DNA from: Agromyces marinus
GTDB lineage: Bacteria > Actinomycetota > Actinomycetes > Actinomycetales > Microbacteriaceae
Assembly: GCF_021442325.1 (NCBI RefSeq)
Contig: NZ_CP087879.1
Coordinates: forward strand, 2,046,001 to 2,110,000
Length of the DNA stretch: 64,000 bases
Direction: 5' to 3'
The position numbers and the translations under genes were made by a program. Below the pieces are notes generated by a model. The model made no database searches and was not told the DNA's origin. It saw nothing but the letters and a program-made list of their open reading frames with translations. This document shows, piece by piece, positions 1-64,000 of this stretch; position 1 is the first letter of the stretch, and each line of letters opens with the position of its first letter.

Positions 1-195
1 TGCCCCCTCTCTCGAGGTGCCGGCGCGCCCCGTGGGCGGCCTCGGGGCAAGGCTAGCGAGCACCGCGTGCGGTTCCTCCCCCTCGTTCGGGTGCCACGCG
101 CGCGACACGCCATGCGACCGGTCGGCGCTCCGGCGTCCCGCATCACTAGCCTCGGGCTCACGGCACGTGGCCGGCATCGACGCAGGACGGAGCGC

Positions 196-843
196 ATGCG
201 CATGACCGCACCCGAAGCAGCAGGCCGGGCCCGAGGCACGGAAGACCCCGTGGCGAGGATCGTCGCACAGGAGGTCGCGAGCCTGCGCGAAGGGTTCGGC
301 AGGGGCGCCGAGTTCGCGGTCACCCGCTCGACCGCGCGAGAGCGGATGCTGCACCGCCTCGAGTGCGCCTCGATCGCGTCGCACCTCGACCCGTCCTCGC
401 GGTGGACCACCCCGCACCGCCGGAGGCTGGACGCCGATCCGTCGTACCGGATCCCGATGCCGGTCCTCGTGACGCGCCAGGCGGCGCGCGAACTGACCGG
501 CGTGCGGTCGTGCCGCGTGTGCTGGCCGAACGTGTCGGGCGAGGAGCCGCGGCCGCTCCGGCACGTCTCGGCACAGCGCCTCGGGCCGCAGCACGTCGGT
601 CGCGTGCTCGCCCGCCCCGACGGCGAGCCGCTCGGCACGATCGTGCGCTGGCGTGCCCGCATCGGTGCGGACCTCTTCGGCGTCGAGCACGACGAGATCG
701 AGATCACGACCTCGGCCGGGGTCGTGACCGTCGCACGCGACGGGCGGGTCACGATCTGGGACCTCCCGACCGATGAGGAGGCGATCCGGCGCAAGACCGA
801 GCTCGTCCACCGGTTCGCGAGCGGCGACCCGCGCCCCGCCTAG
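196..843 (+). CDS. hypothetical protein with a CxxC motif
   Basis: This 215-residue soluble protein is not one I recognise. The start is the ATG at 196, with a weak GGAG-like site just upstream; an ATG two codons later is an alternative. The N-terminal half is rich in Arg and Ala and looks helical. C106 and C109 form a single CxxC pair, which could bind metal with His or Cys elsewhere. The C-terminal half, about residues 120-195, is rich in alternating hydrophobic and charged residues and looks like a small beta domain. Its stop codon overlaps the likely -10 element of the following tRNA gene. No function can be assigned. Confidence 0.7.
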   Translation: MRMTAPEAAGRARGTEDPVARIVAQEVASLREGFGRGAEFAVTRSTARERMLHRLECASIASHLDPSSRWTTPHRRRLDADPSYRIPMPVLVTRQAARELTGVRSCRVCWPNVSGEEPRPLRHVSAQRLGPQHVGRVLARPDGEPLGTIVRWRARIGADLFGVEHDEIEITTSAGVVTVARDGRVTIWDLPTDEEAIRRKTELVHRFASGDPRPA

Positions 844-846
844 ACT
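841..846 (+). promoter_or_regulatory. -10 element of tRNA-Leu
   Basis: TAGACT lies 12 bases before the mature tRNA 5' end, so transcription would start about six bases upstream of the tRNA. Its first three bases are also the stop codon of the preceding gene. I see no good -35 hexamer. Confidence 0.5.
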
Positions 847-858
847 GGTCGGGCGTTC

Positions 859-940
859 GCGGGAGTGGTGAAACTGGCAGACACGCAGGATTTAGGTTCC
901 TGTGCCTCCGGGCGTGCGGGTTCGAGTCCCGCCTTCCGCA
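859..940 (+). tRNA. tRNA-Leu (anticodon TAG)
   Basis: The 5' GCGGGAG pairs with the 3' CTTCCGC, leaving an A discriminator. The anticodon stem CAGGA/TCCTG encloses the loop TTTAGGT with anticodon TAG at 893-895, which reads CUA-type leucine codons. The TTCGAGTCC T-arm is present, and the long variable region fits a class II leucine tRNA. The 3' CCA is not encoded. Confidence 0.95.
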
Positions 941-1076
941 CGACACGACACGACGGTCATCCGCTCGTTCCCCTCGGGGGAAACCCCGATGGTGCGGAGG
1001 CGCGCGCTCGGTAGACTTCTGGGGTCCCGGCGATTCGAGCCGGTCGCCGAAACCACGACAGGGAGCACCGACGCCC

Positions 1077-1895
1077 GTGATCCACGCCGCGCTCATCCCC
1101 TGGCTCGACCCGGAGACGATCATCCAGTCGGCCGGTCCATGGGCCCTGCTCGTCGTGTGCTTCATCGTGTTCGCCGAGACGGGCCTGCTCGTCGGCTTCC
1201 TCCTGCCGGGCGACACCCTGCTCGTCATCTCGGGTCTGCTCTCGAACCCCGACGTCGTGCCACCGAACGGCGTGTTCGGCGTCTCCGTGTGGCTCGTCGC
1301 GCTGCTCATCGGCGTCTCGGCGTTCGTCGGCGGTGAAGTGGGCTACGAGATCGGCCACCGCGGCGGCCCGAAGGTGTTCGAACGCAAGGAGAGCGGCGTC
1401 TTCAGCGTCCGGAACGTGGAGCGGACCAATGCGTTCTTCGTCCGCTTCGGCGGGATCACGATCATCCTCGCCCGGTTCGTGCCGATCGTGCGCACGTTCG
1501 CGCCCGTCGCAGCCGGCGTCGGGCACATGCGGCGCAGCCGGTACACCCTGTACAACTTCATCGGCGCGGTGCTGTGGGGCATCGGGCTGACGATGCTCGG
1601 CTACGCGGTCAGCTTCATCCCGCCGGTCGCGTACCTCGTGCGCGAGTACATCGACCTGATCCTCCTGGTCGCGGTGGGCGGCACCGCCCTGGTCACCGCT
1701 TGGCACTACTTCCGCGAGCGGGCGAAGGCCAGGCGCGCGGCGGCCGCGGGCGACGACGTCGTCACCGACGAAGACGAGGCCGAGGAGCTCGTGCTCGACC
1801 CCGACGTGTTCGACCGGCCGTCGCATCACGACGGCGACCACCCTCGCCGCGGCGACCAGCACGGCGACGGACGCCCGCCGCACGAGGGCGGCTGA
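1077..1895 (+). CDS. DedA family membrane protein
   Basis: A 272-residue member of the DedA/VTT superfamily, inner-membrane proteins linked to undecaprenyl-phosphate or phospholipid flipping and to envelope homeostasis. The family features are visible: a membrane-embedded acidic residue (E34) before a PGD turn (44-46), the GEVGYEIGHRGG segment near residue 86, and the FVRFGG...ARFVPIVRTFAPVAAG region near 121-147 with the conserved arginines R133 and R139. Transmembrane stretches lie near 20-55, 65-85, 145-180 and 190-208. The C-terminal 60 residues are charged and cytoplasmic. The start is a GTG preceded by GGGAG. A TAGACT at 1012 may be its promoter. The neighbour on the right is convergent. 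Confidence 0.88.
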   Translation: MIHAALIPWLDPETIIQSAGPWALLVVCFIVFAETGLLVGFLLPGDTLLVISGLLSNPDVVPPNGVFGVSVWLVALLIGVSAFVGGEVGYEIGHRGGPKVFERKESGVFSVRNVERTNAFFVRFGGITIILARFVPIVRTFAPVAAGVGHMRRSRYTLYNFIGAVLWGIGLTMLGYAVSFIPPVAYLVREYIDLILLVAVGGTALVTAWHYFRERAKARRAAAAGDDVVTDEDEAEELVLDPDVFDRPSHHDGDHPRRGDQHGDGRPPHEGG

Positions 1896-1931
1896 CCCGG
1901 AGCGGATGCCGCGACACGACGTCGCACGCGA

Positions 1932-3062
1932 TCAGCCCGCGAACCACCCCGTCGCGCCGACGGTCTCGCCCATTCGGGGCACGTACTGGTCGAAGTAGAC
2001 GCGCGAGACGAGTTCCCGGCGGCTGCGGACGCCGGCCTTGTCGAACACCGACTTCAGGTGGTCCTGCACGGTGTAGGCCGACACGTGCAGCGTCGAGGCG
2101 ATCTCCTTCGTCTCGACGCCCTGGAGCACGAGGCGCGTGACATCGCGCTCGCGCGAGGTGAGCCCGAACGCGGCGACCACGAGCGAGACGATCTCGGGCG
2201 GCCTCGCCTCCTCGATGGTCACGACGACGTCGCCGGTCGCGCCGGCGGCGCCGCGCAGCGGCGACGCGTGGAGGAGCAGCCAGGTGCCGGACGCGGTCCG
2301 GACCCGGGCGCGCGCCGGGGGTGAAGCGGGGTCGGCGAGCGTGCGGCGTGCGGCCCCGACGAGCGAGGTGACGAGGCTGAGCGGGTCGCCGCCATGCGCG
2401 TTGCCGCGCAGCGCCGCGAGTCGCTCCTCGGCGCCGAGGCTGATCTGCGCCACCTCGTCGTGCGCGTCGACGATGACGACGGCGGGGCCGCCGGTCTCGT
2501 CGCCCGCATCCTCGTGGGCGAGTCGGGTGAGGATGCCCGAGCGCACGCCTCGCGCGAAGGACTCCGACAGCGAACCCAGGAAGTCGACCTCGTCCGAGGT
2601 GAAGGAGGGGTCCTCCGGCCCACGGAAGATCGCGAGGCACCCCCAGACGGCGGTGCCGTCGCGGAACAGCAGACGGGCCTCGTCGGCGAATCCGTAGACG
2701 GGCGTCATGAGCCGCGTCATCCGCTGCGACCGGTCGAGCTCGTCGCCGGCGGTCGCGTGCATGCCGATCGCGCGGTGATCGCCGGCCGCGAGCGATCGGA
2801 ACGACGTCGGCTCCTCCGAGCCGTACTCGATGATGCCGAAGAGCCGATCGTGCTCGTTGTGCGCCTTCAGCGCGCCGTACTTGCGGGCACTCGTGAGCAT
2901 CATCGTCGCGGGGTCGTGGGTGCCGACGCACGCGCCCACCCAGGGGACGGCGCGGAGCACCGAGTCCGTCGCCTCGCCGATGAACTCGTCGAGATCGAGC
3001 CCGGCGCGCGAGAGCACGTCGAGGTCGCCCCGCACGCGGGCCCCGGTCAGCTGGGGAATCAC
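1932..3062 (-). CDS. LuxR-type transcriptional regulator with N-terminal sensor
   Basis: This 376-residue protein ends in a LuxR/GerE helix-turn-helix at about residues 300-362, recognisable by LTSRERDV, the KEIASTL segment and TVQDHLKSVFDKAGV. Residues 25-190 look like a GAF-type sensor and 195-280 like a PAS-type segment, but neither is certain. It reads divergently from the FAD oxidoreductase at 3319, so it is the likely local regulator of that gene. The start is a GTG; a CATACT hexamer ends six bases before it, so its mRNA may be leaderless. A short inverted repeat between the two genes is a candidate operator. The ligand cannot be inferred. Confidence 0.82.
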   Translation of the reverse strand: MIPQLTGARVRGDLDVLSRAGLDLDEFIGEATDSVLRAVPWVGACVGTHDPATMMLTSARKYGALKAHNEHDRLFGIIEYGSEEPTSFRSLAAGDHRAIGMHATAGDELDRSQRMTRLMTPVYGFADEARLLFRDGTAVWGCLAIFRGPEDPSFTSDEVDFLGSLSESFARGVRSGILTRLAHEDAGDETGGPAVVIVDAHDEVAQISLGAEERLAALRGNAHGGDPLSLVTSLVGAARRTLADPASPPARARVRTASGTWLLLHASPLRGAAGATGDVVVTIEEARPPEIVSLVVAAFGLTSRERDVTRLVLQGVETKEIASTLHVSAYTVQDHLKSVFDKAGVRSRRELVSRVYFDQYVPRMGETVGATGWFAG

Positions 3063-3097
3063 GCGTTCAGTATGCGCCTCGCCCGGCCCGACCGGTA

Positions 3098-3113
3098 TCC
3101 CAGATCACTGGGA
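3098..3113. promoter_or_regulatory. candidate operator between luxR-type gene and FAD oxidoreductase
   Basis: TCCCAG and CTGGGA form six-base arms around ATCA in the divergent intergenic region. A related CTGGGGAATC lies at the start of the regulator gene itself, so two half-similar sites flank the presumed promoter. Binding by the LuxR-type protein is inference. Confidence 0.3.
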
Positions 3114-3318
3114 ATCGCCCTGTCCGGCCGCGTGGATTCCGGATTCCCCGGGCGCTCGGGATGTCGCCCGGGCCGCCGCGCCGCGCACGATGGCTGCACG
3201 CCGACGACGCGACCGCGCAGCTCTGCATGTCGCTCGTGCGGCTCGAGGTCCCGGGATGCTCGTGCGACTCGCGGCAGAGGTGGACACATCACCCGTACTC
3301 CTGAATCGAAGGACTGAC

Positions 3319-4692
3319 ATGAACCTCTCACTCACCGACACCTCGACGCTTCGCGGGGCCGGAACGGTGCTCCTGCCCGGCGATCCCGGCTACGAGGCGG
3401 CGACCGTCCCGTGGAACCTCGCGGTCGTGCAGCGCCCAGCCGCCGTCGCCGTCCCCCGCTCGACCGACGAGGTCGCGCGCGTCGTCCGGGCTGCGACCGG
3501 GCTCGGCATGCGCGTCGCGCCGCAGAGCACCGGCCACGGCGCCGCGATGCTCGCGAACCGGTCGCTCGCCGACGCCGTGCTGGTCCGGATGCACGAGCTG
3601 ACCGGCGTCACGATCGATCCCGCCGCGCGAACGGCCCGCGTGGTCGGCGGCACGCTGTGGCGCGATGTCGTCACGGCTGCTGCCGCACACGGGCTCGCCG
3701 CGCTGCACGGAAGTGCCGGCGACGTCGCCGTGGCCGGCTACGCCCTGGGCGGCGGCCTCTCGTTCTACGGCCGCGCGCACGGGCTGGCCTCGTCGCACGT
3801 CCGCGCGGTCGAACTCGTGACGGCCGACGGCGGGCTCATTCGCGCGAGCGCCGAAGAGCATTCCGACCTGTTCTGGGCCCTCCGCGGCGGGGGCGGGGGC
3901 AACTTCGGCGTCGTCGTCGCGGTCGAGATCGACCTGATCCCGGTTGCCGACGTCGTCGGCGGCATGCTGCTCTGGGACCTCTCCCGAGCACGCGAGGTGA
4001 CGCGAGCCTGGGCGCGGTGGACGGCCGATCTCCCCGAGTCGGCCACCACCTCGCTGCGCTACCTGCGCTTCCCGCCCGATCCGGCGATGCCGCCGTTCCT
4101 CAGCGGCCGCAGCCTCGTGGTGATCGACGGTGCGATCCTCGAGGACGACGAGCGGGCGGCCGAGCTGCTCGCACCGCTGCGCTCGCTCGACCCCGAGATC
4201 GACACGTTCGCCCGCATCCCGGCCGCCGGACTCGTGGACGTGCACATGGACCCGCCGGGACCGGTTCCTGCGGTCAGCGATCACGCGATGCTCGCCGATC
4301 TGCCGGATGCCGCGATCGAGGCGCTGCTGGCGGTCGCCGGGCCGGATGTCGACATCCCCCTCATGGCGGCCGAGCTCCGCCACCTGGGCGGCGCGCTCGC
4401 GCGCCCGAACCGCGGGGCGCTCACGCTGCTCGACGGCGCGTTCGCGCTGTTCGCGGTATCCGCCACGCCGACGCCCGAACTGGCGGCGGCCGGCGAGGCG
4501 GTCACCCGGTCGATCGCCTCCGCACTGGCGCCCTGGACCTCGGGTTCGACGTTCCTGAACTTCGCCGAGCGCGAGATCGACCCCCGAACCGCGTTCGACG
4601 ACGCCGACTGGGCGCGCCTGGTGGAGGTGCGTCGCAGCGTCGACCCGACCGGCGTCTTCGCCGCCGCCCACGCGATCGACCCGCGCCGCTGA
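3319..4692 (+). CDS. FAD-binding oxidoreductase (VAO/PCMH fold, BBE-like)
   Basis: A 457-residue flavoprotein of the berberine-bridge/6-hydroxynicotine-oxidase type. The N-terminal FAD-binding domain (about 20-210) shows the APQSTGHG motif with H73, the residue that carries FAD through 8-alpha-histidyl linkage in this family, and the VAGYALGGG and GGGGNFGVVV motifs. The second, cysteinyl attachment site of bicovalent members is replaced: the loop at 131-136 reads GSAGDV with no Cys. The C-terminal part ends in a short BBE-like VDPTGVF motif. The ATG at 3319 follows AAGGA by seven bases; the open frame upstream is not used. Substrate unknown, possibly a sugar, alcohol or aromatic compound. Probably controlled by the divergent LuxR-type gene. 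Confidence 0.85.
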   Translation: MNLSLTDTSTLRGAGTVLLPGDPGYEAATVPWNLAVVQRPAAVAVPRSTDEVARVVRAATGLGMRVAPQSTGHGAAMLANRSLADAVLVRMHELTGVTIDPAARTARVVGGTLWRDVVTAAAAHGLAALHGSAGDVAVAGYALGGGLSFYGRAHGLASSHVRAVELVTADGGLIRASAEEHSDLFWALRGGGGGNFGVVVAVEIDLIPVADVVGGMLLWDLSRAREVTRAWARWTADLPESATTSLRYLRFPPDPAMPPFLSGRSLVVIDGAILEDDERAAELLAPLRSLDPEIDTFARIPAAGLVDVHMDPPGPVPAVSDHAMLADLPDAAIEALLAVAGPDVDIPLMAAELRHLGGALARPNRGALTLLDGAFALFAVSATPTPELAAAGEAVTRSIASALAPWTSGSTFLNFAEREIDPRTAFDDADWARLVEVRRSVDPTGVFAAAHAIDPRR

Positions 4693-4737
4693 GCACCGCA
4701 CGCCGCGGTTCGACGCACCACTGAGCGGATGCCGCCC

Positions 4738-4767
4738 GTCGGCCGGGTCCCGGAGGGCCCGGCCGAC
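4738..4767. terminator. bidirectional terminator hairpin
   Basis: A 13-bp stem starting GTCGGCCGGG, with one G-U wobble and a CGGA loop, lies between the convergent oxidoreductase and CDF transporter genes. There is no T-run. Confidence 0.6.
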
Positions 4768-4812
4768 GCGCCGCCATGCCCCGCGAACGCCGAGCGCTGA
4801 CGCGCCGTGGCC

Positions 4813-5742
4813 TCAGGCGTGCGTCGCCGGCTCCCGCCGCCCACGCCCTGACGGCTCGAGCTGGAACGTCGAGTGCTCGACGTCGAAGTGCTCGTCGAGG
4901 CATCCGCCCAGTTCGTCGAGCAGCGCGTCGACTCGGTGCTCGGCGAACACCGCCGGCTCGACCTCGACATGGGCGCTGAACACGTGCGCGCCGGTCGTGA
5001 TCGCCCACACGTGGACGTCGTGCACGGCGACCACGCCGTCGGTTCGGAGGATGTGCTCGCGGATCTCCGCGACATCCGTCTCGGCGGGAACCGACTGGCT
5101 GAGCACGTGCACGACGTCGCGCAGCAGCACGATCGCGCGCGGGACGATCAGGGCCGCGATCAGGAGCGACGCGATCGGGTCGGCGGCGCTCCACCCGGTC
5201 GTGAGGATGACGATCGCCGCCGCGATGACCATGACCGACCCGACGGTGTCGCCGAACACCTCGAGGTAGGCGCCGCGGAGGTTGATCGAGGTGCCCGCCC
5301 CGCCGCGCAGCACGAGCAGCGCCGCGACGTTCGCGACGAGGCCGGCGACCGCGACGACGAGCATCGGCCCGCCCCCGACCTCGTGCGCCTCACCCGCGGC
5401 GCCGGACACGAGCCGGCCGACGGCGCCGATCGTGACGGTCGCGGCGACGACGATGAGCACGACCCCGTTGATGAGCGCGCCGAGCACCTCGAACCTGCGG
5501 AAGCCGTACGTCTGGCGGTCGGTCGCCGGCCGGGCGGCGACGAGCGCGGCGCCGAGCGCGACGACGAGTCCGAACAGGTCGCTGACCATGTGCCCGGCGT
5601 CGGCGAGGAGGGCGAGCGAGCCGCTGAGGAACCCGCCGACCACCTGGACGATGACGAACGAGCCGATGATCGCGATCGCGATCAGCAGGCGGGTTCGTCC
5701 GGCGGCGTGCGCGTCGGCGGCGTGGTCGTGCGTGTGTCCCAT
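4813..5742 (-). CDS. cation diffusion facilitator (CDF) metal exporter
   Basis: This 309-residue protein has six predicted membrane segments and the CDF layout. It begins with a His-rich leader (HTHDH). The transmembrane-2 metal site is HMVSD with H51 and D55. The matching transmembrane-5 site reads EVFGD (E161, D165), so the His found in zinc-type CzcD/ZitB proteins is replaced by Glu, which may alter metal preference. The cytoplasmic C-terminal domain (about 215-295) carries the VHDVHVWAIT motif. It is predicted to export Zn2+ or a similar divalent ion in exchange for protons. The ATG at 5742 lies seven bases after a TACGCT promoter element, so it is transcribed apart from the upstream murI-rph-rdgB operon. 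Confidence 0.9.
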   Translation of the reverse strand: MGHTHDHAADAHAAGRTRLLIAIAIIGSFVIVQVVGGFLSGSLALLADAGHMVSDLFGLVVALGAALVAARPATDRQTYGFRRFEVLGALINGVVLIVVAATVTIGAVGRLVSGAAGEAHEVGGGPMLVVAVAGLVANVAALLVLRGGAGTSINLRGAYLEVFGDTVGSVMVIAAAIVILTTGWSAADPIASLLIAALIVPRAIVLLRDVVHVLSQSVPAETDVAEIREHILRTDGVVAVHDVHVWAITTGAHVFSAHVEVEPAVFAEHRVDALLDELGGCLDEHFDVEHSTFQLEPSGRGRREPATHA

Positions 5743-5749
5743 CCCCTCA

Positions 5750-5755
5750 AGCGTA
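5750..5755 (-). promoter_or_regulatory. -10 element, leaderless CDF transporter mRNA
   Basis: TACGCT on the minus strand, seven bases before the ATG at 5742. It supports that start and an independent transcript. Confidence 0.55.
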
Positions 5756-5824
5756 GGCACGGATGCCGCCGCTCGCCGGTGATGGGAATGAGTCCCGTTC
5801 TCGCGGCCGCTCGGCCGGTGGCGA

Positions 5825-6457
5825 TCAGCCGGACCGCGCGACGCGCTCGAGCTCGGGCAGCAGCGCCCGGAACGCGCGCGCCCGGTGGCTGTGCGCGTTC
5901 TTGACCTCGGGCGCGAGCTCGGCGGCCGACACGTCGAACCCGTCGGGCAGGAAGATCGGGTCGTACCCGAACCCGTTGACGCCCGCGCGCCCGGTCGCGA
6001 TGCGGCCGGGCCATGTGCCGACGGCGGCGAATTCGTGCGGCTCGCCGCCCGCGGCATCCGGCACGACCAGGGCGATGGTGCAGTGGAAGTGCGCCGAGCG
6101 GTGCGGGTCGCGGATGTCGCCGAGCTGCGCGAGCAGCAGTTCGAGGTTCGCTTCGGCGCCGCGCCCGGGCCCGGCCCAGCGGGCCGAGAAGATGCCCGGC
6201 GAGCCGCCCATGACCTCGACCGCGATGCCCGAGTCGTCGGCGAGCGCGATGCACCCGGTGTGGGATGCCGCGGCGCGCGCCTTGATGAAGGCGTTCTCGT
6301 CGAAGGACGTGCCGTCCTCGACGGGCTCGGGCCCGTCGTAGGGCAGCACCGTGATGCCCGGGAACTCGGCGCCGAGGATCTGCTGGAACTCGGCGACCTT
6401 GTGGGCGTTGTGCGTGGCGAGGACGACCTCGAGCGGCTGCGGCATCCGCTCACCCAT
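5825..6457 (-). CDS. rdgB: XTP/dITP pyrophosphatase
   Basis: A 210-residue Ham1/RdgB nucleotidase that hydrolyses non-canonical purine triphosphates (dITP, XTP) to the monophosphates, keeping deaminated bases out of DNA and RNA. Family motifs are clear: VVLATHNAHKVAEF at the N-terminus, SFDENAFIKARAAA, ALADDSGIAVEVMGGSPGIFSARW with the catalytic Asp, and GFGYDPIFLPDG near the C-terminus. The ATG overlaps the last base of the rph stop codon (TGATG), implying translational coupling. The order murI-rph-rdgB is widely conserved in actinobacteria and couples RNA maturation with nucleotide-pool cleaning. Confidence 0.95.
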   Translation of the reverse strand: MGERMPQPLEVVLATHNAHKVAEFQQILGAEFPGITVLPYDGPEPVEDGTSFDENAFIKARAAASHTGCIALADDSGIAVEVMGGSPGIFSARWAGPGRGAEANLELLLAQLGDIRDPHRSAHFHCTIALVVPDAAGGEPHEFAAVGTWPGRIATGRAGVNGFGYDPIFLPDGFDVSAAELAPEVKNAHSHRARAFRALLPELERVARSG

Positions 6458-7215
6458 CACTCGCCGCCGGCCTGCGCCGCGAGCGCGGCGCGCTGGATCG
6501 CGGTGAGCTCGGTCGTCCCGGCGAGCGCGAGGTCGAGCAGGGCGTCGAGCTCGCGCCGGTCGAACGGCGCGCCCTCGGCGGTGCCCTGCACCTCGACGAA
6601 GAGTCCGCGGCCGGTCGCGACGACGTTCATGTCGGTCTCGGCGCGCACGTCCTCGACGTACGCGAGGTCGAGCATCGGCGTGCCGTCGATGATGCCGACC
6701 GACACCGCCGAGACGGTGTCGATGAGCGGCGTCGCCTTCTGGGCGATGAACTTCCGCCCGCGCGCCCACTCGATCGCGTCGGCGAGCGCGACGTACGCGC
6801 CCGTGATGGCCGCGGTGCGCGTGCCGCCGTCGGCCTGGAGCACGTCGCAGTCGATCTGGATCGTGTTCTCGCCGAGCGACTTCATGTCGACCACGGCGCG
6901 GAGGCTCCGTCCGATGAGCCGGCTGATCTCGTGCGTCCGCCCGCCGATGCGGCCCTTGACCGACTCGCGGTCGTTGCGGGTGTTCGTCGAGCGCGGCAGC
7001 ATCGCGTACTCGGCGGTGACCCAGCCCTTGCCCTTGCCGGTCATCCACCGCGGCACGCCGTTGGTGAAGCTCGCGGTGCAGAGCACCTTCGTGTTCCCGA
7101 ACGAGATCAGCGCGCTGCCCTCGGCGTGCGCGGACCAGCCGCGCTCGATGACGACGTCGCGCAGCTCGTCGGGGGTGCGGCCGTCGGCGCGCACGAGGTC
7201 GGGGGTCTCGGTCAC
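6457..7215 (-). CDS. rph: ribonuclease PH
   Basis: RNase PH is a phosphorolytic 3'-5' exoribonuclease that trims the 3' ends of tRNA precursors. The 252-residue product has normal family length. Visible motifs are [43 protein letters not shown] (phosphate and RNA contact arginines) and [22 protein letters not shown], with the DMNVV segment late in the fold. The start is a GTG preceded by AGGAGA. It overlaps the murI stop by four bases (GTGA), and its own stop overlaps the rdgB start by one base, so the three genes form a tight operon. Confidence 0.96.
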
Positions 7216-8108
7216 TGGGTTCTCCTGTCGGTGGCGGATGCCGCGGGCGCGGCGGTTCCGGATGAGGCGGTGCGCGCAGCGGATGCCGCGGCTGCGGGCA
7301 GGGTGAGCACGCCGGTCTGCACGAGCTCGACCTGCGAGATCTCGGGACCGATGAGGCGGTGCGCGAGGTCGAGGAACGCGGCGCTCGAGCCGCCGGTGGC
7401 CTCGAAGCGGTGCACGGGCGGTTCGGGCGCGCGGCGTTCGAGCCCGCCGGAGACGAGCACCCGGTAGACGTCGTTCGCGGTCTCGACGTCGCTGCCGACG
7501 AGGCTCACGCCCTCCCCCATGACGTACGAGATGACGCCCTTGAGGAACGGGTAGTGGGTGCAGCCGAGCACGAGCGTGTCGACGCCGGCGGCGCGCAGCG
7601 GCGCGAGGTACTCCTCGGCGACGGCGAGCACCTCGGGCCCGGTCGTGACGCCCGACTCGACGAACTCCACGAACCGCGGGCACGCGGCCGAGGCGAGTTC
7701 GAGGTGCGGGGCGGCGGCGAACGCGTCGTCGTAGGCGCGCGACTGCACGGTGCCCGCGGTGCCGATGACGCCGACGCGGCCGCTGCGGGTCGCCGCGACC
7801 GCACGCCGCACCGCGGGCTGGATGACCTCGACGACGGGCACGTCGTAGCGTTCGCGCGCGTCGCGCAGCATCGCCGCGGATGCGGTGTTGCACGCGATGA
7901 CGAGCATCTTCACGCCCTGCGCGACGAGGTCGTCGAGCACGGCGAGCGCGTAGCGGCGCACGTCGGCGATGGGCTTGGGCCCGTAGGGCGAGTGCTCGAG
8001 GTCGCCGAAGTAGAGGATCTGCTCGTTCGGGAGCTGGTCGCGCACCGCGCGCGCGACGGTGAGCCCGCCGACGCCGGAGTCGAAGATCCCGATCGGTGCA
8101 TCACTCAC
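7212..8108 (-). CDS. murI: glutamate racemase
   Basis: MurI interconverts L- and D-glutamate, supplying D-Glu for peptidoglycan. This 298-residue protein shows FDSGVGG with D10 and S11, the first catalytic cysteine in ACNTAS (C73), the second in GCTHYP (C183, followed by H185), and the substrate-contacting GTAGT loop near 117. It is longer than most homologues because of an Ala/Thr-rich tail of about 30 residues after the fold. It heads the murI-rph-rdgB operon. The GTG start lies eight bases after a TAGGCT element, suggesting a leaderless or nearly leaderless transcript. Confidence 0.96.
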
Positions 8109-8116
8109 GAGGATCC

Positions 8117-8122
8117 AGCCTA
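8117..8122 (-). promoter_or_regulatory. -10 element of murI-rph-rdgB operon
   Basis: TAGGCT on the minus strand, eight bases before the murI GTG. Confidence 0.5.
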
Positions 8123-8185
8123 GATCAGCGGATGCCGCGGCCGCCCGTTCCGCGCCCGCGGCGCGACCGCGACCCGTGCAGTGGC

Positions 8186-8191
8186 TAGGCT
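8186..8191 (+). promoter_or_regulatory. -10 element, leaderless pncB mRNA
   Basis: TAGGCT, six bases before the GTG at 8198. It is back to back with the murI promoter, about 65 bases away. Confidence 0.55.
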
Positions 8192-8197
8192 GACCGC

Positions 8198-9517
8198 GTG
8201 ACCGGGTCTGCTGCGCTCTTCACCGACCGCTACGAGCTGACGATGGTGGATGCCGCCCTCCTGGACGGCACCGCGCACCGCGAGAGCCTGTTCGAGGCGT
8301 TCGCGCGGCGCCTGCCGGACGGGCGCAGGTACGGCGTGGTCGCGGGCACGGGCCGCCTGCTCGAACTCGTCGAGCGGTTCCGCTTCGGCGACGACGAGCT
8401 CGAGTTCCTGCGCGCGGAGCGCGTGGTGCGCGACGAGACGCTCGACTGGCTGGCCGACTACCGGTTCCGCGGCGAGATCTGGGGCTATCGCGAGGGCGAG
8501 GCGTACTTCCCGGGGTCGCCGCTCGTGACGGTGCAGGGGTCGTTCGCCGAGGCGGTCATCCTGGAGACCCTCGTGCTGTCGGTGCTGAACTACGACTCCG
8601 CGGTCGCGGGTGCGGCGGCGCGCATGGTGTCGGTCGCGCTCGGCAGGCCGATCGCCGAGATGGGCTCGCGCCGTGCGAACGAGCGGTCGGCGGTCGCCGC
8701 GGCACGCGCGGCGTACATCGCCGGGTTCGATGCGACCAGCAACCTCGAGGCCGGCCGGCGGTGGGGCATCCCGACCATGGGGACCGCTGCGCATTCGTTC
8801 ACGCTCCTGCACGACTCCGAGGAGGATGCGTTCCGCGCGCAGGTCGAGGCGATGGGTCCGGGCACGACGCTGCTGGTGGACACGTACGACATCCGCGCGG
8901 GCGTCGAGACGGCGGTGCGCGTGGCCGGCACGGGTCTCGGCGCGGTGCGCATCGACTCGGGCGACCTGCCGACGGTCGCGGCGGCGGTGCGGGAGCACCT
9001 CGACGAGCTGGGTGCGGTGAACACGCGCATCACGGTCACGAGCGATCTCGACGAGCACGCGATCGCGTCGCTCGCGAGTGCTCCGGTCGACGCGTACGGC
9101 GTGGGCACGTCGGTCGTGACCGGGTCGGGGTTCCCGGCCGCGGGCATGGTCTACAAGCTCGTCGCGCGTCGGGGCGAGGACGGCGCGTGGGTGGGCGTCG
9201 CGAAGGCGTCGACGAGCAAGACGAGCGTCGGCGGGCGCAAGAACGCCGCTCGGCGCATCGATGCCACGCGCACGGCACGGGAGGAGCTCGTGTACGTCGG
9301 CGACGGGCCCGGGGGCGAGGATGAGTTCGCGGCGGACGACCGCCTGCGGCCGCTCATGGTGCACCTCATGCACGAGGGCGAAGCGGATGCCGCCCATGTC
9401 GGCCCGGCAGGCGTGAGGGCCGCACGGGCGCATCGCGCCGAGGTCATGCAGGAGCTGCCGATCGAGGCGTTCCGGCTGGGTCGCGGCGAGCCGGTGATCC
9501 CGACCACGTATCGCTGA
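8198..9517 (+). CDS. pncB: nicotinate phosphoribosyltransferase
   Basis: PncB makes nicotinate mononucleotide from nicotinate and PRPP, the committed step of NAD salvage. The 439-residue product has the N-terminal TDRYELTM motif, the NYDSAVA and GSRRAN motifs, and [11 protein letters not shown], in which H199 corresponds to the phosphorylated histidine that couples ATP hydrolysis to the reaction. RIDSGDLP near 250 and the GVGTSVVTG phosphate-binding segment follow, with the KxS-rich loop after about 330. The GTG start fits the promoter spacing. It is divergent from murI and single-gene. Length and motifs are intact. Confidence 0.95.
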
Positions 9518-9528
9518 GCGGCGGGCGG

Positions 9529-9816
9529 TCAGCCCTTCTTCATGCGTTCGTAGATCTCTTTGCAGCTCGGGCAGACGGGGAACTTCTCCGGGTCGCGGCC
9601 CGGGGTCCACTTCTTGCCGCACAGCGCGCGCACTGGCTTGCCGGTGACGGCCGACTCGAGGATCTGCTCCTTCTTCACGTAGTGCGAGAACCGCTCGTGG
9701 TCGCCCGGTTCGATGGTCTCCTCTTCGAGGAGCTTCTCGAGCTCGCGGTCGAGCACCGTGGTGCCGCCACCGGGCGCGTCGGGGTCGGCGATGCTCGCCT
9801 GTGCGGGACGGATCAT
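9529..9816 (-). CDS. DUF3039 domain protein, zinc-ribbon-like
   Basis: A 95-residue protein of a family restricted to actinobacteria and without known function. Residues 30-95 hold the conserved core: HERFSHYVKKEQI, then ALCGKKW and FPVCPSCKEIYERM. C66 together with the CPSC pair could form a zinc site. The ATG at 9816 lies seven bases after TAGAAT, so the transcript is probably leaderless. It lies tail-to-tail with pncB. Confidence 0.88.
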   Translation of the reverse strand: MIRPAQASIADPDAPGGGTTVLDRELEKLLEEETIEPGDHERFSHYVKKEQILESAVTGKPVRALCGKKWTPGRDPEKFPVCPSCKEIYERMKKG

Positions 9817-9823
9817 GGGCTCG

Positions 9824-9829
9824 ATTCTA
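9824..9829 (-). promoter_or_regulatory. -10 element, leaderless DUF3039 mRNA
   Basis: TAGAAT on the minus strand, seven bases before the ATG at 9816. Confidence 0.5.
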
Positions 9830-9837
9830 CGCCGGGC

Positions 9838-11412
9838 TCACGCCCGCACGGCGGCCGCGACGATCTCCGGGCCGCGCCGGTCGAAGACCCGCCCGCCGGA
9901 CCAGACGCCGACGGCGACGGCGATCAGGCCGAGCCCGACTCCGGCCGCGAGCGATGCGGTGTGCCAGGCGGGGTCGTCGATGATCCCGAGCGTCGCGAAC
10001 CCGATCGCGGGGGCCGCGATGAGCAGCGAGCCGAACATCGTCACGGACTGCACGAGCGCGGTCAGCGCCCCGGTCGACTGGGGCTGCTGGAACGGGCTGT
10101 CGCCGGGCTTGACGACGGGGTACGGCATTGCCGCCGAGGTGATCGAGCCGATGCCGAGCCCACCGAGCAGCAGGGCGGTGCTCACGCCGAGCAGCGACGG
10201 GAGCAGCCGCCAGTCGCCCTGCACGAAGACGGTGACGGCGCTGCCGATCCCGATGACGAGGATGCCGGCGACGAGCACGGGGACGAGCCGGCCGAACCGG
10301 TCGGCGGCGCCGCGCACGCCCGTGGCGACGTGCAGCCAGACGGCCGTGTTGTCGTAGGCGGTGTCGTTGTGGAGGATCCAGCCGAGCAGGAGGCAGATCA
10401 CCGGGACGGGGATGAGCGCGAGGTACATCTGCGGGACCCCGGCGATCCCGAGGGGGAGCATCACGAGCACGGGCGTGACGGGCACCATGAGCAGCGAGAC
10501 CCAGTACCGCGCGTCGCGGAACCAGTAGGTGGTGCTGCGCGCGGCGATCGCGCCGGTCGGCCCCGACGGGGTGCGGCCGAACCAGCCGAGCCCGTGGTAG
10601 CTGCGCGAGCTCGCCTCGCGCCCGGGCGTGATGAGCATCCTGGACACGAGCGCCCGCCATGCGAGCCACGCGAGCCAGACGGTCGCGCCGGCGATCAGCA
10701 GCTTCAGCACCGCTGGGCCCCACGCGCCGCTCGCGGCGTCGCCGGGCACGGCGAACGCGGCGCCGAGCGGGGTCCACGAGAGCGTCTGCGCGATCGTGCC
10801 GAGCACGCGTCGTCCGGAGGCCGCCCAGTCGACGGTCGTGAGCGCGACGATGAGCGGCGCGAGCATGACCAGCAGGAGCACGCCGAGGACGGTGCCGACG
10901 TCCCGTGCGCGGCGGGTCTCGAGCAGCAGCCCGGCGACTCCCGCGGCGAGCCGGGCGGCGAGGATGCACGTGACGAATCCGAGTGCCGCGGCGAGGATCG
11001 CGATGAGGGCGATGCCGAACCCGCGCGACCAGGTGACGACGGTTCCGGTCATGACGATCGCGAGCGCGACCGCCGGAACCCCGAGGGTCGCCGCGACGGC
11101 GAGTCCGAGGGCGATGCTGCGGTCCGGGATGCCGAAGAGGGCGAACCGGCGCGGGTCCATGGTGTCGTCGACGCCGAAGACGAGCGGGACGACGATGAAG
11201 CCGACGACGGTCGCCGCACCGGCGACGGTGAGGACGTCGCGCACGAGCGCGACGTCGTCGGCCCCGCGCAGCCCGACGAGCACGAGGAAGAGCAGCACCG
11301 ACATCCCGAGGCCGTACACGATCGCGAGACTGAGCCCGACGACCTGCCAGGGGCTGCGCCGGAAGACGTTCCCGAGCAGCCGGAGCTTCAGTCGGAGAAG
11401 CTGTGCAACCAT
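9838..11412 (-). CDS. ABC transporter permease
   Basis: A 524-residue polytopic membrane protein with about 12 hydrophobic stretches (from residue 20 to about 515). It is nearly all hydrophobic helices with short charged loops, the largest near residues 250-290 (REASSRSYHGLGWFGR). The start is the ATG at 11412, inside the end of the upstream ATPase gene (25-base overlap), so the two are translationally coupled and form one exporter. It resembles the large actinobacterial ABC-2-like permeases that pair with CcmA-type ATPases. The substrate is unknown; drugs, lipids or peptides are possible. No extracytoplasmic binding domain is seen. Confidence 0.8.
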   Translation of the reverse strand: MVAQLLRLKLRLLGNVFRRSPWQVVGLSLAIVYGLGMSVLLFLVLVGLRGADDVALVRDVLTVAGAATVVGFIVVPLVFGVDDTMDPRRFALFGIPDRSIALGLAVAATLGVPAVALAIVMTGTVVTWSRGFGIALIAILAAALGFVTCILAARLAAGVAGLLLETRRARDVGTVLGVLLLVMLAPLIVALTTVDWAASGRRVLGTIAQTLSWTPLGAAFAVPGDAASGAWGPAVLKLLIAGATVWLAWLAWRALVSRMLITPGREASSRSYHGLGWFGRTPSGPTGAIAARSTTYWFRDARYWVSLLMVPVTPVLVMLPLGIAGVPQMYLALIPVPVICLLLGWILHNDTAYDNTAVWLHVATGVRGAADRFGRLVPVLVAGILVIGIGSAVTVFVQGDWRLLPSLLGVSTALLLGGLGIGSITSAAMPYPVVKPGDSPFQQPQSTGALTALVQSVTMFGSLLIAAPAIGFATLGIIDDPAWHTASLAAGVGLGLIAVAVGVWSGGRVFDRRGPEIVAAAVRA

Positions 11413-13382
11413 TCCATGCCCTCCGCTGCCTTGCGCCCGCCCGCGAGCTCGACGAACCGGTCCTCGAGCGTGTCGCCCTGCCGGACCTCGTCGAGCGTGC
11501 CGGATGCCAGGACCCGGCCGCCCACGATGATCGCCGCCGAATCGCAGACGCGTTCGATGAGGTCCATGCCGTGGCTGGAGAGGAGCACGGTGCCGCCGCC
11601 CCCGACGTAGCGCTCGAGGATGTCGGTGAGGTTCGCCGCCGACACAGGGTCGACGGATTCGAACGGTTCGTCCAGGACGAGCACGCGCGGCGAGTGGATC
11701 ATGGCGCAGGCGAGCGCGATCTTCTTGGTCATGCCGGCCGAGTAGTCGGCGACGAGCCGGTCGAGGGCGTCGTCGAGGCCGAAGGCGTCGGCCAGGTCGG
11801 CACTGCGCTCGAGCACCGTCCGGTGGTCGAGCCCGCGGAGCGAACCCGAGTAGTAGAGCATCTCGGACCCGGTGAGCCGGTCGAACAGGCGCAGGCGGTC
11901 CGGGAGCACGCCCGTGATGCGCTTCGCGCCGCGCGGGTCCTTCCACACGTCGATGCCGTGCACGTGCACCGACCCGCCGTCGGGTCGGAGCAGGCCCGTG
12001 ATCATCGAGAGGGTCGTCGTCTTGCCTGCGCCGTTCGGTCCGACGATGCCGTAGAACGAGCCGGCGCGGATGTCGAGGCTGATCGCGTCGACGGCGGTCG
12101 TGTCGCCGTAGCGCTTGACGAGCCCGTCGATCGCGAGCACGACCGGGGCGTCGGCGGCCGGTGCGTCGCGGGCGACCCTGAGGGTGCGCTTCTTGCGGGG
12201 CGTGGCCTTGGCGGCCGTGGCGGGCGCAGTGGTGAGCGGGATGACGGCCACGCCGCGCTCGCCGTCGGGCGACGACTCGGGCGTTCCAGGGGTGGGGGCA
12301 GGCTCGTCGGAAGGGTCGCCGGGCGCGGGCTCGTCGAGCGCCGGCTCGTCCACCGGCTCGAACTCATCGACCACGGGCTCGTCCGCGTCGCCCTCCTCCG
12401 GCCCGCCGGGATGCCAGGTGCGGGTGGCCTCGGCGGCCGCGAGCCCCGATGCATCGATCGGCGCCTGGGCGGTTCCGGACGTGCCCTCGGCGTCGCTCGC
12501 CGAGGCGTCGCTCGAGGCGTCATTCGCCGAGGCGTCGTCGATCCCGGCCGAGCCGTCGGCCTCGGCGACCTCCGGCGCGGTCGGGCGGCGCGGGGTTCGC
12601 TCGGCCTCGGTCGTGTCGGTCGTCACCGACGCGGCCACCCTGGCACGCGCGGAGGCCGACTCGCGGCGCGCCTCGGTGGCACGCGCACGTGCCGCGGCCG
12701 CCGCGGAGGCGCGGGCCGACTTCGCGGTGCCGCTCCGGGCCGCCGATGTCTCGGCTGCGGAACCCCGCGCGGACGCCGCCCGCTTCGACGGGGTCGACGC
12801 CGGCTGCTCCAGGGCCTCCGGACCGACGTCGGCCGGTGCTGCGTCCGATGACGTCGGACGCGGCGCGCCGGCGGGCTTCGATGCGGGCTTCGCGGCGGCC
12901 TTGGCCGAGGTCCGCTTGGCCGCGGCGGTCGCGGCCGGGCGCTTGGCCGCGGGGCGCGCACCCGTGCCCGACTTCTTCGAGGTCGACGACGCGGCCCGGG
13001 GCGCTGGGCGCTCGGTCGCGGCATCCGTCGCCGTCTCGTCGGTGGCCGGACCCGCGGTCGCCTCAGCGGGCGCCTTCGCCGCCGACCTGCGCTCGGCCGC
13101 CTTCGCCGCGGTGCTCGCACCGGAGGCCCGCTTCGCCGCGCCCGAACCGGACGCGGCCCGAGTGGCCGAGGTCTTCTTCGCCGAGGCCGAGGCGGCCCTC
13201 GACCTGCTCGACGAGGCGGTGGTCGATGCCGCCTTCCCCGTGGAGCGGGCGCCGGGACGCGCGGTGCTCCGGCCGGAACCGGACTTCGCGGGCGCTGCGG
13301 ACTCCCCCGAGTCGGCGGACACCCCCGTGCCGGTGCCTTCGGGAGTCTCGTCGTCAGCGGCTGATCGCGAAACAGAAGTCAC
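11388..13382 (-). CDS. ABC transporter ATPase with long Ala/Lys/Asp-rich N-terminal tail
   Basis: The 664-residue product has a normal CcmA-type ATPase only in its last 250 residues: Walker A GPNGAGKTT near 448, the signature SAGMTKKIALA near 548, Walker B VLVLDEP near 570, and the switch His in SSHGMD. Roughly the first 410 residues are low-complexity. About 20-220 is basic and built of Ala, Lys, Ser, Thr and Arg, like histone-H1 or HupB tails; about 260-390 is acidic. A GTG at 13385 is possible, but the next GTG (13382) sits six bases after TAGGTT, matching the leaderless spacing seen elsewhere. It drives the permease encoded downstream. The tail is probably disordered and may bind the membrane surface, nucleic acid or another protein. 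Confidence 0.82.
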   Translation of the reverse strand: MTSVSRSAADDETPEGTGTGVSADSGESAAPAKSGSGRSTARPGARSTGKAASTTASSSRSRAASASAKKTSATRAASGSGAAKRASGASTAAKAAERRSAAKAPAEATAGPATDETATDAATERPAPRAASSTSKKSGTGARPAAKRPAATAAAKRTSAKAAAKPASKPAGAPRPTSSDAAPADVGPEALEQPASTPSKRAASARGSAAETSAARSGTAKSARASAAAAARARATEARRESASARARVAASVTTDTTEAERTPRRPTAPEVAEADGSAGIDDASANDASSDASASDAEGTSGTAQAPIDASGLAAAEATRTWHPGGPEEGDADEPVVDEFEPVDEPALDEPAPGDPSDEPAPTPGTPESSPDGERGVAVIPLTTAPATAAKATPRKKRTLRVARDAPAADAPVVLAIDGLVKRYGDTTAVDAISLDIRAGSFYGIVGPNGAGKTTTLSMITGLLRPDGGSVHVHGIDVWKDPRGAKRITGVLPDRLRLFDRLTGSEMLYYSGSLRGLDHRTVLERSADLADAFGLDDALDRLVADYSAGMTKKIALACAMIHSPRVLVLDEPFESVDPVSAANLTDILERYVGGGGTVLLSSHGMDLIERVCDSAAIIVGGRVLASGTLDEVRQGDTLEDRFVELAGGRKAAEGMEWLHSFSD

Positions 13383-13547
13383 CACGACAACCTACCAACC
13401 CCCTGGCGCCGGGACCCTCGATCGCGCTGGGAAGTCGGCCGTCCGGTCGCCGGGAGTGCGGCGGGCGACCGGAACGGAACCCCGGACGACAGGTCACGAT
13501 CGCACTACGTTGGCCGGAAGTCCCGGTGATCGGGCTGATCGCTCGGG

Positions 13548-13553
13548 TATCCT
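13548..13553 (+). promoter_or_regulatory. candidate -10 element of wall-polymer nucleotidyltransferase gene
   Basis: TATCCT lies about 105 bases before the GTG at 13660, giving a long leader. The rest of the divergent region 13383-13659 shows nothing else I can assign. Confidence 0.3.
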
Positions 13554-13659
13554 GACAGGCGGCATAACGGCGTGTCCAGCAATGAACGTACGGATGAACA
13601 GGGGCCGAACTCGTCTCGACGGCGAAGCTTCGCGACATCCGGATGATGAAGGAGATGCA

Positions 13660-14352
13660 GTGACCACCCAGATCGTGATCCTCGCAGCCGGCATGGGGAG
13701 CCGGCTCGGGCGTTCCCTCCCCAAACCGCTCACCGAGCTCAGCGACGGCCGCACCATCATGCGCCAGCAGTTCGACAACATCGAGCACTCGTTCGGCCGC
13801 AACGCCGCGGTGACGATCGTGGTCGGCTACAAGCTCGAGCACATCATCGAGGCCTTCCCGCAGGCGTCCTTCGTCTACAACGAGGAGTACGACCAGACGA
13901 ACACCTCGAAGTCGCTCATGCGCGCCCTGCAGGCGTCGCAGCAGGGCGGGGTGCTGTGGATGAACGGCGACGTCGTCTTCGACCCGTGCATCCTCGACCG
14001 CGCACTGCCGTTCATCGCCCGCGACCAGTCGTTCGTGACCGTCAACACGGCGAAGGTGTCCGACGAAGAGGTGAAGTACACCACGAGCGCCGAGGGCTAC
14101 ATCAAGGAGCTCTCCAAGACCGTCAAGGGCGGCCTGGGCGAGGCGGTCGGCATCAACTACATCGCCGCCCGCGACAAGTCCGTGTTCCTCGCGCACCTGC
14201 AGCGCGTCGGCGCGCAGGACTACTTCGAGCGCGGCCTCGAGCTCGCGATCGAGCAGAACGGCCTGCTCGTCGAGCCGATGGACGTCTCCGACCTCTACGC
14301 GGTCGAGATCGACTTCGCCGAAGACCTGGAGCGCGCCAACCACTTCGTGTGA
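13660..14352 (+). CDS. nucleotidyltransferase, phosphocholine/polyol-phosphate cytidylyltransferase-like
   Basis: A 230-residue GT-A-fold nucleotidyltransferase. The N-terminus has the LAAGMGSRLG loop and LPKPL lysine motif that bind and activate the nucleotide. VYNEEYDQTNTSKSLMRAL and the metal-binding NGDVVF follow, an arrangement like LicC (CTP:phosphocholine cytidylyltransferase) and inositol-phosphate cytidylyltransferases. It probably makes a CDP-activated head group or polyol. That fits its neighbours: a TagGH exporter, a TagF-like polymerase and a CDP-alcohol phosphotransferase. The GTG start follows GAAGGAGA; the open frame extends far upstream but lacks conserved sequence. The true substrate cannot be read from sequence. 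Confidence 0.82.
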   Translation: MTTQIVILAAGMGSRLGRSLPKPLTELSDGRTIMRQQFDNIEHSFGRNAAVTIVVGYKLEHIIEAFPQASFVYNEEYDQTNTSKSLMRALQASQQGGVLWMNGDVVFDPCILDRALPFIARDQSFVTVNTAKVSDEEVKYTTSAEGYIKELSKTVKGGLGEAVGINYIAARDKSVFLAHLQRVGAQDYFERGLELAIEQNGLLVEPMDVSDLYAVEIDFAEDLERANHFV

Positions 14353-14370
14353 CCCTGCGCACCACAGCGT

Positions 14371-14403
14371 GAAGAGCGGATGCCGTGACGGCATCCGCTC
14401 TTC
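14371..14403. terminator. perfect hairpin made of two inverted GCGGATGCC words
   Basis: A 15-bp perfect stem (GAAGAGCGGATGCCG and its complement) with a TGA loop follows the nucleotidyltransferase stop. It contains the genome-wide repeated word GCGGATGCC once in each orientation. No T-run follows. It probably ends the upstream transcript, since a fresh promoter lies just downstream. Confidence 0.65.
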
Positions 14404-14452
14404 GCATTCGGCGGCCGGACGCGCGCGGCACGGGACGCCCCTGCGCTCCCCC

Positions 14453-14458
14453 TACGAT
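14453..14458 (+). promoter_or_regulatory. -10 element, leaderless tagGH-like mRNA
   Basis: TACGAT, six bases before the GTG at 14465. It favours that GTG over the ATG one codon later. Confidence 0.5.
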
Positions 14459-14464
14459 GAGAAC

Positions 14465-15265
14465 GTGATGAGCTACGCCGACTCGCATCCGTTCTCGCGG
14501 ACGCGGTGGGCCGGATACCGGCACTCCCTGTGGTTGCTCACCACGCGCGACCTGAAGGTGCGCTACTCGACCTCGGCCCTCGGGTACCTCTGGTCGGTGC
14601 TCGACCCGCTCGTCATGGCGGGCATCTACTGGTTCGTCTTCACGCAGATCTTCGAGCGGCTCGTCGGAACCGAGCCGTACATCGTGTTCCTGCTCACGGC
14701 CCTGCTGCCGTGGATGTGGTTCAACGGCGCCGTCTCGGACTCGACGCGCGCCTACCTCAAGGACGCCAAGCTCGTCAGGTCCACCAAGCTCCCCCGGACG
14801 ATCTGGGTCAACCGCATCGTCCTCTCGAAGGGGATCGAGTTCGTGCTGGCCCTGCCCGTGCTCGCGCTGTTCGCCCTCGTGTTCGCGGCCGAGGTCACCT
14901 GGGGCATCCTCTGGTTCCCGCTCGCGGTCGCGCTGCAGGCCGCGCTCACGGCGGGGATCGGGATGATCGTCGCACCCCTCGTGGTGTTCTTCCGCGACCT
15001 GGAACGGGCGACCAAGCTCATCCTTCGCTTCCTGTTCTACGCGTCGCCGATCGTCTACGGCACCGCGAACCTGCCCGAGGAACTGCACTTCTGGGCGGCG
15101 TTCAACCCGCTCACGGGCATCTTCGGGCTCTACCGGGCCACGTTCTTCCCCGGCGAGCTCGACCCGTTCGCGGTCGGCATCGCCGCCGCGATGTCGCTGG
15201 CATTCCTCGCGCTGGGCCTCTGGGTGTTCCGGCGCACCGAACGCCAGGTGCTGAAGGAGATCTGA
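14465..15265 (+). CDS. ABC-2 polysaccharide/teichoic acid export permease (TagG-like)
   Basis: A 266-residue ABC-2 permease with six membrane spans. The N-terminal amphipathic region HSLWLLTTRDLKVRYSTSALGYLW is the usual gate-helix signature of O-antigen and teichoic-acid exporters (TagG, Wzm). The YLKDAKLVRSTKLPR segment near 100 is the coupling helix, and YASPIVYG and FNPLTGI near 200-215 match the family C-terminal half. It would move an undecaprenyl-linked wall polymer across the membrane. The start is chosen from promoter spacing; ATG 14468 is the alternative. The stop overlaps the ATPase start by one base (TGATG). Confidence 0.9.
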   Translation: MMSYADSHPFSRTRWAGYRHSLWLLTTRDLKVRYSTSALGYLWSVLDPLVMAGIYWFVFTQIFERLVGTEPYIVFLLTALLPWMWFNGAVSDSTRAYLKDAKLVRSTKLPRTIWVNRIVLSKGIEFVLALPVLALFALVFAAEVTWGILWFPLAVALQAALTAGIGMIVAPLVVFFRDLERATKLILRFLFYASPIVYGTANLPEELHFWAAFNPLTGIFGLYRATFFPGELDPFAVGIAAAMSLAFLALGLWVFRRTERQVLKEI

Positions 15266-16002
15266 TGCCCGAGGCCGCCATCCGCACCGACGACCTCGGC
15301 ATCCGCTTCCGCCGCAACCGGCGCGCTCGCCGCTCGTTCAAGGACCTGTTCTCCACCGCCCGCAGGCGGAACCGACCCGGCGAGTTCTGGGCGCTGCGCG
15401 GGCTCAGCATCGACGTCCGCCCGGGTGAGGCGATCGGCGTGGTCGGCCGCAACGGCCAGGGCAAGTCCACGCTGCTGAAGCTCGTCGCGGGCGTGCTCAT
15501 CCCCGACGAGGGCTCGGTGACGGTCAGCGGCGGGGTCGCGCCGCTCATCGAGATCACCGGCGGGTTCGTCGACGACCTGACCGTTCGCGACAACGTGTAC
15601 CTCACCGCGGGACTGCACGGAATGACGCGTGCCCAGGTCGACGCGAAGTTCGAGGAGATCATCGGGTTCGCCGACATCGGCGACTTCCTCGACACGCCCT
15701 ACAAGCATCTCTCCAGCGGCATGAAGGTGCGCATCGCCTTCGCGGTGATCGCCCAACTCGACGAACCGATCCTCCTCGTGGACGAGGTGCTCGCGGTGGG
15801 CGACAAGGCGTTCCGCGAGAAGTGCTACCGCCGGATCGAGGAGCTCCTCGCGGGCGGGCGCACGCTGTTCTTCGTCTCCCACAACGAACGCGACCTGCGC
15901 CGGTTCTGCACGCGCGGCCTCTACCTCGACAAGGGCGCCCTCGTGCTCGACGCCGGCATCGACGAGGTGCTCGACCGGTACAACGCCGACTACGGGATCT
16001 GA
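15265..16002 (+). CDS. teichoic acid/polysaccharide export ATPase (TagH-like)
   Basis: This 245-residue ATPase partners the permease just upstream. Residues 15-45 carry the extra N-terminal basic segment seen in TagH/Wzt ATPases. Walker A is GRNGQGKST (61-69), the Q-loop region reads GGFVDDLTVRDN, the signature is LSSGMKVRIAFA, Walker B is LLVDEVLAVGD and the switch His is in FVSHN. It lacks the C-terminal carbohydrate-binding domain of Wzt, so it resembles TagH-type exporters without a sugar-recognition module. It is coupled to the permease by a one-base stop/start overlap. A hairpin follows the gene. Confidence 0.92.
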   Translation: MPEAAIRTDDLGIRFRRNRRARRSFKDLFSTARRRNRPGEFWALRGLSIDVRPGEAIGVVGRNGQGKSTLLKLVAGVLIPDEGSVTVSGGVAPLIEITGGFVDDLTVRDNVYLTAGLHGMTRAQVDAKFEEIIGFADIGDFLDTPYKHLSSGMKVRIAFAVIAQLDEPILLVDEVLAVGDKAFREKCYRRIEELLAGGRTLFFVSHNERDLRRFCTRGLYLDKGALVLDAGIDEVLDRYNADYGI

Positions 16003-16012
16003 CCGGGTGCCC

Positions 16013-16031
16013 CCGAACCCCGTGGGTTCGG
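16013..16031 (+). terminator. weak terminator hairpin after tagH-like gene
   Basis: CCGAACCC and GGGTTCGG form an 8-bp perfect stem around CGT, 10 bases after the stop. Confidence 0.45.
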
Positions 16032-16054
16032 CGCGTCCTCGCAGGCGGTCGTCC

Positions 16055-16060
16055 TAGGAT
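16055..16060 (+). promoter_or_regulatory. -10 element, leaderless mRNA of the hypothetical gene at 16068
   Basis: TAGGAT, seven bases before the ATG at 16068. Confidence 0.5.
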
Positions 16061-16067
16061 CGTCGGC

Positions 16068-17036
16068 ATGGCCGAGCGCGTCCACCGGATCCACTCACTG
16101 GGCCCCGGCGCGCCCGAGGAGGGGCCGACCGCCGAGGAAGCGCCCAGGGCGCCCGGCGCGGCGCCCGGCGCGGCGCCCGGTGCACCTGGCCACGAGCCGC
16201 CGCCGACCGACCCGGCCGATCGCGCCGCGGGCCTCGAGCGCATGCTCGACCGGGTGCTGTCGATCCAGCGGCCCATCGTGCTCGCGCACCTGCGCGGCAT
16301 CCGCCGGTCGCACCCGAACGCCTCACCCGACGAACTCGTGCGCGTGCTCGAGCGCCGCTACCTCGCCGCGGTGACCACCGGCGGCGCCGCGGTCGGTGCG
16401 ACCGCCGTCGTGCCAGGCATCGGCACGGGCGTGACCCTCGCCCTGTCGGGGCTCGAGACCGCCGGCTTCCTCGAGGCGACCGCGCTGTTCACCCAGTCCG
16501 TCGCCGAGGTGCACGGGCTGCACGTCGAGAACCCCGACCGTGCGCGGGCGCTCGTCATGACGCTCATGCTCGGTCGCGAAGGAGTCGACCTCGTCCGCCA
16601 GTTCGCCGCGCAGGCGACCGGCGGCGGAAGCCGGAACGCCTACTGGGGCGAGATCATCACGACCGGGCTCCCCCGCGCCGTGATGTCGACCGTCGCCGAC
16701 CGGCTCCGCCACGTCTTCGTCCGCCAGTTCGCCGTGCGCGGCAGCGCGAGCATGCTCAGCCGGGCGATCCCGTTCGGCATCGGCGCCGCGATCGGCGGCA
16801 CGGGCAACCACATCCTCGGTCGTCGGGTGATGAACCAGGCGCGGTCGGCGTTCGGACCGGCACCCGTGGTCCTTCCCGTCGAGCTCGAACCGCTCGGCCC
16901 CGGTGATCCGGCGATCGTCCGCGGCGCGCGGCGCGGCGCGGCGGTCGGCGTCGCCATCGCGTCGGCGACGAGCCGCGGCATCCGCACCGCCGGCCGGGCG
17001 CTCACCCGGCGGCGCAGCGACGGAACGGACGGCTGA
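16068..17036 (+). CDS. hypothetical membrane-associated protein, faintly EcsC-like
   Basis: A 322-residue protein that I cannot name with confidence. Residues 1-50 are Pro/Ala/Glu-rich and probably disordered. A glycine-rich hydrophobic region (about 100-135, TTGGAAVGATAVVPGIGTG) and a second at about 225-250 (RAIPFGIGAAIGGTGNHILG) are surrounded by helices. The layout of a PGIG turn followed by a helix and 'VAEVHGL' recalls EcsC-family proteins, but the match is weak. The last 30 residues are basic. It lies between the exporter genes and the convergent TagF-like gene with its own promoter, so it need not belong to the wall-polymer pathway. Confidence 0.65.
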   Translation: MAERVHRIHSLGPGAPEEGPTAEEAPRAPGAAPGAAPGAPGHEPPPTDPADRAAGLERMLDRVLSIQRPIVLAHLRGIRRSHPNASPDELVRVLERRYLAAVTTGGAAVGATAVVPGIGTGVTLALSGLETAGFLEATALFTQSVAEVHGLHVENPDRARALVMTLMLGREGVDLVRQFAAQATGGGSRNAYWGEIITTGLPRAVMSTVADRLRHVFVRQFAVRGSASMLSRAIPFGIGAAIGGTGNHILGRRVMNQARSAFGPAPVVLPVELEPLGPGDPAIVRGARRGAAVGVAIASATSRGIRTAGRALTRRRSDGTDG

Positions 17037-17040
17037 TCCC

Positions 17041-17064
17041 CGGGTCGACGGAAGCGTCGACCCG
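17041..17064. terminator. terminator hairpin between convergent genes
   Basis: CGGGTCGACG and its exact complement surround GAAG, giving a 10-bp stem between the stops at 17036 and 17110. Confidence 0.6.
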
Positions 17065-17080
17065 CGAAGCCCGACCCAGA

Positions 17081-17108
17081 CCCCGACCCCGACCCCGACC
17101 GACCCCGA
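17081..17108. repeat. CCCCGA short tandem repeat beside tagF-like stop
   Basis: The six-base unit CCCCGA occurs three times in a row, then as a four-base partial copy and one more full copy, ending one base from the stop codon of the minus-strand gene. Confidence 0.8.
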
Positions 17109-17109
17109 C

Positions 17110-18414
17110 TCAGTCCACCTCGATGTCGTCGGACTGCTCGGCCGCCTCGCCCTCCGCGTCGTGCTCGTCGATGTCGGGGTCCGTCGCGTGGAGCGCGGCG
17201 AACCGCTCCCACTCCGCCATCAGGTGGTCGACCGCCGCATGGAACCGTTCGGTCGTCACCCCCGGCGACGTGTCGCCGAAGTAGCGCTCCACCCAGTAGC
17301 CCAGCCGCTCGAGCGCCTGCGGGTCGTGCGCGACCTCGTCCACCCGGGCGAGCATCGACGACCCGTCCGCCGCATCGAGCCACTCGCACGCCGACAGGTA
17401 CCCGCCCGTGTCGACCTGCGCCTGCGGGCTCACCGGGCGCGTGATGAGCAGCGGCCTGCCCGCCGCCAGGCGGTCGTAGACCATCGCCGAGATGTCGACG
17501 ATCGCGACATCGGCCGCGGCGAGCTGCCAGCCGAGGTCCTTGCCCTGGTCGAAGACGTGCACGGCCGACGGGTCGCCCGCGTTGGCCTGCTCGATGAGCC
17601 GCACGATCTCGCGGTTCGCAGCGCCGTACGCCTCGTCGACGACACCGGAACGCGGATGGGGCCGGTAGATGACCCGGTGCCGCCCGGTCGCGAGGAGCGC
17701 CCGCACCAGGTCGACGCCGTGCGAGGCGATCGACCCGTACGCGGCGGCGCCCCGGTCGCCCTCCCACGTCGGCGCGTACAGCACGACCTCGCGGCCGTCC
17801 GCCGGATACGGCAACGCTCGCCCGTCGAGGTAGTGATCGGCCTGGGGCCGCCCGATCGGGATCGCCCGCTTGTCGAAGTCGTAGTCCCACAGCACCTTGT
17901 CGAGGCGCGCCCGCGCGGCATCCCCCGCGATCAGGGCGTAGTCGTACGCCTTGAACTGGTTGGTGGTCATGTACATCTTGTCGGACTCGCCGTGGTTGAT
18001 GAACACGTGCCACCGGCGCCCGTAGCGCATCATCTGGAAGTTCTTGGAGTTCTGGTTGACGTAGAACACCACGTGCAGGTCCTGCTCGTGGATGACCCGC
18101 TCGAGATCGGCCACGCGCCGGACGTACGCCACGGGAAGCGGCGCCTCGTCGAGCAGCGCGAGCGCGGCACCCGACGCGCGGCTGAGGACCAGGACCGGAT
18201 GCCGCTCGGCGAGCCGGGCGAGCGGCTTGTACCACTGGCGGAGCTGGTACAGGTTGACCTTGCCGTCGGCGAAGTACACGCCGACCCGGTACCGATGCGG
18301 CTCGAGCGGCCCCTGCTTCGCGAGTTCCTCGACCAGGCGCGCCTGGGCGCGACGCGATCGCACGACGTTCTGCACGAGCTTCACGGCGCGACGCGCGTCT
18401 TTCCTCAAACCCAC
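17110..18414 (-). CDS. CDP-glycerol glycerophosphotransferase family protein (TagF-like)
   Basis: A 434-residue polymerase of the teichoic-acid TagF/TarF type, which transfers glycerol- or ribitol-phosphate from its CDP-activated form onto a lipid-linked primer. Key motifs: INHGESDKMYMTTNQFKAYD near 130 (GE and the catalytic-base region), VLYAPTWEG near 205, the YRPHPRSG motif near 240 with the His that contacts phosphate, and DISAMVYDRLAAGRPLLITRP near 300 (usual SSxxxDY-like region). The GTG start lies six bases after TACCCT. It is transcribed apart from the glycosyltransferase operon upstream. Its exact polyol is unknown. It works naturally with the TagGH exporter and cytidylyltransferase in this cluster. 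Confidence 0.85.
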   Translation of the reverse strand: MGLRKDARRAVKLVQNVVRSRRAQARLVEELAKQGPLEPHRYRVGVYFADGKVNLYQLRQWYKPLARLAERHPVLVLSRASGAALALLDEAPLPVAYVRRVADLERVIHEQDLHVVFYVNQNSKNFQMMRYGRRWHVFINHGESDKMYMTTNQFKAYDYALIAGDAARARLDKVLWDYDFDKRAIPIGRPQADHYLDGRALPYPADGREVVLYAPTWEGDRGAAAYGSIASHGVDLVRALLATGRHRVIYRPHPRSGVVDEAYGAANREIVRLIEQANAGDPSAVHVFDQGKDLGWQLAAADVAIVDISAMVYDRLAAGRPLLITRPVSPQAQVDTGGYLSACEWLDAADGSSMLARVDEVAHDPQALERLGYWVERYFGDTSPGVTTERFHAAVDHLMAEWERFAALHATDPDIDEHDAEGEAAEQSDDIEVD

Positions 18415-18420
18415 CGTCCA

Positions 18421-18426
18421 AGGGTA
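18421..18426 (-). promoter_or_regulatory. -10 element, leaderless tagF-like mRNA
   Basis: TACCCT on the minus strand, six bases before the GTG at 18414; it decides that start. Confidence 0.5.
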
Positions 18427-18455
18427 GCCGTCGGCGCCGGCCGCGCGTGACGCGG

Positions 18456-19376
18456 CTAGACGACCGGAGGACGCCCGGCGCGAGTCATCCGCCACACCGT
18501 GCGCCACCGCATCGGGCGCCGCTCGCCCGGGTTCTCGCGCCAGCCGGCACGCCAACCGGCGAACCACGCGCGCAGCGCCGCGGGCCGCCGGAACCAGCGC
18601 AGGACCTGGATCGCCGTCCACGACCCCACGTAGCACGGCACGAGCACGAGCGGCAGGTTGCGCCGCGCGAGCCACACCCGGTTGCGGGCGTTCAGCCGGT
18701 AGTAGTACTCGTGGCGGGCCGGGTCGATCACGGGGTGCGCGGCCTCGAGCTCACCCGCGTACCAGGCGCGGTAGCCGGCATCCCACACCCGCCAGGCCAG
18801 CTCGATGCCCTCGTGCGCGTAGAAGAACGGGTCGGCCCAGCCGCCGGTCGCCTCGAACACGGCGCGCGGCATGAGCACCGCGCCCTCCCAGCACGAGAAC
18901 ACGTCGCTCGAGTGCGCCGGGTCGCCCTTGCGGATGCGCGGGATCCACCGCCGCGGCGACACCAGGCCCGTCGGGTCGACCACGCGGGGCTGCACGAGCC
19001 CGAGGTCCGGGTGCACCGCGAGCAGGCGGCATCCGTCGGCGAGGAAGTCCGGACTCGGCAGGAACGCGTCGTCGTCGAGGAAGAAGAGGACCTCGCCACC
19101 GACCTCGGGCACGCCGCGGTTGCGGCCCGCGGGGATGCCGAGGTTCTCGGGGAGGTGCAGCGTGCGCACCGCCGTCGGCAGCGGCGGCTCGGCCGTCGCC
19201 GGGTCCCAGCCGTTGCCGACGCAGACGACGTCGACCTCGACGCCGCGCTGGTCGAGCACGCTGCGGATGCCGCGCGCGAGCTCGTCCGGGCGCCGGCCCA
19301 TCGTGAGCACGACGACCCCGACCCGCGGCGCGGTGGGTGCCGAGGCGGATGCCGCGAGCTCGTCAGGCACGGACAC
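18456..19376 (-). CDS. glycosyltransferase family 2
   Basis: A 306-residue GT-A glycosyltransferase, likely adding a sugar to a wall glycopolymer or its linker. VVVLTMGRRPDEL begins the nucleotide-binding fold, NLGIPAGRNRG precedes the metal-binding DDD at 101-103, and FEATGGWADPFFYAHEGIELAWR near 185-207 gives the acceptor-side ED-type motif. The C-terminal 90 residues are rich in Trp and Arg and include one hydrophobic segment near 250 that may anchor it to the membrane. The GTG start overlaps the end of the CDP-alcohol phosphotransferase gene by 14 bases, so the three genes from 21233 downward form one operon. Confidence 0.88.
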   Translation of the reverse strand: MSVPDELAASASAPTAPRVGVVVLTMGRRPDELARGIRSVLDQRGVEVDVVCVGNGWDPATAEPPLPTAVRTLHLPENLGIPAGRNRGVPEVGGEVLFFLDDDAFLPSPDFLADGCRLLAVHPDLGLVQPRVVDPTGLVSPRRWIPRIRKGDPAHSSDVFSCWEGAVLMPRAVFEATGGWADPFFYAHEGIELAWRVWDAGYRAWYAGELEAAHPVIDPARHEYYYRLNARNRVWLARRNLPLVLVPCYVGSWTAIQVLRWFRRPAALRAWFAGWRAGWRENPGERRPMRWRTVWRMTRAGRPPVV

Positions 19377-20175
19377 GGCGGGACGCCATGATCGCGACGA
19401 AGTGCCCGGCCAGGGCGAGCAGCGCGAGCGGGAGCAGGGCCGCGAGCACCACGCGATCGACGATCGGCTGCCCGACGAACAGGCCGACGACCGCCGCCGC
19501 GAGCGCGATGAGCGTGAGCTCGACCGAGTGGTACAGCCGGTGGAACGGCAGGAAGCGCGCCGCCCTGCGGAGCTTCGCGACGAGGCCCGGCCGCGGGGCC
19601 GACTCGCCGTGCGTGTCTGCGAGCCTGGGCAGGCCCGCGTTCGCGCGGGCGACGTGCACCATGTCGTTCAGCGCCTTGTTCAGCACGATCACGAGCGCGA
19701 GCAGCGCCGCGATCGTGGTCCACAGGAAGTCGGCGGGGAACTCGAGCGGGTAGGCCGCCGCGCGGATGCCGAGCGCGATCGGGATCAGCGCCTCGGTCGT
19801 GTAGTGGCCGACCTTGTCGAGGAACACGCCTGCCGGGCTCGACGTGCGCCGCCAGCGCGCGACCTCGCCGTCGCAGCAGTCGACCAGCATCTGCAGCTGG
19901 CCGAGCAGGACGGCGAGCAGCGCGCCCCAGACCCCCGGGATGAGCAGCGCCGCGGCCGTCGACCAGCCGACGAGGATCATGATCGCGGTGACGCCGTTCG
20001 CCGAGATCCTCGTGTGCAGGAACGCCCACGTGAGGTACGGCGACAGGTTGCGCAGGTACAGCGACGCCGTCCAGTGCTCGGCGTTGCGGCGGCCCCGGAC
20101 CTCGGGCGGCTGGGTCACGGCGCGCTGTTCGGCGAGGCTCGCGGGGATGCCGCGCTCCGGCATGGCTTCGGTCAT
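19363..20175 (-). CDS. CDP-alcohol phosphatidyltransferase family protein with variant motif
   Basis: A 270-residue membrane enzyme with six predicted spans. The family signature DGx2ARx8Gx3Dx3D is present at 102-124, beginning D102 G103 and including A106 R107, G116 and D120, but the final Asp, normally the catalytic base, is H124. The preceding D99 is kept. I recall other actinobacterial members with GHY here, so this may be a family variant rather than damage. It would transfer a phospho-alcohol between a CDP-activated donor and a lipid or polyol acceptor. The ATG at 20175 sits seven bases after GGAAGG; a GTG at 20181 overlapping the upstream stop is possible. It lies between two glycosyltransferases. 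Confidence 0.85.
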   Translation of the reverse strand: MTEAMPERGIPASLAEQRAVTQPPEVRGRRNAEHWTASLYLRNLSPYLTWAFLHTRISANGVTAIMILVGWSTAAALLIPGVWGALLAVLLGQLQMLVDCCDGEVARWRRTSSPAGVFLDKVGHYTTEALIPIALGIRAAAYPLEFPADFLWTTIAALLALVIVLNKALNDMVHVARANAGLPRLADTHGESAPRPGLVAKLRRAARFLPFHRLYHSVELTLIALAAAVVGLFVGQPIVDRVVLAALLPLALLALAGHFVAIMASRRVRA

Positions 20176-20177
20176 GC

Positions 20178-21233
20178 TCACCTTCCCGTGTGTCCGGCGA
20201 TGTTGCGCGTCAGCGACAACGACCCGAGGACGAATCCGGTGCCCCACGCGACGTGGATGATCGGCAGGACCGCGACGAACCAGGTCGCCGTCGCGGCACC
20301 CGATCTCCGCGCGAACACGAGGGTGGCCAGGAGCACGAAGAGCAGGTACACGGCGGGCACCGCGAATCCGACGAGCATCCAGGGCGCCGCCCCGAGGGCG
20401 GCCTGCACGATGCCGCCGATGCCGAGCAGGAGGCCGAGCGCGACGCCGACCACCATCGCGGGCGGCACGAAGTAGCGGATGCCGTTGGCCGCCGGGAACC
20501 GTCGTGCGAGTTCGCCGCGCCAGAGCCCGGTGGAGAGCATCTGCCGCGCGAGGCGTTCGACGCTCGAGCGCGGACGGTAGGTCACGGCGAGTTCCGGTGT
20601 GAACCAGACCGTGCCGCCCGTGGCGCGCAGCCTGCGGTTCAGCTCCCAGTCCTGACCCCGCTTGACGGTCTCGTCGAACAGGCCCACGCGTTCGAGCGCG
20701 TCCTTGCGGAACACGCCGAGGTACACGGTCTCGGCCGGACCCTCCTGGCCGCCGACGTGGAACGCCGAACCGCCGAGCCCGACGGGCGTGGTGTAGGCGA
20801 GTGCGACCGCGCGTTCGAACGCGGTCTCGCCCCGGGCATCCATGATGCCGCCGACGTTGTCGGCCCCGGTGCGCACGAGCGTCTCGACGGCCACGCGCGT
20901 GTACTCGGGCGCGAGCATCGAGTGCGAGTCGACGCGCACGACGACCGGGAAGCGGGCGGCCCGGATCCCGAGGTTCAGTCCCGCTGGGGTCGAACCCGCC
21001 TCGTTCTCGAGCACGGTGATCCGGTCGTCGCGCGACGCGAGGTCGGCGACCAGGGCGTCGGTCCCGTCGATCGAGGGCCCCAGCGCGATGAGCACCTCGA
21101 CGGGGCCGTCGTACACCTGCGCGAGGATCGACTCGACGGCGGCCCGGACGTGCGTCGCGTCGTTCAACACGGGCATGACGTAGGACACGCCGATCGGCGG
21201 CGACAGGTCCGCCGGTTGGTGCTGCTCGGGCAT
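20178..21233 (-). CDS. glycosyltransferase family 2, membrane-anchored
   Basis: A 351-residue GT2 enzyme. YVMPVLNDATHVRAAVESIL opens the fold, RVDSHS near 105 supplies the metal-binding DxH, and the acceptor motif appears as KRGQDWELNRRLR near 218. At least three transmembrane segments follow residue 255, as in succinoglycan- and exopolysaccharide-type glycosyltransferases. It is the first gene of a three-gene operon with the CDP-alcohol phosphotransferase and a second GT2, and its stop overlaps the next gene's alternative start. A TAGGCT at 21262-21267 gives a short leader. A GTG three codons upstream (21242) is another possible start. Confidence 0.87.
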   Translation of the reverse strand: MPEQHQPADLSPPIGVSYVMPVLNDATHVRAAVESILAQVYDGPVEVLIALGPSIDGTDALVADLASRDDRITVLENEAGSTPAGLNLGIRAARFPVVVRVDSHSMLAPEYTRVAVETLVRTGADNVGGIMDARGETAFERAVALAYTTPVGLGGSAFHVGGQEGPAETVYLGVFRKDALERVGLFDETVKRGQDWELNRRLRATGGTVWFTPELAVTYRPRSSVERLARQMLSTGLWRGELARRFPAANGIRYFVPPAMVVGVALGLLLGIGGIVQAALGAAPWMLVGFAVPAVYLLFVLLATLVFARRSGAATATWFVAVLPIIHVAWGTGFVLGSLSLTRNIAGHTGR

Positions 21234-21330
21234 GGTCCTCACTCGTGCACAGGGTCGATCGAGCCTAGCAGTCGGGTTCCGAGCGGGAACGGGTCCGGCA
21301 CGCCGCGTTCCCGGCGTGTCCGACGGCGTG

Positions 21331-21366
21331 CGAACGGGGTCGGACCGACCGGTCCGACCCCGTTCG
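21331..21366 (-). terminator. strong terminator hairpin after htrA-like gene
   Basis: A perfect 16-bp stem (arm CGAACGGGGTCGGACC) with a GACC loop lies 30 bases beyond the protease stop, separating it from the glycosyltransferase operon. Confidence 0.75.
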
Positions 21367-21395
21367 GGAGGGGTGCGCCGGGCGCACCCGGGGTC

Positions 21396-23075
21396 TCAGC
21401 CCTCGTACGTCCCGAGCGTCACCGAGACCGTGGCGGTCTCGCCGTCTCGCACGTAGCTCACCTCGGCCTCGGCACCGCCGGCGAGAGCCCGGATCTGCGC
21501 CGTGAGGTCGGTCTGGTCGGTGATCGGGATGCCGTTCAGGCCCGTCACCACGTCGCCCGACTGGAGCCCGGCCGCCTCGGCGGCACCGCCTGGGCTCACC
21601 TCGGAGATGAGGGCGCCGACCACGTCGCTCTCGCCGCTGGCCTGTGCCGAGGTCACCGTCGCACCGAGCAGGCCGTGCGTCGCCGAGCCGTTCTCGATGA
21701 TCTCGTCGGCGATGCGCTGGGCCAGGTTCGACGGCACCGCGAAGCCGACGCCGATGTTGCCGGCCTCGCCCGAGGCTCCGCCCGCGGACAGGATCGCGAC
21801 GTTGATGCCGATCAGGCGACCCTGGCCGTCGACGAGCGCGCCGCCGGAGTTGCCCGGGTTGATCGCGGCATCCGTCTGGATCACCGGGATCGAGATGAGC
21901 CCGCCGCTCGCCTGGCCGCCCTGGCCTCCGCCACCGCCCTCGCCGGGGATGTCGAAGTTCCAGAAGTCGAACGGGCTCTGCCCGTCGCCCCGGTCGCCCT
22001 GGTCGCCCTCCGGGGCGTCGGGGGTCGTCTCGGGAGCGGCCGACGAGGCGACGTCGATGCTTCGGTTCAGCGCGCTGACGATGCCGTTCGTCACAGTCCC
22101 GGACAGTCCGAGCGGCGCACCGATCGCGATCGCGGTGTCGCCGACGTTGAGCTCGCCCGAATCGGCGAACTCGATGGGAGTGAGGCCCGACGCGTCGACG
22201 AGCTTGATGACCGCGAGGTCGCTGAGCGGGTCCGTGCCGATGAGCTCGGCCTCGTAGAGACGCCCGTCGTCGGCCTTGACCTGGATCGCGGGGTCGCCCG
22301 TCGCACCGTCGAGGGTCACGACGTGCGTGTTGGTGAGCACGTAGCCGTCCTCGGACAGGATGACGCCCGAGCCGGTACCCGCCGACGATCCGCCGGCGAC
22401 CTCGATCGTGACGACGCTCGGGCTCGCGGCGGCCGCGACCGCCGCGACTCGGTTCACCGAACCGTCCTCGTCGACGACGATTCGCGAGGTTCCCGACGAG
22501 GTCTCCCGGACGGAGGCTCCGTCGCCGGTGTTCGAGGTGAGCGCGAAGATGCCCGCACCCGACGCGCCGCCGATGAGCGCGGCGGCCACGACGGCCGCGG
22601 CGACGCCGAACCCGACCCGGCGCTGCTTGGCCGGCTCGGGTCGTTCGGGAGCGACGGTGCCGCCGAAGGCGGGGGGAATCGAGCCCGAGCCTGTGGCCGA
22701 TGCCGCGGGCGCGGCCAGCGGGGTCGTCGGGGCGGTCTGGTTCGGCGCAATCGGCGCCGCCTGCGCCGGTGCGGGCTGGGCCGGTGCGGGTGCGGGCTCG
22801 TGGCGGTACTGGCCCGCGAGGTAGGGCTGCGGGGCCTGGCCGGGCGCGTACACCGTTCCGGTCGGGCGCGCGGGCGCCGCCTCGGGCTGCGCAGGCGCCG
22901 CCTCGGGCGCGGGGGCGACCTCGGGCTGCGCGGGGGCGGCCGTGGGCTGCGCCGGCGCTGCCTCGGGCTGCGCGGCATCCGCTGCCTCGGGCTGCGCCGC
23001 AGGCGCGGTGCGGGTCGCCTCGTCGACGCCGGCGTCGGGGGCCTCAGGGGTCCCGCCGGTGTTGGTCTCGGTCAT
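21396..23075 (-). CDS. HtrA/DegP-like membrane serine protease with PDZ domain
   Basis: A 559-residue envelope quality-control protease. Residues 1-150 are a cytoplasmic Ala/Pro/Gln/Glu-rich tail with repeated AQPEAAPAQ-like units. One transmembrane helix at 154-180 anchors it, and the trypsin-like domain faces outward. The triad is H251 (LTNTHVV), D286 (SDLAVIKL) and S410 (NPGNSGGAL). Between the second and third triad residues is a Gly/Asp/Pro-rich insertion at 345-392, probably a flexible loop. The PDZ domain occupies about 470-555. Start ATG follows AAGGAG. In actinobacteria htrA usually lies near tatB and sigE; here tatB is 40 kb away. Confidence 0.93.
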   Translation of the reverse strand: MTETNTGGTPEAPDAGVDEATRTAPAAQPEAADAAQPEAAPAQPTAAPAQPEVAPAPEAAPAQPEAAPARPTGTVYAPGQAPQPYLAGQYRHEPAPAPAQPAPAQAAPIAPNQTAPTTPLAAPAASATGSGSIPPAFGGTVAPERPEPAKQRRVGFGVAAAVVAAALIGGASGAGIFALTSNTGDGASVRETSSGTSRIVVDEDGSVNRVAAVAAAASPSVVTIEVAGGSSAGTGSGVILSEDGYVLTNTHVVTLDGATGDPAIQVKADDGRLYEAELIGTDPLSDLAVIKLVDASGLTPIEFADSGELNVGDTAIAIGAPLGLSGTVTNGIVSALNRSIDVASSAAPETTPDAPEGDQGDRGDGQSPFDFWNFDIPGEGGGGGQGGQASGGLISIPVIQTDAAINPGNSGGALVDGQGRLIGINVAILSAGGASGEAGNIGVGFAVPSNLAQRIADEIIENGSATHGLLGATVTSAQASGESDVVGALISEVSPGGAAEAAGLQSGDVVTGLNGIPITDQTDLTAQIRALAGGAEAEVSYVRDGETATVSVTLGTYEG

Positions 23076-23218
23076 GTTCGCTCCTTCCAGCGGATGCCAG
23101 CTTCCCGCCCCAAGCTGTGTCGCGGATCGGCGGACTCTATGACGAACCTATGTCGTCCCCGGGAACCGCCCGGATGTCGCGGGCGTGCCCGAGACAGCGT
23201 AGCCGCCGAGCCGTGGCA

Positions 23219-23224
23219 TACGGT
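23219..23224 (+). promoter_or_regulatory. -10 element, leaderless aminotransferase mRNA
   Basis: TACGGT, six bases before the GTG at 23231. It favours this start over the ATG at 23240. Confidence 0.45.
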
Positions 23225-23230
23225 GTGAAC

Positions 23231-24478
23231 GTGGACCGCATGCAGACCCGGACCCAGGCCCCCTGGCAGCGCACCGCCGCCGGTGCCGGGCTGCTCGCCG
23301 TCGACGGCAGCGTCGCGCCGACCGTGTTCGCCGAGATGAGCGCGCTCGCGCTCGCGACCGGCGCGATCAACCTCGGGCAGGGCTTCCCCGACGAGGACGG
23401 CCCGCGCGAGGTGCTCGACGCGGCGCGCGACGCGATCGCCTCGGGCGTCAACCAGTACCCGCCGGGGCCGGGGCTCCCGGTCCTCCGCGATGCGATCGCC
23501 CGGCACCAGCAGCGCTGGTACGGGCTCGAGCTCGACCCGGCGCGCGAGGTCCTCGTGACCGCGGGGGCGACCGAGGCGCTCGCGGCGACGCTCCTGGCGT
23601 TCGTCGACGTCGGCGACGAGGTCGTCACCTTCGAGCCGTCGTACGACGCGTACGGCGCCGTGATCGCGCGAGCCGGCGGCATCCACCGCACCGTGCCGTT
23701 GCGCTTCCCCGACTGGCGCCCCGGCGCCGACGAGCTGCGCGCCGCGGTCACCGACCGCACGCGCGTCATCCTCGTCAACTCGCCGCACAACCCGACCGGC
23801 GCCATCCTCGACGACGCGACGCTCGACCTCATCGTCGAACTCGCGCACCGCCACGATGCGCTGATCGTCACCGACGAGGTCTACGAGCACCTCGTCTTCG
23901 ACGGCGCGCACACGCCGATCGCGACCCGCCCGGGCGCCTGGGAGCGCACGATCTCGATCTCCTCCGGCGGCAAGACGTTCAACACGACCGGCTGGAAGAT
24001 CGGCTGGCTCACCGGCCCAGCCGACCTCGTCACCGCGGTGCTGGCCGTCAAGCAGTACCTGACGTTCGTCAACGGCGCGCCGTTCCAGCCGGCGATCGCG
24101 GCCGGACTCGACCTCCCGGACGGCTTCTTCGCCGGGGCGGCGGCCGAACTGGCCGCCCGCCGCGACCTGCTCGTCGGGGGCCTGCGCCGGGCCGGGTTCG
24201 ACCCGTCGGTCCCGGCCTCGGGGTACTTCGTCGTGGCGGATGCCGCTCCGCTCGGCGTCGACGACGGAGCGGCGCTCTGCCGCGAACTGCCGCACCGGGC
24301 CGGGGTCGTCGGCGTGCCCGTGACGGCCTTCGTCCACCCGTCGCGGCGGGACGGCGTGCGGAGCCTCGTCAGGTTCGCCTTCTGCAAGCGCAGGGACGTG
24401 CTCGAGACCGCGGTCGAACGCCTGTCCGGACTCGGCGACGTCGACCGGGCGGCGGCGCCTACTCCCCCGGCTCCCTGA
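23231..24478 (+). CDS. PLP-dependent aminotransferase (methionine/kynurenine/DapC-like)
   Basis: A 415-residue class I fold aminotransferase. INLGQGFPDEDGP and VNQYPPGPGLPVLRDAIA are typical of the YbdL/kynurenine-aminotransferase group. VNSPHNPTGAIL, IVTDEVYEHLVFDG and SSGGKTFNTTGWKIGW, with the internal-aldimine Lys in SGGK, are all intact, as is the RFAFCKR arginine region near the C-terminus. Members act on methionine, glutamine, kynurenine or succinyl-diaminopimelate, and the sequence alone does not settle which. It overlaps tail-to-tail by 20 bases with a nitrilase-family gene, a pairing that suggests glutamine transaminase plus omega-amidase. Confidence 0.88.
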   Translation: MDRMQTRTQAPWQRTAAGAGLLAVDGSVAPTVFAEMSALALATGAINLGQGFPDEDGPREVLDAARDAIASGVNQYPPGPGLPVLRDAIARHQQRWYGLELDPAREVLVTAGATEALAATLLAFVDVGDEVVTFEPSYDAYGAVIARAGGIHRTVPLRFPDWRPGADELRAAVTDRTRVILVNSPHNPTGAILDDATLDLIVELAHRHDALIVTDEVYEHLVFDGAHTPIATRPGAWERTISISSGGKTFNTTGWKIGWLTGPADLVTAVLAVKQYLTFVNGAPFQPAIAAGLDLPDGFFAGAAAELAARRDLLVGGLRRAGFDPSVPASGYFVVADAAPLGVDDGAALCRELPHRAGVVGVPVTAFVHPSRRDGVRSLVRFAFCKRRDVLETAVERLSGLGDVDRAAAPTPPAP

Positions 24479-25289
24479 CGGTCACCGCGAACCGCCGCAG
24501 TTCCAGCGCCGGGTTGCGTCGGCGCACCTCGGCGATCCGGTCGCGGGAGAGCCACGCGACCGCGACATCCGTCTGCTCGCCGATGGTGGCCGCCTCGACG
24601 CCCATCGGGTCGACGATCATGCTGTTGCCCGCGCCGACCGGCGGCGCATGGTCGGCGGCGAGCACGTAGGCGGTGTTCTCGATCGCACGCGCCGTCGTGA
24701 GCGTGCGCCAGTGCGCCTCCTTGAGCGGGCCGCGCACCCACTCGGCCGGCATGCAGATCGCGTCGGCGCCCGCGTCGACGATCCGCCGCGTGACCTCGGG
24801 GAAGCGGGCGTCGTAGCAGGTCTGCAGGCCGAAGCGGATGCCGCCGACGGCGAACGTCTCGGGGTCGGCGATCTCGCCCGGGGCGACCCAGTCGCTCTCG
24901 CGCTGCCCGAACGCGTCGTAGAGGTGGAGCTTGCGGTACCGCGCGACGACCCCCTCGCCGGGTGCGATCGCCACGACGGTGTTCGCGACGCGGCGGGCCT
25001 CACCCGCCGGACGCTCGATCATGCCGGCGACCAGGTGCACGCCGAGTCGGTCGGCGAGCGCGCCCAGCGCGGCCGTGAAGGGGCCGACGACCGGCTGCGC
25101 GGCCTCGGCCCAGGCCGGGCCCGGCTCGGGTGTGAAGAAGCTCGAGTACTCGGGGAAGACGACCAGCCGCGCTCCTCGTGCCGCTGCGACGCCCGCGAGG
25201 CGTCCGATCTCGGCGAGGTTGGCGTCGGTGTCGTCGCCGGGCGCGAACTGCGCGACCGCGGCACCGAGGGGTGCGGCATCCGTCTGCAT
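24459..25289 (-). CDS. carbon-nitrogen hydrolase (nitrilase family), possible omega-amidase
   Basis: A 276-residue nitrilase-superfamily amidase. The Glu-Lys-Cys triad is visible as VVFPEYSSFF (E near 43), YRKLHLYD (Lys near 110) and QTCYDARFPE (Cys near 147). The CYDxRFPE context is shared with Nit2/YafV omega-amidases, which hydrolyse 2-oxoglutaramate and 2-oxosuccinamate. If so, it would remove the keto-acid made from glutamine by the neighbouring aminotransferase, pulling that reaction forward. Other nitrilase-like amidases cannot be excluded. The ATG lies six bases after TAGGCT, indicating a leaderless mRNA. Confidence 0.88.
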   Translation of the reverse strand: MQTDAAPLGAAVAQFAPGDDTDANLAEIGRLAGVAAARGARLVVFPEYSSFFTPEPGPAWAEAAQPVVGPFTAALGALADRLGVHLVAGMIERPAGEARRVANTVVAIAPGEGVVARYRKLHLYDAFGQRESDWVAPGEIADPETFAVGGIRFGLQTCYDARFPEVTRRIVDAGADAICMPAEWVRGPLKEAHWRTLTTARAIENTAYVLAADHAPPVGAGNSMIVDPMGVEAATIGEQTDVAVAWLSRDRIAEVRRRNPALELRRFAVTVREPGE

Positions 25290-25295
25290 GCAGCC

Positions 25296-25301
25296 AGCCT
25301 A
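25296..25301 (-). promoter_or_regulatory. -10 element, leaderless nitrilase-family mRNA
   Basis: TAGGCT on the minus strand, six bases before the ATG at 25289. Confidence 0.55.
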
Positions 25302-25322
25302 GGCGCGGCGCCCCGCCCGGCG

Positions 25323-25688
25323 TCAGCTGAGGACGATGAGGCCGAGCACGGTGCTCACCGCTGAGAGTCCCGCCAGCACGATGGCGGGAACCGCCGACTC
25401 GCCGCGGCGGACGTGCACGACGGCCGCCGCGATCATGACGACGGTGAGGGCGGCCGCCGCGATCGGGCTGAGGATCGGTGCGATCCCGGTCGCCAGCGGC
25501 AGGATGAGCCCGAACGCCCCGACGACCTCGGCGGCGCCGATCAGCTTCACGCTCGGCGACGAGAAGTCCTCCGTCCAGGCCATTCCAGCACCGGCGAGCG
25601 CCTCCTTCGGGCGGATCGCCTTCATTGCGCCGGCGGCGAGGAAGGCGAGTGCGAGCAGCGCGTTGAGGATCCAGAGGGCGATCAGCAT
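25323..25688 (-). CDS. DoxX family membrane protein
   Basis: A 121-residue protein with four hydrophobic segments (about 3-25, 48-68, 72-92 and 100-120). The AGAMKAIRPKEALA and VKLIGAAEVVGAFGLILP segments are typical of DoxX/SURF4-type small membrane proteins, some of which form redox-stress complexes. The ATG at 25688 follows AGGAG. It is divergent from an HxlR-family regulator, a frequent pairing in actinobacteria. It is probably induced when that regulator is inactivated. The biochemical function is unknown. Confidence 0.85.
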   Translation of the reverse strand: MLIALWILNALLALAFLAAGAMKAIRPKEALAGAGMAWTEDFSSPSVKLIGAAEVVGAFGLILPLATGIAPILSPIAAAALTVVMIAAAVVHVRRGESAVPAIVLAGLSAVSTVLGLIVLS

Positions 25689-25710
25689 GGGTACTCCTGA
25701 GGGGGGTCTG

Positions 25711-25780
25711 TTACGTTCGGTAAGCAACCCCATGATGGGTGCTCGACGAGGCGCGTGCAAAAGGCACACGCAGGTAAGCA
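25711..25780. promoter_or_regulatory. candidate operator region for HxlR-family regulator
   Basis: In the divergent doxX-hxlR region, TTAC and GTAA form an inverted pair around GTTCG (25711-25723). GGTAAGCA then occurs twice, at 25719-25726 and 25773-25780. A second inverted pair, GTGC-AAAAG-GCAC, lies at 25755-25767. These are plausible binding sites, but binding is not shown. Confidence 0.35.
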
Positions 25781-25791
25781 GGTGACATCCG

Positions 25792-26202
25792 ATGTCGACA
25801 CGAACCGACCCCGACGCCGAACCCCTCACGTCCTACGAGGGTTCGTGCCAGGCGTCGACCGGCGGGACCGGTGGGCGAGCGATCCGCGAGGTCCTCGACC
25901 GCGTGGGCGACAAGTGGTCGCTGCTCGTCGTCGCGACGCTGCGCCACCGTCGTCTCAGGTTCACCGAGCTCCAGCGCCACATCCCCGGCATCTCGCAGCG
26001 GATGCTGACGCTCACGCTCCGACAGCTCGAGCGCGACGGGCTGATCACCCGCACGGTGCACGCCGAGGTGCCCCCGCGCGTCGAGTACGAACTCACGCGC
26101 CTCGGCACCGGCCTCATCGAGATCGCGACCGCGCTCGGGGAATGGGCGATCGAGAACCACCCGCGCATCGAGGCCGCCCGGGCCGAATACGACGCGCGCT
26201 GA
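25792..26202 (+). CDS. HxlR family transcriptional regulator
   Basis: A 136-residue winged-helix protein. VLDRVGDKWSLLVVATL, RFTELQRHIPGISQRMLTLTLRQLERDGLI and VEYELTRLG are diagnostic of the HxlR/YodB/HypR family. C19, in GSCQAS, is at the position of the N-terminal cysteine used by YodB and HypR to sense quinones or disulfide stress. It probably represses itself and the divergent doxX-like gene until oxidised. There is no good Shine-Dalgarno sequence before the ATG. Redox sensing is inference from the single conserved Cys. Confidence 0.9.
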   Translation: MSTRTDPDAEPLTSYEGSCQASTGGTGGRAIREVLDRVGDKWSLLVVATLRHRRLRFTELQRHIPGISQRMLTLTLRQLERDGLITRTVHAEVPPRVEYELTRLGTGLIEIATALGEWAIENHPRIEAARAEYDAR

Positions 26203-26263
26203 GGCTTCGTCCCCCTCGGACCGGGGCCTGCCGGCTCGACGGTGCATCTGGGAAGGTGGGGCC

Positions 26264-26542
26264 ATGGACACCATCGAGGTCAAGGGCGCCAACGGCGAAC
26301 GACTCCTGTACGACGGCGCCACGGTCGCCAAGTTCCGGCACAACGGCCTCGACGAGGCGGCGCGGAACCCGGTGTCGACGTATCGCGAGATCCGCGTCAC
26401 CCACAAGCCGGCCAAGCGCGGTCGCCCGGGCCGCTACGAGGTGCTGCTCGCCATGGCCTCCTTCATGTCCCTGACCGTCGAGGAGACCGAGAAGCCGCAA
26501 CTGGACGCCCTCGCCGCGGCACTCGAACGCTCGAAGGTCTGA
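26264..26542 (+). CDS. small hypothetical protein
   Basis: A 92-residue protein with a clean start: GGAAGG eight bases before the ATG. The first 60 residues alternate short strands and turns (IEVKGANGERLLYDGATVAKFRH onward) and look like a small beta-rich, possibly PH-like domain. The last 30 residues form a helix rich in Glu and Leu. The KPAKRGRPGR stretch in the middle is basic. No family can be named with confidence and its neighbours are unrelated. Confidence 0.65.
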   Translation: MDTIEVKGANGERLLYDGATVAKFRHNGLDEAARNPVSTYREIRVTHKPAKRGRPGRYEVLLAMASFMSLTVEETEKPQLDALAAALERSKV

Positions 26543-26735
26543 GCGCGGATCCCGGGCCGGAGCCGACCGACTGCTCGCGGACTCGCCTGCGGGCATCGGA
26601 CCAGCGGGGAGCCCCGTTCTGGGGGCCATCGGTGCCTTGTCGGCAGTGCAACGGCGGCGTACGGTGCTGCGCGAAGGCACGTCAACGCGGACGCGGCCGC
26701 ATCGCGCGGCCGTCAAGAGAATCGGGGAAACCGTC

Positions 26736-27536
26736 ATGAACCGTCCGGCGTCACTGAAGATCCTCGCCATGATCGCCACGGCGGGGGCGCTGGCCCTCGT
26801 CGGCAGCCCCGCACTCGCGGCACCCGGGGGCGGTTCGTACACCTGCGCCGGCGGCGACATCCCCTCCGGCCACTACTCGTCGGTCACGGTCACGGGAGAC
26901 TGCGGAATCGAGGTGGGTGCGACCATCGACATCGCCCGCAACCTCGAGGTGGCCGACGGCGCCGCGCTGCGCGGGGACCTCGTCGCTTCGACGATCACGA
27001 TCGGTCGGAACGTCACGGCAGGCGAGGGCTCGTATCTCGCGCTCGGATGCCAGCCGAGCTCGCTCGTCGGGAACACCGGCCACGCGTGTTGGGGCATGGC
27101 GACCTCGCCCGAGGAGGAGCCGCAGGACGTCTCCGAGGTCCGAATCGGCGGCAACGTGAGCGCGACCGGGGCCGAGTCCGTCGCACTGAACGGCGTGGAG
27201 GTCGCCCGCAACGTGACCCTGCGGGGAGGCGGCGGCGCGTTCACCTACTGGCCCATCAAGAACAACTCGATCGGCGGCAACGTCACGATCGACGGCGTGA
27301 CCGCGGAGTGGATCGGGGTCATGTTCAACGTCGTCGACGGCAATGTCACCCTCACCGACATCACGAGCGTCGACTCGCACCCCTTCGCCGACCCCGTGGT
27401 CTACATCGTGAAGAACCAGATCGGCCGAAACCTCACGTGTTCGAACCTCGTGCACGGCGTCTCCGGAGGCTTCGATCCGACGGGAGTGAACGTCGTCGGC
27501 CGCAACGCGAACGGTCAGTGCGCCGGTCTCGTGTGA
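26736..27536 (+). CDS. exported protein with beta-helix-like repeats
   Basis: A 266-residue secreted protein. Residues 1-28 are a Sec signal peptide with cleavage likely after ALA. The mature part carries a run of imperfect repeats of the type IGGNVTxxG or VARNVTLxG (near 57-72, 85-100, 130-150, 150-165, 175-195 and 235-260), the pattern expected of a right-handed parallel beta-helix or stacked solenoid. Four cysteines in the mature region could form disulfides. No catalytic motif is visible, so adhesion or surface binding is as likely as enzymatic activity. The ATG at 26736 is the only start that leaves a proper signal peptide. A terminator hairpin follows 52 bases after the stop. Confidence 0.75.
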   Translation: MNRPASLKILAMIATAGALALVGSPALAAPGGGSYTCAGGDIPSGHYSSVTVTGDCGIEVGATIDIARNLEVADGAALRGDLVASTITIGRNVTAGEGSYLALGCQPSSLVGNTGHACWGMATSPEEEPQDVSEVRIGGNVSATGAESVALNGVEVARNVTLRGGGGAFTYWPIKNNSIGGNVTIDGVTAEWIGVMFNVVDGNVTLTDITSVDSHPFADPVVYIVKNQIGRNLTCSNLVHGVSGGFDPTGVNVVGRNANGQCAGLV

Positions 27537-27588
27537 TCGGTTCCGGCCTCTCAGCCGCGAACCCGCAGCTCGTGCAGCGGGCATGCGA

Positions 27589-27618
27589 AAGGCCCCGGTC
27601 CGAATGGACCGGGGCCTT
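27589..27618. terminator. bidirectional terminator hairpin
   Basis: A perfect 13-bp stem (AAGGCCCCGGTCC and complement) with a GAAT loop is followed on the plus strand by a T-rich stretch. It serves the exported-protein gene and, on the other strand, the initiator tRNA. Confidence 0.75.
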
Positions 27619-27625
27619 CCTCTTG

Positions 27626-27699
27626 TTGCGGGGGCAGGATTTGAACCTACGACCTCTGGGTTATGAGCCCAGCGAGCTACCGAACTGCTCCACCCCGCG
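27626..27699 (-). tRNA. initiator tRNA-fMet (anticodon CAT)
   Basis: The minus-strand sequence folds into a cloverleaf with anticodon CAT at 27663-27665. Two initiator hallmarks are present: three consecutive G-C pairs in the anticodon stem (GGG/CCC) and a C-A mismatch at the end of the acceptor stem (CGCGGGG against CCCCGCA). The discriminator is A and CCA is not encoded. Confidence 0.95.
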
Positions 27700-27711
27700 G
27701 CACAAGAGGAA

Positions 27712-27741
27712 ACACTAGCACGGGAATCAGGCGCGGTCGAA
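27712..27741 (-). promoter_or_regulatory. promoter of tRNA-fMet
   Basis: TTCGAC and TAGTGT, separated by 18 bases, resemble -35 and -10 elements and lie 12 bases before the tRNA. Confidence 0.45.
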
Positions 27742-27815
27742 TCGGGGCCGGATCCCGGGCGAGTCGCGGGTCTCGCCGCCCGGGGAGCGCTCGCTGCGAT
27801 CGAGGGGGAACAGCG

Positions 27816-27856
27816 GAGCGCGCCTTCCGACCCGCATCGGGTCGGAAGGCGCGCTC
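27816..27856 (-). terminator. very strong terminator hairpin after UPF0182 gene
   Basis: A perfect 19-bp stem (arm GAGCGCGCCTTCCGACCCG) with a CAT loop can extend by three more pairs including one wobble. It lies 23 bases beyond the stop at 27879. Confidence 0.8.
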
Positions 27857-27878
27857 TGCGAAACGGCCTGCGCCGGCG

Positions 27879-30833
27879 TCACTCGCCCGAGGGCGCCTCC
27901 TCGGCGGTCGACCCCTCGTCGGCGAGGACGATGAGCTCGGAGATGATCTCGGCGAGCTCGGCGTCGGCCTGACCGTACGCGGCCCAGTCGCCGTCCTGCA
28001 GGGCCTGCTGCTTGTCGTCCATGGCCTGGCGGGCACGGTTCAGCAGCGACTGCAGCTCGGTGTCCTCGGTGGTGGGCGTGTCGCCGCCCTCGCCGTCGGG
28101 CGCGGGCTCGCCGTCGGGTGCGGGTTCGCCGTCGGGCGTCGTGGGCTCGACCTCGACGTCGCCGGCCGCCGCACCGGAGTCGCCGCCGAAGAGCACGTTG
28201 AGCGCTTCGTCGAGCGTGTCCTGGAAGGCGATCTCGTCACCGAACGCGACGAGCACCTTCTGCAGCAGCGGGTAGCTGGTCTCACCGGTCGATCGCACGT
28301 AGACGGGCTGCACGTAGAGCAGGCCGCCGCCGACGGGGAGCGTGAGCAGGTTGCCGTTGATCACGTCGGACTGGCCCTGCTTGAGCAGGTTCAGCGACTG
28401 CGACACCGTGGGGTCGGAGTTGAACGTGTTCTGCACCTGGCCGGGGCCGGGCACGTTGTCGTCCTCGGGCAGCGAAAGCAGCCTCAGCTTGCCGTAGCCA
28501 TCGGACCGCTCGCCGTCTTCGGAGCCCGCATCGGAATCGACCGCGAGGTACCCGCGCAGCACGTTCCGGCTCGCGGAGCCGCGCGCCTCGGGGATGAACG
28601 TCGAGTAGATCGAGTAGGTCGGCTGCTCCTGGCCGGGCATCTGCATGGTCAGGTAGTACGGCGGCTGCAGGAAGGACGTCGCCGTGCCCTGGGTCGGGTC
28701 GAGCGGTGTCGTCCAGGCGTCCTCTCGCGAGTAGAACGTGACCGGGTCGGTGACGTGGTACCGGCCGAGCACGGCGCGCTGCATCTTGAACAGGTCCGAC
28801 GGGTAGCGCACGTGGCTCATGAGCTCGCCCGACATCTCGCTCATCGGCTCGATCGCCTCGGGGAAGACCTTGGACCAGGTCTTCAGGATCGGGTCCTCCG
28901 TGTCCCATGCGTAGAGGGTGACGCTTCCGTCGTAGGCGTCGACCGTCGCCTTGACCGAGTTGCGGATGTAGTTGACCTCGTCGAACGCGAGGGGCGCCTG
29001 CACGGACTCGCTGTCCGAGATCGCCTCCGAGTAGCTGACCTTGTTCGAGTACGGGTACTGGTCGGACAGCGTGTACCCGTCGACGATCCAGACCAGACGC
29101 TCGTCGACGACCGACGGGTACGTGTCGGTGTCGAGCGTCAGGAACGGGGCGACCTTCTGCACCCGCTCGATGGGGCTGCGGTCGTAGAGGATCTGCGACT
29201 GCTCGTTCACCTGGTCGGAGAGGAAGATCTGCTCGGACTGGAACTTCAGCGCGTACACGAGCTTGGTGAACAGGTTGTCGAGCACGGGCCCGCCGTCGCC
29301 GTCGAACGTGGTCTGCTGCGGCTCGCCCTCACCGCCGGCTGGGAAGTCCAGCTCGATGGGGTCCGTGCCCTCGGGGGCGCCCACGATCGAGTAGTCGGGC
29401 GAGTTCTCGCCGAAGTAGACCCGCGGTTCGAACTCCGGCAGGGTGCCCGTCGACGGGATGCCCGACTGCAGGAACACCGGCTGCCCGTCGCTGGAGCGCT
29501 GGTTGCCGGCGGCGGCGACCAGGCCGTAGCCGTGCGTGTAGACCAGGTGCGAGTTGAACCAGGTCTGGGCGTCGTTCAGCCCCTCGAGGTTCAGGTCGCG
29601 CACCGCGACGACCGTGTCCTGCGACTCGCCGTCGATCTCGTAGCGGTCGACGTCGAGCATCTCGGGGAACTGGTAGTACTGGCGGAACTGCTCGAGCTGG
29701 CGGAACGCGGGGCTGATGACCGCGGGGTCCATGAGGCGGATGCTCGCGGTGGTGCCGGCGTCGGCGCGGAGCGCGCCCGGCTCGGCATCCGTCTTCGCCT
29801 CGTACTGGATCTCCTCGATGTCGGCGACGCCGAACGCGTCGCGCGTGAGGTCGATGTTGCGGGCGATGTACGGCGCCTCGAGCGCGCGCGCGCTCGGGTC
29901 GACCTGGAAGCGCTGGACCACCCACGGGTAGAGCGAGCCGATGAGCAGGCTCGAGACGATGAGCAGCACGGTTCCGATGAGCGGGAGGCGCCAACGGCCG
30001 AGGATCGCGGTGACCAGGAAGAGGATCGCGACGACCGCGGCGATGACCGCGAGGATCTGTCGCCCGGGGATGGTCGCGTAGACGTCGGTGTAGGAGGCGC
30101 CCGTCATGAGCGAGCCGGTCTCGGTGACGGTGGCGTACTGGTCGAGCCAGATGCTCACGGCCTGCAGCAGCAGGTAGAGGCCGGCGGTGATCGCGATCTG
30201 GATGCGCGCGGCCTTGGAGATGACGACCTCGCGGCCGCTGACGCGGATCGCGCCGTAGAGGTAGTTCGTGGCGATGACCAGCAGTGCGGAGAGCAGCACG
30301 ACGGCCGAGGCGAAGGCCACGATCGAGCGGTAGAACGGCAGTTCGAAGACGTAGAAGCCGATGTCGAGGCCGAACTGGGGGTCGGTCGAGCCGAACGGCT
30401 CGCGGTTGAACCACACGAGCACCGAGTCCCACCGGCTTGCGGTGGAGACGCCCGCGAAGATGCCGAGCACGGCCGGGATGCCGTACATCGCGAGTCGGCG
30501 CAGCGGCTCGAAGATCTCCTGATAACGATCGAGTTGCGAATTGAGCTTCGCGTACACCGGACGGGTCCGATAGGCGATCTGGATCGATGCCCAGACCGGA
30601 ATCGCCATCGCCAGGAAGCCGATCACGAACAGGGTCAGTCGGGCGACCCACTGCGTCGCGAACACCTCGAGGAATCCGATCTGGTCGTACCAGAGGATGT
30701 CGGCGTAGATGCCCGCGAACACGAAGAAGGCGATGACCAGAGCACCGACGATCCCGATCGTGATCGCGATCGGCGCGCGGCGTCGCTGCGTCGTCGGTTC
30801 CTGCGGCTGGGCTGTGGACACTCTCGGCCTCAT
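27879..30833 (-). CDS. UPF0182 family large membrane protein
   Basis: A 984-residue integral membrane protein of the UPF0182 (COG1615) family, common in actinobacteria and of unknown function. Seven hydrophobic helices occupy about residues 20-320. The rest is a large extracytoplasmic domain, including the conserved YELP-like and GYG/NxR segments. Near residues 905-935 there is an acidic linker with four EPxxDGEP-like repeats, followed by a helical C-terminal 50 residues. The length is normal for the family. The ATG start is preceded by a long leader and a TAGGAT about 25 bases upstream. It sits next to the YlbL-type PDZ protease, as in mycobacteria. Confidence 0.92.
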   Translation of the reverse strand: MRPRVSTAQPQEPTTQRRRAPIAITIGIVGALVIAFFVFAGIYADILWYDQIGFLEVFATQWVARLTLFVIGFLAMAIPVWASIQIAYRTRPVYAKLNSQLDRYQEIFEPLRRLAMYGIPAVLGIFAGVSTASRWDSVLVWFNREPFGSTDPQFGLDIGFYVFELPFYRSIVAFASAVVLLSALLVIATNYLYGAIRVSGREVVISKAARIQIAITAGLYLLLQAVSIWLDQYATVTETGSLMTGASYTDVYATIPGRQILAVIAAVVAILFLVTAILGRWRLPLIGTVLLIVSSLLIGSLYPWVVQRFQVDPSARALEAPYIARNIDLTRDAFGVADIEEIQYEAKTDAEPGALRADAGTTASIRLMDPAVISPAFRQLEQFRQYYQFPEMLDVDRYEIDGESQDTVVAVRDLNLEGLNDAQTWFNSHLVYTHGYGLVAAAGNQRSSDGQPVFLQSGIPSTGTLPEFEPRVYFGENSPDYSIVGAPEGTDPIELDFPAGGEGEPQQTTFDGDGGPVLDNLFTKLVYALKFQSEQIFLSDQVNEQSQILYDRSPIERVQKVAPFLTLDTDTYPSVVDERLVWIVDGYTLSDQYPYSNKVSYSEAISDSESVQAPLAFDEVNYIRNSVKATVDAYDGSVTLYAWDTEDPILKTWSKVFPEAIEPMSEMSGELMSHVRYPSDLFKMQRAVLGRYHVTDPVTFYSREDAWTTPLDPTQGTATSFLQPPYYLTMQMPGQEQPTYSIYSTFIPEARGSASRNVLRGYLAVDSDAGSEDGERSDGYGKLRLLSLPEDDNVPGPGQVQNTFNSDPTVSQSLNLLKQGQSDVINGNLLTLPVGGGLLYVQPVYVRSTGETSYPLLQKVLVAFGDEIAFQDTLDEALNVLFGGDSGAAAGDVEVEPTTPDGEPAPDGEPAPDGEGGDTPTTEDTELQSLLNRARQAMDDKQQALQDGDWAAYGQADAELAEIISELIVLADEGSTAEEAPSGE

Positions 30834-30931
30834 TCGGGGTCGGGACGGGTTCGAACTTCCATCCTACGGTCGCCGGAGAGCGTGATGCCCGGGAGCCTCG
30901 CAGGTGGCCCCCTGTGCGGGGCGGATGCCGC

Positions 30932-32059
30932 TCAGCCGGCCTCGCACCGCGGCAGGGCCGACGTGTCGCCGCCCTCGCCCACGGTCTCGACGACCTCGCG
31001 CGCCTGCTCGAGCGTGTCGACGGCGAACACCTCGAGTCCGTCGGGCACGTTGCCGACGACCTCGTCGCAGTTGCTCTCGGGTGCGAGGAACCATTCGGCG
31101 CCCGCGTCGAGGGCGCCCCACAGCTTCTGGCGGATGCCGCCGATGCCGCCGACGTTCCCGTCGGGGTCGATGGTGCCGGTGCCGGCGACGTTCTCGCCGC
31201 CGGTCATCGCACCCGGCGTGAGCTTGTCGACGATGCCCAGGGCGAACATCATTCCGGCGCTCGGCCCGCCGACGTCGTCGAGCTGGATGACGACCTCGAT
31301 CGGGAACTCGTACCGCATGCGGACGCCGATTCCGAGCACCGCCTGGTCGCCGACGGCCTCGGGCGTGGCCTCGACGGCGAGCTCCTCCTCGTCGCGGACG
31401 ACGCCGATCATCGCGGGCGTCTCGGTGCCGTGCTCGGCGAGCGCGGCGCGCAGTTCGTCGACCGAGTGCACCTCGACGCCGTCGACCGAGCGGATGACGT
31501 CGCCCTCCTCGAGCGCGCCGTCCGCCGGCGCCCCCGGCGCGATGCCCTGGACGACGACGTCGCGGGGGAAGTCGTAGCCGAGCTCGACGAGTGCGGCGGC
31601 GATCGCGTCCTGCTGGGAGTCGACCATCTGCGCCTCGTTCGCGGCGTCGCGGTCCTCGGTGCTGATCCCCGGCGGGTAGAGGACCTCCACGGGGACCACG
31701 GCCCGCTGCGGGTCGAACCATGCGGACGCGACATCCAGCCAGCCGGGCGTCTGCCCCGGCCTGCCGATGCCGAGGACGGTCAGGAGGTCGAGTGAGCCTT
31801 CGGTGGGGTAGGTCTGCTCGTCGGGGATCTCGATGAGCGGGATCTCCTCGCCATCGACCTCGGTCGTGCCGAGCGTGTCGTAGACGGGTCCCGGCCTCTG
31901 GATGACGTACGGCGTGGGCAGCAGCGCGAGGCCGAGCCCGATGACGGCGGCGACGGCGACGGCGCCCCAGCCGAGGCGCTCGCGTCGCGTGCGCCGCCGG
32001 GGAGGAGCGGATGCCGCGGCCGGCGCGGGGGCCTCGTCGTGGCTGCCGAAGAGCGTCAT
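30932..32059 (-). CDS. YlbL-type PDZ-Lon (S16) membrane protease
   Basis: A 375-residue secreted or membrane-anchored peptidase. One transmembrane helix lies at 30-50, a PDZ domain at about 165-225, and a Lon-type S16 protease domain after 240. The Ser-Lys dyad is S267 in GGPSAGMMFALG and K312 in GIRQKLWGA. The EGSLDLLTV segment near 87 is the typical YlbL N-terminal region. It belongs to the YlbL family, which includes a Bacillus protease that controls the checkpoint inhibitor YneA; here the substrate is unknown. The ATG follows GGAAGGAA. Next to UPF0182, as in other actinobacteria. Confidence 0.92.
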   Translation of the reverse strand: MTLFGSHDEAPAPAAASAPPRRRTRRERLGWGAVAVAAVIGLGLALLPTPYVIQRPGPVYDTLGTTEVDGEEIPLIEIPDEQTYPTEGSLDLLTVLGIGRPGQTPGWLDVASAWFDPQRAVVPVEVLYPPGISTEDRDAANEAQMVDSQQDAIAAALVELGYDFPRDVVVQGIAPGAPADGALEEGDVIRSVDGVEVHSVDELRAALAEHGTETPAMIGVVRDEEELAVEATPEAVGDQAVLGIGVRMRYEFPIEVVIQLDDVGGPSAGMMFALGIVDKLTPGAMTGGENVAGTGTIDPDGNVGGIGGIRQKLWGALDAGAEWFLAPESNCDEVVGNVPDGLEVFAVDTLEQAREVVETVGEGGDTSALPRCEAG

Positions 32060-32221
32060 CCGCTGCGGTTCCTTCCCGAGCGCCCGCGGAGGCGGCCCGT
32101 CGGATCGGGCCGGCGCTGTTCGCGACGGGCGGACACCCGATCGGTCAGCCTAGGCCATTTCCCGGGAAGGTTGCAGAACCGCGGCGGTAGCGTGGGATCC
32201 GCGAGCGAGGAGGTGGCCCGG

Positions 32222-33682
32222 GTGGCCGAACGCGACGAGGACCGCAACCCCGAAGACGAGTTCCGCGACATGCTGCGCGACCTGTTGTCCGGATCGGGCG
32301 GCATCGATCCGTCCAAGCTCGCGGATGCCGCGGGGCTGCCGAACGACCCCGCGAGCCTCGCGGCGATCTTCGGGCAGCTGCAGCAGGCGATGCAGCGCTC
32401 CGAAGGCGAGGGCATCGACTGGTCCCTCGCGCTGCGCCAGGCCGAGCAGCGCGCGGCGGCGGGGCAGCTGCAGGTCGAGTCGGCCGACGCCGAGCGCCTC
32501 GAGCGCACGCTCGACCTCGCCCGGCTCTGGCTCGACGAGGCGGCCGACCTGTCCGGGCTGCCCGGCACGCCCGAGCTGCTCACGCGCCGGTCGTGGGCGG
32601 CCGCGAGCATGCCGATCTGGATCCAGCTCGCCGAACCGGTCGCCACCAGCATCGCCGACGCCCTCACGCGGGTCATGAGCGAGCAGGCTCCGGAGGAGAT
32701 GCGCGAGATGGTGCAGGGCGCGAGCCGCATGATGCGCGGCATCGGCGGGGCCATGTTCGCGATGCAGCTCGGGCAGGTCGTGGGCCAGCTCTCGACCGAG
32801 GTCGTCTCGGGCGGCGACGTCGGGTTCCCGGTGCTCGAGGACGGCCGGGCGGCGCTGGTGCCGCAGAACGTGGCGGAGTTCGGCCGCGACCTCGACATCC
32901 CCACCGACCAGGTCGAGCTGTACCTCGCGGTGCGCGAGATCGCGCATGCGCGCCTCTTCCGGCACGCGCGCTGGCTCCGCCTGCACCTGATCACGGCCAT
33001 CACGGCGTTCGCGAAGGGCATCGACATCGACCTCGAGCGCCTCGAGCGCCTCGCCGAGGGCTTCGACCCGTCGAACACCGACGAGCTGCGCGACGCGGTC
33101 GCGAACGGCGCGCTGATCCGGCCGAAGAGCCCCGACCAGGAGGCCGCGCTCGGTCGCCTCGAGACGATGCTCGCCCTCGTCGAGGGCTGGGTCGACGTCG
33201 TGACGGCGGATGCCACGAGCCGCCTGCCGAAGGCCGACGCGGTCGCCGAGATGATCCGTCGCCGCCGCGCGACGGGCGGGCCGGCCGAGTCGGCGCTCGC
33301 GACGCTCGTCGGCCTCGAGCTGCGTCCGCGCCGCCTGCGGGAGGCGGCGGCGATGTGGCGCGCGGTGACCGACGCCGTGGGCGTCGCCCGCCGCGATGCC
33401 CTGTGGGCGCACCCCGACCTGCTGCCGGTCTCGGCCGACCTCGACGACCCGTCGGCCCTCGCGGCGCGGCTCGCCGCGGGCGGCGAGGCGTCGGGCGAGG
33501 TCGACGTCGAGTTCGACGAGGCCCTCGAGGCGTTGCTTCGCGGCGACCTCCCCCCTGCGTCCGACGGCGAAGCGGATGCCGGCGCGGCACCGGATGCCGA
33601 CGGCGACGCGCCCGACGGCCACGCGCCCGACGGCGATGACCGGCCGGGCGGCGAACCCGGCGACGACCCCCGGCAGGGCTGA
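32222..33682 (+). CDS. DUF2342 zincin-like protein (putative zinc-dependent metalloprotease)
   Basis: A 486-residue protein of the actinobacterial DUF2342 family, annotated as zincin-like or coenzyme-F420-associated hydrolase. The family signature REIAHARLFRHARWL lies near 238-252, where an ExxH pair replaces the classical HExxH, and a downstream Glu-rich helix could complete a metal site. Proteolytic activity is not demonstrated. Residues 1-30 are charged, and the C-terminal 60 residues are an Asp/Gly/Pro-rich acidic tail. The GTG at 32222 follows GAGGAGG by eight bases, better than the GTG at 32213. The next gene lies 100 bases downstream on the same strand. Confidence 0.85.
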   Translation: MAERDEDRNPEDEFRDMLRDLLSGSGGIDPSKLADAAGLPNDPASLAAIFGQLQQAMQRSEGEGIDWSLALRQAEQRAAAGQLQVESADAERLERTLDLARLWLDEAADLSGLPGTPELLTRRSWAAASMPIWIQLAEPVATSIADALTRVMSEQAPEEMREMVQGASRMMRGIGGAMFAMQLGQVVGQLSTEVVSGGDVGFPVLEDGRAALVPQNVAEFGRDLDIPTDQVELYLAVREIAHARLFRHARWLRLHLITAITAFAKGIDIDLERLERLAEGFDPSNTDELRDAVANGALIRPKSPDQEAALGRLETMLALVEGWVDVVTADATSRLPKADAVAEMIRRRRATGGPAESALATLVGLELRPRRLREAAAMWRAVTDAVGVARRDALWAHPDLLPVSADLDDPSALAARLAAGGEASGEVDVEFDEALEALLRGDLPPASDGEADAGAAPDADGDAPDGHAPDGDDRPGGEPGDDPRQG

Positions 33683-33782
33683 CCGGCTCGGAAGGCCCGC
33701 CCCGGCCCCGCCAGCTCGCCCGTCTGCGCGCCTGTGGACGGCGCCGACGGCGGCGGCATCCGCTCGGGCATGCTTGGCGCCC

Positions 33783-34688
33783 ATGAGCCCTCGCCTGGAT
33801 CCCGCGCTCCCGATCGTCTGGCGCTCGCCCGACGCGCTGCAGCTCGGCGGCACGCGCCCCGTCGCCGTCCTCGACGACCCGGGTCCGCTCGAGACCGCGC
33901 TGCTCGAGGTCCTGCGCGCGGGCGCATCGCGCACGACGCTGCACACGATCGGACGGGCGTTCGGCGGCGACCCGGAGCGGATCGACCACCTGATCGACCG
34001 ACTCTCCCCCGCGTTCGTGCACGCCGACGACCCGGATCGCGACGCCGTGGCGCCGGATGCCGGGCGAGGCGGCGTCGTGGCCCTCGCCGGGCCGGCCGAG
34101 ATCGTCGACGACCTCGGCACCGCGCTGCTGCGCCTCGGCCACCGGCCGCGCGCCGAGGCCGACGCCGACCCCGCGACGACGGACGCCGCCGTGCTCGTCG
34201 GCGCACGTGTCATCCCGCCGGCCCTGCACCTGCCGTGGCTCTCGGCCGACGTGGCGCACCTGCCGATCGTGTTCGACGAGCGCGGCGTCGAGATCGGCCC
34301 GTTCGTGCGGCCCGGTCGCGGGCCGTGCCTGCGATGCGTGCACCTGACCCGGCGCGATGCGGATGCCGCGTGGCCGGCCGTCGCCGCGCAGCTCGCGATC
34401 GCGCCGGCGCCGCACGTGCCCGCGCGGGCGCGTCACGACGCGGTCGCGCTCGCGGCATCCGCTCTCGACGACCTGCTGCGCACGGGGCGCACGCGCCTGG
34501 ACGGCTCGGTGCTGCTGGTCAGCGGCCCGCGCGGCCGGCTCGGCCCGCTCGGGCCGCGGCCGGTCGCGGTGCCGGTGCATCCGGAGTGCGGATGTCGAGC
34601 TCTCGGAGGAACCGCGACGGCTCCCGCTCGTTCCGGTGCCCGGCGGAGCGCGCCCAGCTCAGGCTCAGCCGTCGCCGTGCCCGCGTGA
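33783..34688 (+). CDS. TOMM precursor leader peptide-binding-like / cyclodehydratase-domain protein
   Basis: A 301-residue protein of the group annotated as bacteriocin biosynthesis cyclodehydratase domain or TOMM leader peptide-binding proteins, distant relatives of E1-like enzymes. Residues 1-75 look like a winged-helix recognition domain. About 80-190 form a small alpha/beta core without an ATP-binding motif. CLRC (near 181-184) and ECGC (near 267-270) give four cysteines able to bind zinc. No YcaO partner or precursor peptide lies nearby, so a thiazole/oxazole product is unlikely from this locus alone. The last 170 bases run antisense over the 3' end of the uvrD2-like gene. Confidence 0.7.
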   Translation: MSPRLDPALPIVWRSPDALQLGGTRPVAVLDDPGPLETALLEVLRAGASRTTLHTIGRAFGGDPERIDHLIDRLSPAFVHADDPDRDAVAPDAGRGGVVALAGPAEIVDDLGTALLRLGHRPRAEADADPATTDAAVLVGARVIPPALHLPWLSADVAHLPIVFDERGVEIGPFVRPGRGPCLRCVHLTRRDADAAWPAVAAQLAIAPAPHVPARARHDAVALAASALDDLLRTGRTRLDGSVLLVSGPRGRLGPLGPRPVAVPVHPECGCRALGGTATAPARSGARRSAPSSGSAVAVPA

Positions 34689-36288
34689 TGCCGACGTAGA
34701 GCAGGCGCCGTTCCTCGTCGATCGCCTCGGGGCCATCCGCGTACGCGATCGGCAGCATGCCCTCGACGAGTCCCGGGAGGTGCACCTCCTCCCATTCGAG
34801 GCCCTTCGCCGAGTGCAGGGTCGCGATCGTCACCGCCTGGACGGGGGGCTCGTGGTGCGACTCGGCGCGCGAGCGCAGGTCGTCGGCGAACACGCGGAAC
34901 GTGGTGCCCGGCGGCTGGTCGTCGACGAGGCGGGCGATCGCGTTGAGCGACTCCCACCGATCGCGCACGGCCCCCGGACCCGCGGGCGGCTCGAGGCTCC
35001 AGCCGAGCGAACGGAGCACGTCGCTGACCGACTTCACGAGCGGTTCGTCGGTGATCGCGAGCGCGGCCGCGCGGATCGCGTGCACCGCCTCGCGGACCTC
35101 CGGGCGGTCGAAGAACCGCCGGGCGCCGCGCACGCGGGCCGGCACCCCGGCCTCGCCGAGGGCCTGCTCGTACACGGCCGACTGCGAGTTCACCCGCAGC
35201 AGCACGGCGATCGACTCGGCGGGCGCACCGGCGTCGATGCGGTTGCGGATGCGCGTCGCGACGTCGCGGGCCTCGGCGAGCTCGTCGGGGTAGACGCGCA
35301 CGTCGGGTGCCGGCGCGGCGCGCGTGCCGTCGCCGTCCGGTGCCGCCGCCGTCAGTCGCAGCGCTCCGGCGCGCCCGCGCATGAGCCGGTTCGCGACGTC
35401 GACGATCTCGGGGCTCGACCGGTAGTTGCGCTCGAGCCGCACGACGGTGGCGTCCGGGTGCGCCCGCTCGAACCCGAGCAGGTACCCCGCGCTCGCCCCG
35501 GCGAACGAGTAGATGGTCTGACTGGCGTCGCCGACCACGCAGACGTCGTGCCGACCGCCGAGCCACAGCTCGAGCAGGTGCTGCTGCGCCGGCGAGACGT
35601 CCTGGTACTCGTCGACGACGAAGTGCCGGTAGGCCTCGCGCACCTGCATCGCGACCGCGGGTTCGGCCTCGATCATGCCCGCGGTGGCGAGCAGGACGTC
35701 CTCGAAGTCCATCGCACGACGCTCGTCCTTGAGCGCTTCGTACGCCTCGACGAGGTCGAGCGTCTGCTGCACCGAGAGCGCGCCGGGCGCGCCGCGCGAG
35801 GCGAGACGCACGCGGAGGTCGTCGAGGCCGACGAGGCTCACCTTGCGCCACTCGATCGCCGCTGCGACGTCGCGCAGGGTCGGCGTGTCGATCTTCACGC
35901 CCGCGCGTTCGGCCGCGAGCCCGAGCAGTCGACCCTTGAAATCGAGCACTCGCGGGGCCGGCCCGCCGGCGACGATGGGCCAGAAGTGGTTCAGCTGCGC
36001 GAGCGCCGCGGAGTGGAAGGTCCGTGCCGCGACCGCGCCGGCGCCGAGCACGCGCAGGCGCGCGCGCAGCTCGGCCGCGGCGCGCGCCGTGAACGTGAGC
36101 GCCATGACGCGGGCCGGGTCGTAGGAACCGGATGCCACGCCGAACGCGATGCGGTGCGTGATCGCGCGGGTCTTGCCCGTGCCTGCGCCCGCGAGCACGC
36201 ACACGGGCCCGTTCAGCGCCTCGGCCGCGACTCGCTGTTCGTCGTCGAGGGCGGCGAGCAGCGGGTCGGCGACCCGGTCGTCGGTCAC
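34519..36288 (-). CDS. UvrD/Rep family superfamily 1A DNA helicase (UvrD2-like)
   Basis: A 589-residue 3'-5' DNA helicase. Walker A is AGAGTGKTR (residues 33-41), motif Ia LTFTARAAAELRAR, Walker B VVDEYQD, motif III GDASQTIYSFAGA, motif IV RLERNYRS, motif V TLHSAKGLEWEEV and motif VI YVGITRARRRL. By position and motifs it corresponds to mycobacterial UvrD2 but is about 110 residues shorter and ends in a low-complexity Ala/Arg tail with no recognisable HRDC domain. The GTG start overlaps the nudC stop by four bases (GTGA), so the two are translationally coupled. Tail-to-tail overlap with the TOMM-like gene is 170 bases. Confidence 0.92.
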   Translation of the reverse strand: MTDDRVADPLLAALDDEQRVAAEALNGPVCVLAGAGTGKTRAITHRIAFGVASGSYDPARVMALTFTARAAAELRARLRVLGAGAVAARTFHSAALAQLNHFWPIVAGGPAPRVLDFKGRLLGLAAERAGVKIDTPTLRDVAAAIEWRKVSLVGLDDLRVRLASRGAPGALSVQQTLDLVEAYEALKDERRAMDFEDVLLATAGMIEAEPAVAMQVREAYRHFVVDEYQDVSPAQQHLLELWLGGRHDVCVVGDASQTIYSFAGASAGYLLGFERAHPDATVVRLERNYRSSPEIVDVANRLMRGRAGALRLTAAAPDGDGTRAAPAPDVRVYPDELAEARDVATRIRNRIDAGAPAESIAVLLRVNSQSAVYEQALGEAGVPARVRGARRFFDRPEVREAVHAIRAAALAITDEPLVKSVSDVLRSLGWSLEPPAGPGAVRDRWESLNAIARLVDDQPPGTTFRVFADDLRSRAESHHEPPVQAVTIATLHSAKGLEWEEVHLPGLVEGMLPIAYADGPEAIDEERRLLYVGITRARRRLSLSWARSAGHRNEREPSRFLRELDIRTPDAPAPRPAAARAGRAGRAGR

Positions 36289-37298
36289 GACGTCGACCAC
36301 GGCAGCGAGGACTCGAGCGGCGCGCCGTACCAGCGCTCGAGCATCCACCGCGCGATCGAGGTCGGGCCGGGAAGCGCGACGCTCCCCGATGCCTCGGCGA
36401 TGCCGTCACGGTCGAACCAGCGCAGTTCGAGGATCTCCTCGCCGTCGGGCACCGCGGCCGTCGCGGCGCCGGGCGCGACCCGCGCCGCGAACGCGCACAT
36501 CAGGCTCGCGGGGAACGGCCAGGGCTGCGACCCGAGGTACTCGACGCGATCGACCGCGAGGCCCGCCTCCTCGGCGATCTCGCGCACGACGGCGGCCTCG
36601 AGCGACTCCCCCGGCTCGACGAACCCGGCGAGCACCGAGAACCGGTTCTGCTCCCACATCGCGTTCGAGCCGAGCAGCACCCGGTCGTCGTCGTCGGTCA
36701 CGAGCACGATCACGGCCGGGTCGGTGCGCGGGAACAGCAGGCGGTCCTCGGCGGGGCACCGCCGCACCCACCCGGACTGGACGACCTCGGTCGAGCCGCC
36801 GCACGCCGGGCAGAACCGGTTCACCGCGTGCCAGTTCGCGAGTGCGACCGCCTCGACCGCGAGCCCCGCATCGCGGTCGCCGAACGCGGCGGCCACGGAT
36901 CGGAGCCCGGCCCAGCGCGTGCCGGGTGCGATCGCGGCCGATGCGTCGGCGTCGTACACCCACGCTTCGATCGGCGCGCCCGGCCCCGAGGCTCCCGGGT
37001 CGGTCAGCGTCCGCCCGAGGAAGCAGCGCAGGCCCGGTGCGGGCAGGGTCGACGGATGCCGCAGCTCGAGTCCGTCGACGCCCTCGCGCACCAGCACGCG
37101 GCCGTCGTGGAGGGCGAGGACGAGCGCCTCGGGGTCGGCATCGAACGCGGCCTCGCGGCCCGGTGCGGTGCGTGCCGACGCGTCGCGGTCGAGGTGCTCG
37201 CGGGCGAGCGGCGGGGCCGGGGCCGGGGTCGGCTGCGCCGCCGGCGCCGTGCCCTCCCGCGTCGCACCCGCCGGGGTGGGCACGTCGGGTTCGAGCAC
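36285..37298 (-). CDS. nudC: NAD(H) pyrophosphatase / RNA-deNADding enzyme NudC
   Basis: A 337-residue Nudix hydrolase that cleaves NADH to NMNH and AMP and may remove NAD caps from RNA. The Nudix box at 225-247 fits Gx5Ex7REUxEExGU exactly. The NudC-specific SQPWPFP follows at 257-263. The zinc ribbon is incomplete: C163, C166 and C181 are present, but the expected fourth Cys near 186 is missing. The N-terminal 60 residues are Pro/Ala-rich and variable. The GTG follows GAGAGG by seven bases. It is followed by the uvrD2-like gene in the same overlapping unit, the same order as in M. tuberculosis as I recall it. Confidence 0.92.
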   Translation of the reverse strand: MLEPDVPTPAGATREGTAPAAQPTPAPAPPLAREHLDRDASARTAPGREAAFDADPEALVLALHDGRVLVREGVDGLELRHPSTLPAPGLRCFLGRTLTDPGASGPGAPIEAWVYDADASAAIAPGTRWAGLRSVAAAFGDRDAGLAVEAVALANWHAVNRFCPACGGSTEVVQSGWVRRCPAEDRLLFPRTDPAVIVLVTDDDDRVLLGSNAMWEQNRFSVLAGFVEPGESLEAAVVREIAEEAGLAVDRVEYLGSQPWPFPASLMCAFAARVAPGAATAAVPDGEEILELRWFDRDGIAEASGSVALPGPTSIARWMLERWYGAPLESSLPWSTS

Positions 37299-37367
37299 GG
37301 TGCACCTCTCGTCGGGCCGGAAGCGTCGGGAACGCGTGGCGGTCGTCGGGTCCGCCGAACGCCTGCG

Positions 37368-37373
37368 TAGGCT
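37368..37373 (+). promoter_or_regulatory. -10 element, leaderless pseudokinase mRNA
   Basis: TAGGCT, seven bases before the ATG at 37381. Confidence 0.55.
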
Positions 37374-37380
37374 GTCCCCC

Positions 37381-38634
37381 ATGGCCAGACCCCCACTCAC
37401 TCTAGCCGCGTTGGCCACGGCCGCGGTGGCCGGACTCGAGGTGCGGGCGGCTCGCGCCCACAGCCGCGGAAGCGACGGCTCGTTCGACGCGGTCGAGCTC
37501 CACGCGACCGACGGACGGCGGCTGCTGATCCGCGCCCCGCGCTCGCAGACGGCCGAATCCGAGCAGTCCGCAGACCTCGTCGCACTGCGCGCGCTGACCC
37601 CCGGCATCCGCTCTCGCCTGCCCTTCGCCGTGCCCCGGTTCGTCGGCCAGGCCCCGATCGGTCCGACGCGGGCCGTCGTCACCGAGTTCATCCCCGGCGC
37701 CGCTCGCACCGCCGATGAGCTGACGTCGAACGCGCACCTCGCAGGCGAGGTCGGCCGTGCGATCGCCGCCATCCATTCGCTCCCCGCCGGGTTCATCGGC
37801 GACTCGGGCCTTCCGCGGCGCACCGCCGGCGAAGCACGCGAGGCGGCCGTCGCGCTGATCGACCGCGCCGCGGACACGGGACGACTGCCGGCCGCGCTGT
37901 TGCGCCGATGGGAGGAGGCCACCGACGACGACACCCTGTGGCGTTTCGCCCCGACGGTCGTCAACGGCGCGCTCGACGCCGCCTCGTTCCTCGTCGACGG
38001 CGATGGCGTCTCGGGTGTGCTCGGCTGGTCCGCGCTCGCGTTCGACGACCCCGCTCGCGACCTGCACTGGGTGCTCACCGCGACCGGCGACGCCGCCGAG
38101 ACGACCCTGACCGCCTACATCGCGGCGCGCTCGGGCGGTGCCGATGCCGAACTCGCCCGCCGCGCGCTGCTGTACGGCGAGCTCGAGCTCGCCCGCTGGC
38201 TGCTGCACGGCATCGACACGCACGACGACACGATCATCGACGACGCGGTCGGCCTGCTCGACAGCCTCGTCGCGAGCGTGCACGACCGGTCGTCGGAGTC
38301 GCTCACGACCGACACCGGCCCCGCGTTGGCGGTCGCCGACGTCGAACGACTGCTCGACGAGACCCCGCGCGACGGGCTCCCGCGGGAGCAGGCGTCGACG
38401 ATGCTCACCGACAGCTACGACGTGTCCGAGCTCCGCAGTCACCTCGAAGGCGGCGACGGCGACGACCCCGCCGGCGGGCGGCGCGACGGGCGCCGCGACG
38501 TCGGCCCGGATGACGCGCACGATCCGTCGCAGACCGCGCCGATGCCGCTCGACCTCAGCGACTGGGGCGACGCCGCGCCGCCGTCGGGGGCCTCCGAGAC
38601 GACGGCGCCCGCCGCGGGCGACGCGCGAGGCTAG
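37381..38634 (+). CDS. aminoglycoside phosphotransferase-fold protein, predicted pseudokinase
   Basis: A 417-residue protein with an APH/choline-kinase-like fold in its first 300 residues: a beta-rich N-lobe, a VVTEFIPGA hinge (99-107), then an AIHSLPAGF helix. The catalytic loop is degenerate: where active relatives have HGDLxxxN, it reads NGALDAAS (195-202), so the His, the catalytic Asp and the Asn are all lost. The metal-binding Asp is also gone (VLGWS at 213-217), although DPARDL after it is kept. It is therefore predicted to be catalytically dead. The C-terminal 120 residues are acidic and disordered. It lies between nudC and adnB, suggesting a link to DNA or RNA metabolism. Confidence 0.8.
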   Translation: MARPPLTLAALATAAVAGLEVRAARAHSRGSDGSFDAVELHATDGRRLLIRAPRSQTAESEQSADLVALRALTPGIRSRLPFAVPRFVGQAPIGPTRAVVTEFIPGAARTADELTSNAHLAGEVGRAIAAIHSLPAGFIGDSGLPRRTAGEAREAAVALIDRAADTGRLPAALLRRWEEATDDDTLWRFAPTVVNGALDAASFLVDGDGVSGVLGWSALAFDDPARDLHWVLTATGDAAETTLTAYIAARSGGADAELARRALLYGELELARWLLHGIDTHDDTIIDDAVGLLDSLVASVHDRSSESLTTDTGPALAVADVERLLDETPRDGLPREQASTMLTDSYDVSELRSHLEGGDGDDPAGGRRDGRRDVGPDDAHDPSQTAPMPLDLSDWGDAAPPSGASETTAPAAGDARG

Positions 38635-38713
38635 CGCTGCCGCCGCACGACCCGCCTCGGCTCGCCGAGCCGCCGCGCCGGCCCGCCACGGCCCGGGGTG
38701 GTCGCCGACCGCC

Positions 38714-41700
38714 TCAGCTCGCCGCGATCGCCGACCGCACCTCGCGCGGAACGGGTGCGCCCTCACCCGTGTCGGTCTCGTGCGTCTCGTTCCGGCCCGC
38801 TCCGGTGCGCCCGCGCACGCCCGCCCAGGCGCGCCGCAGTTCGGCCTCGTCGTACAGCGCGTCGGGCCGCAGCACGACGTCGTCCTCGACGTAGTAGAAC
38901 ACCGCATCGATCACCTCGGGGTCGAGTCCGGACCAGCGCGCGTAGGCGAGCCGGTACAGCGCGAGCTGCGTCTGCCGGAGCTCGAGCTCGCGTGCGTCGC
39001 GCGGGGCCGCTCCGGTCTTCCAGTCGACGACCTGGGCCCGGATGCCGCGACGACCGTCGGGACTCCCCGGGTCGACGTCGTACACCGCGTCGAGCTTGCT
39101 GACGAACACCTGGCCGTCGAGCGGGAGGTGCAGTTCGAGCTCGACCGCGGTCGGGCGGCGATCGCCCCACTCCGAGGCCGCGAAGGTCTCGCGCAGGCGC
39201 CGCAGGCGCGCCTCGACGGGATCGGCCAGCACCTCGTCGGCCCCCGCACCGTCGACGTCGACATCGAATGCGTCGAGGTCGAGCGGAGTGTCGGCGCCCG
39301 CCGGACCGGCAGGACGCGCCGTCGAGCCGCCCGAACGCGCTTCGACCCACGCGTGGAACAGGGTGCCGATCCGGGTCGCTCGGTAGGGCCGTTGCGGCAT
39401 CGGTCGCGCCAGGTCTGCCGCGACGGCCTCGGGGTCGTCGACGTAGTCCTTGAACCGGGATGCCGGGATGCGCGTCGGCACGCCGGCTCCGCCGCGCGAA
39501 CGCCCGCGGCGTCGGCGCTCCTCGAGGAGCATCCGCAGTTCGTCGGCGAGGGTCGGACCGATGCCGAACCCGGTCGGCAGGCTCGCCGCCTCGCGGACGG
39601 CGTCCGCCGCGCGGACGACCGCCGGCCTGCGCGCGCCCAGCGGGTCGAGCGGCCAGCTCACCCGGGCCGCGGCCGACGATCGCGGGTTCTCGGGTTCGGC
39701 GGGCCCGGCCGGTAGCGCGGCTGCGTCGACGATTCCGGCGACCGCGAGCTCGCGCAGGAACGGGCTCGGCGATCTCGGCGACCGCTGCGTGGCCCACCAG
39801 GATCCGGTGAGCAGCAGTTCGCGGCGCGCCCGGGTGATCCCGACGTACGCGAGTCTGCGTTCCTCGTCGGCGTGCCGTTCCCGGTTCTCCTCGGCGTAGG
39901 CCTTCACGGCCTCGTCGAACTCGGCCTGGCTCTGCACGCCGCGCCACATGAGCTGCGGGATCTCGTCGCGGTCGCCGCGGAACTCGCCCGGGAGCGACCC
40001 GAACGAGAGCCAGCCGCGGTTGCTCCGCGGCTTCGAGGGCAGCTCGTCGTCGACCATCCGCGGGATGGCCACCACATCCCATTCGAGCCCCTTCGACCCG
40101 TGGATCGAGAGCACCTGGACGGCTCCCGGCTCGGGGTCGTCCTGTCGGGGGCTCAACCGGTCGCGCTGCTCGGCTTCGAGCAGCCACCCGAGGAAGGCCC
40201 CGAGGGTCGGAAGCTCGGCGGAGTCCGCGAAGCCCGAGACGAGGTCGTCGAACGCTTCGAGGCTGGCCGCACCGAGCGGCTGACCGGGGTTCGCGGCGAC
40301 CTCGATGTCGAGCAGCAGCTCGTGCTCGACGAGGGTCACGAAGTCCACCAGTCCGAGCCCGGCACGACGGCGCAGGGACTGCAGCTGCGCCCCGGCCCGA
40401 CGCATGCGGGCGAGGCCCTCGGCGCTCAGGGCTGCGAGGGCGCGATGGTCGTCGGGTGCGGTGAGGACGAAGTCGAGCGCGTCGACGATCGACGGCGACT
40501 CGTCGGGCGCGATCGACCCGCGGATGCCACGGCGAACCTCGTCGGCGAGGCGCCGGGTCGCGAGGTCGCGCTCGGCGAGCCATCGCGCGACCGAGCCGAG
40601 CGCGGCCAGGTCCGCCGGCCCGATCCGCCACCTGGCACCGCCGAGCAGCCGCAGGAGCTCGGACCCCGCGGTCGGGTCGTGCACCACGCGCAGCGCGCAC
40701 ACGAGGTCGGCGACGACGGGCTGGTCGAGGAGCCCGGCGACCCCGAGCACGTGGACCGGGACGCCGCGGTCGCGCAGCGCGGTCGCGAACAGGTCGACGT
40801 GCGCGAAGGTCCGGCACAGCAGTGCGCCGGTGCGCTGCGCGCCGCGCATCCGCTCGGCGAGCCAGTCGGCGACCGCGGCCGCCTCCTCGTCGATGGTCTC
40901 GGACCAGCGGATCTCGAGCGCGCCGGCCTCGGCGAACGGCGAGGGCCGCAGCGGCGCCTTCGGGATGCCGCCGTCGAGCGGCGCGATGAGCGTGTTCGCC
41001 GCGTCGAGCACGATGGTGGGGTTGCGCCAGCTCGTGGAGAGGTCGTAGGCGGCCGCGTCGCCCGCCGAGGAGAAGTCGCCGTCGAACCGGGCGAGGTTCG
41101 CGGCGCTGGCGCCCCGCCACCCGTAGATGGACTGGTCGGGGTCGCCGACCGCCATGACCGGGTGGTCGCGGAAGAGCGTGGCGAGCAGTCTCGTCTGCAC
41201 CACGCTGGTGTCCTGGTACTCGTCGAGGAGCACCGTCGCGTAGCGCTCGCGGTGCTCCGCCGCGACCTCCGGGTGCGCGGTGCAGATCTGCAGCGCGAGG
41301 GCCACCTGGTCGGAGAACTCCACGACGCCGCGGCGCTGCTTCTCGGCCGCGTACGCGTCGGCGAGTTCGAGCAGGGGCGGCAGCGCCTCGACGACGCCGA
41401 GCGCCGAGGTGAACGAGTCGAACGGGGTGCGCTTGCGCGGCGCCTCGATGGGCAGGTCGTGCATGGCGAGGAAGTCCCGCGCGAACGCGCGCACGTCGCG
41501 GCTGTCGGTCACGTTCTCGGCGAGCGCGCGGCTGAGCGAGAGCACTGCGCCCGTCACCCGGTCGAGCGATGCATCGAGCTCGACGAGCCTCGGGTCGGCC
41601 GCGTCCGAGACGATGCTCCGCGCGAGCTGCCACGCCGCGGCCTCGCCGAGGATCGTCGCGTCGGGTTCCCGGCCGATGCGCATCGCGTGCTCGCGGTGGA

Positions 41701-42058
41701 TCGCGCCGGCGAACGCGTTGTAGGTGAACACCGCAGCGGATTCGAGCGGATCGAGTCGCACCTCGGCGATGCCCTCGGCGACGAGCTGCGCCACGCGTTC
41801 CCGGACCCGCTCGGCGAGTTCGCCCGCCGCCTTCCTGGTGAAGGTGAGTCCGAGCACCTCGGGCACGTCGACCGCGCCGTTCGCGAGCAGCCAGACGACG
41901 CGGTTGGCCATCGTCTCGGTCTTGCCGCTGCCCGCGCCCGCCACGACGATGCTCCGCCCGGTGGGGTCGGCCTCGATGACGGCACGCTGTTCCGGGGTGG
42001 GCGGGTGCAGGCCGAGTCGTGCGGCGATCTCGTCGGCGCCGATGCGTGCCGGGCTCAT
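38714..42058 (-). CDS. ATP-dependent helicase-nuclease, AdnB-like subunit
   Basis: A 1114-residue UvrD-like helicase fused to a RecB-family nuclease, the second subunit of an AdnAB double-strand-break resection motor. Walker A is VAGAGSGKTE near 39-48, Walker B LLDEYQD, motif III GDPDQSIYGWRGA, motif V SIHGSKGLEWDVV and motif VI YVGITRARREL, so the motor is intact. The nuclease region shows a conserved His (GTLFHAWVE), D990 (KLDAV), D1012/K1014 (DWKTG) and the QTQLALYRLAYA helix, so nuclease activity is expected too. The ATG overlaps the adnA stop by four bases (ATGA). It ends DNA breaks for recombination. Confidence 0.93.
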   Translation of the reverse strand: MSPARIGADEIAARLGLHPPTPEQRAVIEADPTGRSIVVAGAGSGKTETMANRVVWLLANGAVDVPEVLGLTFTRKAAGELAERVRERVAQLVAEGIAEVRLDPLESAAVFTYNAFAGAIHREHAMRIGREPDATILGEAAAWQLARSIVSDAADPRLVELDASLDRVTGAVLSLSRALAENVTDSRDVRAFARDFLAMHDLPIEAPRKRTPFDSFTSALGVVEALPPLLELADAYAAEKQRRGVVEFSDQVALALQICTAHPEVAAEHRERYATVLLDEYQDTSVVQTRLLATLFRDHPVMAVGDPDQSIYGWRGASAANLARFDGDFSSAGDAAAYDLSTSWRNPTIVLDAANTLIAPLDGGIPKAPLRPSPFAEAGALEIRWSETIDEEAAAVADWLAERMRGAQRTGALLCRTFAHVDLFATALRDRGVPVHVLGVAGLLDQPVVADLVCALRVVHDPTAGSELLRLLGGARWRIGPADLAALGSVARWLAERDLATRRLADEVRRGIRGSIAPDESPSIVDALDFVLTAPDDHRALAALSAEGLARMRRAGAQLQSLRRRAGLGLVDFVTLVEHELLLDIEVAANPGQPLGAASLEAFDDLVSGFADSAELPTLGAFLGWLLEAEQRDRLSPRQDDPEPGAVQVLSIHGSKGLEWDVVAIPRMVDDELPSKPRSNRGWLSFGSLPGEFRGDRDEIPQLMWRGVQSQAEFDEAVKAYAEENRERHADEERRLAYVGITRARRELLLTGSWWATQRSPRSPSPFLRELAVAGIVDAAALPAGPAEPENPRSSAAARVSWPLDPLGARRPAVVRAADAVREAASLPTGFGIGPTLADELRMLLEERRRRGRSRGGAGVPTRIPASRFKDYVDDPEAVAADLARPMPQRPYRATRIGTLFHAWVEARSGGSTARPAGPAGADTPLDLDAFDVDVDGAGADEVLADPVEARLRRLRETFAASEWGDRRPTAVELELHLPLDGQVFVSKLDAVYDVDPGSPDGRRGIRAQVVDWKTGAAPRDARELELRQTQLALYRLAYARWSGLDPEVIDAVFYYVEDDVVLRPDALYDEAELRRAWAGVRGRTGAGRNETHETDTGEGAPVPREVRSAIAAS

Positions 42059-45000
42059 GCGGACACCGCCGGGACGAGGTGCACCCGGTACTGCCAGTCG
42101 CCGAGCCGCGAGCCGTGCGCGAACTCGACGGGCGAGTCGAACCGCGCCCCGGCCATGACGTGCGCGACCGCGTCGAGTCGTTCGCGGAACGCGGCCTCGG
42201 CCTCGTCGTCGAACGGCTGCTGGGCGCGCTCGGTGTAGAGCCTGCCCCCGACCGGGCGCGCGACGTAGACGAGCTTCGCACCGCCGGCCCGCCCACCGCT
42301 GGGCAGCACCCCGGCGCGCGCGGCGAGTTGGTAGGCGGCGAGCTGCGGATGCGCGGCGGTCTTCGCCGCCGTGGGCGGGGTCCGGCCGGTCTTGAGGTCG
42401 ACGATCACGGTCGTGCCGTCGGGCGAGGCCTCGACCCGGTCGATCGTCCCGGTGATGCGCACCCGGCCGCTCACGAGTGTGAACCGCCCCTCGGCACCGA
42501 GCACGACCACCCCGTCGTCGGCGGCGTCGGCCAGGTAGTCGGCGGCGCCCTCGGTCATCCGGCGAGCGCCGCGACGCTCGCGTTCGGCGACCCAGCCGGC
42601 CTCGAAGCGGAGGTCGCGCCATCGCCGCTCGACGTCGGCCCAGAGCGTCTCGACGTCGACCTCGCCCGGCCGCTTCGCGGCCTCCTCGACGACGGCGTGC
42701 ACGATCGTGCCGATCGACGCGGCCAGCCCCGACGGCGGCTGTGCGACGTGATCGACGAACCAGCCGAGCGGGCTCTCCTCCACGCGGTCGATCTGCGACG
42801 GCGAGACCGGCACGAGCGCCTCGGGGTCGCGTTCGAGGTCGACGAGCGGCGCCGTGGTCGACGGCTCGGCCGTGCCGTACCACTCCTCCGGGTGCGCGCC
42901 GGGCACCCCCTGCTCGGCGAGCATCGCGAGGGCCGACGCCGCCTCGCGGTCACCGGCCGCCGCGTCGCGGCGCAGCGCGCCGACCATGCCCCGGAGGTGC
43001 AACGGCCGACGCCGCCGTGCCGGCGGCCGGACCGGCGCGAACCCCATGAGGACCGACGGCTGCTCGTCGTCGTTCGAGGTGCACGACAGCACGATCTGCC
43101 GGACGGCGCGCGATGCGGCGAGCGCGAACAGCCGCAGTTCGTCGCCGCGTACGGACGCGCGGACGGCCGACGCCGGCTCGGCCTCGGGCTCGGGCATGCC
43201 CGCCCGGGCCGCCTCGACGGCCCGCGACAGGGATGCCGCGTGCAGCAGCGTGCCGCGCGGGCGGAGGTTCGGCCACACCCCGTCCTGGAGGCCCGCGATC
43301 ACGACCACGTCGAACTCGCGGCCGATGAGCGCCGGAGGAGTGGCCAGGACCACGGCGCCGGCGCCGCCCTCGGGGGCGAGCGAGTCCTCGGGGAGCGCGT
43401 TCTGCAGCACGTCGCCGACGAACCGCCGGGCGGGTGCCCCGGGTTCGCGCTCGACGAAACGCCGCGCCGCGGCGAACAGGGCGACGACGGCGTCGAGCGA
43501 CCGGTTGGCCTCGTCGGCGAGCACGCCGCTCCCGTCGGCCTGCCCGGCCCACTCGGATTCGAGCCCGCTGTCGTGCCAGAGCAGCCAGAGGAGCTCTTCG
43601 ACGGTCGCACCGCGCGCCGCCGCCCGTCGGGCCGAGTCGAGCAACCCGGCGAGGCGATTCGCCCGGCGACCGGCCGGCGCGTCGATCGTCGCGAAGCCGC
43701 CCGCGACGGACAGCGCCTCGACCAGCAGTTCGTCGGCGCTGCGGACCCCGCCCGCGGCGAGCTCTTCATGTCTGAGCGCGAGCCTGAGCCTGCGCAGTCC
43801 GACGCGATCGAGCCGACCGAGCGGCCCGGTGAGCAGCGTCGTCGCCGCCTCGGCGTCGAGCGGCCAGAGCTCGAGGACGACCGCGGCGGCCGCGAGGAGC
43901 GAGGCCGAGCCCGGCGCGTCGCGGAGCGCGACCCGTGCCGAGCCGCCCGAGACCGGGACCTCGGCCGCGGCGAGTGCACGCGCGAACCCCGGCAGCTCGG
44001 CACCCGAGCGGGTCACGATCGCCATCGACGACCAGGGCACGCCGTCGAGCAGGTGGCGTTCCCGCAGCAGCCCGGCGATCCAGGCGCCCTCGGCCGCCGG
44101 GGACGGCGCCTCGATGCCGAGCACGGGCTCGAGGGGGTCGGCGTCGCGTGCAGGGGCATCGCTCGGCGCGACGAGCCGGGCGGCGCGATGCGCGCCCCCG
44201 AGCGCCGTGCCGATGTGCGCCGTGACCGACGAGAGCAGTTCGCGGTGCGCCGGGCGCCCGCGGTGCACGACCGGGAGGTCGACGCGCTCGACCGACACGC
44301 CGCCGAGCACCGACCCGAGCGAGCCCAGCAGGTCGGCCCGGCCGCCGCGGAAGCCGTTGCTCGCGACATCCGGATCGCCGAGGGCGACCACGTCGACGCC
44401 GCGCGCGGCGAACGCCCCCAGCAGCGCCGCGGTCGCCTCGGTCGCCTCCTGCGCGTCGTCGACGACGAGGAGCCGCAGGTCGCCGAGGGCACCGAGCGCG
44501 CGCGCGTCGTCGGGGTCGTGCACGCTCCGGCGCACGATCGCGGCGGCGTACGCGCCGAGCTCGGCTGAGTCGAACTGCGTCGGCCGCAGCTGTTCCTTGA
44601 CCTCGCGGTACTCCGCGAGGAAGCTCGCAGCGGCGACCCACTCCGCGCGGCCCGCGCGGCGACCGAGCATCGCGAGATCGCCCGGCTCGACGCCCTGCTC
44701 GACCGCCCGCATCATGAGGTCGCGCAGCTCGGAGCGGAACCCCCGGAGTCCGCGCACCTCCGGCCCGAGCGCGTCGGGCCACTCCGGGCCGCCGCCGTCG
44801 AGCGACTGCGCCTCGAGCAGTTCGCCGATGACCTGGTCGTGCTCGGCGCCCGTGAGCAGGGTGACCGCACGGCCGGTCCTCGCCCGCACGAGGTCGTACG
44901 CGACCGCGCTCGCGGTGCGCGCGAGCGCGCCGCGCGTGGTCATCCCGAGGCGCAGCGCGAGCGCGTCGCGCATGACGGTCGCCGTGCGCCGCGTCGCCGA

Positions 45001-45174
45001 GAGCACGAGGACCTCGGTCGGCGCGATGCCCAGCCCGACGCGGTGCGCGACGACCTCGACCGCGAGCGAGGTCTTGCCCGACCCCGGCCCGCCGAACACG
45101 GCCGCGTGCCTCGCCGAGGCGAGCCGCTCGACGAGGCTCGTGTCGGCCGGGGCGAGGGTCGCTCGGGGGTGCAT
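42055..45174 (-). CDS. ATP-dependent helicase-nuclease, AdnA-like subunit
   Basis: A 1039-residue partner of the downstream AdnB-like protein. Walker A is GGPGSGKTS (28-36); Walker B reads VVDDAQEA, with Asp where helicases have Glu, as I recall for AdnA, suggesting a weaker motor. Helicase motifs are looser than in AdnB, e.g. IGREFDVVVIAGLQDGVWP. The C-terminal RecB-like nuclease has the ASIGTIVHAVVE helix, TIDRVEAS, D926/K928 (DLKTG) and PQLAAYQLAA, all intact. The ATG follows TACCGT by seven bases. It begins a two-gene operon and is divergent from the DUF3107 gene. AdnAB replaces RecBCD or AddAB in end resection in mycobacteria. Confidence 0.92.
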   Translation of the reverse strand: MHPRATLAPADTSLVERLASARHAAVFGGPGSGKTSLAVEVVAHRVGLGIAPTEVLVLSATRRTATVMRDALALRLGMTTRGALARTASAVAYDLVRARTGRAVTLLTGAEHDQVIGELLEAQSLDGGGPEWPDALGPEVRGLRGFRSELRDLMMRAVEQGVEPGDLAMLGRRAGRAEWVAAASFLAEYREVKEQLRPTQFDSAELGAYAAAIVRRSVHDPDDARALGALGDLRLLVVDDAQEATEATAALLGAFAARGVDVVALGDPDVASNGFRGGRADLLGSLGSVLGGVSVERVDLPVVHRGRPAHRELLSSVTAHIGTALGGAHRAARLVAPSDAPARDADPLEPVLGIEAPSPAAEGAWIAGLLRERHLLDGVPWSSMAIVTRSGAELPGFARALAAAEVPVSGGSARVALRDAPGSASLLAAAAVVLELWPLDAEAATTLLTGPLGRLDRVGLRRLRLALRHEELAAGGVRSADELLVEALSVAGGFATIDAPAGRRANRLAGLLDSARRAAARGATVEELLWLLWHDSGLESEWAGQADGSGVLADEANRSLDAVVALFAAARRFVEREPGAPARRFVGDVLQNALPEDSLAPEGGAGAVVLATPPALIGREFDVVVIAGLQDGVWPNLRPRGTLLHAASLSRAVEAARAGMPEPEAEPASAVRASVRGDELRLFALAASRAVRQIVLSCTSNDDEQPSVLMGFAPVRPPARRRRPLHLRGMVGALRRDAAAGDREAASALAMLAEQGVPGAHPEEWYGTAEPSTTAPLVDLERDPEALVPVSPSQIDRVEESPLGWFVDHVAQPPSGLAASIGTIVHAVVEEAAKRPGEVDVETLWADVERRWRDLRFEAGWVAERERRGARRMTEGAADYLADAADDGVVVLGAEGRFTLVSGRVRITGTIDRVEASPDGTTVIVDLKTGRTPPTAAKTAAHPQLAAYQLAARAGVLPSGGRAGGAKLVYVARPVGGRLYTERAQQPFDDEAEAAFRERLDAVAHVMAGARFDSPVEFAHGSRLGDWQYRVHLVPAVSA

Positions 45175-45181
45175 GCCGCCA

Positions 45182-45187
45182 ACGGTA
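45182..45187 (-). promoter_or_regulatory. -10 element, leaderless adnAB-like mRNA
   Basis: TACCGT on the minus strand, seven bases before the ATG at 45174. Confidence 0.45.
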
Positions 45188-45268
45188 TCCGTGTCCGCCG
45201 ACAGTGAACGCGAGGCGCCCCGAGCGGCGCGGGTCGGTAGGGTGAGGGCAACGACAGAAAGGCGTGCA

Positions 45269-45493
45269 GTGGACCTTCGCATCGGCATCCAGAACTCCCC
45301 CCGCGAGATCGCGTTCGAGACCTCGCACACGGCGGCGGAGGTCGAGCAGGCCGTCTCGGCAGCAGTGTCCGGGCAGTCGCCCGTGCTGCGCCTGGCCGAC
45401 GCGAAGGGCACCGTGTACGTCGTGCCCGCCGCGGCGCTCGCGTACGTCGAGATCGGCACCGAGGAGTCGCGCAAGATCGGCTTCGTCGGCTGA
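45269..45493 (+). CDS. DUF3107 family small protein
   Basis: A 74-residue protein of an actinobacterial family (the TB9.4/Rv3208A group, as I recall). Its regular pattern of short strands and one helix (DLRIGIQNSPREIAF, then the EVEQAVSAAV helix, then TVYVVPAAALAYVEIG) spans the whole length. Function unknown. The GTG start follows AGAAAGG. It overlaps the next gene by one base (TGATG). A TAGGGT near 45239 may be its promoter. Confidence 0.9.
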   Translation: MDLRIGIQNSPREIAFETSHTAAEVEQAVSAAVSGQSPVLRLADAKGTVYVVPAAALAYVEIGTEESRKIGFVG

Positions 45494-45798
45494 TGGAACT
45501 GCTGTTCGTCGCGCTCGGCGGCGCGATCCTCGGGCTCGGCGCGAGGTACGCCGTGCCCCGGCGTCGGTTCCACGGCGTCGTGCTCGTGCCGGCCGTGGGC
45601 ACCGGCGTCGCGGCCGTCGTCTGGGTCGCGCTGACCTGGCTCGGCATGCCGTGGGACGGCGGCTGGATCTGGGTCGTCTCGCTCGTGGCATCCGCTGCGG
45701 CCGCCGTCGGGGTGGCCTACCTCGTCGGCCGTCGACGCGAAGACGACGACGCGCGCACCTTCGAGCGCCTCGCGCGCTTCGGGCTCGCCCGCGGCTGA
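45493..45798 (+). CDS. small membrane protein
   Basis: A 101-residue protein with three hydrophobic stretches (about 2-18, 28-50 and 58-80) and a charged C-terminal tail with RRREDDDARTFERLARF. No family is recognised. It is translationally coupled to the DUF3107 gene. Its role is unknown. Confidence 0.8.
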   Translation: MELLFVALGGAILGLGARYAVPRRRFHGVVLVPAVGTGVAAVVWVALTWLGMPWDGGWIWVVSLVASAAAAVGVAYLVGRRREDDDARTFERLARFGLARG

Positions 45799-45844
45799 GC
45801 GCGGGCGCCCCGCGCCCGCCGGGCCTTCGAGCCGGGCCCGCCGC

Positions 45845-45868
45845 GTCAGGCCGTCAGGCCGTCAGGCC
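45845..45868. repeat. GTCAGGCC tandem repeat across a stop codon
   Basis: Three perfect contiguous copies of GTCAGGCC. The middle copy contains the stop codon of the ferritin-like gene, and the third copy encodes its last residues. Confidence 0.9.
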
Positions 45869-46576
45869 GAGCGCGTCCATGCGCCGCGTGTGCTCCGCGA
45901 TGAGCTCGGTGAAGACCGGCTCGACGTCGGCGGCGTGGCCGCCCGAGCCCGACCGGATGGCCGACCGCGCGATCAGGAGCGTGTCGCCCACGAGGCTCCG
46001 ACCCCAGAGCGCCAGCCGGTCGTCGAGCGTGTGATCGGCCTCGACGGCGCGGACGAGCTCCTGTTCGATGACCTCCGACGAGCGCGGTCCGCCGAGGATC
46101 GCCCGGATGCGCCCGCGCAGCTCGTGCGGGAGCCCCTCGGCCAGCCGGACGAAGTAGTCGTCGAGCATGCCCGAGGTGATGTGGATGCCGAGCAGCAGCT
46201 CGTACCAGTCGGCGCCCGAGGTCGCCTGGCGGAACCGGTCGAGCGCGGGAGCGAACGGCGCCATGACCTTCGCGGGCTCGGCGCCGAGCCGCCGTAACTC
46301 TGCGATGAGCTCGTGGTGACGCCGGAGGGCCACGCCCGCCGTGGCGCTGAGCCCCTCCTTCGCCCCGAGCTCGGGTGCGGTCGAGACCGCACGGGCGAGG
46401 TTCTCGAAGATCTCGAGCTGCACGTACGCCGCCTGGCCGAGGAACGCGACCGGCTCGGGCGTGAACTCGGTGAAGTCGATGCGGCTGAGTTCGGTCGGAG
46501 CGACCCGCGGGCGCAGCCTCGGGGCCTCTGGACGGGGTCGCCTGGACGTCGGCCAATTCACCACGTACCACAGCAT
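45854..46576 (-). CDS. ferritin-like fold protein (tRNA hydroxylase MiaE-like)
   Basis: A 240-residue helical protein of the ferritin-like superfamily, often annotated as tRNA-(ms2io6A)-hydroxylase-like. Candidate iron ligands are the Glu and His residues in QLEIFENL, RRHHELIAEL, ADWYELLLGIHITSG and RAVEADHTLDDRL, spaced as in a four-helix bundle carboxylate-bridged site. Actinobacteria generally lack the modified tRNA substrate, so the actual function is open. The ATG at 46576 is preceded by a GGGAG site. It is divergent from the DEAD-box helicase gene, as in the mycobacterial Rv3210c-Rv3211 pair as I recall it. Confidence 0.82.
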   Translation of the reverse strand: MLWYVVNWPTSRRPRPEAPRLRPRVAPTELSRIDFTEFTPEPVAFLGQAAYVQLEIFENLARAVSTAPELGAKEGLSATAGVALRRHHELIAELRRLGAEPAKVMAPFAPALDRFRQATSGADWYELLLGIHITSGMLDDYFVRLAEGLPHELRGRIRAILGGPRSSEVIEQELVRAVEADHTLDDRLALWGRSLVGDTLLIARSAIRSGSGGHAADVEPVFTELIAEHTRRMDALGLTA

Positions 46577-46697
46577 ATCCGGGGGGCTCCCGGACGACTC
46601 CGTTAGGCTGGTCCCCGCACGCGGGCGACGGAACCGCGGCCGTGCGCCTGTCGATCGAAGCAGGGCGCACCCGTTCTTCACCGACAGGTAGACATAC

Positions 46698-48188
46698 GTG
46701 ACCACGTTCACCGAACTCGGCATCGCGCCCGACATCGTCGAGGCACTCGCCTCCAAGGGCATCAGCGACGCCTTCCCCATCCAGGAGCAGACCATCCCCC
46801 TGGCCCTGTCCGGCCAGGACATCATCGGCCAGGCCAAGACCGGAACGGGCAAGACGTTCGGCTTCGGCCTGCCGATCATCCAGCGCCTCGGCGACGACCC
46901 CGAGCCCGGAGTCAAGGTCCTCGTGGTGGTCCCCACGCGCGAACTGTGCGTGCAGGTGACCGAGGACCTCGAGCTCGCCACCTCGAACCGCCCGACGAAG
47001 GTCGTCTCGATCTACGGCGGCAAGGCGTACGAGGGCCAGATCGAGCAGATCAAGGCCGGCGCGCAGATCGTCGTCGGCACGCCCGGCCGTCTGCTCGACC
47101 TCGCCTCGCAGCGCGTGCTGTCGCTGAAGAACGTCACCGAGATGGTGCTCGACGAGGCCGACAAGATGCTCGACCTCGGCTTCCTCGCCGACATCGAGAA
47201 GCTGTTCGCGCAGACCCCCGCGACCCGCCACACCATGCTGTTCTCGGCGACCATGCCGGGCCCGATCGTCGCCCTCGCGCGCCGGTTCATGACCCGGCCC
47301 ATCCACATCCGGGCGAACGACCCCGACGAGGGGCTCACGCAGGCCAACATCAAGCACCTCGTCTACCGCGCGCACTCGCTCGACAAGGACGAGGTGATCT
47401 CGCGCATCCTCCAGGCCGAGGGTCGCGGCAAGACCGTCATCTTCACGCGCACGAAGCGCGCCGCGGCGAAGCTCGTCGAAGAACTGAACGATCGCGGCTT
47501 CAACGCCGCCGCCGTGCACGGCGACCTCAACCAGGACCAGCGCGAGCGAGCGATGGCCGCCTTCAAGGCCGGCCGGAAGGACGTGCTGATCGCGACGGAT
47601 GTCGCAGCGCGCGGCATCGACGTCGACGACGTGACGCACGTCATCAACCACACGATCCCCGACGACGACAAGGCGTACCTGCACCGCGCGGGCCGGACGG
47701 GCCGTGCCGGCAAGACCGGCATCGCGGTGACGTTCGTCGACTGGGACGACCTGCACAAGTGGGCGCTCATCAACCGCGCGCTCGAGTTCGGCCAGCCGGA
47801 GCCCACCGAGACCTACTCGTCGAGCCCGCACCTCTACTCCGACCTCGGCATCCCCGAGGGCACGAAGGGGCGGCTCAAGCCGCCGACCGCGGCCACCCCG
47901 CCGCGATCGAGCACCGCGGGTCGCCGCGAGGGCGACGGCCAGGCGGATGCCGCGGGCTCGAGCTCCACGCGCGCTCGCCGCCGCACGCGCGGCGGCCGGC
48001 CGGTGGCCGAGGGCGCTGCGGCCGAGCAGGGCGAGTCCGCGCAGAAGGAGCCCGGCGCGGGCACCCACGACGGCAAGGGCAAGGAGCACCACGACGGCAA
48101 CGCCGCCCCGCGCCGTCGCCGTCGTCGCCGCGGCGGCCGTTCGGGCGGCAACGCGGCCGGCGCCGCGTCGCCGTCGCCGACCGCCTGA
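46698..48188 (+). CDS. DEAD-box RNA helicase (RhlE/CsdA-like)
   Basis: A 496-residue ATP-dependent RNA helicase. The core (1-370) has the Q motif (FPIQEQTIPLAL), AKTGTGKT, PTRELC, GTPGR, VLDEADKML, the SAT motif, RGIDVDDV and HRAGRTGRAGKTG. The 110-residue C-terminal tail is basic and low-complexity, with several RRRRR and RGG-like runs that probably bind RNA. The start is a GTG. A TAGGCT near 46611 would give a leader of about 75 bases, long for this window and possibly used for cold or growth-rate control, as for other DEAD-box genes. No SD-like sequence is clear. Confidence 0.93.
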   Translation: MTTFTELGIAPDIVEALASKGISDAFPIQEQTIPLALSGQDIIGQAKTGTGKTFGFGLPIIQRLGDDPEPGVKVLVVVPTRELCVQVTEDLELATSNRPTKVVSIYGGKAYEGQIEQIKAGAQIVVGTPGRLLDLASQRVLSLKNVTEMVLDEADKMLDLGFLADIEKLFAQTPATRHTMLFSATMPGPIVALARRFMTRPIHIRANDPDEGLTQANIKHLVYRAHSLDKDEVISRILQAEGRGKTVIFTRTKRAAAKLVEELNDRGFNAAAVHGDLNQDQRERAMAAFKAGRKDVLIATDVAARGIDVDDVTHVINHTIPDDDKAYLHRAGRTGRAGKTGIAVTFVDWDDLHKWALINRALEFGQPEPTETYSSSPHLYSDLGIPEGTKGRLKPPTAATPPRSSTAGRREGDGQADAAGSSSTRARRRTRGGRPVAEGAAAEQGESAQKEPGAGTHDGKGKEHHDGNAAPRRRRRRRGGRSGGNAAGAASPSPTA

Positions 48189-48194
48189 CGCTCG

Positions 48195-49061
48195 CTACGG
48201 AAGCACGGGCGCGCTGCCGCGCCCCTCGGCGAGGATCCGCTCGACGACCTCCGGGGCCGTCGTGTGCTCGCCGAGGCGGTTCGCCTTCCCGATGCCGTGG
48301 TAGTCGCTCGAGCCCGTGATCGCGAGCCCGTGCCGGCGCGCCATCTCGCGAAGTCGCGGCTTGGCGGCATCCGTGTTCTCGGGGTGGTCGACCTCGAGGC
48401 CGAACAGACCGCCCGCGACGAGTCGGCGCAGCCGTGAGTCGGGGATGACCTCCTCCGCACCGCGGGTGCCCGGGTGCGCGAGCACGGGGACGCCGCCGGC
48501 GGCTCGGATGAGGCGGATGCCCGTCAGCGGGTCGGGCGCGTAGTGCGGCTGGGCGTACCCCGAGCGCCAGTGCAGGATGCCGGCGAACGCGTCCGATCGG
48601 GTCTCGGCGTGGCCGCGCGCGACGAGTGCGTCGGCGATGTGCGGGCGACCGATCGTCGACCCCACCGTGGTCTGCGCGAGCACGTCGTCCCAGGTGAGCT
48701 CGTAGTCGGCCGCGATGCGGCGCACGATCTCCTCGGCGCGCGTGAGCCGCGACTCGCGGATGCGTCGCGTCTCGGCGACCAGTCCCGGGTCGGTGGGATC
48801 GACGAGGTAGCCGAGCACGTGCACGCTCGCGAACTGCACGCGCGTGGACAGTTCCAGGCCCGGGATCAGCGCGATCCCGTGCGCGCGGGCGGCATCCGCT
48901 GCTTCGCTCCACCCGGCGGTCGAATCGTGGTCGGTGATCGCGAGCGCCTCGAGCCCGGCGAGCGCCGCCGCCGCGACCAGCTCGGCAGGCGTGTCGGTGC
49001 CGTCCGACACCGTCGAATGCGCGTGCAGGTCCGCCGGCGTGGCGAACGTGGCGTCGGGCAT
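48195..49061 (-). CDS. PHP domain phosphoesterase
   Basis: A 288-residue PHP-family metallohydrolase. Metal-ligand motifs are ordered as expected: DLHAHST near 12-18, ITDHDS near 43-48, E in LIPGLELS near 67, VLAHPG near 190 and the final SSDYHG near 250. Relatives hydrolyse nucleotide 3',5'-bisphosphates or act as trinuclear-metal exonucleases, but the substrate is not certain. The ATG at 49061 is chosen because it lies seven bases after TACGAT; the ATG at 49070 is inside that element. It is convergent with the DEAD-box gene, six bases between stops. Confidence 0.9.
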   Translation of the reverse strand: MPDATFATPADLHAHSTVSDGTDTPAELVAAAALAGLEALAITDHDSTAGWSEAADAARAHGIALIPGLELSTRVQFASVHVLGYLVDPTDPGLVAETRRIRESRLTRAEEIVRRIAADYELTWDDVLAQTTVGSTIGRPHIADALVARGHAETRSDAFAGILHWRSGYAQPHYAPDPLTGIRLIRAAGGVPVLAHPGTRGAEEVIPDSRLRRLVAGGLFGLEVDHPENTDAAKPRLREMARRHGLAITGSSDYHGIGKANRLGEHTTAPEVVERILAEGRGSAPVLP

Positions 49062-49068
49062 GGAACCC

Positions 49069-49074
49069 ATCGTA
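49069..49074 (-). promoter_or_regulatory. -10 element, leaderless PHP gene mRNA
   Basis: TACGAT on the minus strand, seven bases before the ATG at 49061; it overlaps an unused upstream ATG. Confidence 0.5.
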
Positions 49075-49177
49075 GGTCGCGGGCCGTCCCGCCCGCGGTC
49101 GGCCGGGCAGGCACGGTTCACCGCCGACTCTCAGCCGACGGGCTGTGGACAGGCCGATTCCGCCGGGTGCGCTGGCC

Positions 49178-49183
49178 TACGCT
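49178..49183 (+). promoter_or_regulatory. -10 element of the EEP-family gene
   Basis: TACGCT, seven bases before the ATG at 49191. A GGAGG also lies just before the ATG, but it would be largely upstream of the transcript if the start is leaderless. Confidence 0.45.
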
Positions 49184-49190
49184 GGAGGCA

Positions 49191-50210
49191 ATGCTCCCCC
49201 GCATCATCGGTTGGGCCGTCGCGATCGGCACCGCCGCACTCGCAGCCGTCCTGCTCTGGCCCCAGGCCCTCGGCCTGCAGGACCAGTGGGTCGCGGCGCA
49301 CGTCGTCGCGCTCCGCGGTTCGGCGGCCCTCGCCGCGGGCGTCGTGGCGGCCGTCCTCGCACTCGCGATGCTGCTCGGGTCCGGCCGACGCCTCCTCGGC
49401 GCGCTGACGGCGATCCTCATCGTCTTCGCCCTCGGCAACCTCGGCGTGCTCGCGGCCCGGGGCCTCGGCGGCGAAGCCGCCCCCGAGGCATCCGGGCAGG
49501 TCACCGTCCTGTCGTGGAACACGCTCGGCGAGGTGCCCGACGCGGTCACGATCGCCGACCTGGCCCTCGCCCAGGGGGCCGACGTCGTCGTGCTGCCCGA
49601 GACCACCGAACCGCTCGGCGAGGAGGTCGCGATCGCGATGCGCGAGGGCGGCCGGCCGATGTGGGTGCACACGCAGGCGTTCGACGACATCGCGAAGGCC
49701 CGATCGACGACCATCCTCATCACCCCCGACCTCGGCGACTACCGGGTCGTCAACGATCCGTGGCCGGGGCCGCCCGGCAACACGAACACGTTGCCGAGCG
49801 TCGTCGCCGAGCCCGCCGACGGTGCGGGCCCGCGCATCGTCGCCGTGCACGCGGTCGCTCCGATCCGCTGGGAACTGCGCAACTGGCGCAGCGACCTCGA
49901 CTGGCTCGCCGAGCAGTGCGCCGGTGAGAACGTGATCATGGCCGGGGACTTCAACGCGACGCTCGACCACTTCGCCGGGCGCGGCATCGATGGCGGCGAC
50001 CTGGGTCGATGCGAGGATGCCGCGAAGGCCGGCGGTGCCGGCGGGCTCGGCACCTGGCCCACGAGCGTGCCCGAACTGCTGGGCAGCCCGATCGATCACG
50101 TGCTCGCGACGCCGACCTGGCGGGTCGACGGCTTCCGCGTGCTCGACGGGCTCGACGGTGCGGGCAGCGATCACCGCCCGATCGTCGCGACCCTCTCGCC
50201 CGCCGGCTGA
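49191..50210 (+). CDS. membrane-anchored endonuclease/exonuclease/phosphatase family protein
   Basis: A 339-residue protein with three N-terminal transmembrane segments (about 5-25, 37-62 and 68-92) and an extracytoplasmic EEP domain from 100 on. The EEP active-site residues are visible: N in LSWNT, E in LPETTE, AVHAVAP, the GDFNATLDH motif and the final GSDHRPI. EEP enzymes cleave phosphodiesters in nucleic acids, sphingomyelin or inositol phosphates. With the membrane anchor, a secreted nuclease or phosphodiesterase at the cell surface is likely, but the substrate is unknown. Confidence 0.88.
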   Translation: MLPRIIGWAVAIGTAALAAVLLWPQALGLQDQWVAAHVVALRGSAALAAGVVAAVLALAMLLGSGRRLLGALTAILIVFALGNLGVLAARGLGGEAAPEASGQVTVLSWNTLGEVPDAVTIADLALAQGADVVVLPETTEPLGEEVAIAMREGGRPMWVHTQAFDDIAKARSTTILITPDLGDYRVVNDPWPGPPGNTNTLPSVVAEPADGAGPRIVAVHAVAPIRWELRNWRSDLDWLAEQCAGENVIMAGDFNATLDHFAGRGIDGGDLGRCEDAAKAGGAGGLGTWPTSVPELLGSPIDHVLATPTWRVDGFRVLDGLDGAGSDHRPIVATLSPAG

Positions 50211-50262
50211 CCCGGCGCCGCCCGGGCACGGGACGCTCAGGGCGCGGTGGGAGAATGGGGGC

Positions 50263-51840
50263 ATGACGAACACCGGCGACGCCACCGCGACGGCCCACGA
50301 GGCCCCCACCGACGAGACCACCGCCGAGGAGACCGGCCGGAACGCGAACCGTTCGACCACTCCGGAATCCGAGGGCTTCCGCTCCTTCATCGGCGGGAAC
50401 TGGGCCGAGCGCGACGAGACGCCGCCGTCCGCCCGCCCGCAGGCCGCCTACGCCGCGGCGCGCCGCGCGAAGGTCTCCGCCGAGTTCCCCGGGCAGCGCC
50501 TCGTGATCCCCGCGGGCGAGATGAAGCAGCGCGCGAACGACACCGAGTACCCGTACCGCGCGCATTCCGCGTTCGCCCACCTCACCGGGTGGGGGTCCGA
50601 CTCCGAGCCGGGCGCGGTGCTCGTGCTCGAGCCGACGGGTGAGGCCGGGCACGAGGCCACGGTGTACTTCCGCGAGCGCGCGGGCCGCGACAGCGAGGAG
50701 TTCTACGCCAACCCCGCGATCGGCGAGTTCTGGATCGGCCCGCGCCCGTCGCTCGAGCACGTCGCCGCCGATCTCCAGGTCGCGACGCGCGGGATCGCCG
50801 ACTTCGACGCGGTGGTCGCCGCGGTCGACACCGCGACGCTCGTGCTGCGCGAGGCGGACCCGGCGATCACCGAGCGCGTCGACCACGGGCGCCTGCGCTT
50901 CGCGGCCGAGGCGGCGTTGTCCACCAACGCCTCGGACGCCCCGTTCAGCATCGAGGTGAACGCCGAGCACGAGCCCGACGCCGACCTGGCGCGCGTGCTC
51001 TCCGAGCTGCGCCTGGTCAAGGACGAGTTCGAGGTCGCCGAACTGCGCGCCGCGGTCGACGCGACCGAACGCGGCTTCGCCGAGGTGCTGGCCGAGCTGC
51101 CGCGCATCACGAGCGAGGTCCGCGGCGAGCGCGTGATCGAGGGCGTCTTCGCGACCCGCGCCAGGCTCGACGGCAACGACGTCGGATACGGCTCGATCGC
51201 CGCGGCGGGCCCGCACGCGACGATCCTGCACTGGACCCGCAACGACGGCCCGGTCGTCCCGGGCGACCTGGTGCTGCTCGACGCGGGCGTCGAGATGGAC
51301 AGCTACTACACGGCCGACATCACGCGCACGTTCCCCGTGAACGGCGAGTTCTCGGCTGTGCAGCGTCAGGTGTACGAGGCCGTCCTCGAGGCGGCGGATG
51401 CCGCGCTCAGCATCGTTCGCCCCGGCATCGTGTTCCGTGAGATCCACGCCGCCGCGATGGAGGTCATCGCGAAGTACACCGCCGAGTGGGGCTTCCTGCC
51501 CGTCTCGGCCGAGGAGTCGCTCAAGCCCGAGAACCAGTTCCACCGCCGCTACATGGTGCACGGCACGAGCCACCACCTCGGCCTCGACGTGCACGACTGC
51601 GCGCAGGCGCGCCGGGCGATGTACATGGACGGCGTGCTCGAACCGGGCATGGTCTTCACGATCGAGCCGGGGCTGTACTTCCAGGCGGACGACCTGAGCG
51701 TGCCCGAGGAGTTCCGCGGCATCGGCGTGCGCATCGAGGACGACATCCTCGTGACCGCCGACGGCGCCGAGAACCTCTCGGCCCGCATTCCCCGTACGAT
51801 CGCGGAGGTCGAGGCGTGGGTGCGCGGGGCGCAGGCCTGA
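50263..51840 (+). CDS. pepP: Xaa-Pro aminopeptidase (aminopeptidase P)
   Basis: A 525-residue M24B metallopeptidase that removes N-terminal residues before proline. The N-terminal creatinase-like domain (about 60-240) includes DTEYPYRAHSAFAHLTGW. In the pita-bread domain the five dinuclear metal ligands are visible: LLDAGVEMDSYYTADITRT (two Asp), GTSHHLGLDVHD (His), FTIEPGLY (Glu) and IGVRIEDDI (Glu). The first 45 residues are disordered and acidic, longer than usual. ATG at 50263 follows a GAGAAT element by six bases, so its mRNA may be leaderless. A non-coding palindrome region follows. Confidence 0.93.
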   Translation: MTNTGDATATAHEAPTDETTAEETGRNANRSTTPESEGFRSFIGGNWAERDETPPSARPQAAYAAARRAKVSAEFPGQRLVIPAGEMKQRANDTEYPYRAHSAFAHLTGWGSDSEPGAVLVLEPTGEAGHEATVYFRERAGRDSEEFYANPAIGEFWIGPRPSLEHVAADLQVATRGIADFDAVVAAVDTATLVLREADPAITERVDHGRLRFAAEAALSTNASDAPFSIEVNAEHEPDADLARVLSELRLVKDEFEVAELRAAVDATERGFAEVLAELPRITSEVRGERVIEGVFATRARLDGNDVGYGSIAAAGPHATILHWTRNDGPVVPGDLVLLDAGVEMDSYYTADITRTFPVNGEFSAVQRQVYEAVLEAADAALSIVRPGIVFREIHAAAMEVIAKYTAEWGFLPVSAEESLKPENQFHRRYMVHGTSHHLGLDVHDCAQARRAMYMDGVLEPGMVFTIEPGLYFQADDLSVPEEFRGIGVRIEDDILVTADGAENLSARIPRTIAEVEAWVRGAQA

Positions 51841-51875
51841 CCCGCGGGCGCCCGTCTGAACGTCCCACCTTTCCA

Positions 51876-51950
51876 TCGAGTGTTGCCGCTCCCGCCCAGT
51901 GATTCCGCTGGAGCGGTAACACTCGACGCGACGAGCAACACTCGGCGGGC
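51876..51950. repeat. nested palindromic repeat, copy A
   Basis: Half-sites resembling GAGTGTTGC read left to right at the start and as GCAACACTC at the end. CGAGTGTTGC (51877 on) pairs with GCAACACTCG near the end, and an inner GAGCGG-type arm pairs with CCGCTC. Two forward and two reverse half-sites give a nested hairpin. Confidence 0.75.
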
Positions 51951-52067
51951 TGACGAGCGGGATCGCGGTCGGTCCGACGACGGTTGGCACGGAACGCCGC
52001 GCACCAACGACCCGCCGCCGCACGCCGTCGCTCACGCACGGAGGACCCTCCACCACCCTCCATGCTC

Positions 52068-52144
52068 CGCCGAGTGATACCACTCCCGCCGACTGATGCC
52101 GCTCGAGCGGCAACACTCGACGCGACGAGCAACACTCGGCGGGG
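52068..52144. repeat. nested palindromic repeat, copy B
   Basis: Closely related to the copy about 120 bases upstream. The outer stem CCGCCGAGTG pairs with CACTCGGCGG, the inner palindrome GCCGCTCGAGCGGC is perfect, and the right half is nearly identical to copy A. Confidence 0.75.
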
Positions 52145-52195
52145 CGGGCGGCGGGGGCGGGGGCTACGCCGCGACGCGGGGAGGGTGAGGAGAGG

Positions 52196-53055
52196 CTAGG
52201 CGTCGCCGCGCTCGCGCGCGGCGCGGCGCGCGGCGTCCTGCGCCTCGCCGTAGGTGAGGGGGCGGTCGGGGTCGATCGCGGGGCGTGCGGGGTCGGCATC
52301 GGCTTCCGGCTCGGCGTCGGGGCCGGCTTCTGCGGATGCCTCGTCGGTGCGCTTGTCGCCTGCCTCGGGCTCGTCCGGCGACGGGCCGACGCCCGAACCG
52401 GTCGCTGCACCCGAGGCCCTGGTACCGGCACCCGGCGCATCCGCGCCGCCGACAGCCGATGCCCCGGCACCACCCGACGCCCCGACGCCCGGGGCACCAC
52501 CGTTCCCGGCACCGCCCGCCCCCAAGCGCCCCCGACGGGGGCAGCAGGCGACGGCGGCGCCGCGGCATCCGTCACGCCCAGGACCTGCCTGGCACGGCTG
52601 ACGTGCTCGGAACTGCCGACGATCGCGTACCGCGTCGCGAGCACCTGCATGACCGAGGTGAAGTCGCGGCGGCGGCGGTTGACCGAGTAGGTCACGACGG
52701 AGAAGATCATGCCGAAGCCGGCGCCGAAGAGCACGGCGGCGGCGAGCACGCCGAGCGAGGTGCCCTGCGGGGAGAAGATGAAGAAGAGCAGACCGAGGAA
52801 CGTGCCGAGCCAGGCGCCCGAGAGCGCGCCGGCACCGGCGGTACGGCCCCAGCTGAGCTTGCCGGTGATGCGTTCGACGGTCTTCAGGTCGTGGCCGACG
52901 ATCGCGAGTTCGCGGACGGGGAACTCGGCCTTCGCGAGCGCGTCGACGGCGGCCTGCGCCTCGAGGTAGGTCTCGTAGCTGGCGACGGTCTCCCCCGTGG
53001 GCAGCGTCGGATAGGTGCGGCCGAGACGACCGCCGAACGGCGACTGGTTGCTCAC
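52196..53055 (-). pseudogene. general stress protein-like gene with apparent frameshift
   Basis: The GTG at 53055 starts a product whose first 150 residues match the actinobacterial general-stress family: SNQSPFGGRLGRTYP, TYLEAQAAVDALAKAEFPV, two transmembrane segments near 72-115, and RRRRDFTSVMQVLA. After the VLGVTDAAA region the frame opens into an implausible product, while the expected Ala/Gly/Pro-rich tail ending in YGEAQDAARRAARERGDA continues in another frame to the TAG at 52196. One missing base in the five-C run at 52519-52523 would restore a single reading frame of about 285 codons. Sequencing error, true mutation or slippage are all possible. The GAGAAT upstream may be its promoter. 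Confidence 0.7.
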
Positions 53056-53109
53056 CCGCCCATTCTCCCATGCACGCGCGGTCGCCGGTCGATCCGGCGC
53101 CCTGCGCGG

Positions 53110-53115
53110 TAGGTT
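53110..53115 (+). promoter_or_regulatory. -10 element, leaderless MgtE-N/CBS gene mRNA
   Basis: TAGGTT, seven bases before the GTG at 53123. Confidence 0.5.
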
Positions 53116-53122
53116 GGGAGGC

Positions 53123-54454
53123 GTGAGCGCCACGAGAGTCTTCGTCGCCCGACTCGCCGGGTGCGCCGTCTTCGACCCCGCCGGGGATCGCGTCGGCAAG
53201 GTCCGCGACGTGCTCGTCGTGTACCGGAAGGATGACCCTCCGCGGGTCGTCGGCCTCATCGTCGAGATCCCGGGCAAGCGCCGCGTGTTCGTCTCGATCG
53301 GGCGGGTCACCTCGATCGGCGGCGGTCAGATCATCACGACCGGGCTGATCAACATGCGGCGCTTCGAGCAGCGCGGCGGCGAGGTGCGGGTGATCGCGGA
53401 GATGCTCGGCCGCAAGGTCACCTTCGACGACGGCTCGGGCACGGCCACGATCGAGGATGTCGCGATCGAGGAGCGCGATGCCGGCGAGTGGGAGGTCGAC
53501 CAGCTGTTCGTGAGGCGCCCGAAGACGAGTGCGTCGCCGTTCGCGAAGGGCCCGTCCGCGTACGTGACGTGGCGCGAGGTGCATGAGACCACGGCCGTCG
53601 GCGAGGCGCAGTCGGCCGAGCAGCTCATCGCGACGTACTCCGAGCTGAAGCCGGCCGACCTCGCGAACACGCTCCTCGACCTGACGCCGCAGCGACGGCA
53701 GGAGGTCGCGGCCGAGCTCCCCGACGACCGGTTGGCCGATGTGCTGGAGGAGATGCCCGAGGTCGACCAGGTCGAGATCCTCGCCAAGCTGGGCGACGAC
53801 CGCGCCGCCGACGTGCTCGACCACATGCAGCCCGACGATGCGGCCGACCTCATCGCGCAGCTGCCCGAGGAGCGCGGTGAGCACCTGCTCGAGCTCATGG
53901 AGCCCGAGGAGGCCGAGGACGTCCGGTTCCTGCTCTCGTACGGCCCCGACACCGCGGGCGGCCTGATGACGACCGAGCCGATCATCGTCTCGGCGGATGC
54001 CACGGTCGCCGAGGGCCTCGCCCTGATCCGGCGGCACGACCTGCCGCCCGCGCTCGGCGCGGCGGTGTGCGTGACGCTGCCGCCGTACGAGCCGCCGACG
54101 GGCCGGTTCCTGGGCATCGTGCACTTCCAGCGGATGCTCCGCTACCCGCCGCACGAGCGGCTCGGGTCGCTCATCGACCAGGGGCTGGAGCCCGTCAAGG
54201 CCGACACGTCCGCCGCCGAGGTGAGCCGCATCCTCGCCAGCTACGACCTCGTGTCGGTGCCCGTGGTCGACGAGAAGCACCGGCTCGTGGGCGTGGTCAC
54301 GATCGACGACGTGCTCGACTACCTGCTGCCGGACGACTGGCGCAGCCACGACGACCACGACGACGAGCTGCACCGGCGCGCCACGGCGCGCGCGCAGCTG
54401 AACACCGGGAGCATTCCGGTCGCGGGAAGGGGGGCGCCGGATGGCACGCGCTGA
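53123..54454 (+). CDS. MgtE N-terminal/CBS domain protein lacking a channel domain
   Basis: A 443-residue cytoplasmic protein. Residues 5-130 look like a PRC-barrel or related beta domain (FDPAGDRVGKVRDVLV). About 170-275 match the MgtE N-domain, with repeated LPDDRLADVLEEMP, LGDDRAADVLDHMQPDDAADLI helices that sense Mg2+, and 280-405 hold a CBS pair. MgtE channels add five transmembrane helices here; this protein has none. It is conserved next to DUF1003 and Mrp genes in actinobacteria (Rv1232c region, as I recall). A regulatory role in Mg2+ or nucleotide sensing is likely. It overlaps the next gene by 14 bases. Confidence 0.88.
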   Translation: MSATRVFVARLAGCAVFDPAGDRVGKVRDVLVVYRKDDPPRVVGLIVEIPGKRRVFVSIGRVTSIGGGQIITTGLINMRRFEQRGGEVRVIAEMLGRKVTFDDGSGTATIEDVAIEERDAGEWEVDQLFVRRPKTSASPFAKGPSAYVTWREVHETTAVGEAQSAEQLIATYSELKPADLANTLLDLTPQRRQEVAAELPDDRLADVLEEMPEVDQVEILAKLGDDRAADVLDHMQPDDAADLIAQLPEERGEHLLELMEPEEAEDVRFLLSYGPDTAGGLMTTEPIIVSADATVAEGLALIRRHDLPPALGAAVCVTLPPYEPPTGRFLGIVHFQRMLRYPPHERLGSLIDQGLEPVKADTSAAEVSRILASYDLVSVPVVDEKHRLVGVVTIDDVLDYLLPDDWRSHDDHDDELHRRATARAQLNTGSIPVAGRGAPDGTR

Positions 54455-54965
54455 CGCGGACGACCGCCGCTTCGACACCCCGAAGGGCGCACGGCGCGGG
54501 TCGGCGCCGTCGCGCAGGTCGGGCGACCGCGACCGGTTCGGCCGGTTCACCGAGTGGGTCGCTCGCGGCATGGGCACGCCGTGGTTCCTGCTCGGGCTCA
54601 GCCTGTTCGTGGCGTTCTGGATCCTGTGGAACACCCTCGCCCCGCCCGCGTGGCGGTTCGACTCGGTCGAACTCGGGTTCATCGCCCTGACCCTCGTGCT
54701 CAGCCTGCAGGCGTCGTACGCCGCACCGCTCATCCTGCTCGCCCAGAACCGACAGGACGATCGCGACCGCGTGCAGATCGAGCAGGACCGGCAGCGCGCC
54801 GAGCGCAACCTCGCCGACACCGAGTACCTGGCGCGCGAGGTGGTCGCGCTTCGGCTCGCGGTCCGCGACCTCGCGTCGAAGGAGTTCATCCGGCAGGAGC
54901 TGCGGCAGATCCTCGACGACCTCGACAAGCGCGATGCGGAGGATGCCACGCATGCCGGATCCTGA
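54441..54965 (+). CDS. DUF1003 family membrane protein
   Basis: A 174-residue protein with two transmembrane segments (about 45-67 and 75-97) separated by a short loop. FTEWVARGMGTPWFLLG, WNT and APLILLAQNRQDDRDR identify the DUF1003 family. A predicted coiled coil of charged residues follows (about 105-165). Function unknown. It overlaps both neighbours: 14 bases with the MgtE-N/CBS gene and 14 bases with mrp, so the three are one transcript. Some family members are linked to cyclophilin or to divalent-cation proteins. Confidence 0.88.
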   Translation: MARADADDRRFDTPKGARRGSAPSRRSGDRDRFGRFTEWVARGMGTPWFLLGLSLFVAFWILWNTLAPPAWRFDSVELGFIALTLVLSLQASYAAPLILLAQNRQDDRDRVQIEQDRQRAERNLADTEYLAREVVALRLAVRDLASKEFIRQELRQILDDLDKRDAEDATHAGS

Positions 54966-56118
54966 CGTCGAGGCCGCCGTCCGCACGGCCCTCGCCGGGG
55001 TCGTCGACCCGGAGATCCGCCGCCCGATCACCGAGCTCGACATGGTCGACCGGGTCGTGGCGACCGCGACGGGCGTCGAGGTCGGCATCCGCCTGACGAT
55101 CGTCGGCTGCCCGGCGTCGGACCGCATCGAACGCGACGTCCGCGCCGCGGCCGAGGGCGTCGTCGGCGCGGGCAACGCGGTCGTCGAGCTCGGGGTGATG
55201 ACCCCCGAGCAGCGGCACGCCCTCACCGAGCGGCTCCGCGGCGGGCGCGCGGCGCGCGGCAACCCGTTCGGCCCGGGCACGCTGACGCGCGTGATCGCGG
55301 TCACGAGCGGCAAGGGCGGGGTCGGCAAGTCGACGCTGACCGCGAACCTGGCGGTGGCGCTCGCGGCACGTGGCCTGTCGGTGGGTCTCGTCGATGCCGA
55401 CGTGCACGGGTTCTCGGTGCCGGCGCTGCTGGGGCTCGTCGACGAGCACGGCACCGCGGCGCGGCCGACCCGGGTCGACGACATGATCCTGCCCCCGGTC
55501 GCCCACGGCGTGAAGGTCATCTCGATCGGCATGTTCGTCGAGCCGACCGAGCCGGGCGGGCGCGGGTCGTCGGTCGCGGTCGCCTGGCGCGGGCCGATGC
55601 TGCACCGAACGCTGCAGCAGTTCCTGACCGACGTGTACTTCGGCGACCTCGACGTGCTGCTCGTCGACCTGCCTCCGGGCACGGGCGACGTGGCGATCTC
55701 GCTCGGGCAGTTGCTGCCGAACGCCGAGGTGCTGGTCGTCACGACCCCGCAACCGGCCGCGGCCGACGTCGCCGAGCGTTCGGGGCTCGTGGCCCGCCAG
55801 ACGGGGCAGACCGTCATCGGCGTGGTCGAGAACATGGCGGGGCTCGCGCAGCCCGACGGGTCGCTGCTCGACCTGTTCGGTTCCGGCGGCGGCGACGAGG
55901 TCGCCCGGCGCCTGTCGGAGGGCGTGGACGAGCCCGTCCCGGTCGTGGCGAGCGTGCCGCTGAGCGTCGCGCTGCGGCGCGGCGGCGACGACGGGATGCC
56001 GGTCGTGCTGGCCGAGCCCGACGATCCGGCCGCGCGCGCGATCGAGCAGGCGGCGGCGTTCCTCGCGGGTCGGCCGCGTTCGCTCGCCGGCCGGCACCTG
56101 GACGTCTCGGTGCGATGA
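54952..56118 (+). CDS. mrp: Mrp/ApbC-type P-loop Fe-S carrier ATPase
   Basis: A 388-residue MinD-type ATPase. Residues 1-90 form a DUF59/MIP18-like domain. The deviant Walker A is SGKGGVGKST (119-128) and VDLPPGTGD serves as Walker B. The C-terminal CxxC found in many Fe-S carriers is absent here (GVVENMAGL is followed by no CPxC), so cluster binding may be weaker or done differently. As I recall, other actinobacterial Mrp proteins also lack it. The ATG at 54952 sits nine bases after GGAGG. It overlaps the DUF1003 gene and is separated from the lipoprotein gene by 12 bases. Confidence 0.9.
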   Translation: MPDPDVEAAVRTALAGVVDPEIRRPITELDMVDRVVATATGVEVGIRLTIVGCPASDRIERDVRAAAEGVVGAGNAVVELGVMTPEQRHALTERLRGGRAARGNPFGPGTLTRVIAVTSGKGGVGKSTLTANLAVALAARGLSVGLVDADVHGFSVPALLGLVDEHGTAARPTRVDDMILPPVAHGVKVISIGMFVEPTEPGGRGSSVAVAWRGPMLHRTLQQFLTDVYFGDLDVLLVDLPPGTGDVAISLGQLLPNAEVLVVTTPQPAAADVAERSGLVARQTGQTVIGVVENMAGLAQPDGSLLDLFGSGGGDEVARRLSEGVDEPVPVVASVPLSVALRRGGDDGMPVVLAEPDDPAARAIEQAAAFLAGRPRSLAGRHLDVSVR

Positions 56119-56130
56119 CGGGTGAGACGG

Positions 56131-57069
56131 ATGCCGCGTGCCGCTCGCTCGACTGCACCGCCCGTGGGTGCGCGGGTCGCGGCAGCGCCGCTCGCCGCCC
56201 TGATGGTGCTCGCGTCGGCGGCGTGCTCGCCGCCGGCGCCTGAGCCCGGCGAGCCCGAGGGCCTCCCCGACGGCCTCACCCTGGAGGTCCGGCAGGGCCG
56301 CCTCGACGTGCCGCAGGGCCTGCTCGTGCTGCACTTCGCCAACTCGGGCGACCCGCTCGAGGTCTCGGGCTTCGAGGTCCACTCCCCCGCGCTGCGCCCC
56401 GGCATGACCCGTGACGACCCGTTCGAGCTGGGTCGCGACGACGCGATCGACATCCGCCTGCCGCTGCCCGGGACCGTGTGCGACGGCGATCCGACCGAGG
56501 TCGGCGTCGAGGTGCGCGTGGTCGCCGCGGACGGCGGGGAGCGCACCGGAACCCTCGTGCCCGACGACCCGTTCGACACGATGGCCCGGATCGCCGCGAC
56601 CGACTGCCTGGCCGAGTCCGTCGCGGCGGTCGCCGCGATCGAGCTGCCCGATCGGCTGCGCACGACCGGGGCGGATGCCGCGATGCGGGCGTGGATCGAC
56701 GTGCGAGTGGTGCCCGTGGCATCCGCTTCGACCGGAGGCGGGTCGGGCGACGGAGCCGTCGACCACACGCTCTCGATCGCCGGGGTGGCCGCGACGACCC
56801 TCATCGGCGACGAGGACGGCGGGGACTGGGCGCTCGACCTGGAGGTCGCGGCGGGCGACGAGCCGGTCGATGTGCCGCTCGCGGTCCGCCCCGCACGCTG
56901 CGATGCGCACGGGATCGCCGACGACAAGCGCGGCACGATCCTGCCGTTCGACGTCGCGACCGGCGACGGGCGCGAGGGCCGGCTCGAGTTCGCGTCGGGC
57001 GACGCGCTCAAGGCGGACCTGTACGCCTACTACACCGAGCGGTGCGGGCTCGACCGGCCCGCCGGGTGA
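56131..57069 (+). CDS. exported lipoprotein, hypothetical
   Basis: A 312-residue protein with a lipoprotein signal peptide: positively charged N-terminus, hydrophobic core near 15-30 and lipobox LASAAC with the lipidated Cys near residue 32. The mature part holds two or three beta-rich segments (about 50-110, 110-170 and 210-300) separated by acidic Gly/Pro linkers. Three cysteines near 125, 155 and 260 could form disulfides. No family is recognised. The ATG at 56131 is chosen; a GTG at 56122 is an alternative. It is the last gene of the MgtE-N/CBS operon and converges on the PLP lyase gene. Confidence 0.7.
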   Translation: MPRAARSTAPPVGARVAAAPLAALMVLASAACSPPAPEPGEPEGLPDGLTLEVRQGRLDVPQGLLVLHFANSGDPLEVSGFEVHSPALRPGMTRDDPFELGRDDAIDIRLPLPGTVCDGDPTEVGVEVRVVAADGGERTGTLVPDDPFDTMARIAATDCLAESVAAVAAIELPDRLRTTGADAAMRAWIDVRVVPVASASTGGGSGDGAVDHTLSIAGVAATTLIGDEDGGDWALDLEVAAGDEPVDVPLAVRPARCDAHGIADDKRGTILPFDVATGDGREGRLEFASGDALKADLYAYYTERCGLDRPAG

Positions 57070-57088
57070 CGCCCGCCCGGCGGCGCGC

Positions 57089-58621
57089 CTAGCCTCGCGG
57101 TTCGACGACGCGCGCCAGCAGTTCGACGAGCAGCCGCTCGGTGAGGCGCCCCGGCAGCGCCTCGACGAGCGCGAGCACGGGAGCCAGCCGGTCGGGCAGT
57201 GCCCCGCCCGCGCCCTCGCCGCCGAGCAGGCCGAACGCGCCGAGGAGTCCCGCCGCGGTGTCGGAGTCGAGCCCTGCGGATGCCGCGGCGAGCCCCGCCG
57301 TACCGCCCGGGAGGGACGCCGCGAGCCCCGAGACGAGCTCCGCACCGTCGACCGCGGGCACGCCGCGCACGGCGTCGGCGGCCGCGACGAGCGCCGGCAC
57401 GAGTTCGCCGACGACCGAGTCGGTCACGGGCGTCACCGTCAGGTGCGCCGTCCGCGCCAGGACCCGGCCGTCGGCCTGCACCATTCCGGGCTGCAGTTGC
57501 AGGTGCCATCCGCTCGCACGCGCCGCATCCGCCCAGTGGTGGGGGTCGACGCGACGCTCCGCGGGAACACGCTCGTCGGCGCGCACCGCGAACAGCGGGC
57601 CGACCGGGTCGCCCACGACCCGCAGGCCCTCGATCGCGTCGACGGCCTCGCGCACTGCGCGCGTCGCCTCGGTCGCGCGTGCGGTGAGCCGCACGAACCC
57701 GGGCTCGCCGAGCACCTGCACGATGGCCCAGGCCGCGGCGAGGGGGCCGGCGGGCTTGGATCCGGCGAGCGTGGGGTTGACCACGGGGTAGCCGGGCCAG
57801 CCGGTGGTGGCGAAGTACTGGCGGCGCTGCCGGTCGCGTCCGCGCTGCAGGAGCACGGAGACGCCCTTCGGCGCGTAACCGTACTTGTGCAGGTCGGCCG
57901 ACAGGCTCGTGACGCCGGGCACCGCGAGATCCCAGTCGGGCAGGCCCTCCTGGAAGGCCAGTGCGAACCCGCCGATGCAGGCGTCGACGTGCAGGGCGAT
58001 GCCGTGCCGGGAGGTGATCGCGGCGACCTCGGCGACCGGGTCGAGCGTCGCGAACGGGTACGACGGGGCGCTCAGCACGACCAGCGCGACATCCGCGTCG
58101 AGGCGTGCCGCGACGTCCGCGACGGCCGGCGCGCCGGTCTCGGGGTCGACCGGCACCAGGTCGAGGCCGAGGCCGAACGCCTGTGCTGCCTTGTGGAATG
58201 CGGCGTGCACCGTCGTCGGGGCGAGCAGCCGCGGCATCCGCTCGTCGTCGGGGTTCGCCGCACGCCACACGTCGCGTGCGGTCTTGACCGCGAGCATGCA
58301 GCTCTCCGTGCCACCGCTCGTGACGGAGCCGACGACCTCGTCGGCGGGCGCGACGGCGCCGGACGCATCGCCGTGGAAGATGCGCCGGGCGAAGCCGACG
58401 ACGTCGGACTCCATCGCGGCGACCGAGGTGAACGTGGTGGGGTCGAGCCCGTTCACCGGCTGCACGAGGCGCGCGGCGCGCGCGGCGAGGTCGTCGAGTT
58501 CGGCGAGCCCCGAGTCGTACACGTACGAGAGCACCCGCCCGCCGTGCGTCGGCGCGTCGGCCTCGCGCAGTGCGACGAGCTCGGCGAGCACGTCGTCGGG
58601 CTGTCGTTCGAAGTCGGTCAT
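57089..58621 (-). CDS. PLP-dependent lyase/decarboxylase, sphingosine-1-phosphate lyase-like
   Basis: A 510-residue group II decarboxylase-fold enzyme. THGGRVLSYVYDSG, VVGSVTSGGTESCMLAVKTARD and HVDACIGGFALAF...VPGVTSLSADLHKYGYAPKG resemble sphingosine-1-phosphate lyases more than glutamate decarboxylases. K246 (HKYGYAPKG) is the PLP lysine and D213 the pyridine-nitrogen partner. The C-terminal 100 residues are Ala/Gly/Leu-rich and unusual. The ATG overlaps the MFS stop by four bases (ATGA), so it is the second gene of that operon. An aldehyde-forming lyase reaction would feed the divergent aldehyde dehydrogenase. Substrate not known. Confidence 0.82.
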   Translation of the reverse strand: MTDFERQPDDVLAELVALREADAPTHGGRVLSYVYDSGLAELDDLAARAARLVQPVNGLDPTTFTSVAAMESDVVGFARRIFHGDASGAVAPADEVVGSVTSGGTESCMLAVKTARDVWRAANPDDERMPRLLAPTTVHAAFHKAAQAFGLGLDLVPVDPETGAPAVADVAARLDADVALVVLSAPSYPFATLDPVAEVAAITSRHGIALHVDACIGGFALAFQEGLPDWDLAVPGVTSLSADLHKYGYAPKGVSVLLQRGRDRQRRQYFATTGWPGYPVVNPTLAGSKPAGPLAAAWAIVQVLGEPGFVRLTARATEATRAVREAVDAIEGLRVVGDPVGPLFAVRADERVPAERRVDPHHWADAARASGWHLQLQPGMVQADGRVLARTAHLTVTPVTDSVVGELVPALVAAADAVRGVPAVDGAELVSGLAASLPGGTAGLAAASAGLDSDTAAGLLGAFGLLGGEGAGGALPDRLAPVLALVEALPGRLTERLLVELLARVVEPRG

Positions 58622-59988
58622 GGGGCGACCTCCCGGGTCTGGGCGGGGGCGTCGATGTCGGCTCGGCGCAACGGGTAGCGGAGGATCGGGATGATGCTGA
58701 GTGCGACGATCACGGCGGGCAGCACGCTGAAGCTGAGCGCGATCCCGGCGACCGCGGCGTCGGGCTGGACGACCTCGGCGGCGCCGACGGATTCGAGGTA
58801 GCCGGTCGCCGCGAGCACGATGGTCAGCAACGTCGCGCCGAACGCCATGCCCGTGGTCTCGCCGGCCGTCCACACGCCGCCGAAGCTGCCCGCGAGGCCC
58901 GGCCCCGACACGCGGGCGTCGTGCGCGATGACGTCGGGAAGCATCGCCATGGGCAGCGACTGCATGCCCGCGTACGCCGCGCCCGCGAGGGCCACGGGGC
59001 CGTAGACCCACGCGCCCGGCGCCCACAGCATGCCGACGAGCGCCGCCGCGGCGACGGCGAACACCGCGCTCGCGAGCACGAACGAGCGTTCCTTGCCGAT
59101 GCGCTGGGCGAGTCGCCCCCAGAGGGGCGCGCACAGGATGGCGGGGCCGATCAGGGCGACGAACAGGAAGGTGAGCGCGTCGTCGGAGCGCATCACCCAC
59201 ACGGCGACGTAGTTCGCGCCCGCGAGCATCGCGCCCGTCGCGAGCCCCTGCAGGAGGAAGGCCGCGAGCAGCAGGCGGAACGGTCGGCTGCGCCGCAGCG
59301 CGGCGAGGCCCTCGGCGTACCCCGCCGCGATGCTGCGCCGCGCACGCTCGGCGCGCGGCACGCCGGCGGGCGCGATCGTCGTGGCGACGAGCATGCCGAG
59401 GCCGATGACCAGGCCTGCGACGATCGCCATGACGAGGTAGCCGAGCGCTTCGTCGTCGCCGCCCGTGCGTCGCAGCATCGGCCCGCCCGCGCCGAACAGC
59501 AGGATGGCGACGCTGAGCACGACCACGCGCCACGTCAGCAGCCGGGTGCGTGCGTCGTAGTCGTCGGTGAGTTCGGCGGGCAGTGCGATGTAGGGCACCT
59601 GGAAGAGGCTGAACGCCGTCGCCGTGGCGAGGAACGCCACGAGCACCCAAACCCCGGCCGCGACCGGCCCGGCCCCCGCCGGCGCGGCGAACGTGACCAC
59701 GAACGCGATCGGGAGGGCGATGGCGCCGACGCGCATCCAGGTGCGGCGCGTCCCCGTCCGCGCGAGCGCGGCGTCGCTGCGCTCGCCGATCCACGGGTCG
59801 ATGATCACGTCCCAGACCTTCGCGGCGGTCACGACGAGCCCGGCGAGGAGTGCGGTGACGCCGAGGGTGTCGGTCAGGTAGAAGACGAGGACGAGTCCGG
59901 GCAGCGTCGCGAACCCGCCGGTGCCGATCGAGCCGATCGCATACCTGGAGACGACGCTGCGCGAGAGACGTCGCTCCGGTGCAGTCAT
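58618..59988 (-). CDS. MFS transporter, MelB/GPH-like cation symporter
   Basis: A 456-residue carrier with 12 predicted helices. Family signs are the LSRSVVSRYAIGSIGTGGF N-terminus, KVWDVIIDPWIGERSDA loop (in the MelB/GPH family the D-rich loop after helix 2), ALPAELTDDYDARTRLLTWR and MAMLPDVIAHDA. It probably takes up a glycoside, amine or organic acid with H+ or Na+. The ATG at 59988 is chosen because it lies seven bases after TATGCT; the ATG at 60000 is inside that hexamer. It leads the operon with the PLP lyase, which may act on the transported compound. Confidence 0.86.
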   Translation of the reverse strand: MTAPERRLSRSVVSRYAIGSIGTGGFATLPGLVLVFYLTDTLGVTALLAGLVVTAAKVWDVIIDPWIGERSDAALARTGTRRTWMRVGAIALPIAFVVTFAAPAGAGPVAAGVWVLVAFLATATAFSLFQVPYIALPAELTDDYDARTRLLTWRVVVLSVAILLFGAGGPMLRRTGGDDEALGYLVMAIVAGLVIGLGMLVATTIAPAGVPRAERARRSIAAGYAEGLAALRRSRPFRLLLAAFLLQGLATGAMLAGANYVAVWVMRSDDALTFLFVALIGPAILCAPLWGRLAQRIGKERSFVLASAVFAVAAAALVGMLWAPGAWVYGPVALAGAAYAGMQSLPMAMLPDVIAHDARVSGPGLAGSFGGVWTAGETTGMAFGATLLTIVLAATGYLESVGAAEVVQPDAAVAGIALSFSVLPAVIVALSIIPILRYPLRRADIDAPAQTREVAP

Positions 59989-59995
59989 GCGTGGA

Positions 59996-60001
59996 AGCAT
60001 A
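59996..60001 (-). promoter_or_regulatory. -10 element, leaderless MFS-lyase mRNA
   Basis: TATGCT on the minus strand, seven bases before the ATG at 59988. It includes an upstream ATG that would not be translated. Confidence 0.45.
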
Positions 60002-60068
60002 CCCAGACCGGACGACCCCGTCCGCACGCGAAGACGCGCGGACCCGGCGGGATCTGGGACGCCCGTCC

Positions 60069-60074
60069 TAGACT
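60069..60074 (+). promoter_or_regulatory. -10 element, leaderless aldehyde dehydrogenase mRNA
   Basis: TAGACT, six bases before the GTG at 60081, back to back with the MFS promoter. Confidence 0.55.
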
Positions 60075-60080
60075 GGCCGC

Positions 60081-61646
60081 GTGACCGATGCCGACACCCT
60101 CCCCCAGGTCCCGTCCGTCCGCGCCGCCGAAGCCCTGCTCGGCGATCTCGTCGCGACCACGGGCCGCACGTTCGCGGTGCCGACCCCCTCGACGGGCGAG
60201 ACGCTCGTCGACCTGCCCCGTTCGAGCGCGGACGACGTCCGCGACGCGGTCTCCCGCGCGCGCCTCGCGCAGGTCGCGTGGGCTCGCGTCGGATTCGCCG
60301 AACGCCGGCGCGTGCTGCTGCGCGCGTTCGACCTGATCCTGGAGCGCCGCGAGGACCTGCTCGACCTCACGCAGCTCGAGAGCGGCAAGACCCGCGGGCA
60401 GGCGTTCGAGGAGGTCTTCCAGGCGCTCTCGGTGACGCGTTGGAACGCGCTCAAGGCCCGGTCGGTGCTGCGCGGCGGCGTGCGACGCTCGGGCATCCCG
60501 GTCGCGCTCTCGACGCGCGTGAAGTACAAGTCGAAGGGCGTGGTCGGGGTCGTCACGCCCTGGAACTACGCGATCAGCCTGGCCGCCATGGATGTCGTGC
60601 CGGCCCTCGCCGCGGGCTGCGCGGTCGTGCAGAAGGCCGACGACCAGGGCGCGCTCTCGGTGCTCGCGCTGCGCCGCGCGTTCATCGACGCAGGCGTGCC
60701 CGAGGCGCTGTGGGCGGTCGTCGCCGGCGAGCCCGGCGAGGTCGGCGAAGCGCTCACCGACGAGGTCGACTACATCTGCTTCACCGGTTCGACCGCGACC
60801 GGCCGCCGCATCGCCGAGAAGGCGGGGCGGCGCCTGGTCGGCGCGTCGCTGGAACTCGGCGGCAAGAACGCGCTCATCGTGCTCGACGACGTCGACGTCG
60901 AGCAGGCGGCAGCGGATGCCGCGCACGCGTGCTTCTCGTCGATGGGCCAGCTGTGCGTGTCGATCGAGCGCATCTACGTGCACCGCACCGTCGCCGAGGC
61001 GTTCACGGCTGCGCTCGTCGCACGCCTGACCGATCCGCGGATCGGGTCGGGCCTCGACCACGAGGCCGACTACGGAAGCCTCGCGAGCGCGGCGCAGCTC
61101 GCTCGGATCACCGGGCACCTCGACGACGCGCTCGCGCAGGGCGCGGAGGTGCTCGTCGGCGGCAGGCCCCGACCGGACGTGGGGCCGTGGGCGTTCGAAC
61201 CCACGATCCTCGCGGGCGTGACGCCCGGGATGCGGGTGCTCGACGAGGAGACGTTCGGGGCGATCGCCTCGCTGCAGGTGTTCGACGACGAGCTCGAGGC
61301 GGTCTTCGCCGCGAACGACTCGGAGTACGGGTTGAACGCGTCGGTGCTGTCGGGGTCGACCCGGCACGCGCTGCGCGTGGCGGACCTGCTCGAGGCCGGC
61401 AGCGTGAACGTGAACGAGGGCTACCGGGGCAGCTTCAGCTCGGTGGATGCCCCGATGGGCGGCGTGAAGTCCTCGGGCCTCGGGCGGCGCAACGGCCGCG
61501 AGGGCCTGCTGCGGTTCGCCGACCCGGTCACGGTCTCGGTGAACACCCGCATCATCCCGCTCCCGCACACGGGGCGCGAGTACCGCACGATGATCCCGCT
61601 CATGGCGCTGTTGCAGCGCGTGTTCCGCGGCATCCGCCGCGCGTAG
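60081..61646 (+). CDS. aldehyde dehydrogenase, succinate-semialdehyde dehydrogenase-like
   Basis: A 521-residue NAD(P)-dependent aldehyde dehydrogenase. N162 in TPWNY, K185, FTGSTATGRRI, E258 in LELGGKN and catalytic C292 in GQLCVSIERI are all present, as is the EETFGAIASLQVF motif later. It is similar to mycobacterial GabD2-type succinate-semialdehyde dehydrogenases, but broader aldehydes are possible. The C-terminal tail (after 500) includes a hydrophobic helix that may bind the membrane, unusual in the family. Divergent from the MFS-lyase operon, it could oxidise the aldehyde released by that lyase. Confidence 0.88.
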   Translation: MTDADTLPQVPSVRAAEALLGDLVATTGRTFAVPTPSTGETLVDLPRSSADDVRDAVSRARLAQVAWARVGFAERRRVLLRAFDLILERREDLLDLTQLESGKTRGQAFEEVFQALSVTRWNALKARSVLRGGVRRSGIPVALSTRVKYKSKGVVGVVTPWNYAISLAAMDVVPALAAGCAVVQKADDQGALSVLALRRAFIDAGVPEALWAVVAGEPGEVGEALTDEVDYICFTGSTATGRRIAEKAGRRLVGASLELGGKNALIVLDDVDVEQAAADAAHACFSSMGQLCVSIERIYVHRTVAEAFTAALVARLTDPRIGSGLDHEADYGSLASAAQLARITGHLDDALAQGAEVLVGGRPRPDVGPWAFEPTILAGVTPGMRVLDEETFGAIASLQVFDDELEAVFAANDSEYGLNASVLSGSTRHALRVADLLEAGSVNVNEGYRGSFSSVDAPMGGVKSSGLGRRNGREGLLRFADPVTVSVNTRIIPLPHTGREYRTMIPLMALLQRVFRGIRRA

Positions 61647-61669
61647 GCGCGCCGCCGAGCGGAGGCGGC

Positions 61670-61711
61670 CTCAGGTCGCTTCGCTCAGGTCGCTTGGCTC
61701 AGGTCGCTTCG
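61670..61711. repeat. 14-bp tandem repeat across tatB stop codon
   Basis: Three contiguous copies of CTCAGGTCGCTTCG, the middle one with G for C at position 13. The third copy contains the tatB stop codon and last codons. Confidence 0.9.
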
Positions 61712-62088
61712 GAGTCGAACGGCGCGGGCTCGCCGGCCGCTACCGTCTGCAGCTTGCGCTTGCGCTGCAGGTACGCCGAGTTCTCGTTGACCGCGGCGCG
61801 GGCGACGACGGGCTTGGCGGGTTCGGCGAACGGGTCGACCTCGGTCAGCGCCTCGCGGATGATCCGGCGCGGGTCGTACTGGCGCGGGTCGAGCTTGCGC
61901 CAGTCGACGTCGTCGAAGTCGGAGCCCATCTCCTCGCGCACGCGGTCCTTCGCGCCGTTGGCCATGTCGCGCATGTTGCGGACGAAGCGGCCGAGTTGCG
62001 CGGCGTAGTGGGGCAGGCGCTCGGGCCCGAGCAGGAAGACGGCGATCACCCCGATGATGAGGAGTTTGTCGAAGGTCAGGCCGCCCAT
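61699..62088 (-). CDS. tatB: Sec-independent protein translocase subunit TatB
   Basis: A 129-residue TatB protein, which with TatC binds twin-arginine signal peptides. The N-terminal helix (GLTFDKLLIIGVIAVFLLGPERLP) and the following amphipathic helix (YAAQLGRFVRNMRDMANGAKDRV) are the family hallmarks. The C-terminal half has the RKLDPRQYDPRRIIREAL segment seen in actinobacterial TatB. The ATG at 62088 lies seven bases after TATCCT; a GTG at 62094 is less likely. It is next to the aldehyde dehydrogenase rather than to sigE or htrA. Confidence 0.92.
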   Translation of the reverse strand: MGGLTFDKLLIIGVIAVFLLGPERLPHYAAQLGRFVRNMRDMANGAKDRVREEMGSDFDDVDWRKLDPRQYDPRRIIREALTEVDPFAEPAKPVVARAAVNENSAYLQRKRKLQTVAAGEPAPFDSEAT

Positions 62089-62095
62089 GCGCACA

Positions 62096-62101
62096 AGGAT
62101 A
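62096..62101 (-). promoter_or_regulatory. -10 element, leaderless tatB mRNA
   Basis: TATCCT on the minus strand, seven bases before the ATG at 62088. Confidence 0.5.
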
Positions 62102-62179
62102 GTCGGCGGCGAGCCGCGCGCCGACCACGTGATCGCCCCCTAGGCTTCAGGGGTTGACAGATTCACCGGGAGCCGCCAC

Positions 62180-62812
62180 GTGTCCGAGCACGACCTGAAC
62201 TGGAAGTACGTCGATGAAGCCGTCGTCGAGTCCGAGTCGATCGCCCGGGCTCGTCTGCAGTCGCTCGAGCTCGGGATCGAGCCGATCTCGCCCGCGGTCG
62301 GGGCGCAGCTCGCGGTGGTCGCGGCAGCGTGCGACGCTCGCGCGATCATCGAGGTCGGCACTGGCGTCGGCGTCTCGGGGCTGTGGATGCTCCAGGCTGC
62401 GCGGTCGGCGCACCTGACCTCGATCGACACCGAGACCGAGTACCAGCAGCACGCGCGCGAGCACTTCGCGGATGCGGGCATCGCCGCGGCGCGCGTGCGC
62501 CTGATCGCGGGCAGGGCGGGCGAGGTGCTGCCGCGCATGAACGAGCGCTCGTACGACGTGGTGGTCGTCGATGCGGATGCCGCGTCGGTCATCGAGTACG
62601 TCGAGCACGGCCTCCGGCTCGCCAAGCCCGGCGGGAGCGTGCTGGTGGCGCGTGCTCTGTGGAAGGGGCGGGTGGCCGACCCGGCACGGCGAGACGACGT
62701 TGCGTCGGCGTTCCGCGGGCTCATCTCGGAACTCGCGGGTTCGTCGGCGGTGGTCACCGCCATCTCGCCGGCCGGGGACGGGCTGCTGCAGATCGTGAAG
62801 CTGGGCGCCTGA
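62180..62812 (+). CDS. class I SAM-dependent O-methyltransferase
   Basis: A 210-residue catechol/caffeoyl-CoA-type O-methyltransferase. The SAM-binding motif IIEVGTGVGVSG (residues 54-65), SIDTETEYQQHAREHFADAG, the metal-ligand VVVDAD (near 132) and a VARALWKG motif near 160 follow the family order. The start is GTG with GGAG upstream; TAGGCT at 62141 gives a 25-30 base leader. The methyl acceptor is unknown. It is commonly found next to sigE/tatB/DUF3117 in actinobacteria. Its stop abuts the DUF3117 stop with no gap. Confidence 0.9.
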   Translation: MSEHDLNWKYVDEAVVESESIARARLQSLELGIEPISPAVGAQLAVVAAACDARAIIEVGTGVGVSGLWMLQAARSAHLTSIDTETEYQQHAREHFADAGIAAARVRLIAGRAGEVLPRMNERSYDVVVVDADAASVIEYVEHGLRLAKPGGSVLVARALWKGRVADPARRDDVASAFRGLISELAGSSAVVTAISPAGDGLLQIVKLGA

Positions 62813-62986
62813 CTAGGCCGCGTTGACGACGCCGCCGAGGACGTCGTAGAGCTCCTTGGCCTCGGCGTCGTTCACCGAGACGACGAGTCGACCGCCACCC
62901 TCGAGGGGTACGCGCACGATGATGAGCCGCCCCTCCTTCACAGCCTCCATCGGTCCGTCTCCAGTGCGTGGCTTCATAGCCGCCAT
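62813..62986 (-). CDS. DUF3117 family small protein
   Basis: A 57-residue protein encoded on the minus strand from ATG 62986 to TAG 62813. Its sequence begins MAAMKPRTGDGPMEAVKEG and continues through RLIIVRVPLEGGGRLVV to NDAEAKELYDVLGGVV, the conserved DUF3117 core of about 55 residues found in most actinobacteria. Function unknown; it is one of the shortest conserved genes in the phylum. AAGGGG lies about six bases before the ATG. It is convergent with the O-methyltransferase gene, stop against stop. Confidence 0.9.
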   Translation of the reverse strand: MAAMKPRTGDGPMEAVKEGRLIIVRVPLEGGGRLVVSVNDAEAKELYDVLGGVVNAA

Positions 62987-63060
62987 TGAGCTACCCCTTT
63001 CGTGGCTGAATCTCCATTATCCCGCATCGGGGGCTCGTACCGGACACCCGAGCCCTCGTT

Positions 63061-63102
63061 GTGGAGGATCGTCTACGGATCGTGGAGGCTCGTCTGCGGA
63101 TC
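63061..63102. repeat. 21-bp tandem repeat across a stop codon
   Basis: Two contiguous 21-base copies beginning GTGGAGG and ending CGGATC, differing at two positions. The second copy reaches into the stop codon of the minus-strand membrane glycosyltransferase gene. Confidence 0.85.
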
Positions 63103-64000
63103 ACGGCGGTGTCCAGTCGTATCCGTCGATGCGCCAGCCGATGAGCAACCACCCGACCTGCAGCGCGAGCGAGGCGACCACGAGACCGCCCCGCCACCAC
63201 GGCGAGCGCGGAACGGCCAGGGCGCCCGCGAGCGGGAACAGGGGCGCCAGCAGCCGGAACGTGCTCGACTGCGGGAAGAACACGGCGAACAGGTAGAGCG
63301 CGTAGCTCGCGCACCAGAGGCGCAGGTCGACCCCGAGCCGCTTGACCCACGGTGTGAAGAGGAAGACTGCGAACCCGACGACGAGCGCGATGGGTGCGAT
63401 GGTCCCCATCGGCTGGCCGAGCCACCAGTCGCCGGACTGGAACCAGGGCGTGAGCGGGGCGAGTTCGACGTAGCCGATGTAGGGCGCGCGCCAGGCCAGT
63501 TCGGTGTCGAGGTATGCGGTCGGGCTTCCGGTCACGGCCCAGGCGACGACGGGCCAGGCGAGGCCGACGAGGCCGGCGAAGACGGCGACGGATGCCACGA
63601 CGACCTGCTCACGAGCGGGGAACGGATCGCGTTCACGCGTGAACCACCGCACGATCCAGTGCAACCCGAGCGTGAGGGCGAACGCGAGCGCGCCGGGGCG
63701 GGTGAACGCCCAGACGGCGAGGACGGGCAGGAGCCACACGTAGCGCCGGTCGACGAGTAGGAGCAGCGCGATCGCGAGCCAGAGGAAGCCGAGCGATTCG
63801 GCGTACCCGAACTGCATGATGGGCGCGACGGGTGCGACGCAGAACAGCACGACGGCGAACATCGCCTGGTCGGGTTCGAGGAACCTCGTCATGAGGCGGT
63901 GGAACACGAGTGCCGCGCCGAGCCCTGCTGCGAGTGCGACGAGCACCGACGCGACATCCCAGGGCAGCCCCGCGGTCGTGAAGACGCGCACGATCGCGGG
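63101..64000 (-). CDS. integral membrane glycosyltransferase, PIG-V/GPI-mannosyltransferase-like (partial)
   Basis: The gene runs off the right window edge; the visible part is about 300 residues, with its 5' end beyond base 64000. At least seven hydrophobic helices are seen. FGYAESLGFLWLA near the start and TRPGALAFALTLGLHWI are typical of the PIG-V-related family of GT-C mannosyltransferases, which use a polyprenyl-phosphate sugar donor on the outer face of the membrane. The C-terminal end (YDWTPP) is short. The true start is not in view. It is convergent with nothing here; the DUF3117 gene lies on the same strand downstream. Confidence 0.75.
   Translation of the reverse strand, partial: PAIVRVFTTAGLPWDVASVLVALAAGLGAALVFHRLMTRFLEPDQAMFAVVLFCVAPVAPIMQFGYAESLGFLWLAIALLLLVDRRYVWLLPVLAVWAFTRPGALAFALTLGLHWIVRWFTRERDPFPAREQVVVASVAVFAGLVGLAWPVVAWAVTGSPTAYLDTELAWRAPYIGYVELAPLTPWFQSGDWWLGQPMGTIAPIALVVGFAVFLFTPWVKRLGVDLRLWCASYALYLFAVFFPQSSTFRLLAPLFPLAGALAVPRSPWWRGGLVVASLALQVGWLLIGWRIDGYDWTPP

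Follow-up and report, generated by a model that had tools for sequence, protein, structure and literature searches.

Among the closest described counterparts of the word studied here are the DNA uptake sequences of two bacterial families. The DUS of the Neisseriaceae comes in different spellings that share a core, and its inverted pairs can fold into stem-loops, according to the accessible part of the published account (PMC3630211). The Agromyces word resembles it in its many genomic copies, short common core, stem-loop pairs and presence in permissive intergenic regions. However, the letters are unrelated, Agromyces is a Gram-positive actinobacterium with tad-like clusters from a genus mostly without PilT, and no ComP-like receptor is known for its word. 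With the USS of the Pasteurellaceae, as far as the available portions of the reports describe it, the word shares a crucial inner core with weaker flanks and a similar copy number; two USS spellings occur in that family, and the spelling likewise varies in the family of Agromyces (PMC7811141, PMC12616744). In contrast to the USS, the Agromyces core lacks adjoining AT tracts, and machinery and lineage differ. An intragenic position bias of the uptake word has been described in Pasteurellaceae (PMC2346458, in the part accessible); in Agromyces, sense copies lean towards the 3' side slightly at most. Cyanobacterial HIP1 is similar in its very high density and in that alternate words take its place in some genomes (PMC4390886, available text), but HIP words are palindromes tied to methyltransferases, whereas GGATGCC, unlike the GGATCC of relatives, does not read the same on both strands. 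In Micrococcus luteus, tad genes and ComEA/ComEC serve transformation, and Agromyces carries the same type of gene set, with two tad-like clusters and comEA-comEC; the term "uptake sequence" is absent from the Micrococcus paper (PMC4322843).

The window analysed here, a stretch of 64,000 nucleotides of an Agromyces chromosome, contains GGATGCC 63 times and its reverse complement GGCATCC 34 times by exact count. A third-order Markov model trained on the window predicts 21.8 copies of this 7-mer where 97 are found, and 3.2 copies of the 9-mer GCGGATGCC where 47 are found (31 forward and 16 reverse); a fourth-order model predicts 52.3 and 9.7, respectively. The pair GCGGATGCC/GGCATCCGC ranks first among the 9-mer pairs of the window under the third-order model. 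Apart from one copy of each orientation within a hairpin (described below), the forward copies, exact matches like all the others, lie at 1902..1910, 4725..4733, 7234..7242, 7279..7287, 8128..8136, 9383..9391, 19263..19271, 19345..19353, 19762..19770, 20475..20483, 23090..23098, 24236..24244, 24834..24842, 30921..30929, 31130..31138, 32007..32015, 32321..32329, 33206..33214, 33572..33580, 34359..34367, 40520..40528, 47943..47951, 48513..48521, 51394..51402, 52332..52340, 53993..54001, 56671..56679, 57276..57284, 60912..60920 and 62573..62581. The reverse copies lie at 4899..4907, 6441..6449, 15298..15306, 16296..16304, 16977..16985, 22974..22982, 33755..33763, 34454..34462, 37603..37611, 45687..45695, 48891..48899, 55084..55092, 56718..56726, 58233..58241 and 61629..61637. 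An earlier note had claimed this over-representation, which is real and larger than it supposed: the excess stands, and its counts of about 50 and 27 were too low. That most copies fall inside GCGGATGCC was a slight overstatement (47 of 97), and each of the 19 positions that the note gave as examples is no more than 10 bases away from where a GCGGATGCC copy begins.

The genome-wide count proposed there gives 832 forward and 791 reverse copies of GCGGATGCC on the 3.2-Mb chromosome, 1623 in all, against 85 (44 + 41) for the reversed word, a control that serves as a rough yardstick only. Every 20-kb stretch of the sampled chromosome holds between 3 and 17 copies, and GGATGCC reaches thousands of copies in Agromyces genomes. 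As in DUS and USS, the word is short and not palindromic, and both strands carry it in excess throughout the genome. We propose, with modest confidence, that GGATGCC, extended in Agromyces to about RCGGATGCCGCGG, most likely acts as a DNA uptake sequence.

Chance, protein composition and codon usage were rejected as sources of the excess on the basis of synonymous shuffles, the spread over frames and intergenic copies, and from these same three observations we conclude that the preference concerns the word as DNA and not the protein, as the earlier note had suspected. In a 464-kb sample with 431 genes, predicted by a custom script and not by a standard caller, 210 coding copies of GCGGATGCC compare with 41.1 +/- 4.9 in synonymous-codon shuffles. 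The excess is present in all six frame/strand classes, which bears out the claim of copies in several reading frames; the intergenic copies also pointed out there are denser than the coding ones (0.893/kb and 0.525/kb). The word recruits the rare codons GAT and GCA. As noticed before, Asp is mostly GAC, with GAT in 970 of 8458 Asp codons, yet GAT fills 78 of 89 positions in GCG-GAY-GCC; in the control context GCC-GAY-GCC the figure is 16 of 81. GAT is also frequent in GCG-GAY-GCG (11/20) and GCG-GAY-GTC (12/19), both of which spell CGGATG when GAT is used. These two contexts could be taken to favour the idea that the word only follows from a bias in codon pairs, mutation or composition, as could the finding that CGAGCAC and TCGCCGA are likewise above synonymous shuffles in these genomes. 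We regard this idea as very improbable, given the higher intergenic density and the enrichment in all six frames. It is also at odds with genus g67 of the same family (G125 and G194), in which the word stays at the level of the reversed word, although G125 was assessed by Markov counts only and its sample has a lower GC content (0.60).

Chi and KOPS are known for a strong leading-strand orientation. No leading-strand preference of GGATGCC, as would be asked of a Chi, KOPS or AIMS word, was found in 524 of the 3202 kb, window included: with the terminus assumed at 1.6 Mb, 343 copies are on the leading and 413 on the lagging strand, a small lagging excess (p 0.012), though genes cover 294 kb of this sample on the leading strand and 160 kb on the lagging strand. 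A strand-oriented Chi or segregation word is disfavoured by this split. A Chi-like recombination hotspot or a polar segregation word of the KOPS/AIMS type would suit a short and abundant word, and a pair of genes for an AdnAB-like helicase-nuclease lies in the window at 38714-45174. Since the spelling moreover differs within the genus Agromyces (G005), we give this explanation the least credence. Among the four candidates named in the earlier note, the uptake-like word fits best, and the polar architecture motif and the Chi-like site are not supported by the strand counts.

Comparison with related genomes, also suggested at the start, finds the word widespread across 299 Microbacteriaceae genomes with changes in spelling. 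GGATGCC, GGATG[CA]C, GGATCC and CAGGATC were seen, with GGAT common to all. CGGATCC occurs 160 times against 20.8 in synonymous shuffles in G108, and 51 times against 17.7 predicted by a Markov model in Clavibacter; CAGGATC occurs 65 times against 17.3 in synonymous shuffles in G160. No clear GGAT word was found in G183, Curtobacterium and Aurantimicrobium. Spelling variants with a common core in related taxa are a property of DUS and USS as well, some genera here being without a clear word. Within Agromyces, 400 kb of G005 contain GGATGAC 304 times and GGATGCC 293 times, that is, GGATG[CA]C. In this genome GGATGCC is missing from the seven 7-mers that most exceed synonymous shuffles and has the second-lowest density of the genus; once the second spelling is added, the total density is normal. 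G005 has changed its spelling rather than lost the word. When this genome was checked for surplus one-mismatch relics of the word, its one-mismatch words taken together stood at 0.946 of expectation (0.836 in G000, 0.861 in G023), with GGATGAC (239 vs 124) as a strong contributor.

The spelling change bears on two further explanations. A binding site of an abundant DNA-binding protein, chromosome-organising or other, non-polar and chromosome-wide, would agree with copies spread throughout the sampled chromosome on both strands, in coding and intergenic DNA. But the change within the genus would demand the co-evolution of a protein bound at more than 1000 sites, and the known examples bind at far fewer places or at AT-rich targets; we consider such a site improbable. 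The main rival, unlikely in our judgement though less so than the binding site, is a methylation-linked word like HIP1, in which an orphan methyltransferase with a GGAT-type target, together with repair or conversion, would accumulate its target, the spelling following the enzyme. In the accessible part of the HIP1 report, such words have similar density, alternates in some genomes including GGGATCCC, and deviations mostly in the outer bases (PMC4390886). The GGATCC of G108 and Clavibacter is palindromic, as many methyltransferase targets are. On the other hand, GGATGCC, GGATGAC, CAGGATC and the Agromyces word are not palindromic, the Agromyces flanks are soft over several bases, and methylation leaves unexplained a pairing of copies, forward then reverse, in two Agromyces samples.

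The word consists of a hard core, GGATG(CC), flanked by softer bases; GCGGATGCC is the form that it takes in Agromyces. In CGGATGCCG, 13 of the 15 single-base changes within GGATG occur at 0.4-1.0 of expectation and the remaining two at 1.4 and 1.7, whereas at the last base A reaches 7.4 times and T 7.9 times the expectation. An essential core with softer flanks is also seen in DUS and USS, here judged by the pattern of copies rather than by function. Conservation around the word ends after a few flanking bases, which excludes a dispersed repeat element.

One inverted pair of the word lies in the window within a perfect 15-base inverted repeat with a 3-base loop (14371..14403, forward strand), its 5' arm holding a forward copy of GCGGATGCC (14376..14384) and its 3' arm a reverse copy (14390..14398). 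The repeat begins 19 bases past the stop codon (14350-14352) of a predicted forward-strand gene at 13660-14352, and the stretch 14353-14420 as RNA folds at -40.2 kcal/mol (z -4.84). Among inverted pairs of CGGATGCC no more than 40 bases apart, 25 are forward-then-reverse and 5 reverse-then-forward, and direct pairs number 8 and 5, with 4.7 expected of each kind. The preference amounts to 31 vs 8 in G000 and 14 vs 4 in G023, both Agromyces with intact comEC, so that hairpin-capable inverted pairs, as in DUS and USS, are present in these two genomes. It is not clear in G005 (3:1), nor in four further genera, each sampled on a small scale (6:4, 1:4, 4:1 and 3:3).

For the proposed uptake sequence, we envisage a receptor for DNA on the cell surface, belonging to the transformation machinery and possibly a minor Tad pilin or ComEA, that would prefer GGATGCC as a self-recognition word. 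Cells would be made competent by comEA, comEC and the tad-like clusters; fragments bearing the word would enter via ComEA/ComEC and recombine more often, and repeated biased uptake and recombination would spread and keep the word at any site that can accommodate it. Biased uptake would be the reason for its accumulation. Judged by sequence, the host has the competence machinery expected for DUS and USS: comEA-comEC at 1429107-1432187 and, by sequence matches, two tad-like clusters, in the second of which two of the four scanned genes are without a Pfam match. A PilT-type type IV pilus was rejected as the uptake organ, as a full-score PilT match occurs in 3 of 25 Agromyces, the genome of the window not among them. 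Among the matches listed in the open literature we found neither an uptake or transformation experiment for Agromyces nor a receptor for the word, and none of them describes a comparable word from Actinobacteria or Microbacteriaceae.

The presence or absence of comEC is uninformative, because the gene was found in nearly every genome, word-rich or not (38 of 40 in one search, 293 of 299 in another). Damaged comEC was compared with low word content, a hypothesis prompted by four genomes seen beforehand (G005, G319, G169 and G089). The association reached p 0.0003 for density and, when the ratio to the reversed word was used instead, 0.0007, confounded by the spelling change of G005; without Agromyces the two values were 0.009 and 0.06. 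A revised comparison gave p 0.0003-0.002, and 0.049 (density) and 0.081 (ratio) without G005 and G169. G319, in which a contig end truncates comEC, entered the first comparison only and was dropped later, and the first alone also included G228 and G356, in which no comEC or comEA was found. Neither included G089, which has no genus mate in the sample, or G013 and G051, fragmented assemblies with no comEC match. The damaged genes are a lower bound, with 150-odd comEC matches listed individually. Two things confound a tie between comEC damage and a low density of the word: G005 has a second spelling, and in G044 and G354 the gene is damaged, yet the density is not low.

Whether the Microbacteriaceae possess a third, independently evolved DUS system, the first in Gram-positives and the first to work via Tad pili, with GGAT-core spellings of genera and species as gene-exchange barriers, is in our estimation evenly balanced. 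If so, such barriers would run through an entire family of bacteria from soil, plants and water, and a Gram-positive family with another type of pilus would offer an independent replicate of how uptake words arise. It would also predict which Microbacteriaceae are transformable and by what DNA, and the many natural spellings would make the receptor traceable by co-variation. Even if linked to methylation, a non-palindromic word so abundant and so variable in spelling across a family would call for explanation.

Copies of the word are retained between close species. In four of the six species compared, the close ones, 47.6-68.2% of sites are kept against 23.8-32.1% for matched control words, about twice as often; in two more distant Agromyces, retention (3/14 and 3/13) is about that of control words. 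In the mobile elements that split comEC, the word is below the genome mean in five of five, clearly in three and barely in two, in figures uncorrected for GC and with one end of the G044 element estimated.

Exact counting in the window gave 63 forward and 34 reverse copies of GGATGCC, so the excess described in an earlier note on this DNA stands, although its rough counts of about 50 and about 27 do not. All 19 positions named there as examples lie at most 10 bases from the start of a copy of the longer form GCGGATGCC, which occurs 31 times forward and 16 times reverse. The window expectations for GGATGCC and GCGGATGCC are 21.8 and 3.2 under an order-3 Markov model, and 52.3 and 9.7 under order 4. 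Over the whole genome (a single contig of 3,202,016 bp, with the window at 2046001-2110000), GGATGCC is found 2187 and 2128 times on the two strands and GCGGATGCC 832 and 791 times, compared with 152 and 145, and 44 and 41, for the respective words with their letters reversed. Five forward GCGGATGCC copies at 135389-135463 of the same contig are spaced by 12 or 18 bases; intervals divisible by three would suit repetitive coding DNA.

The excess of GCGGATGCC is not a protein effect. In a 464-kb sample with 431 predicted genes, the genes contain 210 copies where synonymous shuffles give 41.1, the excess appearing in all 6 frame and strand classes, and 57 copies lie in 64 kb of intergenic DNA. 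Likewise, the Asp codon GAT is used in only 970 of 8458 cases overall, yet in 78 of 89 between GCG and GCC. Occurrence in several reading frames and between genes, and the unusual GAT, had all been proposed from the window and are borne out. GAT falls to 16/81 in the control context GCC-GAY-GCC. It is also high in GCG-GAY-GCG (11/20) and GCG-GAY-GTC (12/19); these still spell CGGATG, matching the GGATG core, and so are not clean controls. Moreover, the Ala codon GCA is chosen in 53% of cases ahead of Ser TCC, as opposed to 7% ahead of other Ser codons. Separately, CGAGCAC, CGAGCAG and TCGCCGA run about twofold over synonymous shuffles (window, stretches L001-L020, genomes G005 and G023), perhaps a codon-pair effect.

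The flank profile has the consensus (A/G)(A/G)CGGATGCCGCGG, and its information fades within a few bases. In coding DNA, 13 of the 15 one-base changes inside the GGATG of CGGATGCCG occur at 0.4-1.0 of expectation, the other two at 1.4 and 1.7; changing the last base to A or T gives 7.4 and 7.9 times expectation, and the GAC spelling CGGACGCCG stands at 0.4. Close pairs of CGGATGCC are arranged forward-then-reverse in 25 cases, reverse-then-forward in 5, and directly in 8 and 5, each expected 4.7 times. One forward-then-reverse pair forms a perfect 15-base inverted repeat at 14371-14403, beginning 19 bases past a stop codon, and the surrounding stretch folds with a z of -4.84. In most of its testable features this anatomy matches the uptake sequences known from Neisseriaceae and Pasteurellaceae, and we lean, by a little over even chances, towards the word being a DNA uptake sequence. 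That it could be the site of another binding protein appears quite improbable.

A Chi-like role was also considered. The contig begins within a partial gene that reads as dnaA, followed by dnaN-, recF- and gyrB-like genes, and position 1 is accordingly treated as the origin. Both strands of both arms carry the word. On the assumption of a terminus at 1.6 Mb, a 524-kb sample including the window has 343 leading and 413 lagging copies of GGATGCC (p 0.012), and 139 and 168 of GCGGATGCC. The lagging excess runs opposite to the Chi direction, and this suggestion of the earlier note is disfavoured.

A protein encoded in the window has its closest relatives in Agromyces (Microbacteriaceae), at up to 90-91% identity, which points to that genus. 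Retention of CGGATGCC sites was followed in other Agromyces species. At 81-84% nucleotide identity, 13/23 aligned cases were retained in A. kandeliae, 11/20 in A. bracchium, 15/22 in A. luteolus and 10/21 in Agromyces sp. NDB4Y10, with matched control words at 23.8-32.1% in these four. At 77% identity, A. fucosus (3/14) and A. cerinus (3/13) were about at control-word level. These small numbers suggest that copies are kept for a while, with turnover in the long run.

GCGGATGCC is abundant in all 25 Agromyces genomes, own included (367 to 2007 copies, both strands). In 15 genomes drawn from the order's other families, counts run from 58 to 232. Most of them are close to the figure for the reversed word; a few (G027, G029) exceed it about two- to threefold. 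Across the Microbacteriaceae (299 genomes, 85 genera), GGATGCC peaks in G131 (7364 vs 293 reversed) and lies at reversed-word level in genus g67 (G125, 229 vs 245; G194, 223 vs 248). In genomes with little GGATGCC, a related word may stand in its place. Measured against synonymous shuffles, CGGATCC leads the 7-mers of G108, and CAGGATC those of G160. Markov expectation is also exceeded by CGGATCC in a 23-kb Clavibacter sample and by GGATGCG in both Herbiconiux and Agrococcus, these words having been chosen among GGAT words only. G183, Curtobacterium and Aurantimicrobium (the last two 23 kb each) gave no clear GGAT word. The palindrome GGATCC, and not GGATGCC, is strongly over-represented in G108 (L243-L247) and Clavibacter (L085). 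A link of the word to methylation would be an unlikely explanation, and little weight falls on readings other than this one, an uptake sequence or another binding protein. In 400 kb of G023 (L213-L232), CTTTTCAGGA has 13 copies against 0.0 expected, probably as part of a dispersed repeat.

For an uptake sequence, gene content is relevant: the host lineage carries predicted genes for transformation. In the own genome comEA (230 aa, helix-hairpin-helix and SLBB) stands immediately ahead of comEC (795 aa). There are also two clusters of the tad type, one at about 364-372 kb and another at about 2036-2041 kb, 5 kb ahead of the window; both contain a T2SSE-family ATPase, with a Flp pilin in one and TadE in the other. 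Two adjacent UvrD/RecB-type helicase-nuclease genes (window 38714-45174, minus strand) resemble AdnA and AdnB. No comEC or comEA match was found in G356 (1.2 Mb, 10 contigs, 98% complete). According to PMC4322843, Micrococcus luteus requires both tad clusters for transformation, and tad with ComEA/ComEC is a frequent combination in actinobacteria. Microbacterium, a family member, is listed in PMC10257627 among acquirers of a spiked plasmid by Hi-C of a mixed culture, which does not test the word itself.

Seven genomes lack the first third of comEC at its place, the gene being split or shortened near codon 250 in four Microbacteriaceae genera. In the cases with both sides visible, the inserted elements measure about 10-47 kb. 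Splitting elements lie on C1 of G005 (522178-538794; L179, L155), G169 (304451-343648), G195 (320940-336905) and G250 (285549-332207), where comEA and the 5' part of comEC are 16-47 kb away. The gene is also split or cut short in G044 (about C1:1371600-1381233; comEA alone, about 10 kb away), G048 (L156:878-2431; 5' side not found within the 40 kb inspected) and G279 (L159; 5' side not found before the contig start). A serine-recombinase-like gene of 478-517 aa adjoins the 3' part in five genomes. Scans of four of them gave the Pfam families Resolvase and Recombinase, and G048 was judged from sequence only. In G044 neither of two scanned genes has a Pfam match, and in G279 no such gene is evident. 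Insertions into other competence genes are described in PMC4774983, and interruption of Piscirickettsia comEC by transposable elements in PMC12955456. Word density in the seven genomes is overall below the genus mean, as a loss of competence would predict, but G044 is average, and in G005, an Agromyces, the low GGATGCC density reflects a second spelling, GGATGAC, used about equally. Density is high in G354, whose comEC is frame-shifted.
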